Source: Blastococcus saxobsidens (GTDB lineage Bacteria > Actinomycetota > Actinomycetes > Mycobacteriales > Geodermatophilaceae). From it: a stretch of DNA of 64,000 nt. The translations under genes were made by a program, and so were the position numbers. This document shows, one piece after another, positions 1-64,000 of this stretch (position 1 is the stretch's first letter; each line of letters opens with the position of its first letter). Where the stretch lies: contig NZ_JAAGWG010000015.1 of NCBI RefSeq assembly GCF_010682065.1, positions 1-64,000 on the forward strand, in the 5' to 3' direction. The notes below the pieces were generated by a model. It worked only from the letters and a program-made list of their open reading frames with translations. It was not told the origin of the DNA and searched no databases.

Positions 1-82
1 CAACCATCACCGCGGCCACACCGCGCTCGGCGGACGAACCCCCGCCGCCCGCGTCACCAACCTGGCGGGTCAGTACAACTAG
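1..82 (+). mobile_element. C-terminal end of an IS481-type transposase (partial)
   Basis: Read from base 2, the frame encodes a tail containing NHHRGHTALGG and ending VTNLAGQYN before TAG at 80-82. A (Y)NHHR-H-ALGG motif followed by P-x-x-RV-NL is the usual C-terminus of the DDE integrase domain in actinobacterial IS481-family transposases. The remainder lies off the left edge, so whether the element is intact cannot be judged. The stop lies one base from the convergent stop of the next gene, leaving no room for the usual terminal inverted repeat unless it lies inside that gene's 3' end. Confidence 0.7.
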
Positions 83-83
83 C

Positions 84-401
84 TCACTCGGCGGACCCGA
101 AGGCGGCGGCCAGCTCCCGCGCGCGGGGCGCGTCCTCCGGGAAGACCAGGACGTCGGCCCGGTGCGGGGCGGGGAAGCGCACCGTGGACCGGATGCCGGC
201 GTCGGAGAGCAGCGCCCGCAGCTGCAGCGCGGACTCGCGCCTTGCCAGCGTGGCGACCCGCGTGAGCAGCCCGTCGTCGCCCGCCGCGGGCGGGGTCGGC
301 CGGGGCCCGCCGAACGCCCACCGCGTGAACAGCACGAGCAGCAGCAGGACCACGATGGCCACGCCCGGGCCGATCACCCGCCCCGCATCGACCAGCATGA
401 C
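84..401 (-). CDS. Small membrane-anchored protein with DUF2007-like C-terminus
   Basis: The protein has 105 residues if started at the ATG at 401. An upstream in-frame start at 467 would add a low-complexity stretch and run into the meaA promoter. Residues 8-25 form one hydrophobic transmembrane helix (GVAIVVLLLLVLFTRW). After a Pro/Gly linker, the C-terminal half (LLTRVATLARRESALQLRALL, then VLVFPEDAPRARELAAAF) resembles DUF2007 putative signal-transducing domains. It is divergent from meaA and tail-to-tail with the transposase remnant. The function is unknown; the DUF2007 call is from pattern memory and moderately sure. Confidence 0.6.
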   Translation of the reverse strand, partial: VMLVDAGRVIGPGVAIVVLLLLVLFTRWAFGGPRPTPPAAGDDGLLTRVATLARRESALQLRALLSDAGIRSTVRFPAPHRADVLVFPEDAPRARELAAAFGSAE

Positions 402-458
402 GCCCCTTCTCCGACCCCGTTCGAGTGTGCCACCGCACACGGTGCCCACGCCGGGGCT

Positions 459-493
459 GCTACTCACGGGTAACCGCCCTAGACTCCCGCGAC
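459..493 (+). promoter_or_regulatory. meaA promoter with GTTACC-N4-GGTAAC-like operator
   Basis: GCTACTCACGGGTAAC at 459-474 matches the palindrome GTTACC-N4-GGTAAC found upstream of three other genes here, with two mismatches, both in the left arm. A -10-like TAGACT at 480-485 lies 8 bases before the meaA ATG, so transcription probably starts at or next to the start codon. The operator would cover the -35/spacer region, consistent with repression. The promoter call is by eye. Confidence 0.55.
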
Positions 494-2512
494 ATGCCGT
501 TCCCTTCGAAGCCGTCGGAGCGCGACCGCCCCTGGGTCATGCGCACCTATGCCGGACACTCCTCGCCGGCCGAGTCGAACGCCCTGTACCGGCGCAACCT
601 GGCGAAGGGCCAGACCGGGCTGTCGGTCGCCTTCGACCTGCCGACGCAGACCGGGTACGACCCCGACGACGAGCTCGCCGTGGGCGAGGTCGGCAAGGTC
701 GGGGTGCCGGTCACGCACATCGGTGACATGCGCGCCCTCTTCGACGGCATCCCGCTCGACGAGATGAACACGTCGATGACGATCAACGCGACGGCGATGT
801 GGCTGCTCGCGCTCTACCAGGCCGTCGCCGAGGAGCACGGGCACGACGTCACCACGCTGGCGGGGACGACGCAGAACGACATCATCAAGGAGTACCTGTC
901 GCGGGGGACCTACGTCTTCCCGCCGGCTCCCTCGATGCGGCTGATCACCGACATGGTCGCCTACACGGTGACGACCATGCCGAAGTGGAACCCGATCAAC
1001 ATCTGCAGCTACCACCTGCAGGAGGCAGGTGCCACGCCGGAGCAGGAGATCGCCTACGCGATCAGCACCGCGATCGCCGTCCTGGACTCGGTGCGCGACT
1101 CCGGGCAGGTGCCGCAGGAGAAGTTCGGCGAGGTCGTCGCGCGCATCTCCTTCTTCGTCAACGCGGGCGTCCGCTTCGTCGAGGAGATGTGCAAGATGCG
1201 CGCCTTCACCCAGCTCTGGGACGAGCTGACGAAGGAGCGCTACGGCGTCGAGGACCCCAAGCACCGCCGCTTCCGCTACGGCGTCCAGGTCAACTCCCTG
1301 GGCCTGACCGAGGCGCAGCCGGAGAACAACGTCCAGCGGATCGTGCTGGAGATGCTCGCCGTCACCCTCTCCCGTGACTCCCGGGCCCGCGCCGTCCAGC
1401 TCCCGGCCTGGAACGAGGCGCTCGGCCTGCCCCGGCCCTGGGACCAGCAGTGGTCGCTGCGGCTGCAGCAGGTGCTGGCCTACGAGACCGACCTGCTCGA
1501 GTACGAGGACCTCTTCACCGGCTCGGTCGTCGTGGAGCAGAAGGTCGCGCAGATCCTCGAGGGCGCCCGCACCGAGATCGCGCGGGTGCAGGAGATGGGC
1601 GGGGCCGTGGCCGCCGTCGAGTCCGGCTACATGAAGGGCCAGCTGGTGGGTTCGCTGGCCGAGCGCCGCCGCCGGATGGAGAGCGGCGAGGACGTCGTCG
1701 TCGGCGTCAACAAGTTCGACACCACCGAGCCCAACCCGCTGACCGCCGACCTCGACACCGCGATCATGACGGTCGACCCGGCCGTGGAGGCCGCCGCCCA
1801 GGAGGCGGTGCGGAAGTGGCGCGCCGAGCGCGACCAGGGGAGGTGCGACGAGGCGCTGGACGCGCTGCGCGCGGCCGCCTCGTCGGACGTGAACCTGATG
1901 CCGGCGACGCTGGACTGCGCCCGCGCCGGCGTGACGACCGGCGAGTGGGCCGGCGTGCTGCGCGAGGTGTTCGGGGAGTACCGGGCCCCCACCGGCGTGG
2001 CTGCGGCCGCCGGCGGGGGAGAGGCCGACCAGGCGCTCACCGACGTCCGCGAGCGGGTGCGGGCCACCGGTGAGGAGCTCGGCGGCCGGCTGCGGTTCCT
2101 GGTCGGCAAGCCGGGGCTGGACGGGCACTCCAACGGCGCCGAGCAGATCGCCGTGCGCGCCCGTGACGCCGGCTTCGAGGTGATCTACCAGGGCATCCGG
2201 CTCACGCCCGCCCAGATCGTCTCGGCGGCCGTCGAGGAGGACGTGCACGTCGTCGGGCTCTCGGTGCTGTCCGGCTCCCACCTCCAGGTCGTTCCTGCGG
2301 TGCTGCAGGGGCTCCGGGAGGCCGGGCTGGACGACGTCCCCGTGGTCGTCGGCGGGATCATCCCGGACAGCGACGCGCGGCGGCTCCGCGAGCAGGGCGT
2401 GGCCCGGGTGTTCACGCCCAAGGACTTCGGCCTCAACGACATCATGGGTTCCGTCGTCGACGTGATCCGCGAGGCCAACGGCCTCGGGGACAAGGTGCCC
2501 GCCGGCGTCTGA
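494..2512 (+). CDS. meaA: Ethylmalonyl-CoA mutase (MeaA/Ecm), B12-dependent
   Basis: This 672-residue adenosylcobalamin enzyme is expected to convert (2R)-ethylmalonyl-CoA to methylsuccinyl-CoA in the ethylmalonyl-CoA pathway. The sequence strongly resembles Streptomyces MeaA: it begins directly at the RPWVMRTYAGHSS segment, lacks the long N-terminus of methylmalonyl-CoA mutases, and carries its own B12-binding domain. Y19 and R137 correspond to the substrate-carboxylate contacts Y89 and R207 of methylmalonyl-CoA mutase. The C-terminal domain has the lower-axial-ligand motif DGHSNG (His about 545), then LSVLSGSH and VVVGGIIPD. The ATG at 494 was chosen because homology begins there and a -10 hexamer sits 8 bases upstream; the frame is open back to 425 but without similarity. 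ccr, epimerase and meaB lie 10-14 kb downstream. Ordinary methylmalonyl-CoA mutase is the alternative but fits less well. Confidence 0.9.
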   Translation: MPFPSKPSERDRPWVMRTYAGHSSPAESNALYRRNLAKGQTGLSVAFDLPTQTGYDPDDELAVGEVGKVGVPVTHIGDMRALFDGIPLDEMNTSMTINATAMWLLALYQAVAEEHGHDVTTLAGTTQNDIIKEYLSRGTYVFPPAPSMRLITDMVAYTVTTMPKWNPINICSYHLQEAGATPEQEIAYAISTAIAVLDSVRDSGQVPQEKFGEVVARISFFVNAGVRFVEEMCKMRAFTQLWDELTKERYGVEDPKHRRFRYGVQVNSLGLTEAQPENNVQRIVLEMLAVTLSRDSRARAVQLPAWNEALGLPRPWDQQWSLRLQQVLAYETDLLEYEDLFTGSVVVEQKVAQILEGARTEIARVQEMGGAVAAVESGYMKGQLVGSLAERRRRMESGEDVVVGVNKFDTTEPNPLTADLDTAIMTVDPAVEAAAQEAVRKWRAERDQGRCDEALDALRAAASSDVNLMPATLDCARAGVTTGEWAGVLREVFGEYRAPTGVAAAAGGGEADQALTDVRERVRATGEELGGRLRFLVGKPGLDGHSNGAEQIAVRARDAGFEVIYQGIRLTPAQIVSAAVEEDVHVVGLSVLSGSHLQVVPAVLQGLREAGLDDVPVVVGGIIPDSDARRLREQGVARVFTPKDFGLNDIMGSVVDVIREANGLGDKVPAGV

Positions 2513-2548
2513 GCGACACGGTCGGGTGATCGTGCGCACGTCGCGGAA

Positions 2549-2568
2549 TGCCGGGGCCCGCCCCGGCA
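2549..2568 (+). terminator. Rho-independent-like hairpin after meaA
   Basis: Arms TGCCGGGG (2549-2556) and CCCCGGCA (2561-2568) pair perfectly around a 4-base loop, 36 bases after the meaA stop. No U-tract follows, which is common in high-GC actinobacteria. The rest of the 2513-2704 gap shows nothing else I can support. Confidence 0.55.
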
Positions 2569-2704
2569 CTGACCCCCGCGTGGAGAACGTGTGGGGGCTG
2601 ACGCGACGGCGCGCCCTGGACTACGGACGGACGACGACGGCGAGCTGTTGAGCACCCGCTCGACCCTCGCCCTCGTCCTCCTCCCTCAGAACAGGTAGTC
2701 CTCC

Positions 2705-4063
2705 GTGCTCGCTCGTCTCCGCCGTGTGCCCTTCGCGGCACAGGTGCTCCTCGCCCTCGTCGTCGGCGTCGCCCTCGGCCTGGTCGCCCGTGACATCGGC
2801 CCCGTCGCCGACGGCTCGCCCAACTGGCTGGCCAGCACCCTCCAGACCATCGGCGGCACCTTCGTCACGCTGCTGAAGGCGCTGGTGCCGCCGCTGATCG
2901 TCACCGCCGTCATCGTCTCCATCGCCAACCTCAAGCAGGTCTCCAACGCCGCCCGGCTGGCCGGCCAGACGCTGCTCTGGTTCGCCATCACCGCGTTGAT
3001 CGCCGTGGCCATCGGCATCGGCCTGGGCCTGCTCACCGAGCCCGGCCGCAACAGCTCGGTCGACCCCACCAGCGCGACCGACCCGGGCCGCACCGGCGGC
3101 TGGTTCGACTTCCTCACCGGTCTCGTGCCGGGCAACATCCTGGGCCTGCAGGCGTCCGCGGGCGCCGACGGCTCGGTGGGTCTGTCGTTCAACGTGCTGC
3201 AGCTGATCGTCATCTCGGTGGCCATCGGGATCGCCGTGCTCAAGGTCGGCGCGCCGGCCGAGCCCTTCCTGGGCTTCGTCCGGTCGGCCCTGGCGATCGT
3301 GCAGAAGGTGCTCTGGTGGGTCATCCTGCTGGCCCCGCTCGGCACGCTTGGCCTGATCGGCAACGCCGTCGCCACCTACGGGTGGGACTCCCTGGGCTCG
3401 CTCGGCGTGTTCGCCGGCTCGGTCTACGCCGGCCTGGCCCTGGTGCTCTTCGTCGTCTACCCGGTGCTGCTCAAGCTGCACGGCCTCTCGCCGCTGCGGT
3501 GGTTCGCCGGTGCGTGGCCGGCGATCCAGCTGGCCTTCGTCTCCCGCTCCTCGATCGGCACGCTGCCGGTGACCGAGCGGGTGACCGAGCAGAACCTCGG
3601 CGTCCCGCGGTCCTACGCCTCCTTCGCCGTGCCCCTGGGTGCCACGACGAAGATGGACGGCTGCGCGGCGATCTACCCGGCGCTGGCGGCGATCTTCGTC
3701 GCCCAGTTCTTCGGCGTGGACCTCTCGGTCACCGACTACCTGCTCATCGCGCTGGTCTCCGTCGTCGGTTCCGCCGCCACGGCCGGTGTCACGGGCGCGG
3801 TCGTCATGCTCACGCTGACCCTCTCGACGCTGGGGCTGCCGCTGGCCGGCGTCGGGCTCCTGCTGGCGATCGACCCCATCCTCGACATGGGCCGCACCGC
3901 GGTGAACGTGGCCGGTCAGGCCCTGGTGCCGACGATCGTCGCCAAGCGCGAGGGCATCCTCGACGTCGAGCGCTTCCGGTCGGGTCGTCCCGCGGAGCCG
4001 CTGGCCGCCGCCGAGCAGACCGGCGGGGTCGACAGCGACCTGCGCGCTCCCGTTCCCGCCTGA
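2705..4063 (+). CDS. Dicarboxylate/amino acid:cation symporter (DAACS family)
   Basis: A 452-residue polytopic membrane protein of the GltP/DctA type, expected to couple uptake of an acidic amino acid or C4-dicarboxylate to Na+ or H+. About eight hydrophobic segments and two re-entrant hairpins can be traced. The serine-rich hairpin is SRSSIGTLPVT (about residues 280-290). The cation/substrate motif of this family, usually NMDGT, appears here as TKMDGCA, and the second hairpin follows in VVGSAATAGVTGAVVML. The GTG start at 2705 precedes MLARLRRVPF, a positive N-terminus before the first helix. It is a single gene between two hairpin terminators. The substrate cannot be read from sequence; a carboxylate would suit the neighbouring acetate/C4 metabolism, but that is inference. 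Confidence 0.85.
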   Translation: MLARLRRVPFAAQVLLALVVGVALGLVARDIGPVADGSPNWLASTLQTIGGTFVTLLKALVPPLIVTAVIVSIANLKQVSNAARLAGQTLLWFAITALIAVAIGIGLGLLTEPGRNSSVDPTSATDPGRTGGWFDFLTGLVPGNILGLQASAGADGSVGLSFNVLQLIVISVAIGIAVLKVGAPAEPFLGFVRSALAIVQKVLWWVILLAPLGTLGLIGNAVATYGWDSLGSLGVFAGSVYAGLALVLFVVYPVLLKLHGLSPLRWFAGAWPAIQLAFVSRSSIGTLPVTERVTEQNLGVPRSYASFAVPLGATTKMDGCAAIYPALAAIFVAQFFGVDLSVTDYLLIALVSVVGSAATAGVTGAVVMLTLTLSTLGLPLAGVGLLLAIDPILDMGRTAVNVAGQALVPTIVAKREGILDVERFRSGRPAEPLAAAEQTGGVDSDLRAPVPA

Positions 4064-4066
4064 GCC

Positions 4067-4101
4067 GACGGGCCCGGTCCTCGCGAGAGGCCGGGCCCGT
4101 C
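4067..4101. terminator. Bidirectional hairpin between convergent genes
   Basis: Arms GACGGGCCCGG (4067-4077) and CCGGGCCCGTC (4091-4101) pair over 11 bp with a 13-base loop. The hairpin begins 3 bases after the symporter stop and ends next to the stop of the minus-strand lipoprotein gene, so it can serve both transcripts. Confidence 0.75.
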
Positions 4102-4102
4102 G

Positions 4103-4975
4103 TCATGCGGGGGGCAGGTCGGCGCAGCCGGACTCGTGCGGCAGCAGGGGCCGCAGCAGCACCGTCCACCGCGAGCCGTCCGCCGAGGTCCACGGCGTGG
4201 CCGCCGACGCCGACTCCGCCGCCTCCAGCAGCGCCTGCGCCTCGGCCCCGGTCGCCGTTGCGCAGGTGACGCCCGGCGCGATCGGCTCCCCGGGCAGCTC
4301 CGGGCCGGGCCAGCGCTGCTCCGGCTGGGCCGGCTCCACCTCGACGTAGGGGCTCACCAGCGCCGCCACCGCCTCGGGCCGGTACGGCTCCGGTCCGGTG
4401 ACGCGCTCGGCCCCCAGCGCCGCGGCCGGGTCCCGGAGCTCGTCCAGGAACGTCAGGAGCCGGTCCCGGGCGGCGGCCTGCTCCTCGGTCAGGCCGGCCT
4501 CCCCGGCCGGCGCGGGACCCAGGTCCATGCCCAGGGCGTAGGCCTCACGGGTGACCGTCGTCCCGCCGGTCCGGACGACGAACCGGGTCGTGGTCACGTC
4601 GGTGACCGGCGGCCGGCCGAGGTCGTCGGTCTCCGCGACGCCGGCCGCGAGCGCCCGGTCGACCAGGTCCCGCACCCCGCCGTCGTCGAGCAGGTACAGC
4701 TGCAGGTTGGGCAGCGCGGGAGCCGGCCAGATCGCCACCACCGGCCCGTCGGTGATCAGCCGGCCGTCGGCGTACACGGTCACCGTGGGGATCCGGCCGG
4801 TCAGCAGGGCGGGCGTCGTGTAGCCGCCCTGCTCGGTCACCTGCAGGACCACGGTGGCGTCCGCCGCGGCCGGCGCGGGCTCGGGCGACGGGCCGCCGCC
4901 GGCGGGCGAGGCGCAGGCGCTGACCAGGAGGAGCAGGGCGAGCGCGGCGCCCGCGCGCACGGGACGAGTCGGCAT
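4103..4975 (-). CDS. Secreted lipoprotein of unknown function
   Basis: 290 residues from the ATG at 4975. The N-terminus MPTRPVRAG, hydrophobic core ALALLLLVSAC and lipobox LVSAC predict a lipoprotein with mature Cys near residue 20, followed by a Pro/Ala/Gly-rich linker. The folded part is rich in beta-like segments (TVVLQVTEQGGYTT, PTVTVYADGRLI, NLQLYLLDDGGV) and resembles conserved actinobacterial lipoproteins of unassigned role. I recognise no catalytic motif. It lies 45 bases downstream of the EAL-domain gene on the same strand, so co-transcription is possible. Confidence 0.75.
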   Translation of the reverse strand: MPTRPVRAGAALALLLLVSACASPAGGGPSPEPAPAAADATVVLQVTEQGGYTTPALLTGRIPTVTVYADGRLITDGPVVAIWPAPALPNLQLYLLDDGGVRDLVDRALAAGVAETDDLGRPPVTDVTTTRFVVRTGGTTVTREAYALGMDLGPAPAGEAGLTEEQAAARDRLLTFLDELRDPAAALGAERVTGPEPYRPEAVAALVSPYVEVEPAQPEQRWPGPELPGEPIAPGVTCATATGAEAQALLEAAESASAATPWTSADGSRWTVLLRPLLPHESGCADLPPA

Positions 4976-5020
4976 ACGGGTAGGACGGCACGATCGTCCG
5001 GATGGTTCCACCGGAGACGG

Positions 5021-6265
5021 TCAGGCGCCGAGGACCTCGTGCGCGGGGACGGGGCGGCCGAAGAGGTAGCCCTGCCCGTAGCGCACGCCTCGGGCGATCA
5101 GGGTGTCCCGCTCCGCCGGGTCCTCCACGCCCTCGGCGACCAGGCGCGCCCCGGTCTCCTCGGCGAAGGCCACCATGGCCGAGGTCATCGCCTGGCGGGC
5201 GGGATCGGACTGCAGGCCCATGACCAGGCCGATGTCGAGCTTGATGACGTCGGGGCTCAGCCGCAGGATGTGCCGGAGGCTGGCGTAGCCGGCACCGGCG
5301 TCGTCCACGCTCACGGCGATCCCCGCGCGGCGCAGCCGTCGGGTGACCGCGACGACCGCCTCGTAGTCCTCGACCGCGCTGTGCTCGGTGATCTCCACGG
5401 CAAGGGGGCAGCCGGCGTGGTCGAGCAGGAGGTCGACCACCGTCGGGCACAGCAGTGCGTCGGGCGACAGGTTGACCGCGAGGGTCGCCCCGCCGGGCAG
5501 CCGGCCCGCCACGGCCAGCGCCGCGCGCGCCGCCACCTCCTCCAGCTCGACGCCCACCCCGACCGCGGCGGCCTCGCCGAACAGCGCCGCCGGCCCGTCC
5601 CCGGCCCACCCGGGGAAGCGGCTGAGGGCCTCGTGCCCGACGACGGCGCCGGTCAGCATCTCCACCACCGGCTGCAGGTGGATCTCGACGGCGCCCTGCG
5701 CCAGGAAGGCGCGCACCCGGGCGCGGCGGGCGGCCAGGTCATGCCCGGTCCCTGCTCCGGCGTGCCGGTAGTGGTCGCTGATCAGGTCGGCGAGCAGCTC
5801 CACCGTGCGGACCGACTCGCCGTCCAGCTGCGCCCCCGGGTCGCGGCTCACGCAGCAGAGCATGCCGATCGGCCGTGAGTCGGCACCCCGCACCGGTGCG
5901 CCGACGTAGGAGCCGATGTGCAGGTCGCCGGTCACGGCGAGGTCGCGGGTGCGCGGGTCGCGCGCGGCTCCGGTCACCACGGGAGGCAGCTGACCGCTGA
6001 GCACCCGGACGCAGTAGGAGCCCTCCAGCGGGGCGGTCATGCCCTCGTGCACGTTCATCGAGTCCAGGTCGCCGGTGGCCGAGGTGATCAGCTGGCTGCC
6101 CTCGGTGAACAGCGACACCCAGGCGACCTCCATGCCCAGCCGGGCGCGGGCGGCGTCGAGCAACCAGTGCACCCAGTCGCCGGCGGGGCCGCCCTCGGTG
6201 CGAACGCCGACCGCCCCCGCTGTGCCCACGTCGCCATTCTGCGGGCCGGTGGCGCCGGTCACCAC
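5021..6265 (-). CDS. GAF-EAL domain protein, probable cyclic-di-GMP phosphodiesterase
   Basis: About 414 residues from the GTG at 6265 (a second GTG is at 6262); the frame is open further upstream, but that part would overlap nucS. Residues about 25-170 look like a GAF sensor domain ([30 protein letters not shown]). Residues about 185-410 form an EAL domain. The catalytic signature is nearly complete: GHEALSRF for [21 protein letters not shown], the [11 protein letters not shown] loop (normally DDFG), IKLDIGLV and LVAEGVE. The metal-binding acidic residues and the KLD lysine are present, so hydrolysis of c-di-GMP to pGpG is likely rather than mere binding. No GGDEF partner domain is present. 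The gene is divergent from nucS. Confidence 0.85.
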
Positions 6266-6272
6266 GGTTTCC

Positions 6273-6293
6273 GTTCCGGATTCTTTCCGGAAC
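6273..6293. promoter_or_regulatory. Palindrome between divergent EAL and nucS genes
   Basis: Perfect arms GTTCCGGA (6273-6280) and TCCGGAAC (6286-6293) are separated by five bases. The site is 8 bases upstream of the chosen EAL start and about 48 bases before nucS. Size and symmetry suit a dimeric repressor; the binding protein is unknown. Confidence 0.4.
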
Positions 6294-6340
6294 CCGGTGC
6301 CGGCGCGGCCCCGGGGAAGGGGGCGGTAGCGTCGGCGCCC

Positions 6341-7012
6341 GTGCGTCTGGTCATCGCCCGTTGCTCGGTCGACTACGTCGGTCGGCTCACCGCCCACCTC
6401 CCCATGGCGACCCGCCTGCTGCTGGTCAAGGCCGACGGGTCGGTGTCGGTGCACGCCGACGACCGCGCCTACAAGCCGCTGAACTGGATGACCCCGCCGT
6501 GCCGGCTCGAGGAGGACCTCGCCGACGGCGCCGGCACCTGGACGGTGACCAACAAGGCGGGGGAACAGCTGATCATCTCCATCGAGGAGGTGCTGCACGA
6601 CCACGCGCACGAGCTGGGCCCCGACCCCGGGCTGCAGAAGGACGGCGTCGAGGCCGAGCTGCAGCGGCTGCTGGCCCTGCACGTGGAGACCTTCGGCGCC
6701 GGGTGGTCGCTCGTGCGGCGGGAGTACCCCACGGCCATCGGCCCGGTCGACCTGCTGTGCCGGGACGCCGCCGGCGGAGTCGTGGCCGTGGAGATCAAGC
6801 GGCGTGGCGAGATCGACGGCGTCGAGCAGCTGACCCGGTACCTCGAGCTGCTCAACCGCGACCCGCTGCTCGCGCCGGTCAAGGGCGTCTTCGCCGCGCA
6901 GGAGATCAAGCCGCAGGCGCGGGTGCTCGCCGCCGACCGGGGCATCGACTGCGTCACCGTCGACTACGCCGTCCTCAAGGGCACCGACGACCCGACCCAG
7001 CGCCTCTTCTGA
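6341..7012 (+). CDS. nucS: Mismatch-specific endonuclease NucS (EndoMS)
   Basis: A 223-residue protein matching the usual length and opening ([16 protein letters not shown]) of actinobacterial NucS, the non-MutS mismatch-repair nuclease. The N-terminal DNA-binding/dimerisation half is followed by a RecB-like nuclease domain with D137 in GPVDLLC and the E151-x-K153 pair in VAVEIKRRG. The extreme C-terminus, TQRLF, has the form of a beta-clamp-binding tail, and actinobacterial NucS is known to act with the clamp. The GTG at 6341 is preceded by TAGCGT at 6327-6332, so the mRNA is probably leaderless or nearly so. The longer open frame upstream overlaps the divergent gene and was rejected. Confidence 0.95.
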
Positions 7013-7028
7013 GTTACCGGCCGGTAGC
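7013..7028 (+). promoter_or_regulatory. GTTACC-N4-GGTAAC-type operator before the dehydrogenase gene
   Basis: GTTACCGGCCGGTAGC begins one base after the nucS stop and ends 67 bases before the dehydrogenase start. It matches the shared palindrome with one mismatch (A to G in the right arm). I do not see a clear -10 hexamer next to it. Confidence 0.6.
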
Positions 7029-7095
7029 CCGCGCGCGGCCGGAATGGGCGAATGAGAGACTGCCCGCGATCACCGGCGGCAGAGGAGATGGCAAC

Positions 7096-8877
7096 GTGGC
7101 CAGGGAACTGAACGAGGTCGGCGTCGTGGGGCTGGGCACCATGGGTGCCGGCATCGCGGAAGTACTCGCACGGGCGGGCCTGTCGGTCACGGCCGTCGAG
7201 GTCACCGACGAGGCGCTGGGCCGCGGCCGCGGTCACGTCGAGCAGTCCACCGACCGGGCCCTCGCCCGCGGGAAGCTGGACCCGGCGGAGCGGGACCAGA
7301 TCTTCGAGCGCATCCGGTTCAGCACGTCGCTGGAGGACCTGAGCACCGCCGAGCTGGTCATCGAGGCCATCCCCGAGCGCATGGAGCTCAAGGCCGACGT
7401 CTTCACCAAGCTCGACAAGATCTGCCCGCCGGACACCATCCTGGCGACCAACACCTCGAGCCTCTCGGTCACCGAGCTCTCGGTCGTCACGGGGCGGCCC
7501 AGCAAGGTGATCGGCATGCACTTCTTCAACCCGGCCCCGGTCATGAAGCTGGTCGAGGTCGTGCAGACCGTCGTCACCGAGCCCTCCGTGGTGGAGGACG
7601 TCGAGGCGCTGGCCGACCGGCTGGGCAAGGTCGACGTCACCATCGGTGACCGCGCCGGCTTCATCGCCAACGCGCTGCTGTTCGGCTACCTCAACCACGC
7701 GGTCTCGATGTTCGAGAACCGGTACGCCAGCCGCGAGGACATCGACGCCGCCATGCGCCTGGGCTGCGGCCTGCCCATGGGCCCGCTCGCGCTCATGGAC
7801 CTCATCGGCATCGACACCGCCTACGAGATCCTCGACACGATGTACAAGCAGTCGCGGAACCGGCTGCACGCCCCGAGCCCGATCATCAAGCAGATGATGA
7901 CCGCCGGTCTGCTCGGCCGGAAGGTCGGCCGCGGCTTCTACACCTACGCCGAGGCCGGGTCGGCCGAGGTCGTCCCCGACGCGCAGACCCCGACCCCCGG
8001 CGGTGCCGCCGAGGGCGCCCGCGAGGTGCGGACGGTCGGCGTCGTCGGCTCGGGCACGATGGCCACCGGCATCATCGAGGTGGTCGCCAAGGGCGGCTTC
8101 GACGTCGTGTTCGTCGCCCGTGCCGCCGACAAGGTCGACGCCGTCCAGAAGGCGCTGGCCAAGTCGCTGGACAAGCAGGTGGTCCGCGGCCGGCTCGAGG
8201 AGAGCGCCCGCGACGAGATCCTGGCCCGGGTCACCGGCACCACCTCCCTGGACGACCTCGCCGACCGCGATCTGATCATCGAGGCCGTCGTCGAGTCGCT
8301 GCCGGTCAAGGAGGCGCTGTTCGCCAACCTCGGTGAGCTCGCCAAGCCCGGTGCGGTCCTGGCGACGACGACGTCGAGCCTGCCCGTCATCGAGTGCGCC
8401 AAGGCCAGCGGCCGCCCGGCCGACGTCGTGGGCATGCACTTCTTCAACCCGGCGCAGGTGATGAAGCTGGTGGAGGTCGTGTCGACGATCTCCACCGCAC
8501 CCGACGTGGCCGCCACGATCCACGCGGTGTCGGCGCAGCTGAAGAAGCACGCCGTGTCCTGCACCGACCGGGCCGGCTTCATCGTCAACGCGCTGCTCTT
8601 CCCGTACCTGAACGACGCGGTGAAGATGCTCGAGGCGCACTACGCCACCGCCGACGACATCGACGCGGCCATGAAGGTCGGCTGTGGCTACCCGATGGGT
8701 CCCTTCGAGCTGCTCGACGTCGTCGGCCTGGACGTCTCCCTGGCCATCGAGCGCGAGCTCTACACCGAGTTCCGGGAGCCCGGTTTCGCGCCGGCTCCGC
8801 TGCTCGAGCACCTGGTCACCGCCGGCTACCTCGGCCGCAAGACCGGTCGCGGGTTCCGGGACTACGCCAGCCGCTGA
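7096..8877 (+). CDS. Tandem-domain 3-hydroxybutyryl-CoA dehydrogenase
   Basis: 593 residues containing two complete 3-hydroxyacyl-CoA dehydrogenase units, about 1-290 and 313-593. Each has a Rossmann N-domain, the catalytic segment GMHFFNPAxVMKLVEVV (His and Glu) and a C-terminal helical domain (DRAGFI.NALLF, GC.G.PMGP). Domain 1 has an intact GLGTMG dinucleotide motif with an acidic residue after beta-2 (TAVEVTD). Domain 2 reads GSGTMA and has Arg at that place (VFVARAADK), which may change cofactor preference. It probably interconverts acetoacetyl-CoA and 3-hydroxybutyryl-CoA for the ethylmalonyl-CoA or polyhydroxybutyrate route. The GTG at 7096 has a good ribosome-binding site (AGAGGAG, 7081-7087); earlier open frame is the nucS shadow. 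Confidence 0.9.
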   Translation: MARELNEVGVVGLGTMGAGIAEVLARAGLSVTAVEVTDEALGRGRGHVEQSTDRALARGKLDPAERDQIFERIRFSTSLEDLSTAELVIEAIPERMELKADVFTKLDKICPPDTILATNTSSLSVTELSVVTGRPSKVIGMHFFNPAPVMKLVEVVQTVVTEPSVVEDVEALADRLGKVDVTIGDRAGFIANALLFGYLNHAVSMFENRYASREDIDAAMRLGCGLPMGPLALMDLIGIDTAYEILDTMYKQSRNRLHAPSPIIKQMMTAGLLGRKVGRGFYTYAEAGSAEVVPDAQTPTPGGAAEGAREVRTVGVVGSGTMATGIIEVVAKGGFDVVFVARAADKVDAVQKALAKSLDKQVVRGRLEESARDEILARVTGTTSLDDLADRDLIIEAVVESLPVKEALFANLGELAKPGAVLATTTSSLPVIECAKASGRPADVVGMHFFNPAQVMKLVEVVSTISTAPDVAATIHAVSAQLKKHAVSCTDRAGFIVNALLFPYLNDAVKMLEAHYATADDIDAAMKVGCGYPMGPFELLDVVGLDVSLAIERELYTEFREPGFAPAPLLEHLVTAGYLGRKTGRGFRDYASR

Positions 8878-8880
8878 CGG

Positions 8881-9186
8881 GTGCCCCGTCGCCGTCCACG
8901 AGCCGGCTCGAGGCCTTCGGGTCGCGAGCCGGCTCGTCGCGTCGATCCGGTCGAGGAGGCGGCGGACGGCGACTGGGTGGTGCGGGCCCTCACCGGCTCG
9001 GCCACGGGGAAGACCTACCGGTGCCCCGGGTGCGACCAGGAGATCCGGCCGGGCACGCCGCACGTGGTGACCTGGCCGGCGTACGCCCGCGACTCCGACC
9101 TGGAGCCCTGGGACGTCGAGTCCTCGGCCGACCGGCGTCGGCACTGGCACACCACCTGCTGGCGCTCCCGCGACCGACGGCGCTGA
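8881..9186 (+). CDS. Conserved actinobacterial zinc-finger-like small protein
   Basis: 101 residues, starting at a GTG three bases after the dehydrogenase stop, so it is probably co-translated. The N-terminus is Arg/Pro-rich. The core YRCPGCDQEIRPGTPHVV followed by HWHTTCW supplies Cys, Cys, His and Cys in a pattern like a treble-clef zinc site. This matches a widespread actinobacterial family often mislabelled ATP/GTP-binding protein. Biochemical function is unknown. Confidence 0.8.
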   Translation: MPRRRPRAGSRPSGREPARRVDPVEEAADGDWVVRALTGSATGKTYRCPGCDQEIRPGTPHVVTWPAYARDSDLEPWDVESSADRRRHWHTTCWRSRDRRR

Positions 9187-9217
9187 AGAAGGACCCCGCT
9201 GCCCCCCACGCCTCGCG

Positions 9218-9306
9218 AGCTCGGCGCGGGCCCCTGCAGCGGGGCCGTTCCATCAACTCACCAGCTCGGCGCGGGCCCCTGCAGCGGGGCCGTTCCATCA
9301 GCTCAC
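9218..9306. repeat. Tandem 45-bp direct repeat, each unit a terminator-like hairpin
   Basis: Units at 9218-9261 and 9263-9306 are almost identical (43 of 44 bases). Each contains GGCCCC-TGCAGC-GGGGCC, a 6-bp stem with a 6-base loop, between the convergent genes ending at 9186 and 9298. The second unit includes the last codons and stop of the sortase gene, and the first unit repeats those codons, so the array looks like a duplication of gene end plus terminator. Confidence 0.8.
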
Positions 9307-10605
9307 GAGCTCGGCCGAGACCACGACGTTGTCCCGGTAGCCGCCCGTCCGCCGGTCGAACGGGCCGCCGCAGGTGATCAGCCGGAGCTCGGCCGCGGAC
9401 ACCGGCGCGTAGACCCGCTCGCCCGGGAAAGCGCTCTTGGCGTGCCGGTCGACGGCGGTGACGCGGAACCGCGCGACGCTGCCGTCGGCGCGGTCCACCA
9501 GCACCTCGTCGCCGGGGACGACCCCGGACAGCCCGGCGAGCACACCCGGGCGGCCGGCCCAGTCCACGTGGCCGGTGAGCACCGCCGGACCGGGAGCGCC
9601 CGGGAGCGGGCCGCCGGTGAACCAGCCTGCCACGGCCGGGTCCGCGGGTGGCACCAGCGCGCCGGCGCCGTCCAGGCCGGCTCCGGCCACCGCTCCGTCG
9701 ATCCCGGCGGCCGGCACCCGCAGCCGCACGGGGGCCGCTACCGTCGCCGCCGCGCGGACCGGGGGAGCGGGCGGAGCGACGGCGGCGACGAGCCGGTCGA
9801 GGAACCCACCGCTCCCCGGCCCGCCGCCCGCCTCGACACCGCCGACGGGCCGCACCGCCGGGCCGGCCGCGTCGAGGACCGCGCGCAGGGTGGGTCCGTC
9901 CGGACCGGTGAGGGCCAGCAGCGTGACGACCGCACCGGCCGGTAGGTCCACCGGCACGTCGTCGGACCCGCCGGAGACCCGGGCCAGGTGCCGGCCGCCG
10001 GGTACCAGCACGTAGCCGCCGGTGCCCGGCCACGCGAGCCCGTCGGCCAGCACGGGGCCACCGTCCAGCACGACGTCCACCGGGGGCAGCCCGGCGGCGG
10101 CAGCCAGGACACGGACCCGGGCCGAGCCCGCCGGGGGAGCGCTCAGGTCGTCGGGCACCGTCGCCAGGACGAGATCGGCGAAGGGGCCGACGACGGTCAC
10201 CGTGCTCGCACCGCCGGGCTCCAGCCGCACCCGCATCGACAGCACCGGCGGCACGCCCGCGGGGGAGCCCGCCGCGCGGACGCCGACCGCCCACTCGCCG
10301 GCCGTCAGCTCCTGGAAGCCGCTCACGTCGCCGTGGGCCAGGTGCTGGACGACCGTGGGTCCCGGGTCGGTGAGGACGGTGCCGGGTGCCGCGGCCGGGC
10401 TGAGCGTGACGTCGACGGCCGGGGTGTCGGGGGAGAGGTGGGCGACGCGGAGGGTCGCGGTCCCCGGCTCGTCCGCCGCGGCCGGCGGTGGCGACCAGAG
10501 ACCGGCCAGGAGCACACCCAGCAGCACACCCAGCAGCACACCCAGCAGCAGGGCCACGACAGCCGGCAGCCCGCGGACCGACCGGACCCGGTGGTCCGTG
10601 GGCAC
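9298..10605 (-). CDS. DUF4397 domain fused to a class F-like sortase
   Basis: 435 residues. An N-terminal signal/anchor (residues about 10-37, built of LLGV repeats) is followed by a DUF4397 domain (about 48-230: TATLRVAHLSPDTPAVDV, then two beta-sandwich repeats). A Pro/Ala linker leads to a C-terminal sortase (about 285-435). Catalytic residues are visible: H346 in VLTGHVDW, C412 in LRLITCGGPFD and R424 in GGYRDNVVV. Sortases join surface proteins to other molecules at an LPxTG-like signal; class F enzymes of actinobacteria have unclear substrates. The start is a GTG at 10605 without a visible ribosome-binding site. It lies 29 bases downstream of the FilP-like gene on the same strand. Confidence 0.85.
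   Translation of the reverse strand: MPTDHRVRSVRGLPAVVALLLGVLLGVLLGVLLAGLWSPPPAAADEPGTATLRVAHLSPDTPAVDVTLSPAAAPGTVLTDPGPTVVQHLAHGDVSGFQELTAGEWAVGVRAAGSPAGVPPVLSMRVRLEPGGASTVTVVGPFADLVLATVPDDLSAPPAGSARVRVLAAAAGLPPVDVVLDGGPVLADGLAWPGTGGYVLVPGGRHLARVSGGSDDVPVDLPAGAVVTLLALTGPDGPTLRAVLDAAGPAVRPVGGVEAGGGPGSGGFLDRLVAAVAPPAPPVRAAATVAAPVRLRVPAAGIDGAVAGAGLDGAGALVPPADPAVAGWFTGGPLPGAPGPAVLTGHVDWAGRPGVLAGLSGVVPGDEVLVDRADGSVARFRVTAVDRHAKSAFPGERVYAPVSAAELRLITCGGPFDRRTGGYRDNVVVSAELVS
10511..10546. repeat. Three perfect 12-bp tandem repeats in the sortase signal region
   Basis: AGCACACCCAGC occurs three times without interruption. On the coding (minus) strand each unit adds the four residues LLGV-type to the transmembrane core. 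Length changes would stay in frame and alter only the hydrophobic segment. Confidence 0.9.
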
Positions 10606-10634
10606 GGGGGCTGCCGGGAGGTGCTGGGAGGGGA

Positions 10635-11888
10635 TTACGAGCGCCCCTGGCCCACCGGCTGGTCGATCTCCTGGGTGCTGCCGGACTGCGACCCGGGAGT
10701 GGAACCGGTCGTGCTGCCCTGCCGCGAGGGGAGCGGGAGCTGCCGGGTGGTCGGCTCACCGGAGCGCTGCGGCGTCGGCGCCGGGAAGGTCGCGGTGACC
10801 GGGTCCGGCCGGGTCGGCTGGCGGGCGGCGGCTGCCTCGCTCTCACCACGGTTGACCTGCACGGCCGGCTGCTGCCCGGTCTGCGGCCCGGCGACAGGCG
10901 CCGGGGACTGGGCGGCGGGCTGGGCCGCGGGGGCAGCCGGGGCCGTCGTCGGCTGGGCGGCCTGCGGCGGGACCGCCGGCTCCGCGGACGCGGCGGCCGG
11001 CTCCGGCGCGGAGGGCTCGGTGGTCTTCGCCGGCGCCTGGGACGCCACGGCGCGGCGGTCGGCGTCGGCGTCGTCGCGGGCCTGCTGGGCACGGTCGCTG
11101 AGGTCGGGCAGCCCGTCGAGCAGGCGGCGGGCCTGCACCAGCCGTCCGGTCAGCTCGTCCCGCACCTCGCGGATGGCCTCGGCGCGGGCCTCGCCCTCGG
11201 CGACCAGCTGCGCGGCGTGCTGCTCGGCGGCGGCGATCCGCTGCCGGGCGGCCTGCGTGGAGACGCGCTCGCGCTCCTCCTCGACCCGGGCAGCCTCCGC
11301 ACGGCGGGCGCGCTGCGCGATGTCGAAGTCCTCCTCGACCTTGGCGCGGCGGGCCTGCGACTCGGCGTCCAGGCGGGCCACGCGCTCCTGTGCCTTGGCC
11401 ACCAGCTCGTCGGCGCGGATCTGGGCCTTCTGGGCGATCTGCTCGGCGGTCTGCCGGGCCTCGGCGATCATCCGCTCGACCTCGGCCTGCCCGGCGGCGT
11501 GGCGCTCGAGCAGTGCCCGCTCCTCGGCGGCGGTCTGCTCGCGGACGGCCATCGCGTCGGCCTCGGCGGCGCGGCGGATCTCGCCCGCCTCCTCCTCGGC
11601 CAGCTGCAGCATGTGCTGGATGCGCTCGCTGATGTTCTCGAACGTGGGGGCGGCGGCGGTCGCGGCCTTGCGGCGCAGCGACTCGATCTCGCCGTGCAGG
11701 GCCGACAGCTGGCTGGCCATGTCGGCGGTGCGCGCCACGGCGGCGTCGCGGTCGGCCAGCGCGATGCGGAAGTCGGCCTCGAGCCGCTCGATCGTGTCGG
11801 CGACCTGGCTGCGGTCGTACCCCCGCAGGACGACGTCGAACGAGTGCTGTGCCTCGTGCATCGGAAGATCGCGGCGGGGGTCGCTCAT
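10635..11888 (-). CDS. FilP/DivIVA-like coiled-coil protein
   Basis: 417 residues. A short DivIVA-like head (HSFDVVLRGYDRSQVADTIERL, residues 15-36) is followed by a long heptad-rich, Ala/Glu/Arg-rich coiled coil (about 38-285). A disordered Pro/Ala/Gln/Thr tail completes it (about 290-417). The layout resembles the Streptomyces polar-growth proteins FilP and Scy, often annotated cellulose-binding protein, suggesting a cytoskeletal or cell-envelope scaffold. The ATG at 11888 has GAGGAT six bases upstream, compatible with a leaderless transcript. It is followed closely by the sortase gene, so a shared surface/wall function is possible but unproven. Confidence 0.8.
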   Translation of the reverse strand: MSDPRRDLPMHEAQHSFDVVLRGYDRSQVADTIERLEADFRIALADRDAAVARTADMASQLSALHGEIESLRRKAATAAAPTFENISERIQHMLQLAEEEAGEIRRAAEADAMAVREQTAAEERALLERHAAGQAEVERMIAEARQTAEQIAQKAQIRADELVAKAQERVARLDAESQARRAKVEEDFDIAQRARRAEAARVEEERERVSTQAARQRIAAAEQHAAQLVAEGEARAEAIREVRDELTGRLVQARRLLDGLPDLSDRAQQARDDADADRRAVASQAPAKTTEPSAPEPAAASAEPAVPPQAAQPTTAPAAPAAQPAAQSPAPVAGPQTGQQPAVQVNRGESEAAAARQPTRPDPVTATFPAPTPQRSGEPTTRQLPLPSRQGSTTGSTPGSQSGSTQEIDQPVGQGRS

Positions 11889-11988
11889 GCGTCCATCCTC
11901 GCAGAAGGGGGAGGGCTCGTCACCGTCCCGGGGCCAGTGGAAATCCCAGCCGTCCCGAGCGTCCCTGGTGACACGCGGGACCGGTTCC

Positions 11989-12021
11989 CCGGTGGGGCCG
12001 GCGCGTCGCCGGCCCCACCGG
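11989..12021 (-). terminator. Strong hairpin downstream of ccr
   Basis: Fifteen-base perfect arms, CCGGTGGGGCCGGCG (11989-12003) and its complement at 12007-12021, close a 3-base loop. It lies 8 bases past the ccr stop on the minus strand and separates ccr from the FilP-like gene. Confidence 0.85.
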
Positions 12022-12029
12022 GCGCAGCA

Positions 12030-13361
12030 TCAGATGCCGCGGAAGCGGTTGATCGCCTCGAGGTGCTTCTCGCGCTTCTCGGCGTCCTTGACGCCCAGCC
12101 CCTCCTCGGGGGAGAGGGTCAGGACGCCGACCTTGCCCTGGTGGGCGTTCTTGTGGACGTCGAGGGCGGCCTGGCCGACGTCGGCCATCGGGTAGACCTT
12201 GGACAGCGTCGGGTGGATGAGGCCCTTGTCGATGAGCCGGTTGGCCTCCCACGCCTCCTTGTAGTTCGCGAAGTGCGAGCTGAGGATGTTCTTGAGGTTC
12301 ATCCAGAGGTACCGGTTGTCGTACTGGTGCATGTAGCCGGTGGTCGAGGCGCAGGTGACGATCGTGCCGCCCTTCTTGGCGACGTAGACGCTGGCGCCGA
12401 AGGTCTCGCGGCCCGGGTGCTCGAAGACGATGTCGACGTCCTCGCCGCCGGTCAGCTCACGGATCTTCTTGCCCAGGCGCTGCCACTCCTTGGGGTCCTG
12501 GTTGTTCTCGTCCTTCCAGAACTTGTACTGCTCCGCGGACCGGTCGATGATCAGCTCGGCGCCCATCTTGCGGACGATCTCGGCCTTCTCGGGGCTGCTG
12601 ACCACGCAGACGGGGATCGCGCCGCCGTTGAGCGCCATCTGGGTGGCGTAGGAGCCCAGGCCGCCGGAGGCGCCCCAGATCAGCACGGTGTCGCCCTGCT
12701 TCATGTGGGCGCCGTTGCGGCTGACCAGCTGCCGGTAGGCGGTCGAGTTGACCAGGCCGGGGGCCGCCGCCTCCTCCCAGGAGAGGTGGGCGGGCTTGGG
12801 CATCAGCTGGTTGCTCTTGACCAGGGCCATCTCGGCGAGACCGCCGAAGTTGGTCTCGAAGCCCCAGATCCGCTGCTGCGGGTCCATCATCGTGTCGTCG
12901 TGCCCGGCCGGGTCCTCGAGCTCGACCGACAGGCAGTGCGCGACGACCTCGTCGCCCGGCTTCCACTTGTTGACGCCCGGGCCCACGCGCAGCACGACGC
13001 CGGCGAGGTCGGAGCCCACGATGTGGTACGGCAGGTCGTGGCGCTTGGTGAGCTCGGAGACCCGGCCGTAGCGCTCGAGGAAGCCGAAGGTCGAGACCGG
13101 CTCGAAGATCGACGTCCAGACGGTGTTGTAGTTCACCGAGGAGGCCATGACGGCCACGATCGCCTCGCCCGGGCCGAGCTCCGGGGTGGCGACCTCCTGG
13201 ACGTGCAGCGACTTGCGCGGGTCCTTGTCCTTGGTGGCCACCCCCTCGAACATGGTCTGCTCGTCCTTGCGCACCACGACGGCGCGGTAGGACTCCGGCA
13301 CAGCCAGGCCGCCCAGCGCGTCCAGCTGGTCGGCGAGGATGGCGTCCCTGATCTCGTTCAC
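12030..13361 (-). CDS. ccr: Crotonyl-CoA carboxylase/reductase
   Basis: 443 residues of the medium-chain dehydrogenase superfamily. It reductively carboxylates crotonyl-CoA with CO2 and NADPH to (2S)-ethylmalonyl-CoA, the key step of the ethylmalonyl-CoA pathway. All four CO2-pocket residues known from the Kitasatospora enzyme are present with constant offset: N79, F168-E169 (WGFETNFGG) and H363 (ILSSHFANYKEA). The NADPH-binding loop is IWGASGGLGSYATQMA (about 228-243). Full length for the family. The ATG at 13361 has GGGAG upstream. Its promoter carries the perfect form of the shared palindrome. The epimerase gene lies just upstream on the same strand but ccr seems to have its own promoter. 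Confidence 0.97.
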   Translation of the reverse strand: MNEIRDAILADQLDALGGLAVPESYRAVVVRKDEQTMFEGVATKDKDPRKSLHVQEVATPELGPGEAIVAVMASSVNYNTVWTSIFEPVSTFGFLERYGRVSELTKRHDLPYHIVGSDLAGVVLRVGPGVNKWKPGDEVVAHCLSVELEDPAGHDDTMMDPQQRIWGFETNFGGLAEMALVKSNQLMPKPAHLSWEEAAAPGLVNSTAYRQLVSRNGAHMKQGDTVLIWGASGGLGSYATQMALNGGAIPVCVVSSPEKAEIVRKMGAELIIDRSAEQYKFWKDENNQDPKEWQRLGKKIRELTGGEDVDIVFEHPGRETFGASVYVAKKGGTIVTCASTTGYMHQYDNRYLWMNLKNILSSHFANYKEAWEANRLIDKGLIHPTLSKVYPMADVGQAALDVHKNAHQGKVGVLTLSPEEGLGVKDAEKREKHLEAINRFRGI

Positions 13362-13424
13362 GCGTACTCCCGGGTCGTCTGCGGCCGTCGTCGGCCGGGC
13401 TCGGAGGGCGGTGCGGGTTCGGCG

Positions 13425-13442
13425 ATGTTACCGGTCGGTAAC
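13425..13442 (-). promoter_or_regulatory. ccr promoter with perfect GTTACCG-N2-CGGTAAC operator
   Basis: GTTACCGGTCGGTAAC at 13427-13442 has perfect 7-bp arms. Read on the minus strand, the end of the palindrome (TAAC) plus the next two bases forms TAACAT (13430-13425), a TANNNT -10 hexamer. RNA polymerase and a dimeric repressor would therefore compete directly. The predicted start is about 57 bases before the ccr ATG. Confidence 0.65.
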
Positions 13443-13459
13443 CGCGCCGGTGGGGCGGG

Positions 13460-13936
13460 TCAGTGCGAAGGGGTGGCGGCGGGCTCGACGAGCTCCACCA
13501 GGACGCCGCCGGCGTCCTTCGGATGGATGAAGTTCACCCGGCTGTCGGAGGTGCCGCGCTTGGGCACGTCGTAGAGCAGACGGAGGCCGCGCTCGCGCAG
13601 GGTCGCGCTGACCGCCTCGACGTCCTCCACCCGGAAGGCCAGCTGCTGCAGCCCCGGGCCGGAGCGCCCGATGAACTTGGCGATGGTCGACTCGGGGGTG
13701 AGCGGAGCGAGCAGCTGGATGCGGGTGTCGCCGTCGCCGACGGCGAGCATCGCCTCGCGTACGCCCTGCTCCTCGTTGGTCTCCTCGTGCACGGAGCGCA
13801 CCCCGAAGGCCTGGGAGTAGAAGGCGATCGCCTCGTCCAGGTCGGGGACGGCGATGCCCACGTGGTCGATGGTGGTGAACAGGCCGGCGGGCAGGCCCGT
13901 CGCGGCGCTGGCGTGATCGGCGTCGTTGGTGGTCAC
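13460..13936 (-). CDS. mce: Methylmalonyl/ethylmalonyl-CoA epimerase
   Basis: 158 residues from the GTG at 13936. It is a VOC-fold metalloenzyme that epimerises the (2S)/(2R) forms of methylmalonyl-CoA and, in this pathway, ethylmalonyl-CoA, linking Ccr to MeaA. Metal-ligand positions are seen at H25 (TTIDHVGIAV) and E148 (GGVLVELVEP). The middle segment reads GLQQLAFRV, where some homologues have His-His. The C-terminal half (LLYDVPKRGTSDSRVNFIHP) is typical of the family. The frame is open to 14014 but similarity starts after the chosen start. It lies immediately upstream of ccr and divergent from the thiolase gene. Confidence 0.93.
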   Translation of the reverse strand: MTTNDADHASAATGLPAGLFTTIDHVGIAVPDLDEAIAFYSQAFGVRSVHEETNEEQGVREAMLAVGDGDTRIQLLAPLTPESTIAKFIGRSGPGLQQLAFRVEDVEAVSATLRERGLRLLYDVPKRGTSDSRVNFIHPKDAGGVLVELVEPAATPSH

Positions 13937-13943
13937 GCGGGCA

Positions 13944-13957
13944 TCTTGCAGGCAAGA
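13944..13957. promoter_or_regulatory. Short palindrome just upstream of the epimerase start
   Basis: TCTTGC and GCAAGA arms with a 2-base spacer form a 14-bp palindrome 7 bases before the GTG. It would overlap a -10 region placed at CAAGAT on the minus strand. It differs from the GTTACC-type sites. Regulatory role is inferred from position only. Confidence 0.35.
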
Positions 13958-14080
13958 CGTCTGGGACGACAGCTCGAAGTGGCACGGCTCACGCGCCCGC
14001 GTGACCGCGACCACACTCCTCGGACTGCCGCAGGCCGGGGCGCCGTCCTATCCTTCCCGGCAAGGCCCGGCGCCGTGCCT

Positions 14081-14105
14081 GGCCGTGACCTGCCTGGTCA
14101 CGGCC
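14081..14105 (+). promoter_or_regulatory. Stem-loop in the 5' leader of the thiolase gene
   Basis: Perfect 10-bp arms GGCCGTGACC (14081-14090) and GGTCACGGCC (14096-14105) enclose a 5-base loop. A possible -10, TATCCT at 14049-14054, would place the hairpin about 20 bases into a leader of roughly 105 bases. It could be an attenuator, an mRNA-stability element or a DNA operator. Confidence 0.45.
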
Positions 14106-14166
14106 GCTCGCGGTGCTTCGGAGACAACGTGGTCGCCACCGGCGGCGGCCCGGCACTGGAGGCAGC

Positions 14167-15357
14167 ATGTCCCGCTCGGTCATCGTCAGCGGCGCCCGTA
14201 CCCCGATGGGCCGGCTCCTCGGCTCGCTCAAGGACTTCTCCGCCGCCGACCTCGGTGGCTTCGCGATCAAGGCGGCCCTCGAGCGCGCCGGCGTCAGCGG
14301 CGACCAGGTCGACTACGTGATCATGGGCCAGGTCATCCAGGCCGGTGCCGGGCAGAACCCCGCCCGCCCGGCGGCCGTCAACGGCGGCATCCCGATGTCG
14401 GTGCCGGCGCTGACCATCAACAAGGTCTGCCTCTCGGGCCTGTCGGCCATCGCGATGGCCGACCAGCTCATCCGCGCCGGCGAGTACGACATCGTCGTCG
14501 CCGGTGGCATGGAGTCGATGACGCAGGCGCCGCACATCCTGGCGAACTCGCGCACCGGCACCAAGTACGGCGACACCAAGCTCATCGACTCGATGGCCCA
14601 CGACGGCCTCTCCGACACCTTCGACCAGGTGGCGATGGGCGAGCTGACCGAGAAGGCCAACTCCCGGTACGACCTGACCCGCGAGGAGCAGGACGAGTTC
14701 GCCGCGGCCAGCCACCAGAAGGCCGCGCGGTCGCACAAGGACGGCGTCTTCGCCGAGTCGATCACCCCGGTGCTCATCCCGCAGCGCAAGGGCGACCCGA
14801 TCGAGTTCACCGACGACGAGGGCATCCGTCCCGACACGACGGCGGAGAGCCTGTCGAAGCTGAAGCCGGCCTTCGCCAAGGACGGCACGATCACCGCCGG
14901 CACCGCCTCGCAGATCTCCGACGGCGCCTGCGCGGTCGTGGTCATGAGCGCGGCCAAGGCCGCCGAGCTCGGCATCACCCCGATCGCGGAGATCGGCGCG
15001 CACGGCGTCGTCGCCGGTCCGGACGCCACCCTGCAGAGCCAGCCGTCGCGCGCGATCCAGAAGGCCTGCGCGCGGGAGGGCATCGACCCCAAGGACCTCG
15101 ACGTCGTCGAGCTCAACGAGGCCTTCGCCGCCGTCGGCATCGTCTCCACCCGCGAGCTGGGCATCGACCCCGAGAAGGTCAACCCCAACGGTGGCGCCAT
15201 CGCGCTGGGCCACCCGGTCGGCATGAGCGGCGCCCGCGTGGTCCTCGACGTCGCGCTGGAGATCCGTCGCCGGGGCCTGAAGGTCGGCGCCGCCGCGCTG
15301 TGCGGCGGCGGTGGTCAGGGCGACGCCCTGATCCTGCACGCGCCCACCGGCGCGTGA
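14167..15357 (+). CDS. Acetyl-CoA C-acetyltransferase (thiolase)
   Basis: 396 residues, full length for a biosynthetic-type thiolase that condenses two acetyl-CoA to acetoacetyl-CoA, the entry to the ethylmalonyl-CoA route. Visible catalytic elements are C88 in [10 protein letters not shown], the NEAFA motif ([11 protein letters not shown]), the [10 protein letters not shown] histidine and the C-terminal CGGGGQGDA cysteine. The ATG at 14167 follows GGAGG (14158-14162). Its stop overlaps the start of meaB by GTGA, so the two are translationally coupled. Confidence 0.95.
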
Positions 15358-16379
15358 CCTCGGACGGCCTCGCGGTCCAGCCCGACGCCTCCGCCGCCCC
15401 TCGCGGGCGGCGGGGGCGCCGTGCTGTCGACGTCCCCACCCTCGTCGAGCGCGCCCGCGAGGGGGACGCGCGCGCCGTGGCGCGGCTGATCTCCCTGGTC
15501 GAGGACGCCAGCCCGGCCCTCCGGGAGGTCGCGGCGGCACTGGCCCCGCACACCGGCGGTGCCCAGGTCATCGGGCTGACCGGCTCACCGGGCGTCGGCA
15601 AGTCGACGTCGACGACGGCGCTGGTGCGCGCGCTGCGGCAGGCCGGAAAGCGGGTCGGCGTGCTGGCCGTCGACCCGTCGTCGCCGTTCTCCGGCGGCGC
15701 GCTGCTGGGCGACCGGGTGCGCATGCAGGACCACGCCGGCGACAGCGGCGTCTTCATCCGGTCCATGGCCTCCCGCGGGCACCTCGGCGGGCTGTCCTGG
15801 GCCACGCCGCAGGCGCTCCGGGTGCTCGACGCCGCGGGCTGCGACGTCGTGCTGATCGAGACCGTGGGTGTCGGGCAGTCCGAGCTCGAGATCGCCTCGC
15901 TGGCCGACACGACGCTGGTGCTGGTGGCCCCCGGGATGGGCGACGGCATCCAGGCGGCCAAGGCCGGGATCCTCGAGGTCGCCGACGTCTTCGTCGTCAA
16001 CAAGGCCGACCGGGACGGCGCCGACCAGACCGTCCGCGACCTCCGCTACATGCAGTCGCTCGGCGGCCGGCACTCCGAGGCCGGCAACTGGCGCCCGCCG
16101 ATCTGCCGGACCGTCGCCTCGCGCGACGCCGACAGCGGCGTGGACACCGTGCTGGAGAAGATCGAGGAGCACCGCCGGTGGCTGGAGTCCACCGGCGAGG
16201 GCCGCCGCCGGCGCGGCGAGCGCGCCGCCCGGGAGATCGAGGCGATCGCGCTGGCGACGCTCCGCAAGCGGATGGGCGACGTCCGCGGGTCGGCGGCGCT
16301 GGAGACGCTGGCCGGCCAGGTCGTCGACGGCGTCACCGATCCCTACCGCGCCGCCGACGAGCTGCTCAGCCGGCTGTAG
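15354..16379 (+). CDS. meaB: MeaB, GTPase chaperone of acyl-CoA mutases
   Basis: 341 residues of the MeaB/ArgK G3E GTPase family, which loads and protects adenosylcobalamin in methylmalonyl-, ethylmalonyl- or isobutyryl-CoA mutases. The P-loop [12 protein letters not shown] spans residues about 74-85. Further motifs are [18 protein letters not shown], the Walker B/switch ETVGVGQSE and the guanine-specificity motif NKAD. A basic, variable N-terminus of about 30 residues precedes the fold. The GTG at 15354 overlaps the thiolase stop. meaA and icmA in this window are the likely clients. The 3' end overlaps the convergent HTTM gene by 14 bp. Confidence 0.95.
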
Positions 16380-17268
16380 CCGCCGCCGGTGCGCCTGCGG
16401 CCGTGCGGGTGAACCGCGCGGTGAGCCGCTCCCACGGGAGGATCGACAGGATCGCCACGCAGTGCGGCAGGAAGATGATCGTGACGCCGGCGTAGACCAT
16501 CAGGTGGAAGCCGAGCAGGAACAGCACCAGCCCGATCCGCGCCCGGTCGCTGCGGGCCAGCAGGATCAGCGGGGCCAGGAACTCCATCACGAGCATCACC
16601 CACTGCGCCGTCCCGAGGAGCCACGGCAGCTCGAGGGTCCAGTTCGACAGGTCGGTGCCCCGGCGCAGCACCGCGCGGGTGAGGGTCGAGCCGGTCGGCC
16701 AGTCCCACCCGCCGAAGCGGATCTTGGCCCAGGCGGCGAGGAAGTAGGTGAGCATCACGGTCACCAGGACGGCGGCCATGGCCCAGCCCGCAGCCTCCGA
16801 GGGGCGCCGGTCGCGGAAGCGCGCCCGTCCGATCGTCGGCAGGACCGCGAGCGCCACGAGGAAGGCGATCCGGTCGTGGTCGACCTTGCCGTAGCTCATC
16901 GCGATCACCATCCACTCCCCGTAGAGGAGGAAGACGGCGGCGCCCAGCAGTCGGGGGGCCCGGCCGCTGGCGGCGGCCAGCGCGGCCAGCACCAGGGCCC
17001 ACTGCACCACGACGACGAGGGTCTCGGTGGGGGTCGGCAGGTGCAGCAGCCGGCCGACGAGCAGCGGCTGGTACCACTCCGGGGGCACGTCGGCGTGCGC
17101 CCGCACCCACGCGGTGGTGAGGAAGACGTCGATCGGGATGAACAGGTAGGCGATCACCCGGAAGACCGCGATCCGGGCCAGCGGCACGGGGCGGAACCAC
17201 CAGGCGCCGGGCCCGCGGGCGGAACCGGTCGGCCGGACCTCGGCCGGCTGTGCCCCCATCGTGGTCAT
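16366..17268 (-). CDS. HTTM-domain membrane protein
   Basis: 300 residues with about six to eight membrane segments. The HTTM fold, shared with vitamin-K-dependent gamma-carboxylase, is suggested by FRPVPLARIAVFRVIAYLF at the N-terminus and by WAKIRFGGWDWPTGSTLTRAV in the middle. Function in bacteria is generally unknown. The ATG at 17268 overlaps the stop of the upstream gene (ATGA), so the two form an operon, a pairing common in actinobacteria. The 3' end overlaps the end of meaB on the other strand. Confidence 0.8.
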   Translation of the reverse strand: MTTMGAQPAEVRPTGSARGPGAWWFRPVPLARIAVFRVIAYLFIPIDVFLTTAWVRAHADVPPEWYQPLLVGRLLHLPTPTETLVVVVQWALVLAALAAASGRAPRLLGAAVFLLYGEWMVIAMSYGKVDHDRIAFLVALAVLPTIGRARFRDRRPSEAAGWAMAAVLVTVMLTYFLAAWAKIRFGGWDWPTGSTLTRAVLRRGTDLSNWTLELPWLLGTAQWVMLVMEFLAPLILLARSDRARIGLVLFLLGFHLMVYAGVTIIFLPHCVAILSILPWERLTARFTRTAAGAPAAATAG

Positions 17269-17753
17269 GACCCCTTCCCCGGCAGGACGTAGGTGACGAG
17301 GACCTGGTCGGTCCAGTCGCCGGTGCGGCGACCCTCGACCAGCTCGAACCGGCGCTGCACGACCTGCACCGACACCAGGTCCGGCGCCGACGGGTTCGCG
17401 TCGGCGAAGGCGTCGGCGAGCAGGCCCAGCAGCTCGGGCCGTTCCCGGATCCGCGGCACCTGCCCCTCGAACTCCGCGCGACGCAGGCCCACCTCGCCGC
17501 CGGACAGGCGCACCTCCTCGCCGGCCTCGGTCAGCCCGACCGTCCGGGTGGAGGTGACCGCCGCGTTCGGGTCGGCCCGCGTGGAGTACATCCGGAACGG
17601 GCCGAAGGGGAACTCGTCGTCGTCGCCCCACACGGTCCCGGCCAGCAGCAGCGCCAGCACGACGGCGGACGCGAGCAACCGCCAGCGGCGGCCGGCGGGC
17701 GTCAGCCGGAGCTCCTCCGTCGTCAGAGGGTCCGGGGCGGTCAGGAGCGGCAC
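17265..17753 (-). CDS. Membrane-anchored protein, partner of the HTTM protein
   Basis: 162 residues. A single transmembrane segment (LLASAVVLALLLAGTVWG, about 26-43) is followed by an extracytoplasmic domain with the conserved-looking FPFGPFRMYSTRADPN. It contains no enzyme motif I recognise. It is translationally coupled to the HTTM gene by a 4-base overlap and likely works with it. The GTG at 17753 has TACCCT seven bases upstream on the minus strand (17766-17761), a probable leaderless promoter. Confidence 0.75.
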   Translation of the reverse strand: MPLLTAPDPLTTEELRLTPAGRRWRLLASAVVLALLLAGTVWGDDDEFPFGPFRMYSTRADPNAAVTSTRTVGLTEAGEEVRLSGGEVGLRRAEFEGQVPRIRERPELLGLLADAFADANPSAPDLVSVQVVQRRFELVEGRRTGDWTDQVLVTYVLPGKGS

Positions 17754-17912
17754 GGCGGCCAGGGTAGGTCGACGCCGCGCCGATCGGTCGCTCCCGCGCA
17801 GCCGATACGGCTCTCCTGCGTACCGCGCTGCCCACCGTGCTCAACCGCCACACCGACGACCGCCGGACGCCGACGTCGCGCACCGCGGCAACCGGCGTGT
17901 GAGGATCGTGAG

Positions 17913-19394
17913 GTGAGTGGCGCGGGTGGACGACCGGACGCCGTCGTCGTCGGAGCGGGGCCCAACGGGCTGGCCGCGGCGCTGCGGCTGTCGGCGGCGG
18001 GGCTCCGGGTGCAGGTGGTGGACGCCGGGGACCGTCCCGGCGGCGGGATGCGCACCGAGGAACTGATCCGTCCCGGCTTCCACCACGACGTCTGCTCGAC
18101 GGTGCAGCCGATGGCTGTCGCCGCGCCGTTCTTCCGCGAGTTCGACGTGGCGAGCCGCGGCGTGCGGTTCGTCCAGCCGGAGATCAACTTCGCGCACCCG
18201 CTGGACGGCGGGGGAGCGGCCCTGTCCTTCCGCTCGCTGGAGGAGACGGCGGTCGGCCTCGGTGCCGACGCCGCGGCCTACCGCCGGCTGTTCGAACCGC
18301 TGGTCGAGCACGGCGCCGACATCGTCGACTTCTTCCTGTCCAGCCGGCTGCGCTCGCTGCCGACGAAGAGCGTCGCCCAGGTCACGAAGTTCGCCCTCAC
18401 CGGGCTGCCGAACGTGCGCTGGCTGGCGAACCGGTACTTCGACACCCAGGAGGGCCGCGCCCTGGTGGCGGGGGCCGGGGCGCACGGGATGCTCGACCTG
18501 GCCCAGCCGCTGACCTCGGCGCTGGGCATGCTGCTGGCGATGCTCTCCCACCACGCCGGGTGGCCGCTGATCGAGGGCGGTTCGCAGAAGCTTGCCGACG
18601 CGATGGTGACCGCGCTGGAGCAGCAGGGTGGCGAGGTCGTCACCGGGCACCGGGTCACCGACCTGCGCGAGTTCGAGGGCGTGCCGGCGGTGCTGCTGGA
18701 CACCACGCCCGAGGACTTCGTGACGATGGCGGGCGACCGGCTGAACGAGGGCTACCGGCGCTGGGTCCGGCGGTACAAGCACGGCGCCGGCGTCTTCAAG
18801 ATCGACTGGATCCTGTCCGAGCCCGTGCCCTGGACCAACCCCGACGTCCGGCGTGCCGGCACCATCCACGTCGCCGGCGACCTGGAGGAGACGCTGGCGG
18901 GCGAGCGCGCGCCGAACCAGGGCCGGCTCACCGACAAGCCGTACGTGCTGGCCGTCCAGCCGACGGTGCCCGACCCGACGCGGGCACCCGAGGGCGGCCA
19001 CATCTTCTGGGCCTACGTGCACGTGCCGCACGGTGCCGATGTCGACATGACCGGGCCCATCGAGGACCAGATCGAGCGCTTCGCTCCGGGCTTCAAGGAC
19101 ACCGTCGTCGCGCGGGCGACCAAGAACGCCGTCCAGATGGAGCAGTGGAACCCCAGCTATCTCGGGGGCGACATCTCCAACGGCCAGGCGACGCTGCGCC
19201 AGATGCTGTTCCGTCCCGTCCCGCGCTGGAACACCTACCGGACGCCGGTCACCGGCGTGTACATGGCGTCGTCCGCCACCCCGCCGGGTCCGGCCGTGCA
19301 CGGCATGTGCGGTGACCTCGCGGCGCGGACGGCGCTGCGCGACGTCTTCGGCGTCCGGCACGTCCCGCCGCTGCGGCCGGCACCCGCGGCGTAG
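17913..19394 (+). CDS. Phytoene-dehydrogenase-like FAD oxidoreductase
   Basis: 493 residues. The N-terminal FAD-binding motif is VVVGAGPNGLAAALRL, followed by the VVDAGDRPGGGMRTEE loop that marks the CrtI/NAD(P)/FAD oxidoreductase group. The C-terminal FAD contact region is GVYMASSATPPGPAVHGMCG. The group includes carotenoid desaturases and many members of unknown substrate; no crt genes are near, so no pathway is assigned. The GTG at 17913 has GAGGAT six bases upstream, compatible with leaderless expression. Confidence 0.85.
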   Translation: MSGAGGRPDAVVVGAGPNGLAAALRLSAAGLRVQVVDAGDRPGGGMRTEELIRPGFHHDVCSTVQPMAVAAPFFREFDVASRGVRFVQPEINFAHPLDGGGAALSFRSLEETAVGLGADAAAYRRLFEPLVEHGADIVDFFLSSRLRSLPTKSVAQVTKFALTGLPNVRWLANRYFDTQEGRALVAGAGAHGMLDLAQPLTSALGMLLAMLSHHAGWPLIEGGSQKLADAMVTALEQQGGEVVTGHRVTDLREFEGVPAVLLDTTPEDFVTMAGDRLNEGYRRWVRRYKHGAGVFKIDWILSEPVPWTNPDVRRAGTIHVAGDLEETLAGERAPNQGRLTDKPYVLAVQPTVPDPTRAPEGGHIFWAYVHVPHGADVDMTGPIEDQIERFAPGFKDTVVARATKNAVQMEQWNPSYLGGDISNGQATLRQMLFRPVPRWNTYRTPVTGVYMASSATPPGPAVHGMCGDLAARTALRDVFGVRHVPPLRPAPAA

Positions 19395-19432
19395 GCGGGC
19401 ACCGGCCGACCGTCAGGGCTACGAAGGTGCCC

Positions 19433-19453
19433 GGATGCGTATGGGAGCGCTCA
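19433..19453 (+). repeat. Short intergenic repeat, copy 1
   Basis: GGATGCGTATGGGAGCGCTC(A). It aligns with copies at 19476, 20446 and 20488. Together they flank the frameshifted AbiEi/DUF559-like gene. Confidence 0.5.
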
Positions 19454-19474
19454 CGAGAGCCCTCGATGCGACGC

Positions 19475-20298
19475 TCATGCGTATCGGGACGCTCTCAGGG
19501 CCACGGCGATGCGCGCGATCACCACGTGCGGGTCCAGCAGGTCGGCGGCGGTGACGAAGACGACGGTCCACCCTGCGGCGGTCAGCTCGTCGAGGCGCCG
19601 TCGGTCGCGCGCCACCTGCTGGGCCCGTCCGTGCCAGAGGCCCTCGTACTCGACGGCGACCTTCTGGTCCGGCCAGGCGAAGTCCACGCGGGCGACGAAG
19701 CGGTCATCAGCACCTCGCACCGTGTGCTGCGCCACGGGCCGGGGCAGCGAGGAACGGTGAAGCAGCAGCCGGAGGCGCGTCTCCTGCGGTGACTCCGCCA
19801 GGCCGTCGGCGAGCTGAACGGCTCGCCGCAGCTGGCGGCAACCCGGTCCGGTGAGATCGGACGCGGCTGCCCGGAGCGCACCGAGGTCCACGAGCCCGGC
19901 ACGCAGGAACCGGTCCAGTGCCACGACCGCCTCCTCGACCGGCTGGATCCGAGCGAGGTCCAGCGCCGTCCGCTGCGCGGAGGTGACGCGCACCCCGCCG
20001 CGGCGGACCACGTCGGATGCCTCGAGCGCACGCCGCGTCACGCGAATACCCCGGCGCCCCCACGGCTGGTGGGCGCGATCGTGCACTCGACGTCGTCGTC
20101 GGGGCCGGCGAGTTCGACGCCCCACAGCACACCGGCGCTACGACCGCTGACCACGGCACCCGGCAGCGCCAGGGCTGCTGCGGCCCGCGCCCGCCGCGCG
20201 TGGTCGAGCGACAACGAGGCGCAGGCGTAGACGTCCGGGAAGAGCCGGCGCCACGCCGAGCTCCGCAGCTGCCCCTTCGTCAGGCGCCCCGCTCTCAC
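19475..20298 (-). pseudogene. Frameshifted AbiEi-antitoxin-like / DUF559 endonuclease-fold protein
   Basis: Two overlapping frames (20298-20038 and 20125-19475) together give one typical protein of about 274 residues. The first begins MRAGRLTKGQLRSSAWRRLF, the winged-helix AbiEi-type N-terminus. The second resumes with GIRVTRRALEASDVVRRGG and ends in the Vsr/DUF559 fold (VDFAWPDQKVAVEYEGLWH, then WTVVFVTAADLLDP). The join lies at the GC run 20048-20062. Restoring one base there gives SRGGA-x-GIRV, as expected for the family. This is either a one-base deletion inactivating the gene, a sequencing error, or less likely a programmed shift. Neither frame alone is a complete gene. Confidence 0.75.
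19476..19496 (+). repeat. Short intergenic repeat, copy 2, overlapping a gene end
   Basis: CATGCGTATCGGGACGCTCT(C). It begins inside the stop codon and covers the last codons of the minus-strand DUF559-type gene. It differs from copy 1 at a few positions. Confidence 0.45.
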
Positions 20299-20445
20299 CT
20301 GGGCGGAGCCGCGGAACAGCCGGCCTCGGAGGGCATCTGGTCGGGTGGGTGTGCGGCCACCGGGGCACTCTGCCGCGAGGTGCGCCTCCGGGAAGCGGCC
20401 TGTCCACAGGCGGGCGGAGGGGTGTCCCGACTGCGGTTCCTCCCC

Positions 20446-20466
20446 GGATGCGCATGGGCGCGGTCA
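20446..20466 (+). repeat. Short intergenic repeat, copy 3
   Basis: GGATGCGCATGGGCGCGGTC(A), four differences from copy 1, in the gap between the DUF559-type gene and marR. Confidence 0.5.
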
Positions 20467-20487
20467 TCCGCGTGCGTGAATGCGCCC

Positions 20488-20508
20488 GGATACGGACCGG
20501 AGCGCTCA
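20488..20508 (+). repeat. Short intergenic repeat, copy 4
   Basis: GGATACGGACCGGAGCGCTC(A), sharing the GGAT start and the GGAGCGCTCA end of copy 1. It lies just upstream of the marR promoter. Confidence 0.4.
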
Positions 20509-20543
20509 TGGCGTGGCGGCGTGCGGCCGGTAGCGTCCGCGGC

Positions 20544-21068
20544 ATGGTGCGCGCACTCGGGCTGCCGTTCGACCCGATCGAACGGGCCGGGGAGACGTGG
20601 GAGCAGCGCTTCGGCCCGGCGTCGGCCATGCGCGCCGCGACGTCGATCTTCCGGGTCCAGCAGATCCTGCTCGCCCGGTTCGACGGCGTGCTCAAGCCGC
20701 ACGAGCTCACCTTCGCCCGCTACGAGGTGCTGGTGCTGCTCACGTTCAGCCGGCTCGGCGAGCTCCCGCTGAAGGTGATCGGCAGCCGGCTGATGGTCCA
20801 CCCGACCAGCGTCACGAACGCCATCGACCGGCTGGTGGCGGCCGGCTACGTCGACCGCCGGCCCAACCCCGCCGACGGCCGCGGCGTGTTGGCCGCGATC
20901 ACCGAGCGGGGGCGTGTGGTGGTGGACGTGGCCACCGCCGCGCTCATGGCGCTCGACTTCGGGCTGGCCGAGCTGGGGGAGGAGGAGCGGGCGGAGCTGT
21001 TCGCCCTGCTCCGGACCGTTCGCCTCGGCGCGGGGGACGTCGCGGAGGGTCCCCAACACGCCGGGTGA
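20544..21068 (+). CDS. MarR-family transcriptional regulator
   Basis: 174 residues with the winged-helix core LTFARYEVLVLLTFSRLGELPLK, the recognition helix GSRLMVHPTSVTNAIDRLVAAGYV and the wing RRPNPADGRGVLAAIT. These are classical MarR features for a dimeric ligand-responsive repressor. TAGCGT at 20531-20536, seven bases before the ATG, indicates a leaderless mRNA. The longer open frame upstream covers intergenic repeats and was rejected. It lies 39 bases before icmA, whose promoter holds a 22-bp palindrome, so it is the best local candidate for icmA control; acyl-CoA-responsive TetR proteins encoded elsewhere are the alternative. Confidence 0.9.
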   Translation: MVRALGLPFDPIERAGETWEQRFGPASAMRAATSIFRVQQILLARFDGVLKPHELTFARYEVLVLLTFSRLGELPLKVIGSRLMVHPTSVTNAIDRLVAAGYVDRRPNPADGRGVLAAITERGRVVVDVATAALMALDFGLAELGEEERAELFALLRTVRLGAGDVAEGPQHAG

Positions 21069-21080
21069 CCGTCGACACAG

Positions 21081-21102
21081 GATAGTTGGACGTCCTACTA
21101 TC
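21081..21102 (+). promoter_or_regulatory. Palindromic operator overlapping the icmA -10
   Basis: Outer arms GATAGT and ACTATC and the inner core GGACGTCC give a 22-bp palindrome with only one mismatched pair. TACTAT (21096-21101) inside the right arm is a good -10 hexamer six bases before the icmA ATG. TCGACA at 21072-21077 is a possible -35 with an 18-base spacer. A protein bound here would block transcription. Confidence 0.65.
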
Positions 21103-21107
21103 TGGTC

Positions 21108-22787
21108 ATGACCCAGGACGCCAGGCAGCGGTGGCAGCAGCGGTACGACACGGCACTGGCGCAGGGCAAGGTGCGTGACGCGGACTTCACCACGCTCTCC
21201 GGCGTCGAGGTCGACCCCGTCTACGGCCCCGCCGACGAGTCCGCCTTTCCCGGCTTCGAGCGGATCGGCTACCCCGGCGAGTTCCCCTTCACCCGGGGCC
21301 TGCACGCCACCGGCTATCGCGGCCGGGCGTGGACCATCCGCCAGTTCGCCGGCTTCGGCAACGCGAAGCAGACGAACGAGCGCTACAAGATGATCTTGGC
21401 CGAGGGCGGCGGCGGACTGTCCGTCGCCTTCGACATGCCCACCCTCATGGGCCGCGACTCCGACGACCCGCGGGCGCTCGGCGAGGTCGGGCACTGCGGT
21501 GTCGCCATCGACACCGCCGCCGACATGGACGTGCTCTTCGACGGCATCGACCTCGAGGCGACGACGACGTCGATGACGATCAGCGGCCCCGCCGTGCCGG
21601 TGTTCTGCATGTACCTGGTCGCCGCCGAGCGCCAGGGCGCCGACCTCGGGAAGCTCAACGGCACCCTGCAGACCGACATCTTCAAGGAGTACATCGCGCA
21701 GAAGGAGTGGCTGTTCGCCCCCGAACCGCACCTGCGCCTCATCGGTGACCTGATGGAGTACTGCGCGGCGGAGATCCCCGCGTACAAGCCGATCAGCGTC
21801 TCCGGCTACCACATCCGCGAGGCCGGCTCGACCGCCGCGCAGGAGCTCGCCTACACGCTGGCCGACGGGTTCGCCTACGTCGAGCTCGGTCTGGACCGCG
21901 GCCTGGACATCGAGCAGTTCGCGCCCGGCCTGTCCTTCTTCTTCGACTCCCACCTGGACTTCTTCGAGGAGATCGCCAAGTTCCGCGCCGCCCGCCGCAT
22001 CTGGGCCCGGTGGCTGCGCGACGTGTACGGCGCGAAGACGGAGAAGGCCCAGCAGCTGCGCTTCCACACCCAGACCGCCGGGGTGAGCCTGACCGCCCAG
22101 CAGCCGGACAACAACATCACCCGGACGGCGATCGAGGCGCTGGCCGCCGTACTCGGCGGCACCCAGAGCCTGCACACCAACGCCCTCGACGAGGTGCTCG
22201 CCCTGCCCAGCGCCAAGGCTGCGCAGATCGCCTTGCGGACGCAGCAGCTGATCATGGAGGAGACGGGGGTCATGAACGTGGCCGACCCGCTCGGCGGCTC
22301 CTGGTACGTGGAGGCGCTCACCGACGAGATGGAGCGGCAGGCGGAGGAGATCTTCACCCGCATCAAGGACATGAGCGCCGACGGCACCATGACGGGGGGC
22401 ATCCTGCGCGGCATCGAGGACGGCTGGTTCACCGGCGAGATCGCCGAGGCCGCGTTCGTCTATCAGCGCGCGCTGGAGAAGGGCGAGAAGAAGGTCGTCG
22501 GCGTCAACACCCTGACCGGGTCGGTGGACGCCCACGACAAGCTGGAGATCCTGCGGGTCAGCCACCAGGTGGAGATCGACCAGAACGCCGAGCTGGCCGG
22601 CCGGCGGGAGCGGCGGGACGACGCCGCCGCCCGGGCCGCCGTCGAGCGGATGGTCGAGGTCGCGCGCACCGAGGCCAACATGGTCCCGGCGATGCTCGAC
22701 GCGGTCCGTGCCGAGGCCACGCTGGGGGAGATCTGCGACGCGCTGCGGGCCGAGTGGGGCACGTACACCGAGCCCGCCCGGTTCTGA
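21108..22787 (+). CDS. icmA: Isobutyryl-CoA mutase large subunit
   Basis: 559 residues: the substrate-binding barrel of a B12 mutase without the cobalamin-binding domain. The two residues that distinguish isobutyryl-CoA mutase from methylmalonyl-CoA mutase are present at the published Streptomyces positions, F80 (TIRQFAGFG) and Q198 (EYIAQKEW), where methylmalonyl-CoA mutase has Tyr and Arg. Overall similarity to S. cinnamonensis IcmA is very high from memory. The enzyme interconverts isobutyryl-CoA and n-butyryl-CoA, linking valine catabolism to the crotonyl/ethylmalonyl-CoA route. The small B12-binding subunit (IcmB) is not in the window and must be elsewhere. MeaB at 15354 may serve it. 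The start has a -10 six bases upstream. Confidence 0.88.
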   Translation: MTQDARQRWQQRYDTALAQGKVRDADFTTLSGVEVDPVYGPADESAFPGFERIGYPGEFPFTRGLHATGYRGRAWTIRQFAGFGNAKQTNERYKMILAEGGGGLSVAFDMPTLMGRDSDDPRALGEVGHCGVAIDTAADMDVLFDGIDLEATTTSMTISGPAVPVFCMYLVAAERQGADLGKLNGTLQTDIFKEYIAQKEWLFAPEPHLRLIGDLMEYCAAEIPAYKPISVSGYHIREAGSTAAQELAYTLADGFAYVELGLDRGLDIEQFAPGLSFFFDSHLDFFEEIAKFRAARRIWARWLRDVYGAKTEKAQQLRFHTQTAGVSLTAQQPDNNITRTAIEALAAVLGGTQSLHTNALDEVLALPSAKAAQIALRTQQLIMEETGVMNVADPLGGSWYVEALTDEMERQAEEIFTRIKDMSADGTMTGGILRGIEDGWFTGEIAEAAFVYQRALEKGEKKVVGVNTLTGSVDAHDKLEILRVSHQVEIDQNAELAGRRERRDDAAARAAVERMVEVARTEANMVPAMLDAVRAEATLGEICDALRAEWGTYTEPARF

Positions 22788-22812
22788 CGTACCCGCCCGC
22801 CACGATGCGGGC

Positions 22813-23181
22813 ATGACCGGATTCCGCGGGCGCCACCACACCATCGACTACGTCGAGCTCACCGTTCCCGACCTGGACCGGGCGCGGCGCTTCTACGCCG
22901 ATGCCTTCGGCTGGCAGTTCACCGACTACGGGCCGGAGTACGCCGGCTTCCGCTTCCCCGGCGACGACCGCGAGTCCGGCGGCCTGCGCCTGGACACCCG
23001 CGTGCCCGGGCCGGGCGGCCCGCTGGTGCTGCTGTTCTCCACCGATCTCGACCGCACCGTGGCGGCGGTCGAGGCGGCCGGTGGCGAGGTGGCCGAGGGC
23101 CCGTACCCCTTCCCGGGCGGCCGGCGGTTCCACTTCCGCGATCCCTCGGGCAACGAGCTCGGTGCCTGGTCGGAGACCTGA
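22813..23181 (+). CDS. VOC-family (glyoxalase-like) protein
   Basis: 122 residues with two beta-alpha-beta-beta-beta halves: TIDYVELTVPDLDRARRFYADAFGW, then VVLLFSTDL-type and GGRRFHFRDPSGNELGAWSE. The ending DPSGNELG with a metal-ligand Glu is typical of the vicinal-oxygen-chelate fold. Substrate is unknown. The ATG at 22813 is 25 bases after icmA. CACGAT six bases upstream may be a weak -10. Confidence 0.85.
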   Translation: MTGFRGRHHTIDYVELTVPDLDRARRFYADAFGWQFTDYGPEYAGFRFPGDDRESGGLRLDTRVPGPGGPLVLLFSTDLDRTVAAVEAAGGEVAEGPYPFPGGRRFHFRDPSGNELGAWSET

Positions 23182-23259
23182 GCGGGTCCCTGCGGAGCCG
23201 TAACCGGGTAGGTGTGTCGTCGTTCACACAGCAACATCCCCGGGACCCGGAGGTCGGCT

Positions 23260-25995
23260 GTGCGACGCATCGCGATCGTGCTGGCAGCAGGAGTGGTCGC
23301 CGTCGCGTCAGCGGCGCCGGCGACCGCCACCCCCACGGAGCACGCCGGGGACCACCCCGGCGTCCGCAACGTCCTCCCACCCGGCCAGGCCGGCGGCATG
23401 ACGCTGCCCGGCGCGGCCGGGGCGATCCCGGGCGACCCGCTCGGCCGGCAGGCGGTCGACGGGCGGAACGCCCCGGAGAACTTCGCCGACCAGCTGGAGA
23501 TGTACGACGCCCTGAACCACGCCGACCTCGGCTCGCTCACCGAGGAGTCCCTCGGCGCGTACTACAAGGACTCACCGCTCACCCTCACCGACGACGAGGC
23601 GGTGAGCGTGGACCGGCCCAAGGACGGCGTGGTCATCCGCCGGGACGAGTTCGGCGTCCCCTACATCGAGGGCGAGACCCGCGAGGACGCCGCGTGGGGC
23701 TCGGGCTACGCCGGCACGGTGGACCGGATGTTCCTCATGGACGTCCTCCGCCACGTCGGAGCCGCCCGGGCCGCGGAGTTCCTCGGTCCCAGCGCCGAGA
23801 ACATCGCGATGGACCAGGAGCAGCTGCGCACGGCCTTCTACACCGAGGAGGAGGCCGCCGCGCAGATGGAGGAGGTCGCGGCCCGGTTCGGCGAGGAGGG
23901 GCAGCGGCTGCTCGCCGCCGCCGACGCGTTCATCGCCGGGATCAACGCCGCCCAGGAGCGGCTGTGCCCCGGGCTCGTGCTCGGGCCGTCCTGCCCGGTC
24001 GAGTACGCAGCACTGCAGCGGGTCCCGCAGCCCTGGGACCGGGCCGACGTCGTCTACATCGCGTCGCTGGTCGGCGGCATCTTCGGCAAGGGCGGCGGTG
24101 CCGAGTTCGCCAACGCCCGCTGGCTGCAGCAGCTCGAGCAGCAGTTCGGCCCGGAGGAGGCCCGCCGGATCTTCGACGACCTGCGCTCGGCCGACGACGC
24201 CGACGCCCCGACGACGTCCTCGGAGCCGGCGCCCTACGGCGGCGGACCGGTGGACCCGACGCTCCCCGGGGTCGCGCTCCCCGACCTGGACGGCCCGACC
24301 GCACCGGGGACCGGGGACGACGCCGGTTCCGGGGGCATCCCGCAGCCGTCGCTCGGCTCGCTGTCCGGCCGGCTGGCGCCCGCGCCGATGCGGATCACCG
24401 GCCCGTTCGGCACGCTCGACCTGGCCGCGGTGGCCGACGGCATGAGCAACGCCGCCCTGGTCTCCGGTGACCGCACGGCCGACGGGCACCCGGCGGCGGT
24501 CTTCGGCCCGCAGACCGGCTACTACGCACCGCAGCTGCTCACCGAGCAGGCCGTCGTCGCGCCAGGCATCCGGGCCCGCGGCGTCTCCTTCGCCGGCACC
24601 AACCTGGTCGTCCAGCTGGGCCGGGGCGTGGACTACGCGTGGTCGGCCACCAGCGCCAACAGCGACAACGTCGACACCGTGGTGGCCCCGCTGTGCGACC
24701 CGGCCGGCGGCGCGGCGACGGTGGAGTCCGAGGGCTACGTCGACGACGGCCGCTGCGTGCCGATGGACAGCCGGGTGCACCAGGAGACCGCCCTGCCCAC
24801 CCTCGGCGGCGTGGGCGCACCGCAGGTGCTGCGCTTCCGGGTGCTCCGCACCGACGACGGCATCGTGCAGCTGCGCACCACCGTGGACGGTCAGCCGGTC
24901 GCCGTCGTGGCGCAGCGCAGCACCTACCACCGCGAGCTGGACTCGGTCATCGGGTTCGAGCGCTTCGGCAACCCCGACGTCGTCGACGACGCGGGCAGCT
25001 TCCAACAGGCCGCCGCGGCCATCGACTACACGTTCAACTGGTTCTACGCCGACGACCGGGACATCGCCTACTACTCCTCGGGCCGGCTGCCGGTCCGCGC
25101 CGAGGGCACCGACCCGCACCTGCCGCGCTGGGCCGGGGACCGGTGGGCGTGGCAGGGCTGGCTCGCCGCGGAGGACCACCCCCAGCAGGTGAACCCGCCC
25201 TCGGGCTTCCTGGTCTCCTGGAACAACAAGCCCGCGCCCGGCTGGGCTGCGGCCGACGACGGCTGGGGCTGGGGGCCGGTGCACCGGAGCCTGGCGCTGT
25301 CGGACCGCATGACCGCCCTGACCGACGCCGGTGGGGTGACGACGCCGGACCTGGTGGCCGCGGTCCAGGACGCCGCCACGGTCGACTCACGCGCCGACTA
25401 CACGCTGCCGGCCCTGCTCGACGCCGTCGGCGACGACCCGGGGCTGGCGGAGGCGACGGCGCTGCTGCGCGACTGGCAGGAGCGGGGCGCCCACCGCCTC
25501 GACGCGGACCGCGACGGCGGCTACGACGACCAGGCCGCGGTGGCGCTGTTCGACGCGTGGTGGGAGTCGACCGCCGACGACGGCACGGTCACCTCGGTGG
25601 CCCACGAGCTGCTGCGCGGCACGCTGGGCGCCCTGGTCACCGAGCTCCCGCAGCGGCTGGACGACCACCCGCGCCAGGGTCTGGGCTCGGCGTGGAACAA
25701 CGTCGCCTGGTACGGCTACGTCGTCGAGGACCTGGGCGGGCAGGGGCAGTGGTCGCGGTCCTACTGCGGCGGCGGGGACGCCGCGACCTGCCAGGCCGAT
25801 CTGCGCGCCTCGCTGCGCGCCACGGTCGACCGGCTGCTCGCCGAGCAGGGCGCGGAGTCGGTCGGGGAGCTGACCTACGACAAGCACCTCGACGACATCA
25901 CCGCCAAGTCCACCGGCGTCGTCGGGGTCCGGGACATCGACTGGCAGAACCGGCCCACGTTCCAGCAGGTCGTCCACTTCACCAGCGGGCGGTGA
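23260..25995 (+). CDS. Secreted penicillin-acylase-family Ntn hydrolase
   Basis: 911 residues. A Sec signal peptide (VRRIAIVLAAGVVAVASAAPATA) is followed by an alpha-subunit region with VVIRRDEFGVPYIEGETRED and the family YAGTVDRMFLMDVLR segment. A Pro/Gly-rich spacer (about 330-375) leads to the autoprocessing point before Ser396 (GMSNAALVSG), the expected N-terminal nucleophile of the beta subunit. Further family marks are AVFGPQTGYYAPQ and the GYV...NW-type core. Members cleave amides such as penicillins, acyl-homoserine lactones or lipoamides, and this substrate is unknown. The GTG at 23260 follows GGAGG. It is a single gene. Confidence 0.88.
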   Translation: MRRIAIVLAAGVVAVASAAPATATPTEHAGDHPGVRNVLPPGQAGGMTLPGAAGAIPGDPLGRQAVDGRNAPENFADQLEMYDALNHADLGSLTEESLGAYYKDSPLTLTDDEAVSVDRPKDGVVIRRDEFGVPYIEGETREDAAWGSGYAGTVDRMFLMDVLRHVGAARAAEFLGPSAENIAMDQEQLRTAFYTEEEAAAQMEEVAARFGEEGQRLLAAADAFIAGINAAQERLCPGLVLGPSCPVEYAALQRVPQPWDRADVVYIASLVGGIFGKGGGAEFANARWLQQLEQQFGPEEARRIFDDLRSADDADAPTTSSEPAPYGGGPVDPTLPGVALPDLDGPTAPGTGDDAGSGGIPQPSLGSLSGRLAPAPMRITGPFGTLDLAAVADGMSNAALVSGDRTADGHPAAVFGPQTGYYAPQLLTEQAVVAPGIRARGVSFAGTNLVVQLGRGVDYAWSATSANSDNVDTVVAPLCDPAGGAATVESEGYVDDGRCVPMDSRVHQETALPTLGGVGAPQVLRFRVLRTDDGIVQLRTTVDGQPVAVVAQRSTYHRELDSVIGFERFGNPDVVDDAGSFQQAAAAIDYTFNWFYADDRDIAYYSSGRLPVRAEGTDPHLPRWAGDRWAWQGWLAAEDHPQQVNPPSGFLVSWNNKPAPGWAAADDGWGWGPVHRSLALSDRMTALTDAGGVTTPDLVAAVQDAATVDSRADYTLPALLDAVGDDPGLAEATALLRDWQERGAHRLDADRDGGYDDQAAVALFDAWWESTADDGTVTSVAHELLRGTLGALVTELPQRLDDHPRQGLGSAWNNVAWYGYVVEDLGGQGQWSRSYCGGGDAATCQADLRASLRATVDRLLAEQGAESVGELTYDKHLDDITAKSTGVVGVRDIDWQNRPTFQQVVHFTSGR

Positions 25996-26045
25996 GTTCC
26001 GGAGCCGGGTAGGGCGAGTTCGTCCGGGGTGGGATGATCGAGGCC

Positions 26046-27005
26046 ATGCAGCCCACCCGCCCCGGACGTCCCGACCCGCGCGCTCAGGCCCAGCAGGCGC
26101 AGATGGCCGCCGCGATGGCCGGCGCGGTCGACCTGGCCGCCGTCAAGGCGCGCTCGGAGGCCGCCGCACGCGCGCAGGCCGCCCCGCCGCCGAGCCCCAC
26201 GGCACCGGCGGGGGCGCCGGGTGGCGCCGTCGTCGACGTCACCGAGGCCACCTTCCAGGCCGAGGTGCTCGACCGGTCCTTCCAGGTGCCGGTCGTGCTC
26301 GACCTGTGGGCGGAGTGGTGCGGCCCGTGCAAGCAGCTCTCGCCCGTGCTGGAGGCGCTCGCCGTCGAGGGCGGCGGCTCGTGGGTGCTCGCGAAGGTCG
26401 ACGTCGAGGCCAACCCGGCGCTGGCGCAGGGGCTGCGCGTGCAGGGCATCCCGGCGGTCAAGGCCGTGTGGCAGGGCCAGCTGGTCGCCGAGTTCACCGG
26501 GGCCATCCCCGAGGAGCAGGCGCGGCAGTTCGTCACCGAGCTGGTGCAGGCCACCACCGGCGGAGCGGTCCCGGGCGGGGAGCCCGAGGAGGTCGAGGAC
26601 CCGCGCCTCGACGCCGCCGAGGCAGCCCTGGAGCGCGGTGACCTGGCCGCCGCCGAGGCCGCCTACCAGGCGATCCTGGCCCAGGAGCCCGACCACCCGG
26701 ACGCCGGGATCGCGCTCCGCCAGGTCCAGCTGTTCCGCCGGGCGGAGGAGGCCGGGCCGGACGCGCTGGCGGCCGCCGACGCCGCGCCCGACGACGTCGC
26801 CGCGCAGGCCCGGGCCGCGGACTTCCTGCTCGGCACCGGCAACATCGAGGCGGCGTTCGACCGTCTGCTCGAGGTGGTGCGCCGGACCGCGGGGGAGGAG
26901 CGCGACCAGGCCCGGCAGCACCTCGTCGAGCTGTTCGCCGTCGTGGGGGACCAGGACCCGCGGGTCGGCGCGGCGCGCCGCCGGCTCACCGCGGCGCTCT
27001 TCTGA
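26046..27005 (+). CDS. Thioredoxin-TPR protein (YbbN/CnoX-like co-chaperone)
   Basis: 319 residues. An Ala/Gln-rich N-terminus of about 60 residues precedes a thioredoxin domain (about 65-175) with an intact WCGPC redox motif and the cis-Pro segment [11 protein letters not shown]-terminal TPR-like helical region follows (about 190-319: [21 protein letters not shown]). Homologues are chlorine/oxidation-protective holdases or co-chaperones. The ATG at 26046 was preferred to the ATG at 26034 because homology begins at [10 protein letters not shown]. The gene is tail-to-tail with a metallopeptidase gene, ten bases apart. Confidence 0.88.
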
Positions 27006-27015
27006 CCCCGACGAT

Positions 27016-28401
27016 CTAGGCCCCGACGTCGCAGGCCCGGGCGCCGTCGACGAACCCGCCGCGGAACACGTCGACCAGCTGGAAGCCCGACAGCTCGGCG
27101 GCACCCAGGACCTGCTCCTCGATGCCGTACTCGAGCAGGAACAGCACGCTCTCGTCGAGGTCGCCGGGTGAGATGGCCACCTCGGGCACCTGCTGCCGGT
27201 AGACCTGCGCGCTGAACCAGCCGGTGAGGCAGACCGCGGAGCGGAGGGCGTCCGGGTCGGCGGCGTCGAGACCGAGCTGGTCCCGCGCGCCCAGCGCGTA
27301 CGGGACGGCGAGCGCCGTGGCCACCGCGAAGTCGCCCAGCGCGTACGCCTCGGTGGTGAGGGACTCGTCGTAGGCGGCGACGTTGCCGTCCGCGCAGTAG
27401 ACGAGGTCGCGGTCGGCCGGCGCGCAACCGGGGGCGCGGCCGTCGAAGCCCTCGATCGCCGGCGGGTCGAACCGCGTCGCGAACACCTCGTCGAAGGCCC
27501 GCTCCCAGAAGGCGGGCAGTGCGCCGTCCATCACGCCGACCAGGTCGTCGTAGGGCAGGTTGCCCTGCCGGCGGAAGTCGTCGTCGCGGGTGAACTCCTC
27601 CTGCGTGAACAGCCGCTGGGGACCGAACCCGTCGCGGCAGGCCTCCGGCCCGTCGTCGAAGCCCTCCTGGAAGGCCGACACGCGGTCGAAGTAGGAGCCG
27701 TGCGCGGACTCCTCCGCGGTGCTGGTCCCCACCGGGTCGCGCAGCAGGAAGTAGCCGCGCAGCAGGTCGTCGAGCTCCGGCTCCCGCAGGGAGGAGTGCT
27801 CGGCCTCGCCGCCGGCGACCCAGGCACTCCAGGCCCCGGCGAAGCAGTCGGCCTGCGTCTCGGTGGCGATCGAGGCCGAGGGGGACCCGACCCGGCCCTG
27901 GACCGCGTGGCCGAACTCGTGCGCCATGACCAGCGCGGGGAGGAACCGGCCGTAGCCGTCGGCGAGCTCGGTGAGGAACGCACGGTCGTAGGTGATCGAG
28001 TCGGAGTTGGGGTCCTGCACGGCCAGGCAGTAGAAGGCGTTGTTCTCCGCCTCGCGCGGATCGGCGCCGCAGCCGACCCCGTCGGGGAACTCCCCGGGCA
28101 CGAGGGCGGCGGGATCGACGCTGAAGTAGCCGCCGCGCAGCGGCTCGAACGCCGTCCCGAACACGGCGGGGAGCTGCTCGGCCCAGTAGCTCTCCAGGTC
28201 GGCGAGGGCGTTGCGGGCCACCACGTCGGCCGGTTCGTCCGTGCCGCCGAGCACGGTGACCTCGCCCGCCGGTGCGTCGGGGAGGTCCGGCCGGGCGGGG
28301 GTCGCCTCCCCGAGCACCACCACCGCGCAGCCCGAGGTTCCCAGGCACAGCACGAGGCCGAGGACGGCGGTCAGCAGGCGGACCCCTCGCCGTCGCTCCA
28401 T
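27016..28401 (-). CDS. Neutral zinc metallopeptidase-like lipoprotein (paralogue 2)
   Basis: 461 residues from the ATG at 28401. The signal RLLTAVLGLVLCLGTSGC ends in a lipobox, so the mature protein is membrane-anchored outside. The zinc signature HEFGHAVQG is followed by ETQADCFAGAWSAW, whose acidic residue is the likely third ligand. This is the YpfJ/PF04228-like arrangement. Paired cysteines (VGCGAD, YCADG, SAVCLTGW, ARACDVGA) suggest disulfides. It lies 45 bases downstream of a close paralogue of the same layout. The physiological substrate is unknown. Confidence 0.85.
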   Translation of the reverse strand: MERRRGVRLLTAVLGLVLCLGTSGCAVVVLGEATPARPDLPDAPAGEVTVLGGTDEPADVVARNALADLESYWAEQLPAVFGTAFEPLRGGYFSVDPAALVPGEFPDGVGCGADPREAENNAFYCLAVQDPNSDSITYDRAFLTELADGYGRFLPALVMAHEFGHAVQGRVGSPSASIATETQADCFAGAWSAWVAGGEAEHSSLREPELDDLLRGYFLLRDPVGTSTAEESAHGSYFDRVSAFQEGFDDGPEACRDGFGPQRLFTQEEFTRDDDFRRQGNLPYDDLVGVMDGALPAFWERAFDEVFATRFDPPAIEGFDGRAPGCAPADRDLVYCADGNVAAYDESLTTEAYALGDFAVATALAVPYALGARDQLGLDAADPDALRSAVCLTGWFSAQVYRQQVPEVAISPGDLDESVLFLLEYGIEEQVLGAAELSGFQLVDVFRGGFVDGARACDVGA

Positions 28402-28446
28402 GGGTCGTGGATCGCCCCCGCGGGACGTGCCCAAACCCCGCCCGGA

Positions 28447-29841
28447 TCACCGGCCGAAGCCGCACCCCTCCGCGCCGTAGAGGAACCCGCTGCGGAACTC
28501 GCCCACGAGCTCGAAGCCGGACGCGTCGACGGCGGGGAAGACCCGGTCGTCGACGCCGTACTGCAGCAGGAACTGCACGGCCTCGTCGACGTCGCCCGGG
28601 CTGATCTGGGCCTGCACCAGGTCGGCGAAGGAGTCCGCGTACCACTGGGCCTCGTACCAGCCGGTCAGGCAGACCGCCGAGCGGGTGGCCTCGTCGTCGT
28701 CCACGGAGAGCCCGGCCTGGTCGCGGACCGCCAGGGCGTAGGGCAGCGACAGCGCCGTCGTCAGCGCGAAGTCGCCGACCTCGTCGTAGGCGGGGACGGC
28801 GAGGTCGGTCTCGTCCACGTAGACCGTCGCGTCGTCGGCGCAGTAGCCCAGGTCGCGGCCGTCGAGCCCGGCGCAGTCGGGGCCCTCGCCGTCGAACCCC
28901 TCCAGTGCCGGCGGCTCGAACTCACCGCCGAACGCCTGGGGGAAGGCCTCGGCCCAGAAGGCCGGCAGCGTGGTGCCGACCCAGTCGACGATGTCGTCGA
29001 AGGGGGCGTTGCCCCGGTTCAGCTGATCGGTCGGCGTGAACGCGGCCGCGGTGAACAGCCGGTCGTCGCCGAACTCGTCGCGGCAGGTGGCCGGTCCGCT
29101 GTCGAAGCCGTCGTAGAAGGCCGACACCCGGTCGAAGTAGGAACCGTGCGCCTCCGTGTCGTCGGGGTCGCTGCCCACGTCGTCCCGCAGCAGGAGGAAG
29201 CCCCGGACGACGTCGTCGAGCTCGGGCTCGCGCAGGGACACGTGCTCGGCCCGCCCGTCGGCGACCCAGCGGGTCCACGCGCCGGCGAGGCAGTCGGCCT
29301 GCGTCTCGTCCAGGATGTTGCGGCCGCTGGGCGCGAAGCCGAACCGGCCCTGCATCGCGTGGCCGAACTCGTGCGCCATCACGACGGGGGCGAGGAAGCG
29401 GCCGTAGTCGTCGGCGAGCTCCTGCAGCAACGTGCGGTCGTAGGCGATGACGTCGCACACGGGGTCGTAGAAGGCGTTGCCGGCGACCTCCTCGGGTGCG
29501 GTGGGGGAGCCGTCGCACCCGATCCCCGTCTCCGGGTAGACGCTCTCGTCGAGGTCCACCGAGTCGACGGAGAAGTAGCCGCCCGCCAGCGGCTGGTACT
29601 CCCCGCCGAAGTGCTCGGGGTAGGCGGTGCGCCAGAACGTCTCGAGATCGGCCAGGGCGTTGCGCACGAACTGGTCGATGGGCTCGTCGCCCGCCCCGGT
29701 GACGGGGAACTCCTCGATGCCGACGTCGGCCTGCCCGCTGGTGCCCGGGGTGGCCTCACCGCGGACGACGTCGACGGCGCAGCCGGTGACCAGGACTCCG
29801 GCGAGGAGGGCGGGCACGGTCCGGCGCAGGAGCTGCCTCAT
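28447..29841 (-). CDS. Neutral zinc metallopeptidase-like lipoprotein (paralogue 1)
   Basis: 464 residues from the ATG at 29841. The signal MRQLLRRTVPALLAGVLVTGC ends in a lipobox. Zinc motif HEFGHAMQGRFG and downstream ETQADCLAGAWTRW match the following gene, as do the C-terminal CLTGWYEAQWY and ISPGDVDEAVQFLLQYG segments. The two proteins therefore arose by tandem duplication and have since diverged throughout. The start at 29946 was rejected because the added residues lack signal-peptide character and enter the glgB terminator. Confidence 0.85.
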   Translation of the reverse strand: MRQLLRRTVPALLAGVLVTGCAVDVVRGEATPGTSGQADVGIEEFPVTGAGDEPIDQFVRNALADLETFWRTAYPEHFGGEYQPLAGGYFSVDSVDLDESVYPETGIGCDGSPTAPEEVAGNAFYDPVCDVIAYDRTLLQELADDYGRFLAPVVMAHEFGHAMQGRFGFAPSGRNILDETQADCLAGAWTRWVADGRAEHVSLREPELDDVVRGFLLLRDDVGSDPDDTEAHGSYFDRVSAFYDGFDSGPATCRDEFGDDRLFTAAAFTPTDQLNRGNAPFDDIVDWVGTTLPAFWAEAFPQAFGGEFEPPALEGFDGEGPDCAGLDGRDLGYCADDATVYVDETDLAVPAYDEVGDFALTTALSLPYALAVRDQAGLSVDDDEATRSAVCLTGWYEAQWYADSFADLVQAQISPGDVDEAVQFLLQYGVDDRVFPAVDASGFELVGEFRSGFLYGAEGCGFGR

Positions 29842-29934
29842 CGTGTGTGGTCGTCCTCCCGGAACCCGGCCGACGCCCGTCCGGCGGGGCGGGCCCGCTC
29901 CAGCATGCCGTGCGGGCCCGGGTGCGACCAGCAT

Positions 29935-29963
29935 CCGGCGCCCCACCCGTGGCGGGGCGCCGG
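29935..29963 (-). terminator. Hairpin after glgB
   Basis: Arms CCGGCGCCCC (29935-29944) and GGGGCGCCGG (29954-29963) pair perfectly with a 9-base loop, 11 bases past the glgB stop on the minus strand. It ends the GlgE-pathway operon. Confidence 0.75.
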
Positions 29964-29973
29964 AGGAGGCCGG

Positions 29974-32853
29974 TCAGCCCTCGTGCAGGAACCAGACGGT
30001 GCCCAGCGGCGGGGCCGAGATCGTCGCCGAGAACGGCTGACCGTGCCAGGGCTCGGCCACGGCCTCGATGCCGCCGTAGTTGCCGACGCCGGATCCGCCG
30101 TAGCCCTCGGCGTCGCTGTTGAGCACCTCACGCCACTGGCCGCCACGCGGCAGCCCGATCCGGTACTCGTGGTGCGGGGCCCCAGCGAAGTTGATGACGC
30201 AGGCCAGCGCCGAGCCCTCGACGACCGCGGGCTCGCCCACCGCGGACCCGGTGTCCGCACCCGCCGCGGGCAGGGCGGTGCCGGGCTGCTCCTTCGGTGC
30301 CACCCCGTACCGCAGGAACGACAGCACGTTGCCGCTCGCGTCGTTGGCGTCGATCCACTGGAAGCCGGCCGGCTCCACGTCCTGCGACCAGAGCGCGTCG
30401 TACTCCTTGTAGCGGGCGTTGAGGTCGGTGACCAGCTGCAGGACGCCGCGGTGCGCGGGGTCGTCGAGGTGCCACCAGTCCAGCGACCGGCTCTCGGCCC
30501 ACTCCGAGTCCTGCGCGAACTCCGAGCCCATGAACAGCAGCTGCTTGCCGGGGTGGGCCCACATGTAGGCGAGGTAGGCGCGCAGGTTGGCCAGCTGCTG
30601 CCACCGGTCGCCCGGCATCTTCCGCAGCATGGAGCCCTTGCCGTAGACGACCTCGTCGTGGCTGATCGGCAGCACGAAGTTCTCGGTGTAGGCGTAGTGC
30701 ATCGAGAACGTCAGCTGGCCGTGGTGGAAGCTGCGGTAGACCGGCTCGCGCTCCACGTAGGCCAGCGAGTCGTGCATCCAGCCCATGTTCCACTTGAACC
30801 CGAAGCCCAGGCCGCCGAGGTGCGTGGGCCGGGTGACGCCCGGCCACGCGGTGGACTCCTCGGCGATCGTCACCACGCCCGGGACCTCGCGGTAGACCGT
30901 GGCGTTGAACTCCTGCAGGAACGCCACCGCCTCGAGGTTCTCCCGGCCGCCGTACTTGTTGGGCAGCCACTCGGTGCGCGAGTAGTCCAGGTAGAGCATG
31001 GAGGCGACCGCATCCACCCGGATGCCGTCGACGTGGAACTCCTTGGCCCAGTACAGGGCGTTCGCGACCAGGAAGTTGCGGACCTCGGACCGGCCGAAGT
31101 CGAAGACGTAGGTGCCCCAGTCCAGCTGCTCGCCCCGGCGGGGGTCGCCGTGCTCGTAGAGCGGCGTGCCGTCGAAGCGGGCCAGCGCCCACTCGTCCTT
31201 GGGGAAGTGCGCCGGGACCCAGTCGACGATGACGCCGATGCCGGCCTGGTGGGCGCGGTCGATCAGGTAGCGCAGGTCGTCGGGGCTGCCGAAGCGCGAG
31301 GTCGGCGCGTAGTAGGAGGTGACTTGGTACCCCCAGGAGCCGCCGAAGGGGTGCTCGGCCAGCGGCATGAACTCGATGTGGGTGAACCCCGCGGCGACGA
31401 CGTAGTCGATCAGCTCGTCGGCGAGCTCCCGGTAGGACAGCCCCTGGCGCCAGGAGCCGGCGTGCACCTCGTAGACGCTCATCGGGCGCGCGTGCCAGCC
31501 GGCCTCGGCCCGTGTGGCCAGCCACTCGTCGTCGGTCCACTCGTAGGTGGACTCGGTGACCACCGAGGCGTTCAGCGGGGGGACCTCGGTGGCGAAGGCC
31601 AGCGGGTCGGACTTCTCGCGCCAGGTGCCGTCGGCACCGAGCACGTGGTAGCGGTAGCGGGTGCCGACCTGGGCGCCCGGGATGAAGATCTCCCAGACCC
31701 CGGAGGATCCGAGGTGGCGCATCGGGTAGGCGCGGGCCTCCCAGTAGTCGAAGTCGCCGGTGACCTTCACGCCGCGGGCGCTGGGGGCCCAGACGGCGAA
31801 GGAGACGCCCTCGACGGTGCCGCGGGGCGTCTCGTACCGGCGGACGTGCGCGCCGAGCACCTCCCACAGGCGCTCGTGCCGGCCCTCGCGGATGAGGTGC
31901 TCGTCCATCGGGCCGAGCGTGGGCATCCAGCGGAACGGGTCGTCGACGGTGTGGGTGGTGGTGCCGCCCTCGGCGTCGCCGTAGCTGACCTCGATGCGGT
32001 AGTCGCCCGGCTGGCGGGGGAGCGCGGCCTCGTAGATGCCGCCGTCGTGCAGCCGGGTGGTGTCGTACCGGCTGCCGTCCTCGTCGAGGACGGCCACCGA
32101 GACGGCGTCCGGGCGCAGCGTGCGCACCGCCCACCCCTGGGCGGTGCGGTGCGCCCCGAGCACGCGGTGCGGATCGCGGGACCACCCGTCGACGATGGCC
32201 TGCAGGTCCTCGTCGGTGACCGACTCGATCGCCTGGTCGGCGTCCGCACCGGCGGTGGTGCCGCCGGCCTGCCCGCGGTCGGCGACGGCGAGGTCGGAGC
32301 CCGCGGTCGCAGGGGGGGCCGCCGGCTCGGCCGGCCCCGCCGCGTCGGTGCCGCTGTCCTGGGTCGGAGCCTCTGCGGAGCCCTCCGAGGGCGCCTGCGG
32401 GGTCGGCGGGGTGGCGGGGTCGGGGTCGGGCGCCACCGGCTGGCCGGCCGGGGCGCCGGTGCCGTCGCCGGGCTCGGCGATGGGCGCGGGGGCCACCACC
32501 GGGTTGGCGGTGACCTCGGTCTCCTCGCTGCCGGGCTCCGGGGTCGCCTCGGTGGCGTTCGGCGCGGCGGCGACCTTCTTCGCCACCGTGCGCTTGGCCG
32601 TGGTGGCCTTCTCGGCGGTGGCCTTCTTCGCCGGGGCCGCCTTCTTGGCGGCGGGGGCCTTCTTCGCGGCGGCCTTCTTGGCCGGTGCCTTCTCGCCCGG
32701 CGCCTTCCTGGCGGCGGCGCGCTTGGTCGTCCCGGCGGCCGTGGGGGCGTTCACCGGCGCTTCGTCGCCGGCGGCCGCCTCGGCCTGGGCGACCTTCTCC
32801 TCCACGGCGCGCTGGAGTTCCTGCTTGCTCTGCGCGTGGTCGTCGCTCGTCAT
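29974..32853 (-). CDS. glgB: 1,4-alpha-glucan branching enzyme with histone-H1-like N-terminal tail
   Basis: 959 residues; ordinary GlgB is about 730. The branching enzyme proper begins near residue 212 ([18 protein letters not shown]). It has a CBM48-type N-domain, then the GH13 catalytic core with nucleophile D614 ([12 protein letters not shown]), acid/base E665 (TIAEESTAW) and the H732-D733 pair (ISHDEVV). Before it lies an added tail: residues 44-98 consist mostly of Lys, Ala and Pro in KKA/AKK repeats like histone-H1-like bacterial proteins, followed by an acidic Pro/Ala linker (99-210). GlgB forms alpha-1,6 branches on glucan built by GlgE. It is the last gene of glgE-treS-mak-glgB. Confidence 0.95.
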
Positions 32854-32905
32854 CGTCTCGCCGTCCTCGTCCGTTCTCGGTGCTCTGGTCCGTCGGTTCG
32901 ATGCC

Positions 32906-34284
32906 TCAGTCGCGGTCGGTGATCCGCGACAGCGACTGGAGCGGGATCATGAGCCAGTGCGGACGGTTCCTCGCCTCGTAGACGCATTCGTAAACCGCCT
33001 TGTCCGCCTCGAACGCCCGAAGGAGTGGTGACTCCCCGCACGGGTCGAGCCCGCTGGCCTCCGAGTAGCCCGCGCAGAACGCGGCCCGGTTGCGCGCCGC
33101 CCACTCCTGGGCGCGGTACTCGCGCTGGGAGTCCTCCGGCTGCTCCACGAGCAGGTGCCGGGCGGCGTAGTCGAAGCTGCGCAGCATGCCGGCGACGTCG
33201 CGCAGCGGGGTGTCCAGCTCTCGGCGGTCGACCAGCGGGCGGGCCGGCTCGCCCTCGAAGTCGAGGATGATCCAGCCCGTCGCGGTCCGCAGGACCTGCC
33301 CCAGGTGGAGGTCGCCGTGCACCCGCTGGCGGACGACCTGCTCGTCGCTCTCGGCGACGGCGGCGTACACCGCGCGCAGACCCTCGGCGTACTCGGCCAG
33401 CTGCGGCACGATCTCGATCGCCGCGTCCAGGCGTTCCGACATCTGCCGGGCCACGGTGGCGAACCAGTCGTGAGCGGCCTCCTCGGTCGGCAGGACCTGC
33501 GCCATGTCGGCGTGCACCGACGCGGTGGCCGCGCCGAGCCGGCGGCTGTCGGCGGCGAAGTCGCCACCGACCTCGTCGGCGTGCAGGTCGCCCTCGGCGT
33601 ACAGGTCCCGGACGCTGGCCGTGGCCAGCCGCCAGCCGTCGCTGGCGTTGGGCACGAAGGTCTGCAGCATCGCGACCGTGGCCGGCTCGCCGCCCGCGGC
33701 GTCGTCGATCTCGACGTGCCCGAGCAGCGGGGCGATGTGCTCGTTGTCCGTCGCGCGCAGGGCCCGGTGGATCTCCACGTCGGGGTTGAGGCCAGGCTCC
33801 AGCCGGCGGAACAGCTTGAGGATCGCCTCCTGCCCGTAGACCAGCGAGGTGTTGCTCTGCTCGGTGGAGACGATGTCGCCGGGCAGTCCCTCGGGGATGT
33901 GGCCCTCGTCGGCGGGGGAGAAGCGCATCGGCCCGATGGAGGACCCCTGGGCCAGGTGGATCAGCCACGGCGCGGTCGACTCGCGGTCGCGCATCGCGTC
34001 GTAGGCGTAGGTCTCCCGGCCCTCGTTGGACACCGCGCCGACGAGGGCGGACTCCAGCTCCTCGGCGTGCTGGTCGCGCCAGGAGAGCGGCACCAGGTAC
34101 GTGTCGCGCCCGCCGTCGGTGTACTCGATCCGCACCCGGTGCACCGACAGCACCGGGTTGCCCCGGTCCAGGAAGAAGCCGTCCTCGGTGACGCCGGCCC
34201 ACTCGCGGCCCTTGCCGCCGAACCACCGCTGCTGCGGGATCCACTCGCGGAACAGGTCGGTCAGTGCGGTGCGGGGTTCGGCGG

Positions 34285-34288
<4 letters not shown>
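32906..34288 (-). CDS. mak: Maltokinase
   Basis: 460 residues. It phosphorylates maltose to maltose-1-phosphate with ATP, feeding GlgE. The N-terminal cap domain begins with [19 protein letters not shown], typical of mycobacterial Mak (Pep2). The kinase core shows [14 protein letters not shown] (catalytic loop) and IILDFEGEP (metal-binding Asp), as in aminoglycoside-phosphotransferase-like kinases. The ATG at 34288 overlaps the treS stop by four bases, so translation is coupled. In some actinobacteria treS and mak are fused; here they are separate. Confidence 0.95.
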
Positions 34289-36105
<1,817 letters not shown>

Positions 36106-36154
36106 CGACGCGTATGCCTCGTTCGGGGTCGCAGGTGCGGTCGGGGGGTGCCGG

Positions 36155-38182
36155 TCAGTCGACCGGCGGCGGGAACTGCACGGGCCGCGGGAGGCTGATC
36201 CCGAAGACGTGCGCGGGCTCCCGGTAGGGGTCGAGCTCGACGTAGTTGAACTGGCCCCAGTCGTACCGGGCGCCGGTGAGCTCGTCGGTGACCGCGAAGC
36301 GCTCGTGCCAGTCCAGGCCGAGCGTCGGCAGGTCCAGCGCCGTCGTCCCGATCTGGGTGTTCTGGCTCGAGAGGTTGACGACCACGAGGACGGCGTCGGC
36401 CGAACCGGGGTCGGTCTTGGTGAAGCAGAGCAGGTTCGGGTTGTCCACCTGGTGGAACCGCAGCGTGCGCAGCTGCTGCAGCGCCGGGTGGGCGCGCCGG
36501 ACCTCGTTGAGCCGCCGCAGGTAGGGCGCCAGGCTCCGGCCGCTGGCCTCGGCACCGGCCCAGTCACGAGGGCGGAGCGAGTACTTCTCGCTCTGGTGGT
36601 ACTCCTCGCTGCCCGGCTTGACCGCCACGTGCTCGAACAGCTCGAAGCCCGAGTAGACGCCCCAGGTCGGGCTCAGCATCGAGGCGAGCACGGCGCGGAT
36701 CTTGAACATCGGCGGGCCGCCGAACTGCAGCGACTCGTGCAGGATGTCCGGGGTGTTCACGAAGAAGTTCGGTCGCATGTAGTGCGAGTTCGTGGCGAGC
36801 TCGCGGCCGTACTCCTCGATCTCGCCGCGCTCGGTCCGCCACGTGAAGTACGTGTACGACTGCGTGAACCCGATGCGCGCCAGCTGGTGCATCATCGCCG
36901 GCCGGGTGAACGCCTCCGCCAGGAAGAGCACGTCAGGGTCGGTCTTCTTGACCTCCCAGATCAGCCAGTGCCAGAAGCTCAGCGGCTTGGTGTGCGGGTT
37001 GTCCACGCGGAAGATCCGAACCCCGGCCTCCATCCAGACCCGGATGACCCGGAGGCACTCGGCGTAGATGCCCTCCGGGTCGTTGTCGAAGTTGATCGGG
37101 TAGATGTCCTGGTACTTCTTCGGCGGGTTCTCGGCGTAGGCGATGGTGCCGTCGGGCTTGGTGGTGAACCACTCCGGGTGGGTCTCGACCCAGGGGTGGT
37201 CGGGCGCCGCCTGGAGCGCGAAGTCCAGCGCGACCTCCATGCCCAGCTCGCGGGTGCGGGCGACGAACGCCTTGAAGTCGTCCATGGTGCCGAGCTGCGG
37301 GTGGACCGCGTCGTGCCCGCCCTCGGCGCTGCCGATGGCCCAGGGGGAGCCGACGTCGTCGGGACCGATCTCGTGCGGGTTGCCGCCGGGGAACTGGGCG
37401 GTGTTCGGGCCCTTGCGGTTGACCGTGCCGATCGGGTGGATCGGCGGCAGGTAGACGATGTCGAAGCCCATGTCGGCGATCGCCGGCAACCGGTCGGACG
37501 CCGTCGTGAAGGTGCCGTGGGTGGGGACGCCGCCGACGACGGGGCCCTCCGAGCGCGGGAAGAACTCGTACCAGGAGCCGAACAGCGCCTCCTTGCGGTC
37601 CACGAACACCTCGTAGCGCGGCGAGGCGGTGACCAGCTCGCGCACCGGGTGCTCGTGCAGGTAGCGCTGCAGGCCCGAGGCCAGCGCCGGGGCGATCCGG
37701 ACGGTGAGCTCCTGGGAGGTGTCCCGCAGGGCCTCGGCCGCGGCGGTCACCCGACCGCGCCAGCCCTCGTCGGCCTCGGCGGCCACGCGCTCGAGCAGGC
37801 GCGCGCCCTCCTCGAGGTCGTTGGCCAGCTCCTCGGCGCCCTGGCCGGCCTCCACCTTGACCTCGACGGCGTGCTTCCAGGTCTCCAGCGGATCGCTCCA
37901 CGCCTCGACCCGGAAGGTCCAGCGGCCCTCCCGGTCGGGCACGACCGTGGTCAGCCAGCGATCGGGCTCCGGCGGCAGCTTCGCCATGCGGAGGAACCCG
38001 GTCGGCTCGCCGTCCGGTGAGGTCCACACGACGTTCGCGGCGACGGCGTCGTGCCCCTCGCGAAACACCGTGGCGGTGATCGGCAGGTGTTCACCGACCA
38101 CCGCACGGGCCGAGAAGGTCCCGCAGGACACGACGGGGGCGACATCGGTGATGCCGAGGCGGAGATCAGCGCGTCCAGTCAT
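36155..38182 (-). CDS. glgE: Alpha-1,4-glucan:maltose-1-phosphate maltosyltransferase
   Basis: 675 residues. It extends alpha-1,4-glucans from maltose-1-phosphate. The nucleophile D394 ([11 protein letters not shown]) and acid/base E423 (FLAEAFTRP) fall at exactly the positions known for Streptomyces GlgE. An N-terminal beta-sandwich domain and insert helices (about 120-190) match the family. TAGCGT lies eight bases before the ATG on the minus strand (38196-38191), so this is likely the operon promoter and the mRNA is leaderless. It is divergent from glgP. Confidence 0.97.
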
Positions 38183-38340
38183 CGCCGCCCACGCTACTGA
38201 GCTGCCGCCCCACCAGCATCTCGGCAGTTGATCTGCCCCACGCGCCTCACCCGTTGGGGCGGCGGATCGGCCGTCGACGGCCCTCCGGGCAGTTGCTCGA
38301 GACCCTGACGAACGGCGCGAGTCTGGTTAGTCTCGGCCGG
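38183..38340. promoter_or_regulatory. Divergent promoter region between glgE and glgP
   Basis: Two back-to-back -10-like hexamers are seen, TAGCGT for glgE (38196-38191, minus) and TAGTCT for glgP (38328-38333, plus, seven bases before the GTG). I see no convincing shared operator between them. This intergenic region is the only obvious control point for synthesis versus breakdown of the glucan. Confidence 0.5.
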
Positions 38341-40890
38341 GTGCGAGCTCTCCGACGTTTCACCGTCCGCGCGGCTCTGCCGGAGCCGCTCCTGCCGCTG
38401 AGCCAGCTGGTGATGAACCTGCGCTGGTCGTGGCACCCCGAGACACGCGACCTGTTCGAGACCCTGGACCCCGCCCTGTGGCAGCGCTGCGGGGGGGACC
38501 CGGTGCGCGCCCTGGGGGAGGTCTCGGCCGAGCGCCTGGCGCAGCTCGCCGCCGACCGCCGGTTCGTCCGCCGCCTGACCGACGCCGTCGACGACCTGGA
38601 CGAGTACCTCTCCACCCCGCGCTGGTACCAGTCGCTGGGCGCCGAGGCGCCGCAGAGCATCGCCTACTTCTCCGCCGAGTTCGGCATCACCGAGGTGCTG
38701 CCGCAGTACTCGGGCGGCCTGGGCATCCTGGCCGGCGACCACCTCAAGGCCGCCTCCGACCTCGGGGTCCCGCTGATCGGCGTCGGGCTCCTCTACCGGG
38801 CCGGCTACTTCACCCAGGGCCTGTCGGCCGACGGCTGGCAGCTCGAGCACTACCCGTCGCTGGACCCGCACGGCCTGCCGGTCAAGCTGCTGCGCCAGTC
38901 CGACGGCTCCGCCGTCGTCATCACCGTCCCGCTGCCCGAGGGCCGGACCCTGTTCGCCCACGTGTGGCGGGCGCAGGTCGGCCGGGTGTCGCTGCTCCTG
39001 CTCGACAGCGACATCGAGGAGAACGCACCCGCCGAGCGCGTGGTCACCGACCGGCTCTACGGCGGCGACGAGGACCACCGGCTCCGCCAGGAGATGCTGC
39101 TCGGCATCGGCGGGGTCCGGGCGGTGCGGGCCTACTGCTCGCTCACCGGGACCCCGATGCCCGAGGTGTTCCACGCCAACGAGGGCCACGCCGGGTTCCA
39201 GGGCGTGGAGCGCATCCGGGAGCTGACCGAGGCGCACGGGCTGACCTTCCCCGAGGCGCTCCAGGCGGTGCGGGCCGGGACCGTCTTCACCACGCACACC
39301 CCCGTCCCGGCCGGCATCGACCGGTTCCCGAAGGCGCTCATCGAGCGCTACTTCGCCGGGTTCGGCGTGCCCCTGGACCAGCTGCTCCCGCTCGGTGCCG
39401 AGGACGACCCGTCGAAGTTCAACATGGCGCACATGGGGCTCCGGCTCGGGCAGCGGGCCAACGGCGTCAGCCAGCTGCACGGGCACGTCAGCCGCGGGAT
39501 GTTCAGCGACCTGTGGCCGGGCTTCGACGAGGCCGACGTGCCGATCGGCTCGATCACCAACGGTGTGCACGCCCCGACGTGGACCGCCCGCGAGCTGGTC
39601 GAGATGGGCACGCAGACCTCCAGCCAGGGCGACCCGGTCGAGGTCGACGGCGAGGTGCACTTCGACGGCGTCGACCGCATCCCGGCCGGTGACCTGTGGA
39701 CCACCCGCCGGCTGCTGCGCGGCCGGCTGGTCGAGGAGGTGCGGCGGCGGATCCGGGAGACGGCGCTGTCCCGCGGGGCCAGCGAGGCGGAGGTCGGCTG
39801 GACCGACACCGCCTTCGACCCCGACGTCCTCACCATCGGGTTCGCCCGGCGGGTGCCGTCGTACAAGCGGCTCACGCTGATGCTGCGCGACCCCGCCCGG
39901 CTCAAGGCCATGCTGCTGGACCCCGAGCGCCCGATCCAGCTGGTGATCGCCGGCAAGAGCCACCCGGCCGACGACGGCGGCAAGAAGCTCATCCAGCAGA
40001 TGGTGGCCTTCGCCGACGACCCCGAGATCCGGCACCGGATCGCCTTCCTGCCCGGCTACGACATCGGGATGGCGCGCTACCTCTACTGGGGCTGCGACGT
40101 CTGGCTGAACAACCCGCTGCGGCCGCTGGAGGCCTGCGGCACCTCCGGGATGAAGGCGGCCCTGAACGGCGGGCTGAACCTGTCCATCCGCGACGGCTGG
40201 TGGGACGAGTGGTTCGACGGCCAGAACGGCTGGGCGATCCCGACCGCCGACGGGGTGCAGGACGCCGACCGGCGCGACGAGGTGGAGGCGCGGGCGATCT
40301 ACGACCTGCTCTCGACCCAGGTGCTGCCCCGGTTCTACGAGCGCGACCGCGACGGCGTCCCCGGCCGGTGGGTGGAGATGGTCCGGCACACGCTGCGCGA
40401 GACCGGGCCCAAGGTCCTGGCCACGCGGATGGTCCGCGACTACGTCCGCGACCTGTACGTGCCGGCGGCGGGCTCGGCCCGCACGATGGCCGCCGACGGC
40501 TACGCACCGGCCCGCACCGAGGCGTCGTGGCGCGCGCACCTGCTGCACCACTGGCACGACGTGCGGGTGGCGCACGTCGAGGCGACCGGCGCGGGGGACA
40601 CCCCGGAGATCGGGTCGACGCTCGCGCTGCGTGCCGAGGTGGAGCTGCCCGGGCTCGAGCCGTCCGACGTCGAGGTGCAGGCGGCCTACGGCCGGGTGGA
40701 CGACGCCGACGGGCTGCACGAGGTGACGACCGTCACGATGGAGCACGAGCACACCGATGGGTCGCGGCACTGGTTCACCGCCACGGTTCCGCTGGAACGC
40801 ACCGGCGCGTTCGGCTACACCGTGCGAGTCCTCCCGCACTCGGAGTACCTGGCCGATCCGGCGGAGCTCGGCGTGGTGAGCACGGCGTGA
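38341..40890 (+). CDS. glgP: Alpha-glucan phosphorylase
   Basis: 849 residues, the long mycobacterial/Thermus-type phosphorylase that releases glucose-1-phosphate from alpha-glucan. It begins VRALRRFTVRAALPEPL and has the DUF3417 N-domain (LVMNLRWSWHPETRDLFE). The pyridoxal-phosphate lysine is K605 in EACGTSGMKAALNG. Substrate/phosphate segments include FARRVPSYKR. The GTG start has TAGTCT seven bases upstream. It is transcribed away from the glgE operon. Confidence 0.95.
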   Translation: MRALRRFTVRAALPEPLLPLSQLVMNLRWSWHPETRDLFETLDPALWQRCGGDPVRALGEVSAERLAQLAADRRFVRRLTDAVDDLDEYLSTPRWYQSLGAEAPQSIAYFSAEFGITEVLPQYSGGLGILAGDHLKAASDLGVPLIGVGLLYRAGYFTQGLSADGWQLEHYPSLDPHGLPVKLLRQSDGSAVVITVPLPEGRTLFAHVWRAQVGRVSLLLLDSDIEENAPAERVVTDRLYGGDEDHRLRQEMLLGIGGVRAVRAYCSLTGTPMPEVFHANEGHAGFQGVERIRELTEAHGLTFPEALQAVRAGTVFTTHTPVPAGIDRFPKALIERYFAGFGVPLDQLLPLGAEDDPSKFNMAHMGLRLGQRANGVSQLHGHVSRGMFSDLWPGFDEADVPIGSITNGVHAPTWTARELVEMGTQTSSQGDPVEVDGEVHFDGVDRIPAGDLWTTRRLLRGRLVEEVRRRIRETALSRGASEAEVGWTDTAFDPDVLTIGFARRVPSYKRLTLMLRDPARLKAMLLDPERPIQLVIAGKSHPADDGGKKLIQQMVAFADDPEIRHRIAFLPGYDIGMARYLYWGCDVWLNNPLRPLEACGTSGMKAALNGGLNLSIRDGWWDEWFDGQNGWAIPTADGVQDADRRDEVEARAIYDLLSTQVLPRFYERDRDGVPGRWVEMVRHTLRETGPKVLATRMVRDYVRDLYVPAAGSARTMAADGYAPARTEASWRAHLLHHWHDVRVAHVEATGAGDTPEIGSTLALRAEVELPGLEPSDVEVQAAYGRVDDADGLHEVTTVTMEHEHTDGSRHWFTATVPLERTGAFGYTVRVLPHSEYLADPAELGVVSTA

Positions 40891-41012
40891 CGCCGACCCA
40901 GGGGACACTCCCACCACGCGGGTCCCAGCGACACCGTGTGATGTCGTGATGCCCCGGCGTGGCGCTGCTGGTGGGGGCGCCGAGACCGCTCCGGCATCAC
41001 TAGGCTGACGCC

Positions 41013-41975
41013 ATGCCCGACCGCTGTGAAGTCCTCCCCGGAGAAGCCGTCGTCGCCCGCAGTGGCGGCGGCCTGCTGTGGGTCGACGCGCCCGGCTCGC
41101 CCGCCCTCGTGTCCGCCCTGCACGCCTGCCTCGGTGTGTCCGGGCCGGGTGCCGACCGCGTGCTGCAGGCCGTGGCCGGCCAGGTGAGCACGCTCGCCTC
41201 GGGTGCCGCGTCCTTCGCCCTCGTCCTCGCGACCGACACCGGCTCCGGTGTCGCGCTGTGGGGTGGCAAGGGCCAGCCGGCGGTCGACGGTGTCCCCGTG
41301 TCCGGTTCGTCGGTGGAGGGCGGCACGCTGGCCTCCGGCTTCGCGCTGGGTCAGTCCCTCTACGTCGGTCCCGGCCAGTCGGCGCCCCGCACGCCCCCCG
41401 GCGTCAGCTTCGACCTCGTCGAGGGCACCGTGCCCGGCGGCGGGGCCACGCTGCACCTGGCCGCGGCGGCTCCCTCGGCCGCCACCGCCACGTCGGCCGC
41501 CCCCGCGCAGTCGCCGTTCTCGGCGCCCTCGGACGCCGGCTTCGGTGCCTCCCGCGGCTCCTCGGCGGCGTCCTCGGCCCGCCCGGAGTCCGGCGAGCAG
41601 ACGGCGTTCTGGCGCCCCGACGCCGACTCTGCCGTGCCGCTCCTGCGGTTCGACGACGGCATGGTCGTCACGATCGACGAGGACCTGGTCCTCGGCCGTC
41701 GCCCCGACAACCACGAGATGGTCACCAGCGGCTCGGCCCGCGCGGTGCCCATCGCCGACACCCAGAACGTGCTCTCGTCGGCGCACGCCGCCCTCACCCG
41801 GTCCGGCCGCGAGGTCTCGCTGGTCGACCTCGGGTCCCTCAACGGCACGCACGTCGCCGGCCCCGAGGCCACCGAGTGGACGCAGCTGGAGCCGGGTGTG
41901 GCCCACCCGCTCTCCGACGGCGACCGCCTGCTGCTGGGCTGGACGGTCATCACCTTCGAGCAGCCGCAGGAGTAA
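41013..41975 (+). CDS. FHA-domain protein
   Basis: 320 residues. A C-terminal FHA domain (about 215-318) binds phosphothreonine peptides: VLGRRPDNHEM, LSSAHAALTR and LVDLGSLNGTHV supply the conserved Gly-Arg, Ser-x-x-His and Asn-Gly-Thr. The N-terminal half (1-150) is a globular region without recognised motif. An Ala/Ser-rich linker (155-200) connects them. It contains no kinase or transmembrane part. It may report on Ser/Thr-kinase signalling. TAGGCT at 41001-41006 lies six bases before the ATG. A strong terminator follows. Confidence 0.9.
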   Translation: MPDRCEVLPGEAVVARSGGGLLWVDAPGSPALVSALHACLGVSGPGADRVLQAVAGQVSTLASGAASFALVLATDTGSGVALWGGKGQPAVDGVPVSGSSVEGGTLASGFALGQSLYVGPGQSAPRTPPGVSFDLVEGTVPGGGATLHLAAAAPSAATATSAAPAQSPFSAPSDAGFGASRGSSAASSARPESGEQTAFWRPDADSAVPLLRFDDGMVVTIDEDLVLGRRPDNHEMVTSGSARAVPIADTQNVLSSAHAALTRSGREVSLVDLGSLNGTHVAGPEATEWTQLEPGVAHPLSDGDRLLLGWTVITFEQPQE

Positions 41976-41993
41976 CTGCAGCCCGAACCGCAG

Positions 41994-42027
41994 AGAGCCC
42001 CGGTCCGATGTCGGACCGGGGCTCTCG
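41994..42027 (+). terminator. Strong hairpin after the FHA gene
   Basis: Sixteen-base perfect arms (41994-42009 and 42012-42027, GAGAGCCCC... / ...GGGGCTCTC) with two unpaired central bases. It is the longest inverted repeat I found in the window, 19 bases after the stop. Confidence 0.9.
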
Positions 42028-42050
42028 CGCGTGCAGGGCACGATCAGCGG

Positions 42051-42566
42051 ATGCACCTCGAAGGGGACCTCGCACACGAGCTCGCGCTGAGTTCACCGAA
42101 CCATCTGCCGGTGACCGCCCGCCGGCGCGCGCAGAAGGTGCTGCTGGTCCTGCTCTCCGGCCGCATGTGGGTGCACGAGGCCGACGGGGGGCGCCGCGAC
42201 ATCACCGGGCCCACGTGGGTCGTCTGGTACCCGGGCGAGGCGATCGAGTACGGCGCGGTCGGGGCGACGGTGCACTGGGTGCTCGCGGCGCCGGTCGGGG
42301 TCGTGCCACCGGGGTTCCCGCGCCCGGGTTCGCGCGTGCGCATGCGGGACGGCTCCGGGACGGCCGAGGCCCTGGTGATGCACTACCTGGACGACTCACC
42401 GGACGGCACGGGTCCGCTCTCGGTGGTCGCGGACGTGGCGGTCAGCGGGATCGGGATCCACTCCCTCGCCGAGCTGGTCGACGTCGTGGAGGAGGCCGAC
42501 GAGGACCTGCACGACTGGGACTTCGGGCCGGGCCTGGAGCGACCGTGGCGCCGGGCCGGACGGTGA
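42051..42566 (+). CDS. Hypothetical protein
   Basis: 171 residues with no family recognised. The first 100 residues are rich in beta-type segments (QKVLLVLLSGRMWVHE, PTWVVWYPGEAIEYG, ATVHWVLAAPVG) and could form a small cupin-like or beta-barrel fold. The C-terminus has an acidic helix (LAELVDVVEEADEDLHDW). CACGAT six bases before the ATG may be a weak -10. It ends one base before the convergent glgX stop. Codon use is like its neighbours, so it is probably real. Confidence 0.65.
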   Translation: MHLEGDLAHELALSSPNHLPVTARRRAQKVLLVLLSGRMWVHEADGGRRDITGPTWVVWYPGEAIEYGAVGATVHWVLAAPVGVVPPGFPRPGSRVRMRDGSGTAEALVMHYLDDSPDGTGPLSVVADVAVSGIGIHSLAELVDVVEEADEDLHDWDFGPGLERPWRRAGR

Positions 42567-42567
42567 G

Positions 42568-44742
<2,175 letters not shown>

Positions 44743-44813
44743 GGCGCGATCGTGCCCTCTCCGATCCCGGACGTGGCGCAACGTCGACCGGGAAAGGTTG
44801 ATTGGATGGGGGC

Positions 44814-45617
44814 GTGTCGAGCTCAGGCGCCTCCGAGGGGGCCGTCGTACGGATGACCGGGGTGGACGTCGTCCGGGGGCAGAACCACCTGCTCAGGGGC
44901 GTCGACTGGCGGGTGGAGGCCGACCAGCGGTGGGTCGTCCTGGGGCCGAACGGGGCGGGGAAGACGACGCTCATGCAGCTGGCGTCGGCGCTGATGCACC
45001 CGACGCGCGGCGAGGTCCGGCTGCTCGGCGAGACGCTCGGCGCGGTCGACGTCTTCGAGCTGCGCCCCCGGATCGGGATCACCAGCGCCTCCCTGGCCCA
45101 GCGGATCGACCCGGGGGAGAAGACCGGGGACATCGTGGTCTCCGCCGGGTACGCGGTGGTCGGCCGGTGGCGGGAGCGCTACGACGTGCACGACCTGACC
45201 CGCGCGGGGCTGCTGATGTCGCAGTGGGGGGTCGCGCAGTACGCGCACCGGCCCTTCGGCACGCTCAGCGAGGGCGAGCGCAAGCGCGCGCAGATCGCCC
45301 GGGCGCTGATGCCGGACCCGGAGCTGCTCATCCTCGACGAGCCCGGCGCCGGCCTGGACCTCGGCGGCCGCGAGGACCTGGTGGCCCGCCTGTCGGACCT
45401 GGCGAAGTACCACTACGCGCCGGCGCAGGTGCTGGTCACCCACCACGTCGAGGAGATCCCGCCGGGCTACACCCACGCCCTGCTGCTCCGCGACGGCGAG
45501 GTGGTGGCCTCCGGCGCCGCGGACGACGTCCTGACCGCGCAGATGCTGTCGGACACGTTCGGCCTGGCGCTCTCGCTCACCCGCACCGACGGCCGCTTCA
45601 CCGCCCGCCGCGCCTGA
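44814..45617 (+). CDS. Stand-alone ABC ATPase
   Basis: About 267 residues from the GTG at 44814 (a TTG at 44802 is possible). Walker A is LGPNGAGKTT, the signature is TLSEGERKR (SEGE rather than SGGQ) and Walker B is LLILDEPGAGLDLG, followed by THHVEEIPPG. The His-switch and signature resemble ModF-like or iron-siderophore ATPases. No permease adjoins it, so its partner or its soluble role is unknown. It is divergent from glgX. Confidence 0.85.
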   Translation: MSSSGASEGAVVRMTGVDVVRGQNHLLRGVDWRVEADQRWVVLGPNGAGKTTLMQLASALMHPTRGEVRLLGETLGAVDVFELRPRIGITSASLAQRIDPGEKTGDIVVSAGYAVVGRWRERYDVHDLTRAGLLMSQWGVAQYAHRPFGTLSEGERKRAQIARALMPDPELLILDEPGAGLDLGGREDLVARLSDLAKYHYAPAQVLVTHHVEEIPPGYTHALLLRDGEVVASGAADDVLTAQMLSDTFGLALSLTRTDGRFTARRA

Positions 45618-45675
45618 GGCCCCCTCCAGAGGCTCGGCCCGAGCGGAGCGAGGGGTGAGGGGGAGGGGGTCCTTA

Positions 45676-45681
45676 TAGGGT
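45676..45681 (+). promoter_or_regulatory. -10 hexamer of the enoyl-CoA hydratase gene
   Basis: TAGGGT lies seven bases before the ATG, the same geometry as many genes here, implying a leaderless transcript. The 45618-45670 gap before it is purine/pyrimidine-rich and contains an imperfect hairpin (CCCCCTCC ... GGAGGGGG). Confidence 0.5.
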
Positions 45682-45688
45682 TCGGGCC

Positions 45689-46477
45689 ATGTCTGGAGCG
45701 CCCGAGTTCGTGACCCTGCAGGTGGAGGACGGGGTGGGCACGATCCGCCTCGACCGGCCGAAGATGAACGCGATCGACGAGCAGCTGCACCTGGAGGTGC
45801 GCGCCGCCGCGACCGAGGCCGCCGGCCGCGACGACGTCCGCGCCGTGGTGGTCTACGGCGGCGAGCGGGTGTTCGCCGCGGGCGCCGACATCAAGGCGAT
45901 GTCCCAGCTCGACGCCGCCGGCATGACCGCGTGGGGCAAGGAGCTGCAGGACTCGTTCCGGACCCTCGCCCAGCTGCCCAAGCCGGTCATCGCCGCGATC
46001 ACCGGCTACGCCCTCGGTGGCGGCTACGAGCTGGCCCTGTGCGCGGACTTCCGGGTGCTCGGCGCCTCGGCGAAGATCGGCCAGCCGGAGATCCTGCTCG
46101 GGATCATCCCCGGCGCCGGCGGCACCCAGCGGCTGGCCCGCCTGGTCGGCCCGGCCAAGGCCAAGGACCTCGTCTTCACCGGCCGGCACGTGGGTGCAGA
46201 GGAGGCGCTGGAGATCGGGCTGGCCGACGCCGTCGTCCCCGACGCCGAGGTCTACTCCACCGCCGTCGCCATGGCCAAGAAGTTCGCCGCCGGCCCGCCG
46301 CTGGCCCTCGCCGCCGCCAAGCAGGCCATCGACGGTGGCCTCGACGGCTCCCTCGACGAGGGGCTGGCCCTGGAGACCCGCCTGTTCGCCGGCCTCTTCG
46401 ACAGCGAGGACCAGAAGACCGGCATGCGCTCCTTCCTGGAGAGCGGGCCGGGCAAGGCCACCTTCACCGGCCGCTGA
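45689..46477 (+). CDS. Enoyl-CoA hydratase/isomerase family protein
   Basis: 262 residues of the crotonase fold. The oxyanion-hole segments are AAGADIKAM and [10 protein letters not shown]. Both catalytic glutamates of true hydratases are present, E114 ([11 protein letters not shown]) and E134 ([18 protein letters not shown]). Hydration of crotonyl-CoA or longer enoyl-CoAs to 3-hydroxyacyl-CoAs is expected, so it could supply the missing crotonase of the ethylmalonyl-CoA route, though fatty-acid beta-oxidation is equally possible. Confidence 0.92.
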
Positions 46478-46622
46478 ACGGGGCGGTCCGTCGCCGAAAG
46501 GTCATCCGACCGTCACGCGTGAGTACCGGGCGCGGCCCCTCCGGGTCGGCCACAATGCGCGAGGCCGTCCGGTCAGGACCAACGGGGTCCGGGCCGAGGA
46601 CGGCACCACACCAGGAGGACCT

Positions 46623-47768
46623 GTGCGACGCACCACCCTGCGAGCCGCCGTCGCGGTCGTGACGGCCGGCATCACCCTGACTGCCTGCGGCTCCGACGAC
46701 GGCGGCAGCGGCTCCGGCGGCACTGGTTCGGACTGGGCCACCGCCACGTCGGCCGAGGGCGGCGGCGGCATGGAGGCACTCATCGAGGCCGCGCAGGCCG
46801 AGGGCGAGCTCAACGTCATCGCCCTGCCGCCGGACTGGGCCAACTACGGCGAGATGCTCGAGACCTTCAGCGAGAAGTACGACATCGAGATCAACTCGGC
46901 CAGCCCGGACGGCTCCAGCCAGGACGAGCTGAACGCCGTCGAGAGCCAGCGCGGGCAGGACCGCGCGCCCGACGTCCTCGACCTCGGGACGGCGTTCGCC
47001 CGCCAGGCCCAGCAGCAGGACCTGCTGGCGCCCTACCAGGTGGAGACCTGGGACGACATCCCCGAGGGCCAGAAGGACGCCGACGGCCACTGGTTCAACG
47101 ACTACGGCGGCTACCTGTCGATCGGCTGCAACGCCACCATCGTGGGCGAGTGCCCGAGCTCCTTCGCCGAGCTGCTCGACCCGCGCTACGAGGGTCAGGT
47201 CGCGCTCAACGGCAACCCGACGCAGGCGGCCGCGGCGTTCGGCGGCGTCTGGGCGGCCGCGCTGTCCCAGGGCGGCAGCCTCGATGACATCGGCCCCGGC
47301 ATCGACTTCTTCGTCGAGCTGAAGGAGGCCGGCAACTTCAACCCGGTGGAGAGCACCCCGGCGACCATCGACAGCGGCGAGACCCCGATCGTCCTCGACT
47401 GGGACTACCTCAACGCGTCCTACACCGAGGACCTCGCGTCGTCCGGCACGACGTGGGAGGTCGCCGTCCCCTCCGACGGGCTGTTCGGCAGCTACTACAG
47501 CCAGGCGGTCAGCAAGTTCGCCCCGCACCCGGCGGCCGCCCGCCTCTGGCAGGAGTTCCTGTACAGCGACGAGGGCCAGAACATCTGGCTGAACGGTGGC
47601 GCCCGCCCGGTCCGGCTGCCCGCCATGGAGGAGGACGGCACGGCCGACCCCGACGCGCTGGCCAAGCTCCCCACCGTCGAGGGCTCCGCGGAGTTCCCGA
47701 CCGAGGAGCAGGAGACGGCCGCCAAGCAGGTCGTCAACGAGCGCTGGAACGCGGAGATCTCGGGCTGA
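46623..47768 (+). CDS. ABC importer solute-binding lipoprotein
   Basis: 381 residues. The signal peptide ends in the lipobox TLTACG. The mature protein looks like a PotD/Fe(III)-type periplasmic-binding fold (GELNVIALPPDWANYGEML, DVLDLGTAFARQAQQ, PIVLDWDYLNASY). The GTG at 46623 follows AGGAGG. First gene of a four-gene importer with two permeases and an ATPase, the arrangement of polyamine/opine/thiamine/phosphonate uptake systems. The ligand is not evident. Confidence 0.9.
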   Translation: MRRTTLRAAVAVVTAGITLTACGSDDGGSGSGGTGSDWATATSAEGGGGMEALIEAAQAEGELNVIALPPDWANYGEMLETFSEKYDIEINSASPDGSSQDELNAVESQRGQDRAPDVLDLGTAFARQAQQQDLLAPYQVETWDDIPEGQKDADGHWFNDYGGYLSIGCNATIVGECPSSFAELLDPRYEGQVALNGNPTQAAAAFGGVWAAALSQGGSLDDIGPGIDFFVELKEAGNFNPVESTPATIDSGETPIVLDWDYLNASYTEDLASSGTTWEVAVPSDGLFGSYYSQAVSKFAPHPAAARLWQEFLYSDEGQNIWLNGGARPVRLPAMEEDGTADPDALAKLPTVEGSAEFPTEEQETAAKQVVNERWNAEISG

Positions 47769-48676
47769 GCACCACAGCCGCCGCACCGGTCGCGCCGGCC
47801 CCTCGACGCAGGGGCCGGCGCGGCCGGGTGCTCTCCGTCCTGGGGACGCTGCCGTTCTTCCTGTACATCGGCGTCTTCCTGCTGCTGCCCATCGGGGTGC
47901 TGGCCGTCGAGGCCTTCCGCGCCACCGACCCGGTCACCTTCGAGGAGACCTGGTCGACCGGCTCGATCACGGCCATCACCGGCGGGCCGTACCGCCGCGC
48001 CTACCTGGGCAGCCTCCAGCTCTCGGCCATCACCGCGGTGCTCAGCGCCGTGCTCGGGCTGGCGCTGGCGATGGCGATCCTGCGCGCCAGGCGCGGCCGG
48101 CTGCTGCGCCGCCTCGTGCTCACCGCGTCCGGGGTGCTGGCCAACTTCGGCGGCGTTCCGCTGGCCTTCGCCTTCCTCGCGACGATCGGCGGGCAGGGGG
48201 TGGTCACCGCCTTCCTCACCGACACGCTCGGCATCGGGCTGGGCGGCTTCACGCTCCAGTCCATGACCGGCCTGGCGGTGGTCTACCTGTACTTCCTCAT
48301 CCCGCTGATGGTGCTCACCATCGTCCCGGCGCTGGAGGCGCTGCGCCCGCAGTGGCGGGAGGCCGCCGACAACCTCGGCGCCACCGGCTGGCAGTACTGG
48401 CGGCACGTCGGTGGGCCGGTGCTCCTACCGCCGGTCCTCGGCGCGACGATGCTGCTGTTCGCCTCCGCGTTCGCCGCCTACGCGACCGCCAAGGCACTGG
48501 TCGGCAGCAGCGTCCCGCTGGTCACCCTGCAGATCGCCGACGCGTTGTCCAGCAACGTCGTCGTCGGGGCGGAGAACCTCGGCAAGGCGCTGGCGCTCGG
48601 CATGGTCCTGCTCGTCGGCGTGGTCATGGTCTTCTACGCCTGGGTGCAGAAGCGAACCCAGCGGTGGCTGACGTGA
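47765..48676 (+). CDS. ABC importer permease 1 (possible CTG start)
   Basis: About 303 residues if started at the CTG at 47765, which overlaps the preceding stop as CTGA. The only other in-frame start is GTG at 47828, which would delete the basic RRRGRRGR segment before the first membrane helix. Six transmembrane segments are seen. The permease EAA loop is WREAADNLGATGWQYWRHVGGPVLLP, which contacts the ATPase. It is tightly packed between the binding protein and the second permease. Confidence 0.88.
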   Translation: MSTTAAAPVAPAPRRRGRRGRVLSVLGTLPFFLYIGVFLLLPIGVLAVEAFRATDPVTFEETWSTGSITAITGGPYRRAYLGSLQLSAITAVLSAVLGLALAMAILRARRGRLLRRLVLTASGVLANFGGVPLAFAFLATIGGQGVVTAFLTDTLGIGLGGFTLQSMTGLAVVYLYFLIPLMVLTIVPALEALRPQWREAADNLGATGWQYWRHVGGPVLLPPVLGATMLLFASAFAAYATAKALVGSSVPLVTLQIADALSSNVVVGAENLGKALALGMVLLVGVVMVFYAWVQKRTQRWLT

Positions 48677-48749
48677 CCGAGCTCGCGAGGGCACGCGGAG
48701 ACGCAGCACCGCCGGGCACGGTTGCGACGAGCGCCGGCGAGGAGGCACC

Positions 48750-49637
48750 GTGACCGCGCTCGCGGAGAGCGTCGCCAATGCCGGCGGCGTGGCTCCCGGG
48801 ACGCCGGTGCGGCCCTCGCGCCGGCGCGGTGCCGGGGCGTGGCGGATCGCCGTCCTCCTGGCCCTCGGCACCTACTTCCTCGTCCCGATCGGCGCCTCGA
48901 TCTGGTATACGGTCCGCGACCGGGCCGACGGCGGGGTCACCGGCCGCGTGTACGGCGCGATCCCCGGCGCCGCGGGCTTCGCCGAGGCCTTCGGCCGCTC
49001 GCTGCTGCTGGCCGGCCTGACCGTGGTCCTGGCCCTGCTGCTCATGGTCCCCACCGTCGTGCTCGTGGAGCTGCGGCTGCCCCGGCTGCGGACGGCGGTG
49101 GAGCTCTTGACGCTCGCACCGCTCGTGCTGCCCCCGATCGCGCTGGTCGTCGGTGTGCGCAGCGTGCTGGCCTGGGCGCCGGACTACTTCTACGGCACCC
49201 CGGTCGCCGAGGCGATGTTCGCGCTCCAGAGGCCGGCGCTGCCGTGGATCCTGGTGCTGGTCTACGTCGTCCTGGCGCTGCCCTTCGTCTACCGCGCGCT
49301 CGACGCCGGCGTGCGCGGCTCGGACCTGCGCACCCTCACCGAGGCCGCCCGCAACCTCGGCGCCTCGTGGCCGCGGGTGCTCGGATCGGTCGTGCTGCCG
49401 GTCCTGCGCACCTCGGTCCTCAACGCGGCGTTCCTCACCGTGGCCCTCGTGCTCGGCGAGTTCACCGTCGCCTCCATCCTCGGCTTCGAGACCTTCCCCA
49501 CGTGGATCGTGCGGATCTCGGGGTCCCAGGCGCAGTTGTCGGTCGCGGTGTCGGTGCTGTCCCTCGTCGTCACCTGGCTGCTGCTTCTGCTCATCTCGAC
49601 GCTCGACCGGCGCCGGGGCCCGAAGGAGAGCTCATGA
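48750..49637 (+). CDS. ABC importer permease 2
   Basis: 295 residues with six membrane segments and the EAA loop LTEAARNLGASWPRVLGSVVLP. The start is the GTG at 48750 behind GGAGG (48741-48745). It ends by overlapping the ATPase start (ATGA). It forms a heterodimeric channel with permease 1. Confidence 0.92.
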   Translation: MTALAESVANAGGVAPGTPVRPSRRRGAGAWRIAVLLALGTYFLVPIGASIWYTVRDRADGGVTGRVYGAIPGAAGFAEAFGRSLLLAGLTVVLALLLMVPTVVLVELRLPRLRTAVELLTLAPLVLPPIALVVGVRSVLAWAPDYFYGTPVAEAMFALQRPALPWILVLVYVVLALPFVYRALDAGVRGSDLRTLTEAARNLGASWPRVLGSVVLPVLRTSVLNAAFLTVALVLGEFTVASILGFETFPTWIVRISGSQAQLSVAVSVLSLVVTWLLLLLISTLDRRRGPKESS

Positions 49638-50728
49638 CCACCGCCCGTGCTCGCGTCGAGGCCCCGGTGCGTCCCGGTGTGGCCGTCCGGCTCGAGGGCC
49701 TGACCCGTCGCTACGGGTCCGTCCTCGCCCTCGACGGTCTGGACCTGGACATCACCGGCGGGGAGTTCCTGGCCCTGCTCGGCCCCTCCGGCTGCGGGAA
49801 GACCACGGCGCTGCGGGCGATCGCCGGGTTCGATCGGCCCGACGCCGGCGGGGTGCTGATCGACGGCCGCGACGTCACCGACGTGCCCCCGAACAAGCGG
49901 GACACCGGGATGGTCTTTCAGGCCTACAGCCTGTTCCCGAACCTGACGGTGGCCGAGAACGTGGCCTTCGGGCTGCGGGTGCGCCGGCGCGGCAGGGCCG
50001 AGCAGACCCACCGGGCCGCGGAGCTCCTGGAGCTGGTCGGGCTGGCCGATAGCGGGAACCGCTACCCCCACCAGCTCTCCGGCGGCCAGCAGCAGCGGGT
50101 CGCGCTCGCCCGAGCCCTGGCGGTCGCGCCGCAGGTGCTGCTGCTCGACGAACCCCTCTCGGCGCTCGACGCCCAGGTGCGGGTGCAGCTGCGCGAGGAG
50201 ATCCGGCGGATCCAGCTCGACCTCGGGATCACCACCGTGTTCGTCACCCACGACCAGGCCGAGGCGCTCTCGGTCGCCGACCGGGTGGGTGTGATGCGTG
50301 CCGGGCGGCTGGAGCAGATCGCCTCGCCCGACGACCTCTACGAGCGCCCGGCGACGGCGTTCGTGGCCGAGTTCGTGGGCACGATGAACCGGCTGCCCGC
50401 GACGCTCTCCGGCGGCGAGGTGCACCTGCTCGGCGCCCGGCGTCCCCTGGCCGGGGCAGCCCCGTCCGGCGGGCCGCTGGTGGCCCTGGTCCGCCCGGAG
50501 TCGCTGCTGGTCTCGGCCGACCCGGCCGGCACGGGCCGGGTGGTGACCCGCACGTTCTCCGGGGCCTCCACCCGCGTGCTCGTCGGGCTGGGCGACGGCG
50601 TCGAGGTGCGCATCGACGTCGCCAGCGCCGACAGCCAGCTGCTGCGGCCGGGGGCCGCCGTCACGGTGACCCCCGCCGACCGGCCGGTGCTCGTCGCGCC
50701 GGCCGAGCCGGCGGGCGACGGGGCGTAG
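49634..50728 (+). CDS. ABC importer ATPase (PotA/FbpC-like)
   Basis: 364 residues. Walker A GPSGCGKTT, Q-loop VFQAYSLFPN, signature LSGGQQQRV, Walker B VLLLDEPLSALD and H-loop VFVTHDQAEAL are all intact. A C-terminal TOBE-like domain (about 265-350) includes LVALVRPESLLV. It powers the importer encoded just upstream. Confidence 0.95.
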   Translation: MTTARARVEAPVRPGVAVRLEGLTRRYGSVLALDGLDLDITGGEFLALLGPSGCGKTTALRAIAGFDRPDAGGVLIDGRDVTDVPPNKRDTGMVFQAYSLFPNLTVAENVAFGLRVRRRGRAEQTHRAAELLELVGLADSGNRYPHQLSGGQQQRVALARALAVAPQVLLLDEPLSALDAQVRVQLREEIRRIQLDLGITTVFVTHDQAEALSVADRVGVMRAGRLEQIASPDDLYERPATAFVAEFVGTMNRLPATLSGGEVHLLGARRPLAGAAPSGGPLVALVRPESLLVSADPAGTGRVVTRTFSGASTRVLVGLGDGVEVRIDVASADSQLLRPGAAVTVTPADRPVLVAPAEPAGDGA

Positions 50729-50755
50729 CGTCGGGGGAGTCGCGGTTCACCTCGC

Positions 50756-50777
50756 GCACCGGCCCCCGCGCCGGTGC
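50756..50777 (+). terminator. Hairpin after the ABC importer operon
   Basis: Perfect arms GCACCGGC (50756-50763) and GCCGGTGC (50770-50777) enclose a 6-base loop, 27 bases past the ATPase stop. Confidence 0.65.
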
Positions 50778-50830
50778 CGGACCGGGAGCACGAACACCCG
50801 AGCCTGCACCGGCTCAGTCAGGTCGACCGC

Positions 50831-51001
50831 ATGACCTCCGCCCCGTCCGCCGTCATCCCCGCCTCGTCGGCGGAGGCCACCTGCGAGGTCTGCCCGCATG
50901 CGCTGGCCGACCACGACCGCATCTCGCTGCGCTTCTGCCAGGCGACCCAGGCCCAGCTCGCCGGGGGCGCTGCGGCGCACGGGTGCGTCTGCCCCGCCTG
51001 A
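50831..51001 (+). CDS. RGCVC-type small cysteine-rich protein
   Basis: 56 residues from the ATG at 50831. Cysteines occur as CEVC (near residue 17) and in the C-terminal HGCVC, with RFC between, consistent with a small zinc or disulfide-stabilised fold. It matches the actinobacterial RGCVC family, with His in place of Arg. Function unknown. The start at 50774 adds residues that overlap the terminator hairpin and was rejected. Confidence 0.75.
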
Positions 51002-51029
51002 GCGGAGCGGAGTGCGCGATCATGCGCGG

Positions 51030-52160
51030 GTGACAGCCCCCGATCGCACGCCCTCCGTCGTCGACCGGTCCGATCCCGCCGGCCGGGCCTGGGTGGACCG
51101 GGCCGTGGCCGCGGTCGAGGCCGACGCCCGGCGCAGCGCCGACACCCACCTGCTGGTCTACCCGCTGCCGCCGGAGTGGGGCGTCGATCTGTACCTCAAG
51201 GACGAGTCGACGCACCCGACCGGCAGCCTCAAGCACCGGCTGGCCCGGTCGCTGTTCCTCTACGGGCTGTGCTCGGGGCAGATCACCGAGGGCAGCACGA
51301 TGGTGGAGGCCTCCAGCGGCTCGACGGCGGTGAGCGAGGCCTACTTCGCCCGGATGCTGGGGCTGCCGTTCGTCGCGGTCATGCCGCGGTCGACCAGCCC
51401 GGAGAAGATCGCGCTGATCGAGTTCCACGGGGGCCGCTGCCATTTCGTCGATCGCGCACCGGACATGTACGAGGAGGCCCGGCGGCTGGCTGCCGACTGC
51501 GGCGGCCACTACCTCGACCAGTTCACCTACGCCGAACGGGCCACCGACTGGCGGGGCAACAACAACATCGCCGAGTCGATCTTCGAGCAGTTGTCGGCGG
51601 AGCCGCACCCGGTGCCCGAGTGGGTCGTGGTCGGCGCCGGCACGGGCGGCACCAGCGCCACCATCGGTCGCTACATCCGCTTCCGCCGGCACCCCACCCG
51701 GCTGGCCGTCGTCGATCCGGAGAACTCCGCGTTCCTCCCCGGCTACACAGCCGGTGACCTCGGCTGGACGACGGGGACGCCCTCGCGCATCGAGGGGATC
51801 GGCCGGCCCCGGGTGGAGCCCTCCTTCGTGCCCACGATCGTCGACCGCATGATCGGCGTGCCCGACGCCGCCTCGCTGGCCGCCGTGCGGCACCTGGAGC
51901 GGGTCACCGGCCGGCGGGCGGGCGGCTCGACCGGCACCAACCTCTGGGGCGCGTTCGGGCTGGTCGCGGAGATGGTGGCCGCCGGCCGCCGGGGGAGCGT
52001 CGTCACGTTGCTGTGCGACGGCGGGGAGCGCTACGCCCACACGTACTACTCCGACGAGTGGGTGGCCGCCCAGGGACTCGACCTGGCGCCCCACGCCGAG
52101 ACCCTCCGCCGATTCGCCGCGACGGGGGAGTGGACGGGCCTCGGCGGGACCCGGGCGTGA
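51030..52160 (+). CDS. PLP-dependent cysteine synthase/desulfhydrase-family lyase
   Basis: 376 residues. The pyridoxal-phosphate lysine is K68 in [11 protein letters not shown]. The substrate-binding loop is [15 protein letters not shown], and the phosphate-binding glycines are [10 protein letters not shown]. The sequence pattern is like the mycobacterial Cds1-type L-cysteine desulfhydrase rather than classical CysK, from memory; both reactions remain possible. The GTG at 51030 starts MTAPDRTPS. It lies 28 bases after the RGCVC gene. Confidence 0.85.
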
Positions 52161-52192
52161 TGTGACTCACCTGCCCCTCGTACCGCAGCGGC

Positions 52193-52210
52193 GTTACCCA
52201 CCAGTAACCT
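52193..52210 (+). promoter_or_regulatory. etfB promoter with GTTACC-N4-GGTAAC-type operator
   Basis: GTTACCCACCAGTAAC (52193-52208) matches the shared palindrome with one mismatch. As at ccr, the terminal TAAC plus two bases makes a -10 hexamer, TAACCT (52205-52210), so operator and -10 overlap in the same way. The predicted leader before etfB is about 60 bases. Confidence 0.65.
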
Positions 52211-52277
52211 CCATGATCGGAGCCAGGCGGGCCGCCGTGCCCGCATCCTGAACGCGTCCTGAGGAAGGTTCAGCGCG

Positions 52278-53057
52278 ATGAACATCGTCGTTCTTGTCAA
52301 GCAGGTCCCGGACTCGGGAAGTGAGCGCAAGCTGGACCCGGCCGACAACACCGTCGCCCGTGCGTCCGCCGACAACGTCATCAACGAGATGGACGAGTAC
52401 GCCATCGAGGAGGCGCTCACCATCAAGGAGGCGCAGGGCGGTGAGGTCACGGTGCTGACCGTCGGCCCCGACTCCGCCACCGACGCCATCCGCAAGGCGC
52501 TGTCCATGGGCGCCGACAAGGCCGTGCACGTCGTGGACGACGCCATCCACGGCTCGTGCGCGGTGCAGACCTCGGCGGTCATCGCCGCGGCCCTGCAGCA
52601 GATGGAGTACGACCTCGTGCTCTGCGGCGCCGAGGCCACCGACGCGCAGCTGTCGGTCATGCCGGCCCTGCTCGCCGAGCGCCTGGGCCTCCCGCAGCTG
52701 TCCGGTGCCCGCAAGGTCACCATCGAGGGCGGCACCGCGAAGGTGGAGCGGCAGACCGACGGCGGCTTCTGGGCCCTCGAGGCCCCGCTCCCGGCGATCA
52801 TCTCCACCTGGGACACGATCAACGAGCCGCGCTACCCCTCCTTCAAGGGGATCATGGCCGCCAAGAAGAAGCCGGTGGAGACCAAGTCGCTGGCCGACCT
52901 GGGCGTCGACGCCGGCAGCGTGGGCCTGGCGACGGCCACCAGCAAGGTGCTCGACTTCGCCGGCCGCCCGCCCAAGGGCGAGGGCGTCAAGGTGACCGAC
53001 GAGGGCGACGGCGCGCAGAAGTTCGTCGACTACCTCGCCAGCCAGAAGATCGTCTGA
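52278..53057 (+). CDS. etfB: Electron transfer flavoprotein beta subunit
   Basis: 259 residues beginning MNIVVLVKQVPDSGSERKLDP, the standard EtfB N-terminus. It contains the acyl-CoA-dehydrogenase recognition region around GGEVTVLTVGPDSATDAIRKALSMGADK. With EtfA it carries electrons from acyl-CoA dehydrogenases (potentially including methylsuccinyl-CoA dehydrogenase) to the quinone pool. A ribosome-binding site GAGGAAGG precedes the ATG. Confidence 0.97.
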   Translation: MNIVVLVKQVPDSGSERKLDPADNTVARASADNVINEMDEYAIEEALTIKEAQGGEVTVLTVGPDSATDAIRKALSMGADKAVHVVDDAIHGSCAVQTSAVIAAALQQMEYDLVLCGAEATDAQLSVMPALLAERLGLPQLSGARKVTIEGGTAKVERQTDGGFWALEAPLPAIISTWDTINEPRYPSFKGIMAAKKKPVETKSLADLGVDAGSVGLATATSKVLDFAGRPPKGEGVKVTDEGDGAQKFVDYLASQKIV

Positions 53058-53091
53058 GTCCGGCCCGGATCGAAGGAAGAGGAGAAACCCC

Positions 53092-54054
53092 ATGGCAGAG
53101 GTCCTGGTCCTGGCCGAGCTCAACCCGGCCGGCGGCGGAGTCCGCAAGACCACCCTGGAAGCCCTGACCGCGGCGCGTGCGCTCGGTGAGCCGTCGGCCG
53201 TCGTCCTCGGCGCGCCGGGCACGGCCGCCGGTGTCAAGGACACGCTCGCGGAGTACGGCGCCGCGACCGTCTACGTCGCCGAGTCCGACGACGTCGACGC
53301 CTACCTCGTGGCCCCCAAGGCCGAGGTGCTGGCGCAGCTGGTGAGCGAGAAGTCGCCCGCCGCCGTCGTCATCCCCTCCTCGCCGGAGGGCAAGGAGATC
53401 GCCGCCCGCCTGGCCATCAAGACCGGCAGCGGCTTCCTCACCGACGTCACCGAGATCGCCTCCGACGGCACCGCCACCCAGGCGGCCTTCGCCGGGGCGA
53501 CGATCGTGCACTCGCAGGTGACGGTCGGCACCCCGATCTACACCCTGCGCGGCAACTCGGTCACCCCGGAGGCGGCTCCGGCCGCGGGCGCCGAGCAGCC
53601 GGTGTCGGTGTCGATCAGCGACGCCGCCAAGCAGGTCCGCGTGGTCGAGCGCGTGGTGGAGCAGAAGAGCAGCCGCCCCGAGCTCACCGAGGCCTCGATC
53701 GTCGTCTCCGGCGGTCGCGGTGTCGCCAGCGCCGAGAACTTCTCGGTCATCGAGGGCCTGGCCGACTCGCTCGGCGCGGCCGTCGGCGCCTCGCGCGCCG
53801 CGGTGGACTCCGGCTTCTACCCCCACTCCTTCCAGGTGGGGCAGACCGGCAAGACCGTCTCGCCGAACCTCTACGTGGCCGTCGGCATCTCCGGTGCGAT
53901 CCAGCACCGCGCCGGCATGCAGACCTCGAAGACCATCGTGGCCATCAACAAGGACCCCGAGGCCCCGATCTTCGAGCTGGCCGACTTCGGTGTCATCGGC
54001 GACCTGAACACGGTCGTGCCGGCCGCCACCGAGCAGATCAACGCCCGCAAGTAG
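53092..54054 (+). CDS. etfA: Electron transfer flavoprotein alpha subunit
   Basis: 320 residues. The C-terminal FAD-binding domain shows [21 protein letters not shown] and [16 protein letters not shown], diagnostic for EtfA. It starts 34 bases after etfB behind AAGAGGAG. It forms the ETF heterodimer holding FAD and AMP. Confidence 0.97.
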
Positions 54055-54074
54055 GGGCTCAGCAGCACCACACC

Positions 54075-54110
54075 GTCGAGCGCCGATCCCTCCGGGGGTC
54101 GGCGCTCGAC
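54075..54110 (+). terminator. Hairpin after etfBA
   Basis: Arms GTCGAGCGCCGA (54075-54086) and TCGGCGCTCGAC (54099-54110) pair perfectly over 12 bp with a 12-base loop, 20 bases past the etfA stop. Confidence 0.85.
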
Positions 54111-54186
54111 GCCGTTCCGGGCTCGGGAAACGGTGACATCGCCGCCGAACGGGAAGCACACGCGGCGATGCAGGGTTGGGCGGAAC

Positions 54187-55575
54187 GTGGACGGTCGGGC
54201 CGACGAGAGCATCTGGGACGCCGGCCACCGGCGGACGACGACCGGGCTGCTGACCCTCGTCACGCTCATCGCCTTCGAGGCGATGGCGGTCGGCACGGCG
54301 ATGCCCAGCGCGGTGGCCGAGCTCGACGCGGTCGCCTGGTACGCCTGGCCGTTCAGCGCCTTCCTCGTCACCTCGGTCGTCGGCATGGTCGTCGGCGGGG
54401 AGGTGGGGGACCGGCGAGCTCCCGGCCGGGGCGTCCTGGCCGGCGTGCTGGTGTTCGCGGCCGGCCTGGTCGTCGCCGGGATCGCCCAGCACATGGCCGT
54501 GCTCGTCCTGGGCCGCGCCGTCCAGGGGCTCGGCGCCGGGGTGGTCATCGTGCTGCTCTACGTCATCGCCGGGCAGGCGTACTCCTCCCGGCTGCGCCCC
54601 CGCCTGTTCGGCGCCTTCGCGGCCGGGTGGGTTCTGCCCGCGCTGATCGGGCCGCTGGCCGCCGGCCTGGTGACCACCCACGTCGGCTGGCGCGGCGTCT
54701 TCCTCGGGCTCGTGCCGCTGGTCGCGGCCGGCCTCGCGCTGCTGCTCACCGCCGGGCCCGGGACTGCGCCCCCGGGTGGGGGGACGCCGCAGCGCAGCAA
54801 GGCCTCCTGGGCCGTGCTGGCCGGAACCGGCATCGCGGCGCTGCAGTACGCCGGCCAGCGCCTGGACCTCCTCGCCGTCCCGCTCGCCGTCCTGGGTGCC
54901 GCCGCCCTGGCCCTCGGGCTGCGGCGCCTCCTGCCCCGCGGCACCGTCCGGGCCCGCCCCGGGATCCCCGCGGTCGTCGCCTCCCGCGGGCTGCTGGCCG
55001 GCGCCTTCTTCGGCATGGACGCGCTGATCCCGTTCGTCCTGACCGAGCAGCACGGCTGGAGCGCCGCCACCGCCGGGCTCCCGCTGACCGCGGGGGCGGT
55101 CGGCTGGGTGCTCGCCGCGCAGCTCCAGGGGCGACTGCCCGACGTCCCCCGCCAGCGGGTCCTGCGGGCGGGATGCCTCGTGCTCGCCACCGGTCTGGCC
55201 GCCACCGCCGCGATCGCCGTCCCCGGGCTCGGTGGCTGGCCGGCCTACCTGACGTGGGGGCTGGCCGGCGTCGGCATGGGGCTGGGCATGCCGAGCGTCG
55301 GCGTGCTGCTGCTCGACCAGTCACCGGAGGCCGAGCGCGGGGCCAACTCCGCGGCGCTGCAGATCTCCGACGTCACGGCCTCGGCCCTCCTCGTCGGCCT
55401 CGCCGGGGTGCTGGTGGCCGGGGCCGCCGACGGCGACGGCCCGCTGTGGCCCGCGGTGCTCGTCGCGGTCGCCGTGCTGACCGTGCCCGCGCTGCTGGGC
55501 GCGGGGATCGCCGGCCGCACCGCATCGCCGGGCCGAGGCGCTCCGGAGGGCGCGACTACATTGGCTGCGTCATGA
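54187..55575 (+). CDS. MFS transporter (drug-efflux-like)
   Basis: About 462 residues from the GTG at 54187 (GTG at 54133 is possible). Twelve to fourteen hydrophobic segments are seen, with the MFS loop [13 protein letters not shown] after the second helix and [19 protein letters not shown] like motif C of exporters. Substrate is unknown. Its stop overlaps the iscS start by ATGA, so it is co-expressed with the sulfur-transfer genes. Confidence 0.85.
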
Positions 55576-56759
55576 CGTATCTCGACCACGCGGCGACCAC
55601 GCCGGTGCTACCCGAGGTCGTGGCCGCGATGGCCGAGCAGCTGGGCCGGGTCGGCAACGCCTCCTCGCTGCACGCCAGCGGCCGGGCCGCCCGGCGCGCC
55701 GCCGAGCAGGCCCGCGAGCGGCTGGCCGAGGCGGTCGGCGCACGCCCCTCCGAGGTGTTGTTCACCGGCGGGGGCACCGAGAGCGACAACCTCGCCGTCA
55801 AGGGGCTGTTCTGGGCCCGCCGGGAGGCCGACTCCCGCCGGCGCCGGATCGTCGTGAGCCCGGCGGAGCACCACGCGGTCCTGGACAGCGTGGAGTGGCT
55901 GGCCAAGCACGAGGGCGCCGAGGTCACCTGGCTGCAGGTGGAGCCGACCGGCCGGGTCACCCCCGCAGCGCTCGCCGCCGCGCTGGGCGACGGCACCGAC
56001 GTCGCCGTCGCCAGCGTGATGTGGGCCAACAACGAGATCGGCACCGTCAGCGACATCGCCGAGCTGGCCGCGACGGCGCACGACGTCGGGGTCCCGCTGC
56101 ACACCGATGCCGTGCAGGCCGTCGGGCAGGTGCTCGTGGACTTCGGGGCCAGCGGCGTCGACGCGCTGACCATGACCGGTCACAAGCTCGGCGGCCCCAT
56201 GGGTGCCGGGGCGCTGCTGCTGCGCCGGGACGCCGAGTGCACCCCGCTGCTGCACGGCGGCGGTCAGGAGCGCGACGTGCGCTCCGGGACCCTCGACGTC
56301 GCGGCCATCGTGGGGCTGGCGGTGGCGACCGGAGCGGCCGTCGGCGGCCGGGTCGAGCGCGCCGCCGCGGTGAGCCGGCTGCGCGACCGGCTCGTGGCCG
56401 GCGTGGTGGAGCAGGTGCCCGACGTGCAGCTGAACGGCGCCGCGCTGGACGACGTCGTCCGTTCCGGTCCCGGCCGGTTGCCGGGCAACGCCCACCTGTC
56501 CTTCCCCGGAGCCGAGGGCGACGCCCTGCTCATGCTGCTCGACGCTCGGGGCATCGAGTGCTCCACCGGATCGGCCTGCAGCGCCGGCGTGGCCCGGCCC
56601 AGCCACGTGCTGCTGGCCGTCGGCGCCGAGCCGGACCGGGCCCGCAGCTCGCTGCGGTTCAGCCTGGGGCACACCAGCACCGACGCCGACGTGGACGCCG
56701 TGCTCGAGGTCATCGCGCCGGTGGTCGAGCGTGCCCGGCGGGCCGGGGGCCGGCGATGA
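55572..56759 (+). CDS. iscS: Cysteine desulfurase
   Basis: 395 residues. The PLP lysine is K205 in [13 protein letters not shown]. The persulfide-forming cysteine lies in [11 protein letters not shown]. It supplies sulfur for iron-sulfur clusters and for tRNA thiolation by MnmA, its immediate neighbour. TACATT nine bases before the ATG may provide an internal promoter despite the overlap with the MFS gene. Stop overlaps the mnmA start (ATGA). Confidence 0.95.
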
Positions 56760-57868
56760 GGGTGCTGGCGGCGATGAGCGGGGGAGTGGACTCCGCGGTG
56801 GCCGCGGCCCTGGCCGTCGACGCCGGGCACGACGTCACCGGGGTGCACCTGGCGCTCTCGCCCGACCGGCAGACCCTGCGCAGCGGGGCCCGCGGGTGCT
56901 GCAGCGTGGAGGACGCGCACGACGCGCGCCGGGTCGCCGACGAGCTCGGCATCCCCTTCTACGTGTGGGACCTCGCCGACCGCTTCCGCGAGGACGTCGT
57001 CGAGGACTTCGTGGCCGAGTACGCGGCCGGGCGCACCCCCAACCCGTGCCTGCGCTGCAACGAGAAGATCAAGTTCACCGCGGTGCTGGACCGGGCACGG
57101 GCGCTGGGCTTCGACGCGGTCGTCACCGGCCACCACGCCCGGCTGGCCGACGGCGAGCTGCGGCGGTCGGTGGACGCCGGCAAGGACCAGTCCTACGTGC
57201 TGGGGGTGCTCACCCCCGAGCAGCTCGCGGCGGCGATGTTCCCGCTGGGCGGCATGACCAAGGACCGGGTCCGCGAGATCGCCGCCGAGCGTGGCTTCGC
57301 CGTGGCCACCAAGGCCGACTCGCACGACATCTGCTTCATCCCCGACGGCGACACCCGCGGCTTCCTGGCCCGGAAGCTGGGCAGCCGGCCCGGCCCGCTG
57401 GTGGACGCCGCCACCGGGGCCACCGTCGGCGAGCACGACGGCACCTACGGCTTCACCGTCGGCCAGCGGCGCGGGCTCGGCGTGAGCGTCGGCGACCAGC
57501 AGCCCCGCTACGTGCTGGGCATCGAGCCGGTGAGCCGCACCGTCACGATCGGCACCGCCGACCTCGCCGGCGTCGACGAGATCACCACCGCCGCCGCCAC
57601 CTGGACCGGTGCGGTTCCGGCGCTGCCGCTCCGGGCCCAGGTGCAGCTGCGGGCGCACGGGGAGCCGGTGGCCTGCGAGGTGGGCGCGGGCGACGACGGC
57701 GGGCTGGTGATCCGGGTCGACGCCGTGCAGCGCGGGGTCGCCGCCGGTCAGTCCGCCGTCCTGTACGAACCGGACGCCGAGCGGGGCGACCGGGTGCTCG
57801 GGCAGGCAGCCATCCGGACGTCGAGCCGGCGCCGGGGCGCGGTCGGGCGGGAAGTGCTGGCGGACTAG
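56756..57868 (+). CDS. mnmA: tRNA 2-thiouridylase
   Basis: 370 residues. The ATP-pyrophosphatase P-loop is [13 protein letters not shown]. Cysteines C98 and C101 lie in [12 protein letters not shown], and the second catalytic cysteine is in [11 protein letters not shown]. It installs 2-thio on wobble uridine 34 of tRNA-Lys/Glu/Gln using IscS sulfur. It has an additional CC pair at residues 48-49. Start overlaps iscS by four bases. Confidence 0.96.
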
Positions 57869-57871
57869 CGT
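57866..57871 (+). promoter_or_regulatory. -10 hexamer that includes the mnmA stop codon
   Basis: TAGCGT begins with the TAG stop of mnmA and lies seven bases before the next GTG start. The geometry equals other leaderless promoters in the window. Confidence 0.5.
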
Positions 57872-57878
57872 CGCCGGC

Positions 57879-58889
57879 GTGAGCTCCGAGAACAGCGACC
57901 CGAGGCCGGCTGCCACCACGTGGGGGGCGGCCTCCGGTGTCGGATCGCTGCCCGGCACCGATCCGGCCGAGGCGTTGCGCACGGTGGTCGGGGAGCTGCC
58001 CGGCTTCGCTCACCTCCCCGAGCTGCCCGGCCGGGGCGCGGGCGCCGACATGCTCGGCCGCAGCGCCGCGCTCCTGGTGGACCTCTCCTTCGACCTGACG
58101 CCGGCCGGCTGGCGCCTGGTGCCCCGGGCCGGCATCGACCAGCAGCGGGCCGAGGAGTTCCTGGCCCGCGACCTCGACGCGCTGCACGACGTCGCCGAGC
58201 GCTGGACCGGCCCCTTCAAGGTGCAGGCCGCCGGTCCCTGGACCCTGGCCGCCGGCCTCGAGCGGACCCGCGGGGACCGCGCGGTGGTCGATGCCGGCGC
58301 CCGTCGCGACCTGGCCCAGTCCCTCGCCGAGGGCCTGAGCGCGCACGTGGCCGCGGTGCAGGCGCGGGTGCCCGGGGCGCAGGTCGTCGTCCAGCTCGAC
58401 GAGCCCTCGGTCCCGGCGGTGCTGCAGGGCGGGCTGCCGACGGTGAGCGGTTTCGGCAAGTTGTCCGCCGTCGCCGCCGACGTGGTCGAGCAGGAGCTCG
58501 GTGCGGTGATCCGCGCCCTGCCGGGCGCGGTCGTGGTGCACTGCTGCGCCCCGCGGATGCCCCTGGGTCTCTTCCGCGCCGCCGGTGCGGCGGGGCTCTC
58601 CTTCGACCTCGGGCTCGTGCAGGACCTCGACGCGGTCGGCGAGGCCGTCGACGCCGGGGTGCACCTGCTGCTCGGCGTCGTCCCGGGCACCGACGCCCGG
58701 CTGCCGGCGCCGAAGGCCACCGCCTCGCGGGTGCAGGCCTGGTGGAGCGAGCTCGGCTTCCCGGTCGAGCAGTTGGCGGACGCGGTGACGCTGACCCCCG
58801 CGTGCGGGCTGGCCGGGGCGTCGCCGGCCCACGCCCGCGCCGCCATGGCCCACGTGCGCGAGGCCGCGAAGTACCTGCTGCCGGAGTGA
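57879..58889 (+). CDS. Methionine-synthase-like protein (MetE C-domain family)
   Basis: 336 residues with the MetE/UROD-like barrel. Segments include GVGSLPGTDPAEALR, QLDEPSVPAVL, VVVHCCAP (candidate zinc Cys) and LTPACGLAG (second Cys). It is a short homologue lacking the MetE N-domain, equivalent in position to a conserved gene beside ligA in mycobacteria. True methyl-transfer activity is unproven. The GTG start has TAGCGT seven bases upstream. Confidence 0.85.
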   Translation: MSSENSDPRPAATTWGAASGVGSLPGTDPAEALRTVVGELPGFAHLPELPGRGAGADMLGRSAALLVDLSFDLTPAGWRLVPRAGIDQQRAEEFLARDLDALHDVAERWTGPFKVQAAGPWTLAAGLERTRGDRAVVDAGARRDLAQSLAEGLSAHVAAVQARVPGAQVVVQLDEPSVPAVLQGGLPTVSGFGKLSAVAADVVEQELGAVIRALPGAVVVHCCAPRMPLGLFRAAGAAGLSFDLGLVQDLDAVGEAVDAGVHLLLGVVPGTDARLPAPKATASRVQAWWSELGFPVEQLADAVTLTPACGLAGASPAHARAAMAHVREAAKYLLPE

Positions 58890-61100
<2,211 letters not shown>

Positions 61101-61121
61101 TGGCTTCCGGCGTGCGCCGGG

Positions 61122-63149
61122 TCAGAACGGCGGCGGTTCGGTGCTGGCCACCAGGCCGGTGGGCGCGCTGACGGTGAGCGTGCCGTCGGGCTCGAGGTCG
61201 TAGGTCCAGCCAGGGGCCTGGTGCTTGCCGCGGTGGTGGCCGGTGCAGAACCCGGTCAGGTTCGCCGCCGAGGTCGGCCCGTCGGGATAGGGCGTGCTGT
61301 GGTCCAGCTCGCCGCCCCGGGGGACGCGGCGGCGGCAGCCGGGGAACCGGCAGCGGCGGTCGCGGGCGCGCAGGAACCTGTCCAGCGCGGCGCCCGGGCG
61401 GTACCCGTCGGTGGGTGGGGGTGGACCGAGCCCGGGGCGGCCGGCCAGGTCGTGGTCGCAGACGCCGGGTCTGCGGGCGCAGGCCGGGCGGCCGCAGTGC
61501 GCGTGCCGGCGGAGCTCGCGGCTGTCGGTGAGCGCAACCAGCGCCCCGGTGAGCTCGTCGACCACCGCGATCCGCGGCCGGTCCACCAGCGTCCCGCCGG
61601 CCGACCGGTCGAGCAGCGCAGCGAGCTCGGCCCGCTGGGCGTCGGTCGCGGCGGTCAGCGCCGCAAGATCGGAGTGGGCGGCGTCGATGCGACCGGCTGG
61701 ACCGCGCCGCCAGTCGTGCTCGTCCTGTCGATCGGCCAACCAGGCGCGGCCCACCGCTGCCGAGGCGCTGCCGACGGCCCGGTCCAACCGGAGCAGGGCA
61801 AGGCCCGCGTCCTGGACCGCCGCATGCGCAGCAGCCCACGAGCTGCCGCGGGCGGCCGCGGCAGGTCTCGCGTCGGCGGTGCGGGTGGTCGGAGCCGGTT
61901 CCGCGCCTGCGTCGGGCGGAGGGCCCGGAGCCGGTCCTGTGTCATCCGCGACCGGGACGCGGCGGGGCGCGTGCCGGTCGTCGTCGTTGTCCTGTGGTGA
62001 CTCCTCGATCCACGGCGGCTCGTCGTTCCACCACTGGAGCTGCACCTCCGGCGGTGGGTCGTCCTCGCCGCGCCACACGCCGGCCAGGGCGCGCTCCTCC
62101 AACTCTGCCTCCCACCGCCGGTCGGCCTCGCACAGCCACTCCGGCCAGCTCTCGGGTGCGGAGCTCCCGGGATCCCACACGGTCGCCGGGAGTGCGGCCG
62201 CGGGTTCCGGCGGCTCGGCGGGGGCGGCAGGTTCCGGCAGCAGGCCCAGGCCGCGGGCCAGCGCGCGCACCATCTTCGCCGGCACCGGCTCGCCGCCGAT
62301 CTCACCGGGTACATCACCACCGGCGAGGGTGCGCGCCCCCGCCACGACGGTGAGGTGCGCCTGCACCGGCGGGAGAGCGTGCTCGCCGCGGCGCAGCACG
62401 AGGTCGAGCAGGACGTCGGCCATCTTCTGCCCACGGGTCCGGGTGTCGTCCGGGTCGTCCAGCTGGTCCGCGTACTGCCCCAGCACGTCGACCATCGCCT
62501 GGGCCTCGGGCACGGTGAGCAGCGACTCCAGCACCGCCATGCCGTCCCGCCGGTCCGGCCGCGCCCAGACACCGCGCTCGCGGAGTGCCCGCAGCAGCCG
62601 TTCGGCGTCGAGCCGGGCCAGGCCCATCCGGCGAGCCTTCGCGGCGAGCTGCGCCGGCGTGGTGACCCGCCCGGCCGCCCACGCGACGAGGTCCCGCTCC
62701 ATCCTCAGGCGGACCTCGTCGTCGCCGATGCAGCCGACCCGCTCGAGCATCGTCCACAGGTGACCGACATGGAGGGTGCCCGCCTCCAGTGCGGCGAGCG
62801 TGCCGGGTAGCCGGCGCACGAGGGTCGACGACCGCTCGAGCAGCTGCTGGGCCGCCTCGGTGGAGAGCGAGAGGGCCAGCGCCAGCTCCTGCGTCGCCCA
62901 CTCGCTCACGTCGACCAGCACCTGCGGTCGCGCCGCACGCCGAGCGGCGCTCATCGCGCCCGGCTCTCCGGGCTGCCGGTCCACCGACGCCGGTCGGGAC
63001 GCGGCGAACTCGGCCACCGCGCGGGCCCGCACCGCCGTCTGCCGAGCGATCTCGCGGTCGGCCGCCTGCACCGCACCGAGCGGGCCTGAGGCCCAGCCCG
63101 CAGCGGGCGCGCCGCCGTCCGCGACGGTGCGGGTGGGCGCCTCCTCCAT
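61122..63149 (-). CDS. DUF222-HNH endonuclease-like protein
   Basis: 675 residues from the ATG at 63149. A DUF222 helical domain (about 20-280) is followed by a long acidic, Pro/Trp-rich linker (about 290-450) and a C-terminal HNH domain: CRFPGCRRRVPRGGELDH, then NLTGFCTGHHRGKH. Such proteins are multi-copy in actinobacteria and function is unknown. The start was chosen because TACGAT (minus, 63162-63157) lies seven bases upstream; a GTG at 63179 is the alternative. Confidence 0.85.
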   Translation of the reverse strand: MEEAPTRTVADGGAPAAGWASGPLGAVQAADREIARQTAVRARAVAEFAASRPASVDRQPGEPGAMSAARRAARPQVLVDVSEWATQELALALSLSTEAAQQLLERSSTLVRRLPGTLAALEAGTLHVGHLWTMLERVGCIGDDEVRLRMERDLVAWAAGRVTTPAQLAAKARRMGLARLDAERLLRALRERGVWARPDRRDGMAVLESLLTVPEAQAMVDVLGQYADQLDDPDDTRTRGQKMADVLLDLVLRRGEHALPPVQAHLTVVAGARTLAGGDVPGEIGGEPVPAKMVRALARGLGLLPEPAAPAEPPEPAAALPATVWDPGSSAPESWPEWLCEADRRWEAELEERALAGVWRGEDDPPPEVQLQWWNDEPPWIEESPQDNDDDRHAPRRVPVADDTGPAPGPPPDAGAEPAPTTRTADARPAAAARGSSWAAAHAAVQDAGLALLRLDRAVGSASAAVGRAWLADRQDEHDWRRGPAGRIDAAHSDLAALTAATDAQRAELAALLDRSAGGTLVDRPRIAVVDELTGALVALTDSRELRRHAHCGRPACARRPGVCDHDLAGRPGLGPPPPTDGYRPGAALDRFLRARDRRCRFPGCRRRVPRGGELDHSTPYPDGPTSAANLTGFCTGHHRGKHQAPGWTYDLEPDGTLTVSAPTGLVASTEPPPF

Positions 63150-63219
63150 GCCTTCGATCGTATGTTCGACCACCGACACTTTCGGCGCGGAAAGGGATCC
63201 GGACCCCTGGGCGAGGCGA

Positions 63220-63894
63220 TCAGACCGGGGGGAGGACTCCGACCGTGGCGGCGATGCCGGTGAGGTGCGCCAGCCGCAGCAGCTCCGACCGGCGGAACGC
63301 CGGCCCGCCCGAGCGGCCGAGGACGAGCGCCCGGCCGGCGCCGAAGGGCACGGCCATCATCTCGATGGCCATCTCCTGCCAGCGCTCCGGCAGCCAGGAG
63401 TCGTCGCTCGGCAGCAGCCGCGGCCCCGACAGCGGCAGCCACGGCAGCGTCAGGCCGGTGAAGACCGGCGCCGCCTCCGACGCCGCGAGCACGGCCCCCT
63501 CGGGCAGCGGTGCCGGCTGCCCGGCGCCGTCCAGGACGGCCGCCCAGCTGCTGTGGAACACCCGCGGCAGTTCCGTGGCCAGCAGCTCCGTCGGCGCCCG
63601 CTCCCCACGGGACAGCGCCTCCAGCAGCTCCAGTTCGCGGTGGGTGTCCAGCGGCCCGGCGAAGGGCCGCAACGACTCCACCTCGACCCCGGGGACGCTC
63701 CGGGCGGCGGTGATCAGGCTGTCGGGCAGCCGGTCGGCCGGCAGGTCCACCACGATGTCGTCGACGGCGATGCCGTGGGCGCGCTCCAGGACGTCGAGCG
63801 AGACGATGTCGACGCCCGCCGTGCCCAGTGCGGTGGCGACGGCGCCGAGCGCGCCGGGGCGGTCGGGCACGACCAGGCGCAGGAGATAGGACAC
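63220..63894 (-). CDS. ACT-domain amino-acid-binding protein
   Basis: 224 residues from the GTG at 63894, behind GGAGGAA. The N-terminal ACT domain (1-75) begins VSYLLRLVVPDRPGALGAVATAL, a typical ligand-binding regulator fold. The C-terminal half is GAF-like (ELLATELPRVFHSSWAAVL ... ALVLGRSGGPAFRRSELLRL). It probably senses an amino acid. Mycobacteria have an equivalent between ligA and gatC. Confidence 0.85.
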   Translation of the reverse strand: MSYLLRLVVPDRPGALGAVATALGTAGVDIVSLDVLERAHGIAVDDIVVDLPADRLPDSLITAARSVPGVEVESLRPFAGPLDTHRELELLEALSRGERAPTELLATELPRVFHSSWAAVLDGAGQPAPLPEGAVLAASEAAPVFTGLTLPWLPLSGPRLLPSDDSWLPERWQEMAIEMMAVPFGAGRALVLGRSGGPAFRRSELLRLAHLTGIAATVGVLPPV

Positions 63895-63992
63895 GGTTCC
63901 TCCGGGGGAGTCCTCGCCGGTTGCGGGCCGATCTCCGTCGATCGCGATCGGGAGCACCCTCTCACGCTGACCAGCGGCCGGAGGGGCCCACG

Positions 63993-63998
63993 TACAGT
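63993..63998 (+). promoter_or_regulatory. Possible -10 hexamer of the next gene (off the window)
   Basis: TACAGT ends two bases before the window edge. By local geometry a start codon is expected 6-8 bases further. Mycobacterial gene order suggests gatC. The 63895-63992 stretch otherwise shows only the ribosome-binding site of the minus-strand gene. Confidence 0.35.
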
Positions 63999-64000
63999 GA

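What the first reader, a model, noticed from the sequence alone, without database searches (positions are those of the whole stretch)
459..52208. One 16-bp operator, GTTACC-N4-GGTAAC, at meaA, the dehydrogenase gene, ccr and etfB
The sites are at 459-474 (two mismatches), 7013-7028 (one), 13427-13442 (perfect, 7-bp arms) and 52193-52208 (one). At ccr and etfB the last TAAC of the palindrome is also the start of a TANNNT -10, the same architecture at loci nearly 39 kb apart. The genes share a pathway: thiolase product reduction, crotonyl-CoA carboxylation, ethylmalonyl-CoA mutation and ETF electron transfer. This implies one repressor, perhaps TetR-like and acyl-CoA-responsive, controlling an ethylmalonyl-CoA regulon. 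I do not know a published regulator for it.
Basis: partly seen in the sequence, partly recalled or inferred. Interest (0 to 1): 0.78.

Follow-up and report, generated by a model that had tools for sequence, protein, structure and literature searches.

The report
Shared switch site for fat-burning genes
A short mirror-image DNA site sits in front of fat-burning and acetate-building genes in a soil bacterium and its relatives, and probably lets one fat-sensing protein switch them together.

Summary
The four sites are real and far above chance. Refined consensus: GYTACYnRYnRGTARC (core TACY-N4-RGTA). In Geodermatophilaceae it is kept upstream of ccr (60 of 63 loci; one second copy set aside), etfB (28 of 30) and meaA (28 of 30). 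At ccr and etfB the right arm forms a TANNNT -10 in 65 of 65 and 28 of 28 core-bearing loci. The regulon is wider than the ethylmalonyl-CoA pathway: 11 of 14 core-site loci in the genome precede acyl-CoA genes (fadAB, two acyl-CoA dehydrogenases, fadD, a lipid-import-like operon, an EtfD-like protein, a CitE/malyl-CoA-lyase-like gene, hbd, ccr, meaA, etfB). Before the FadE5-like dehydrogenase it is kept in 26 of 26 orthologues from 11 other families. So this is an old fatty-acid-catabolism operator to which ethylmalonyl-CoA genes are joined. A paralogue beside fadA2/fabG4/htdX is the main rival. Binding, ligand and sign of control are inferred.

The parts
459..474 (+). operator GCTACTCACGGGTAAC upstream of meaA, 19 bp before the ATG
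   Evidence: core in 28 of 30 family meaA loci (own locus included) at 16-20 bp
480..485 (+). putative -10 TAGACT of meaA just downstream of the operator (short or no leader)
   Evidence: sequence; TACACT/TAGACT-like hexamers visible in most rows; inference
494..2512 (+). meaA-like (ethylmalonyl-/methylmalonyl-CoA) mutase
   Evidence: acid_CoA_mut_N 480 bits, acid_CoA_mut_C 136 bits
7013..7028 (+). operator GTTACCGGCCGGTAGC, directly after the stop codon of nucS, 67 bp before hbd
7096..8877 (+). 3-hydroxybutyryl-CoA dehydrogenase (two domains)
   Evidence: NF005875, 670 bits
12030..13361 (-). ccr, crotonyl-CoA carboxylase/reductase
   Evidence: TIGR01751, 600 bits
13427..13442 (-). operator GTTACCGACCGGTAAC (read towards ccr), 65 bp before its start, perfect palindrome
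13425..13430 (-). putative -10 TAACAT of ccr formed by the right arm of the operator
   Evidence: TANNNT in 65 of 65 core-bearing ccr loci
52193..52208 (+). operator GTTACCCACCAGTAAC, 69 bp before etfB
52205..52210 (+). putative -10 TAACCT of etfB formed by the right arm of the operator
   Evidence: TANNNT in 28 of 28 core-bearing family loci
52278..53057 (+). etfB, electron transfer flavoprotein beta subunit
   Evidence: NF040731, 167 bits, below its curated cut-off of 445
53092..54054 (+). etfA, electron transfer flavoprotein alpha subunit, downstream of etfB
   Evidence: PF00766, PF01012

Best explanation
The palindrome is the operator of a fatty-acid/acyl-CoA catabolism regulon of Actinomycetes. 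A dimeric TetR-family regulator of the acyl-CoA-sensing FasR group, most likely the genome's FasR orthologue (contig C64:157860-158501, outside the window), binds TACY-N4-RGTA. At ccr and etfB it would cover the -10 and block RNA polymerase; long-chain acyl-CoA would enter the protein's tunnel and release it, turning on lipid import, acyl-CoA ligase, acyl-CoA dehydrogenases, FadAB, ETF and EtfD. The ethylmalonyl-CoA genes ccr and meaA and the hbd gene are wired into the same signal, so that the acetyl-CoA made by beta-oxidation is assimilated. Shown here: the site, its conservation, its targets, its place on the -10 at ccr and etfB, the orthology of FasR and the match to the FasR co-crystal DNA. 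Inferred: which TetR binds, that it represses, and the ligand.
For: Site enrichment. Targets: 11 of 14 core-site loci. Conservation: ccr 66 of 80 loci, 60 of 63 in the Geodermatophilaceae set; etfB and meaA 28 of 30 each, own locus included; fadE5-like 26 of 26 orthologues in 11 other families. -10 overlap 65 of 65 and 28 of 28. FasR: the best solved relative is 6o6p, 2.7e-57, which is FasR, with IADRAGVSKPVLYQHF identical. The 25-bp FasR co-crystal DNA holds two one-mismatch cores 13 bp apart, seen in 10 of 200000 shuffles. The core lies at the promoter of FasR orthologues in 9 of 30 loci, 15 of 6000 shuffles, against 0 of 30 for the L063-type TetR. 40 of 42 site-enriched genomes have FasR (101 of all 118 have it), and 14 of 17 genomes without FasR have two or fewer core sites, though six of those 17 are under 90% complete.
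Against: The genome's own fasR has only a degenerate site (GGAACCCCTCGGTAAC, score 7.8). G053 and G068, 99-100% complete, are site-rich but show no FasR, and G053 keeps the fadE5 sites. 61 of 101 genomes with FasR are not site-enriched. The L063-type TetR tracks the site count more strongly than FasR (p 1e-9 against 0.0025, not corrected for relatedness) and is in 26 of 26 genomes with the fadE5 site, FasR in 25. Mycobacterial FasR is reported as an activator of fas-acpS, not a repressor of beta-oxidation. The L083-type TetR carries the site in 6 of 6 f20 loci fetched. 8 of 12 own-genome sites do not form a TANNNT with the right arm.
Confidence: 0.55

Rival explanations
1. The same fatty-acid regulon, but read by the TetR_C_32 paralogue (L083; C14:47331-48065), which lies between an acyl-CoA oxidase-like gene and the fadA2-fabG4-htdX operon.
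For: Its neighbours are fatty-acid genes. Its f20 (Streptomyces-like) orthologues have the core between the tetR and a divergent acyl-CoA dehydrogenase in 6 of 6 loci fetched, and the three of these compared hit L083 best in the own genome.
Against: No operator at its own locus here. Only 11 of 42 site-enriched genomes have it by my thresholds, MadR-type proteins counted in. The f20 site may belong to the divergent dehydrogenase.
Confidence: 0.25
2. One reading: a dedicated ethylmalonyl-CoA pathway repressor.
For: meaA, hbd, ccr and a CitE/malyl-CoA-lyase-like gene carry sites.
Against: fadAB, fadD, two acyl-CoA dehydrogenases, an Mce/Mla-type operon, etfB and an EtfD-like gene carry the same site. 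In other families the same site is kept at the fadE5-like gene.
Confidence: 0.05
3. The L063-type TetR (Rv1019-type by recalled synteny, in 81 of 118 genomes) reads the site.
For: Present in all 26 genomes with the fadE5 site, and the strongest raw association with site counts.
Against: 0 of 30 of its loci have the TACY core at the tetR promoter. 21 of 30 carry a different operator, YTACG-N4-CGTAR, in the same locus, and 1 of the 50 distinct ccr sites has G at position 6. Three f28 genomes are site-enriched without it.
Confidence: 0.07
4. A regulator outside the TetR family, or one not examined, reads the site.
For: No direct binding data; no TetR gene of the genome carries a strict site.
Against: FasR co-crystal DNA and sites at FasR-type and FdmR-type promoters point to this TetR group.
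Confidence: 0.08

Closest known systems
FasR (Rv3208) of Mycobacterium tuberculosis, TetR family, and its fas-acpS operator
   Same: Orthologue in this genome (2.7e-57 to 6o6p). The co-crystal DNA holds two one-mismatch cores. Acyl-CoAs of C16 and longer are reported to release it from DNA (passages).
   Different: Known as an activator of fatty-acid synthase I. Here the sites lie on catabolic promoters, at ccr and etfB over the -10, which suggests repression. The published site is two imperfect copies 13 bp apart, not one good palindrome.
FdmR (Rv0238) of mycobacteria
   Same: A long-chain acyl-CoA-responsive repressor of fatty-acid degradation (as cited). A TetR in the f2 locus with fadA2-fabG4-htdX-type genes near fadE5 is taken to be it by recalled synteny; fadE5 there carries the operator.
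   Different: No clear orthologue in this genome (best own hits 27-36%). The FdmR paper is not in the library, so its operator was not compared.
CcrR of Methylorubrum extorquens
   Same: A TetR regulator acting on ccr (recalled).
   Different: Alphaproteobacterial; recalled as an activator of ccr. Not compared by sequence here.
MadR (Rv0472c)
   Same: TetR with acyl-CoA ligands (abstract start); the MadR-type protein (so named by recalled synteny) is the nearest f2 relative of L083, 36%.
   Different: Published consensus TCTGTGxxxxxxxGT at desA1/desA2 (passage), unlike TACY-N4-RGTA.

Membership tests
One operator shared by a fatty-acid/acyl-CoA catabolism regulon | Palindromic site well above chance in the genome | tested here: met
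   16 places against 5 for the reversed pattern; 48 against 12 with the looser pattern
One operator shared by a fatty-acid/acyl-CoA catabolism regulon | Targets are genes of fatty-acid and acyl-CoA metabolism | tested here: met
   11 of 14 core-site loci; the share of such genes in the whole genome was not measured
One operator shared by a fatty-acid/acyl-CoA catabolism regulon | Conserved at orthologous genes in related genomes | tested here: met
   ccr 66 of 80, etfB 28 of 30, meaA 28 of 30, fadE5-like 26 of 29 upstreams and 26 of 26 true orthologues
One operator shared by a fatty-acid/acyl-CoA catabolism regulon | Expression responds to fatty acids through the site | not testable with these tools
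   needs expression data
FasR regulon | A FasR orthologue is encoded | tested here: met
FasR regulon | Operator matches DNA known to bind FasR | tested here: met
   two one-mismatch cores in the 25-bp co-crystal DNA; 10 of 200000 shuffles
FasR regulon | FasR gene carries the site at its own promoter | tested here: inconclusive
   9 of 30 loci, but only a degenerate site in the own genome
FasR regulon | FasR present wherever the operator is enriched | tested here: inconclusive
   40 of 42 genomes; exceptions G053 and G068
FasR regulon | FasR binds these promoters and acyl-CoA releases it | not testable with these tools
   bench test needed
FdmR system | FdmR orthologue in the genome | tested here: not met
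   best own hits 27-36% to other TetRs; best E 3e-21 here against 7e-28 to 1e-34 in f20 and 2e-70 to 1e-139 in f2
Dedicated ethylmalonyl-CoA regulon | Sites confined to ethylmalonyl-CoA pathway genes | tested here: not met
   fadAB, fadD, acyl-CoA dehydrogenase, Mce/Mla-type, etfB and EtfD-like sites

The most novel reading that the evidence does not exclude
FasR, known as an activator of FAS I in mycobacteria, is the ancestral acyl-CoA-released repressor of beta-oxidation across Actinomycetes, and in Geodermatophilaceae it also drives the ethylmalonyl-CoA pathway, so that one switch joins fat breakdown to acetyl-CoA assimilation. Paralogues FdmR, MadR, L083 and the desaturase regulator then arose with neighbouring operator specificities (TACY-N4-RGTA against TACG-N4-CGTA).
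Probability: 0.35. Interest if true: 0.75.

Novelty: new member of a known kind. Interest (0 to 1): 0.58.

Why it matters
It gives a concrete, searchable operator for the fatty-acid catabolism regulon of a large bacterial class. It predicts that acetate assimilation through the ethylmalonyl-CoA pathway is switched by fatty acyl-CoA and not by its own intermediates. It offers testable roles for FasR and its paralogues beyond mycobacteria, useful for polyketide precursor (ethylmalonyl-CoA) and lipid engineering.

Tried and rejected
Rejected: sites as chance. Rejected: the 37379 site as functional (inside a gene). Disfavoured: an ethylmalonyl-CoA-only regulon; the L063-type TetR; FdmR as the own-genome regulator. 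A guide by autoregulation inside the own genome led nowhere: none of the 37 TetR_N matches has a strict site at its promoter. Three of the 14 core loci have no clear lipid gene: C28/C74:934, C38:191949, C75:81318. A first idea that L083 is the regulator was weakened by its distribution.

Limits. Gene calls come from a simple script. The Geodermatophilaceae ccr set of 63 was picked by record title; it leaves out L112, a second ccr copy of B. endophyticus without the core (60 of 64 with it), and holds L085, a record titled Bacillus. The etfB and meaA loci are the 30 best matches from 38 family genomes and include the own locus. The 28 genomes for the fadE5 test were picked by hand from the 118. 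A first FasR promoter count (12 of 38) had eight loci added after sites had been seen in three of them and two genomes counted twice; the count of 9 of 30 uses the loci only. Orthologue presence was set by hand from E-values and is not corrected for relatedness. The shuffles keep base content, not relatedness. Names such as Rv1019, Rv0473 and FadE5 are recalled by synteny or sequence resemblance. No binding or expression test was possible.
Full report
What was checked. The pattern GTTACC-N4-GGTAAC occurs at the four stated places with the stated mismatches, plus one 2-mismatch hit at 37379 inside a called gene. 0 of 100 shuffles of the window gave 5 matches. The whole genome (4.09 Mb, 77 contigs) has 48 places at up to 2 mismatches against 12 for the pattern read backwards, and 35 of 48 are intergenic by my gene calls. 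The closest named relatives by ccr are Blastococcus (Geodermatophilaceae), up to 97% identity.

Refining the site. Eighty named ccr loci were compared (the best 80 of 463). In most of them a site lies 32-105 bp before the ccr start, and its letters vary within GYTACYnRYnRGTARC. With the strict 14-base core [CT]TAC[CT]N4[AG]GTA[AG], 66 of 80 loci have it in the 250 bp upstream, against 1 of 8000 shuffles. In the 63 loci that I took as Geodermatophilaceae by title it is 60; L112, a second ccr copy without the core, was left out of that set. The 14 misses hold four of four Pseudonocardia and four of four Aeromicrobium loci, three of the latter with near matches such as GTTTCCCGTCGGTAAC. For etfB 28 of 30 and for meaA 28 of 30 loci, the best matches in 38 genomes of the family with the own locus among them, have the core, at 61-71 bp (109 in two) and 16-20 bp from the start, against 0 and 1 of 1500 shuffles. 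At ccr and etfB the right arm starts a TANNNT hexamer in 65 of 65 and 28 of 28 core-bearing loci (L142 was left out). The letters around it change, so promoter and operator seem constrained together. At meaA the operator is followed by TACACT/TAGACT-like hexamers and then the ATG, so the transcript probably has almost no leader (inference). The -10 overlap is not a rule: 4 of 12 own-genome sites have it.

The regulon. NYTACYNNNNRGTARN without mismatch gives 16 places in the genome against 5 for the reversed pattern. Two of these are the same sequence on contig starts that look duplicated (C28, C74) and two are a pair 23 bp apart, so there are 14 loci. Eleven lie upstream of acyl-CoA genes: meaA, hbd, ccr and etfB in the window; fadA-fadB (C75:138263, with a sugar-transporter gene on the other side); a 767-aa Fe-S/CCG protein (C1:108181), called EtfD-like from recalled resemblance to Rv0338c/EtfD (abstract start seen); a CitE/HpcH lyase that may be the malyl-CoA lyase (C5:53789); an MlaF/Mce-type ATPase with permease genes read by eye (C2:126372); an acyl-CoA dehydrogenase (C17:20693; the site overlaps the end of purE, 23 bp before the gene); a fatty-acid-CoA ligase (C26:188154); and a 612-aa acyl-CoA dehydrogenase with two sites (C77), here called FadE5-like from recalled sequence. 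The other three loci (C28/C74:934, C38:191949, C75:81318) have no clear link, although the glycosyltransferase gene at C75:81318 has a similar gene with a site in an f20 genome (L260).

Age of the site. I looked upstream of the FadE5-like gene in 28 genomes that I picked from the class set. All 26 genomes with a clear orthologue (61-69% identity), from 11 families other than the window's own, carry the core; 15 of 26 have two strict copies, 23-27 bp apart. Of 29 upstreams examined the three without it are two second paralogues in f2 and one 28% hit; one further locus gave no full match. Shuffles: 3 of 1450. Thus the operator is an old feature of fatty-acid catabolism, and the ethylmalonyl-CoA genes are members of that regulon. 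In genome G018 (f20) the sites fall at an acyl-CoA dehydrogenase/tetR pair, a thioesterase-like gene, the FadE5-like gene and a biotin-carboxylase-like gene (read by eye), beside several unrelated genes (15 of 18 places read).

Which protein reads it. The genome has 37 TetR_N matches, and none has a strict site at its promoter. Three belong to one related group: L058, L063 and L083. L058 is the FasR orthologue: 6o6p at 2.7e-57, an entry of the FasR paper, identical over IADRAGVSKPVLYQHF. At the residues Leu98, Leu106, Phe123 and Val163 named in that paper's passages it has Leu, Met, Tyr and Ile, by my count on the alignment. The oligonucleotide in the FasR-DNA crystal (passage) holds TACTGGCGAGTT and TACGTACGGGTA, each one mismatch from TACY-N4-RGTA, 13 bp apart; 10 of 200000 shuffles of it hold two such sites. 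The 12-base core lies at the promoter of FasR orthologues in 9 of 30 loci, 15 of 6000 shuffles; for L083-type in 6 of 18 (all f20), for FdmR-type and similar in 5 of 20, for L063-type in 0 of 30. 40 of 42 site-enriched genomes have FasR, and 14 of 17 genomes without it have two or fewer sites.

Against FasR: its own site in this genome is poor; two site-rich genomes lack it; 61 of the 101 genomes with FasR are not site-enriched; and the L063-type has a stronger raw association. L063 is set aside because a different operator, YTACG-N4-CGTAR, lies in 21 of 30 of its loci. L083 stays the main rival: it sits with an acyl-CoA oxidase-like gene and fadA2-fabG4-htdX-like genes, a gene group that in f2 lies with the FdmR-like TetR near fadE5. 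FdmR itself has no clear orthologue here.

Mechanism. Overlap of the operator with the -10 at ccr and etfB fits repression. Released by long-chain acyl-CoA, as reported for FasR-DNA binding (passages), the regulator would free uptake, activation, beta-oxidation, electron transfer and the ethylmalonyl-CoA route at once. Sign and ligand are inference.

What is known. FasR is published as an activator of fas-acpS (passages). FdmR is cited as a long-chain acyl-CoA-responsive repressor of fatty-acid degradation; its paper is not held, so I cannot say whether its motif equals this one. MadR has a different published consensus. Ten literature searches gave listings; I saw passages of eight papers, none in full, and saw no description of this operator at ccr, meaA or etfB in them.

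Noticed in passing
L214:3226-3256 (own genome C74) and 20 of the 29 other loci L215-L243: Loci of a highly conserved TetR (L063 type), which in the own genome lies next to a fatty-acid desaturase gene, carry YTACG-N4-CGTAR: 21 of 30 loci, 4 of 600 shuffles; 16 of the 21 have two copies 15 bp apart. Probably the desaturase regulator's own operator, one base away from the fatty-acid operator.
   Followed up: partly
   Followed up: no
G000:C28:1-14000 and G000:C74:1-14000: Both contigs hold the same site at 933-948 and a TetR match at 12746-12883 with the same score, so their starts appear to be an assembly duplication.
   Followed up: no
G000:C75:81317-81332 and L260: A glycosyltransferase gene has the core site upstream in this genome and a similar gene has it in an f20 genome, there next to a TetR that looks like KstR (resemblance by eye and recalled).
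   Followed up: partly
window 6341-7012: nucS (endonuclease NucS) ends directly before the operator of the hbd gene, which lies in the 83 bp between nucS and hbd.
   Followed up: no
window 14167-16379: A thiolase and meaB lie beside the ccr region but no core site was found there, although they may serve the same pathway.
   Followed up: no
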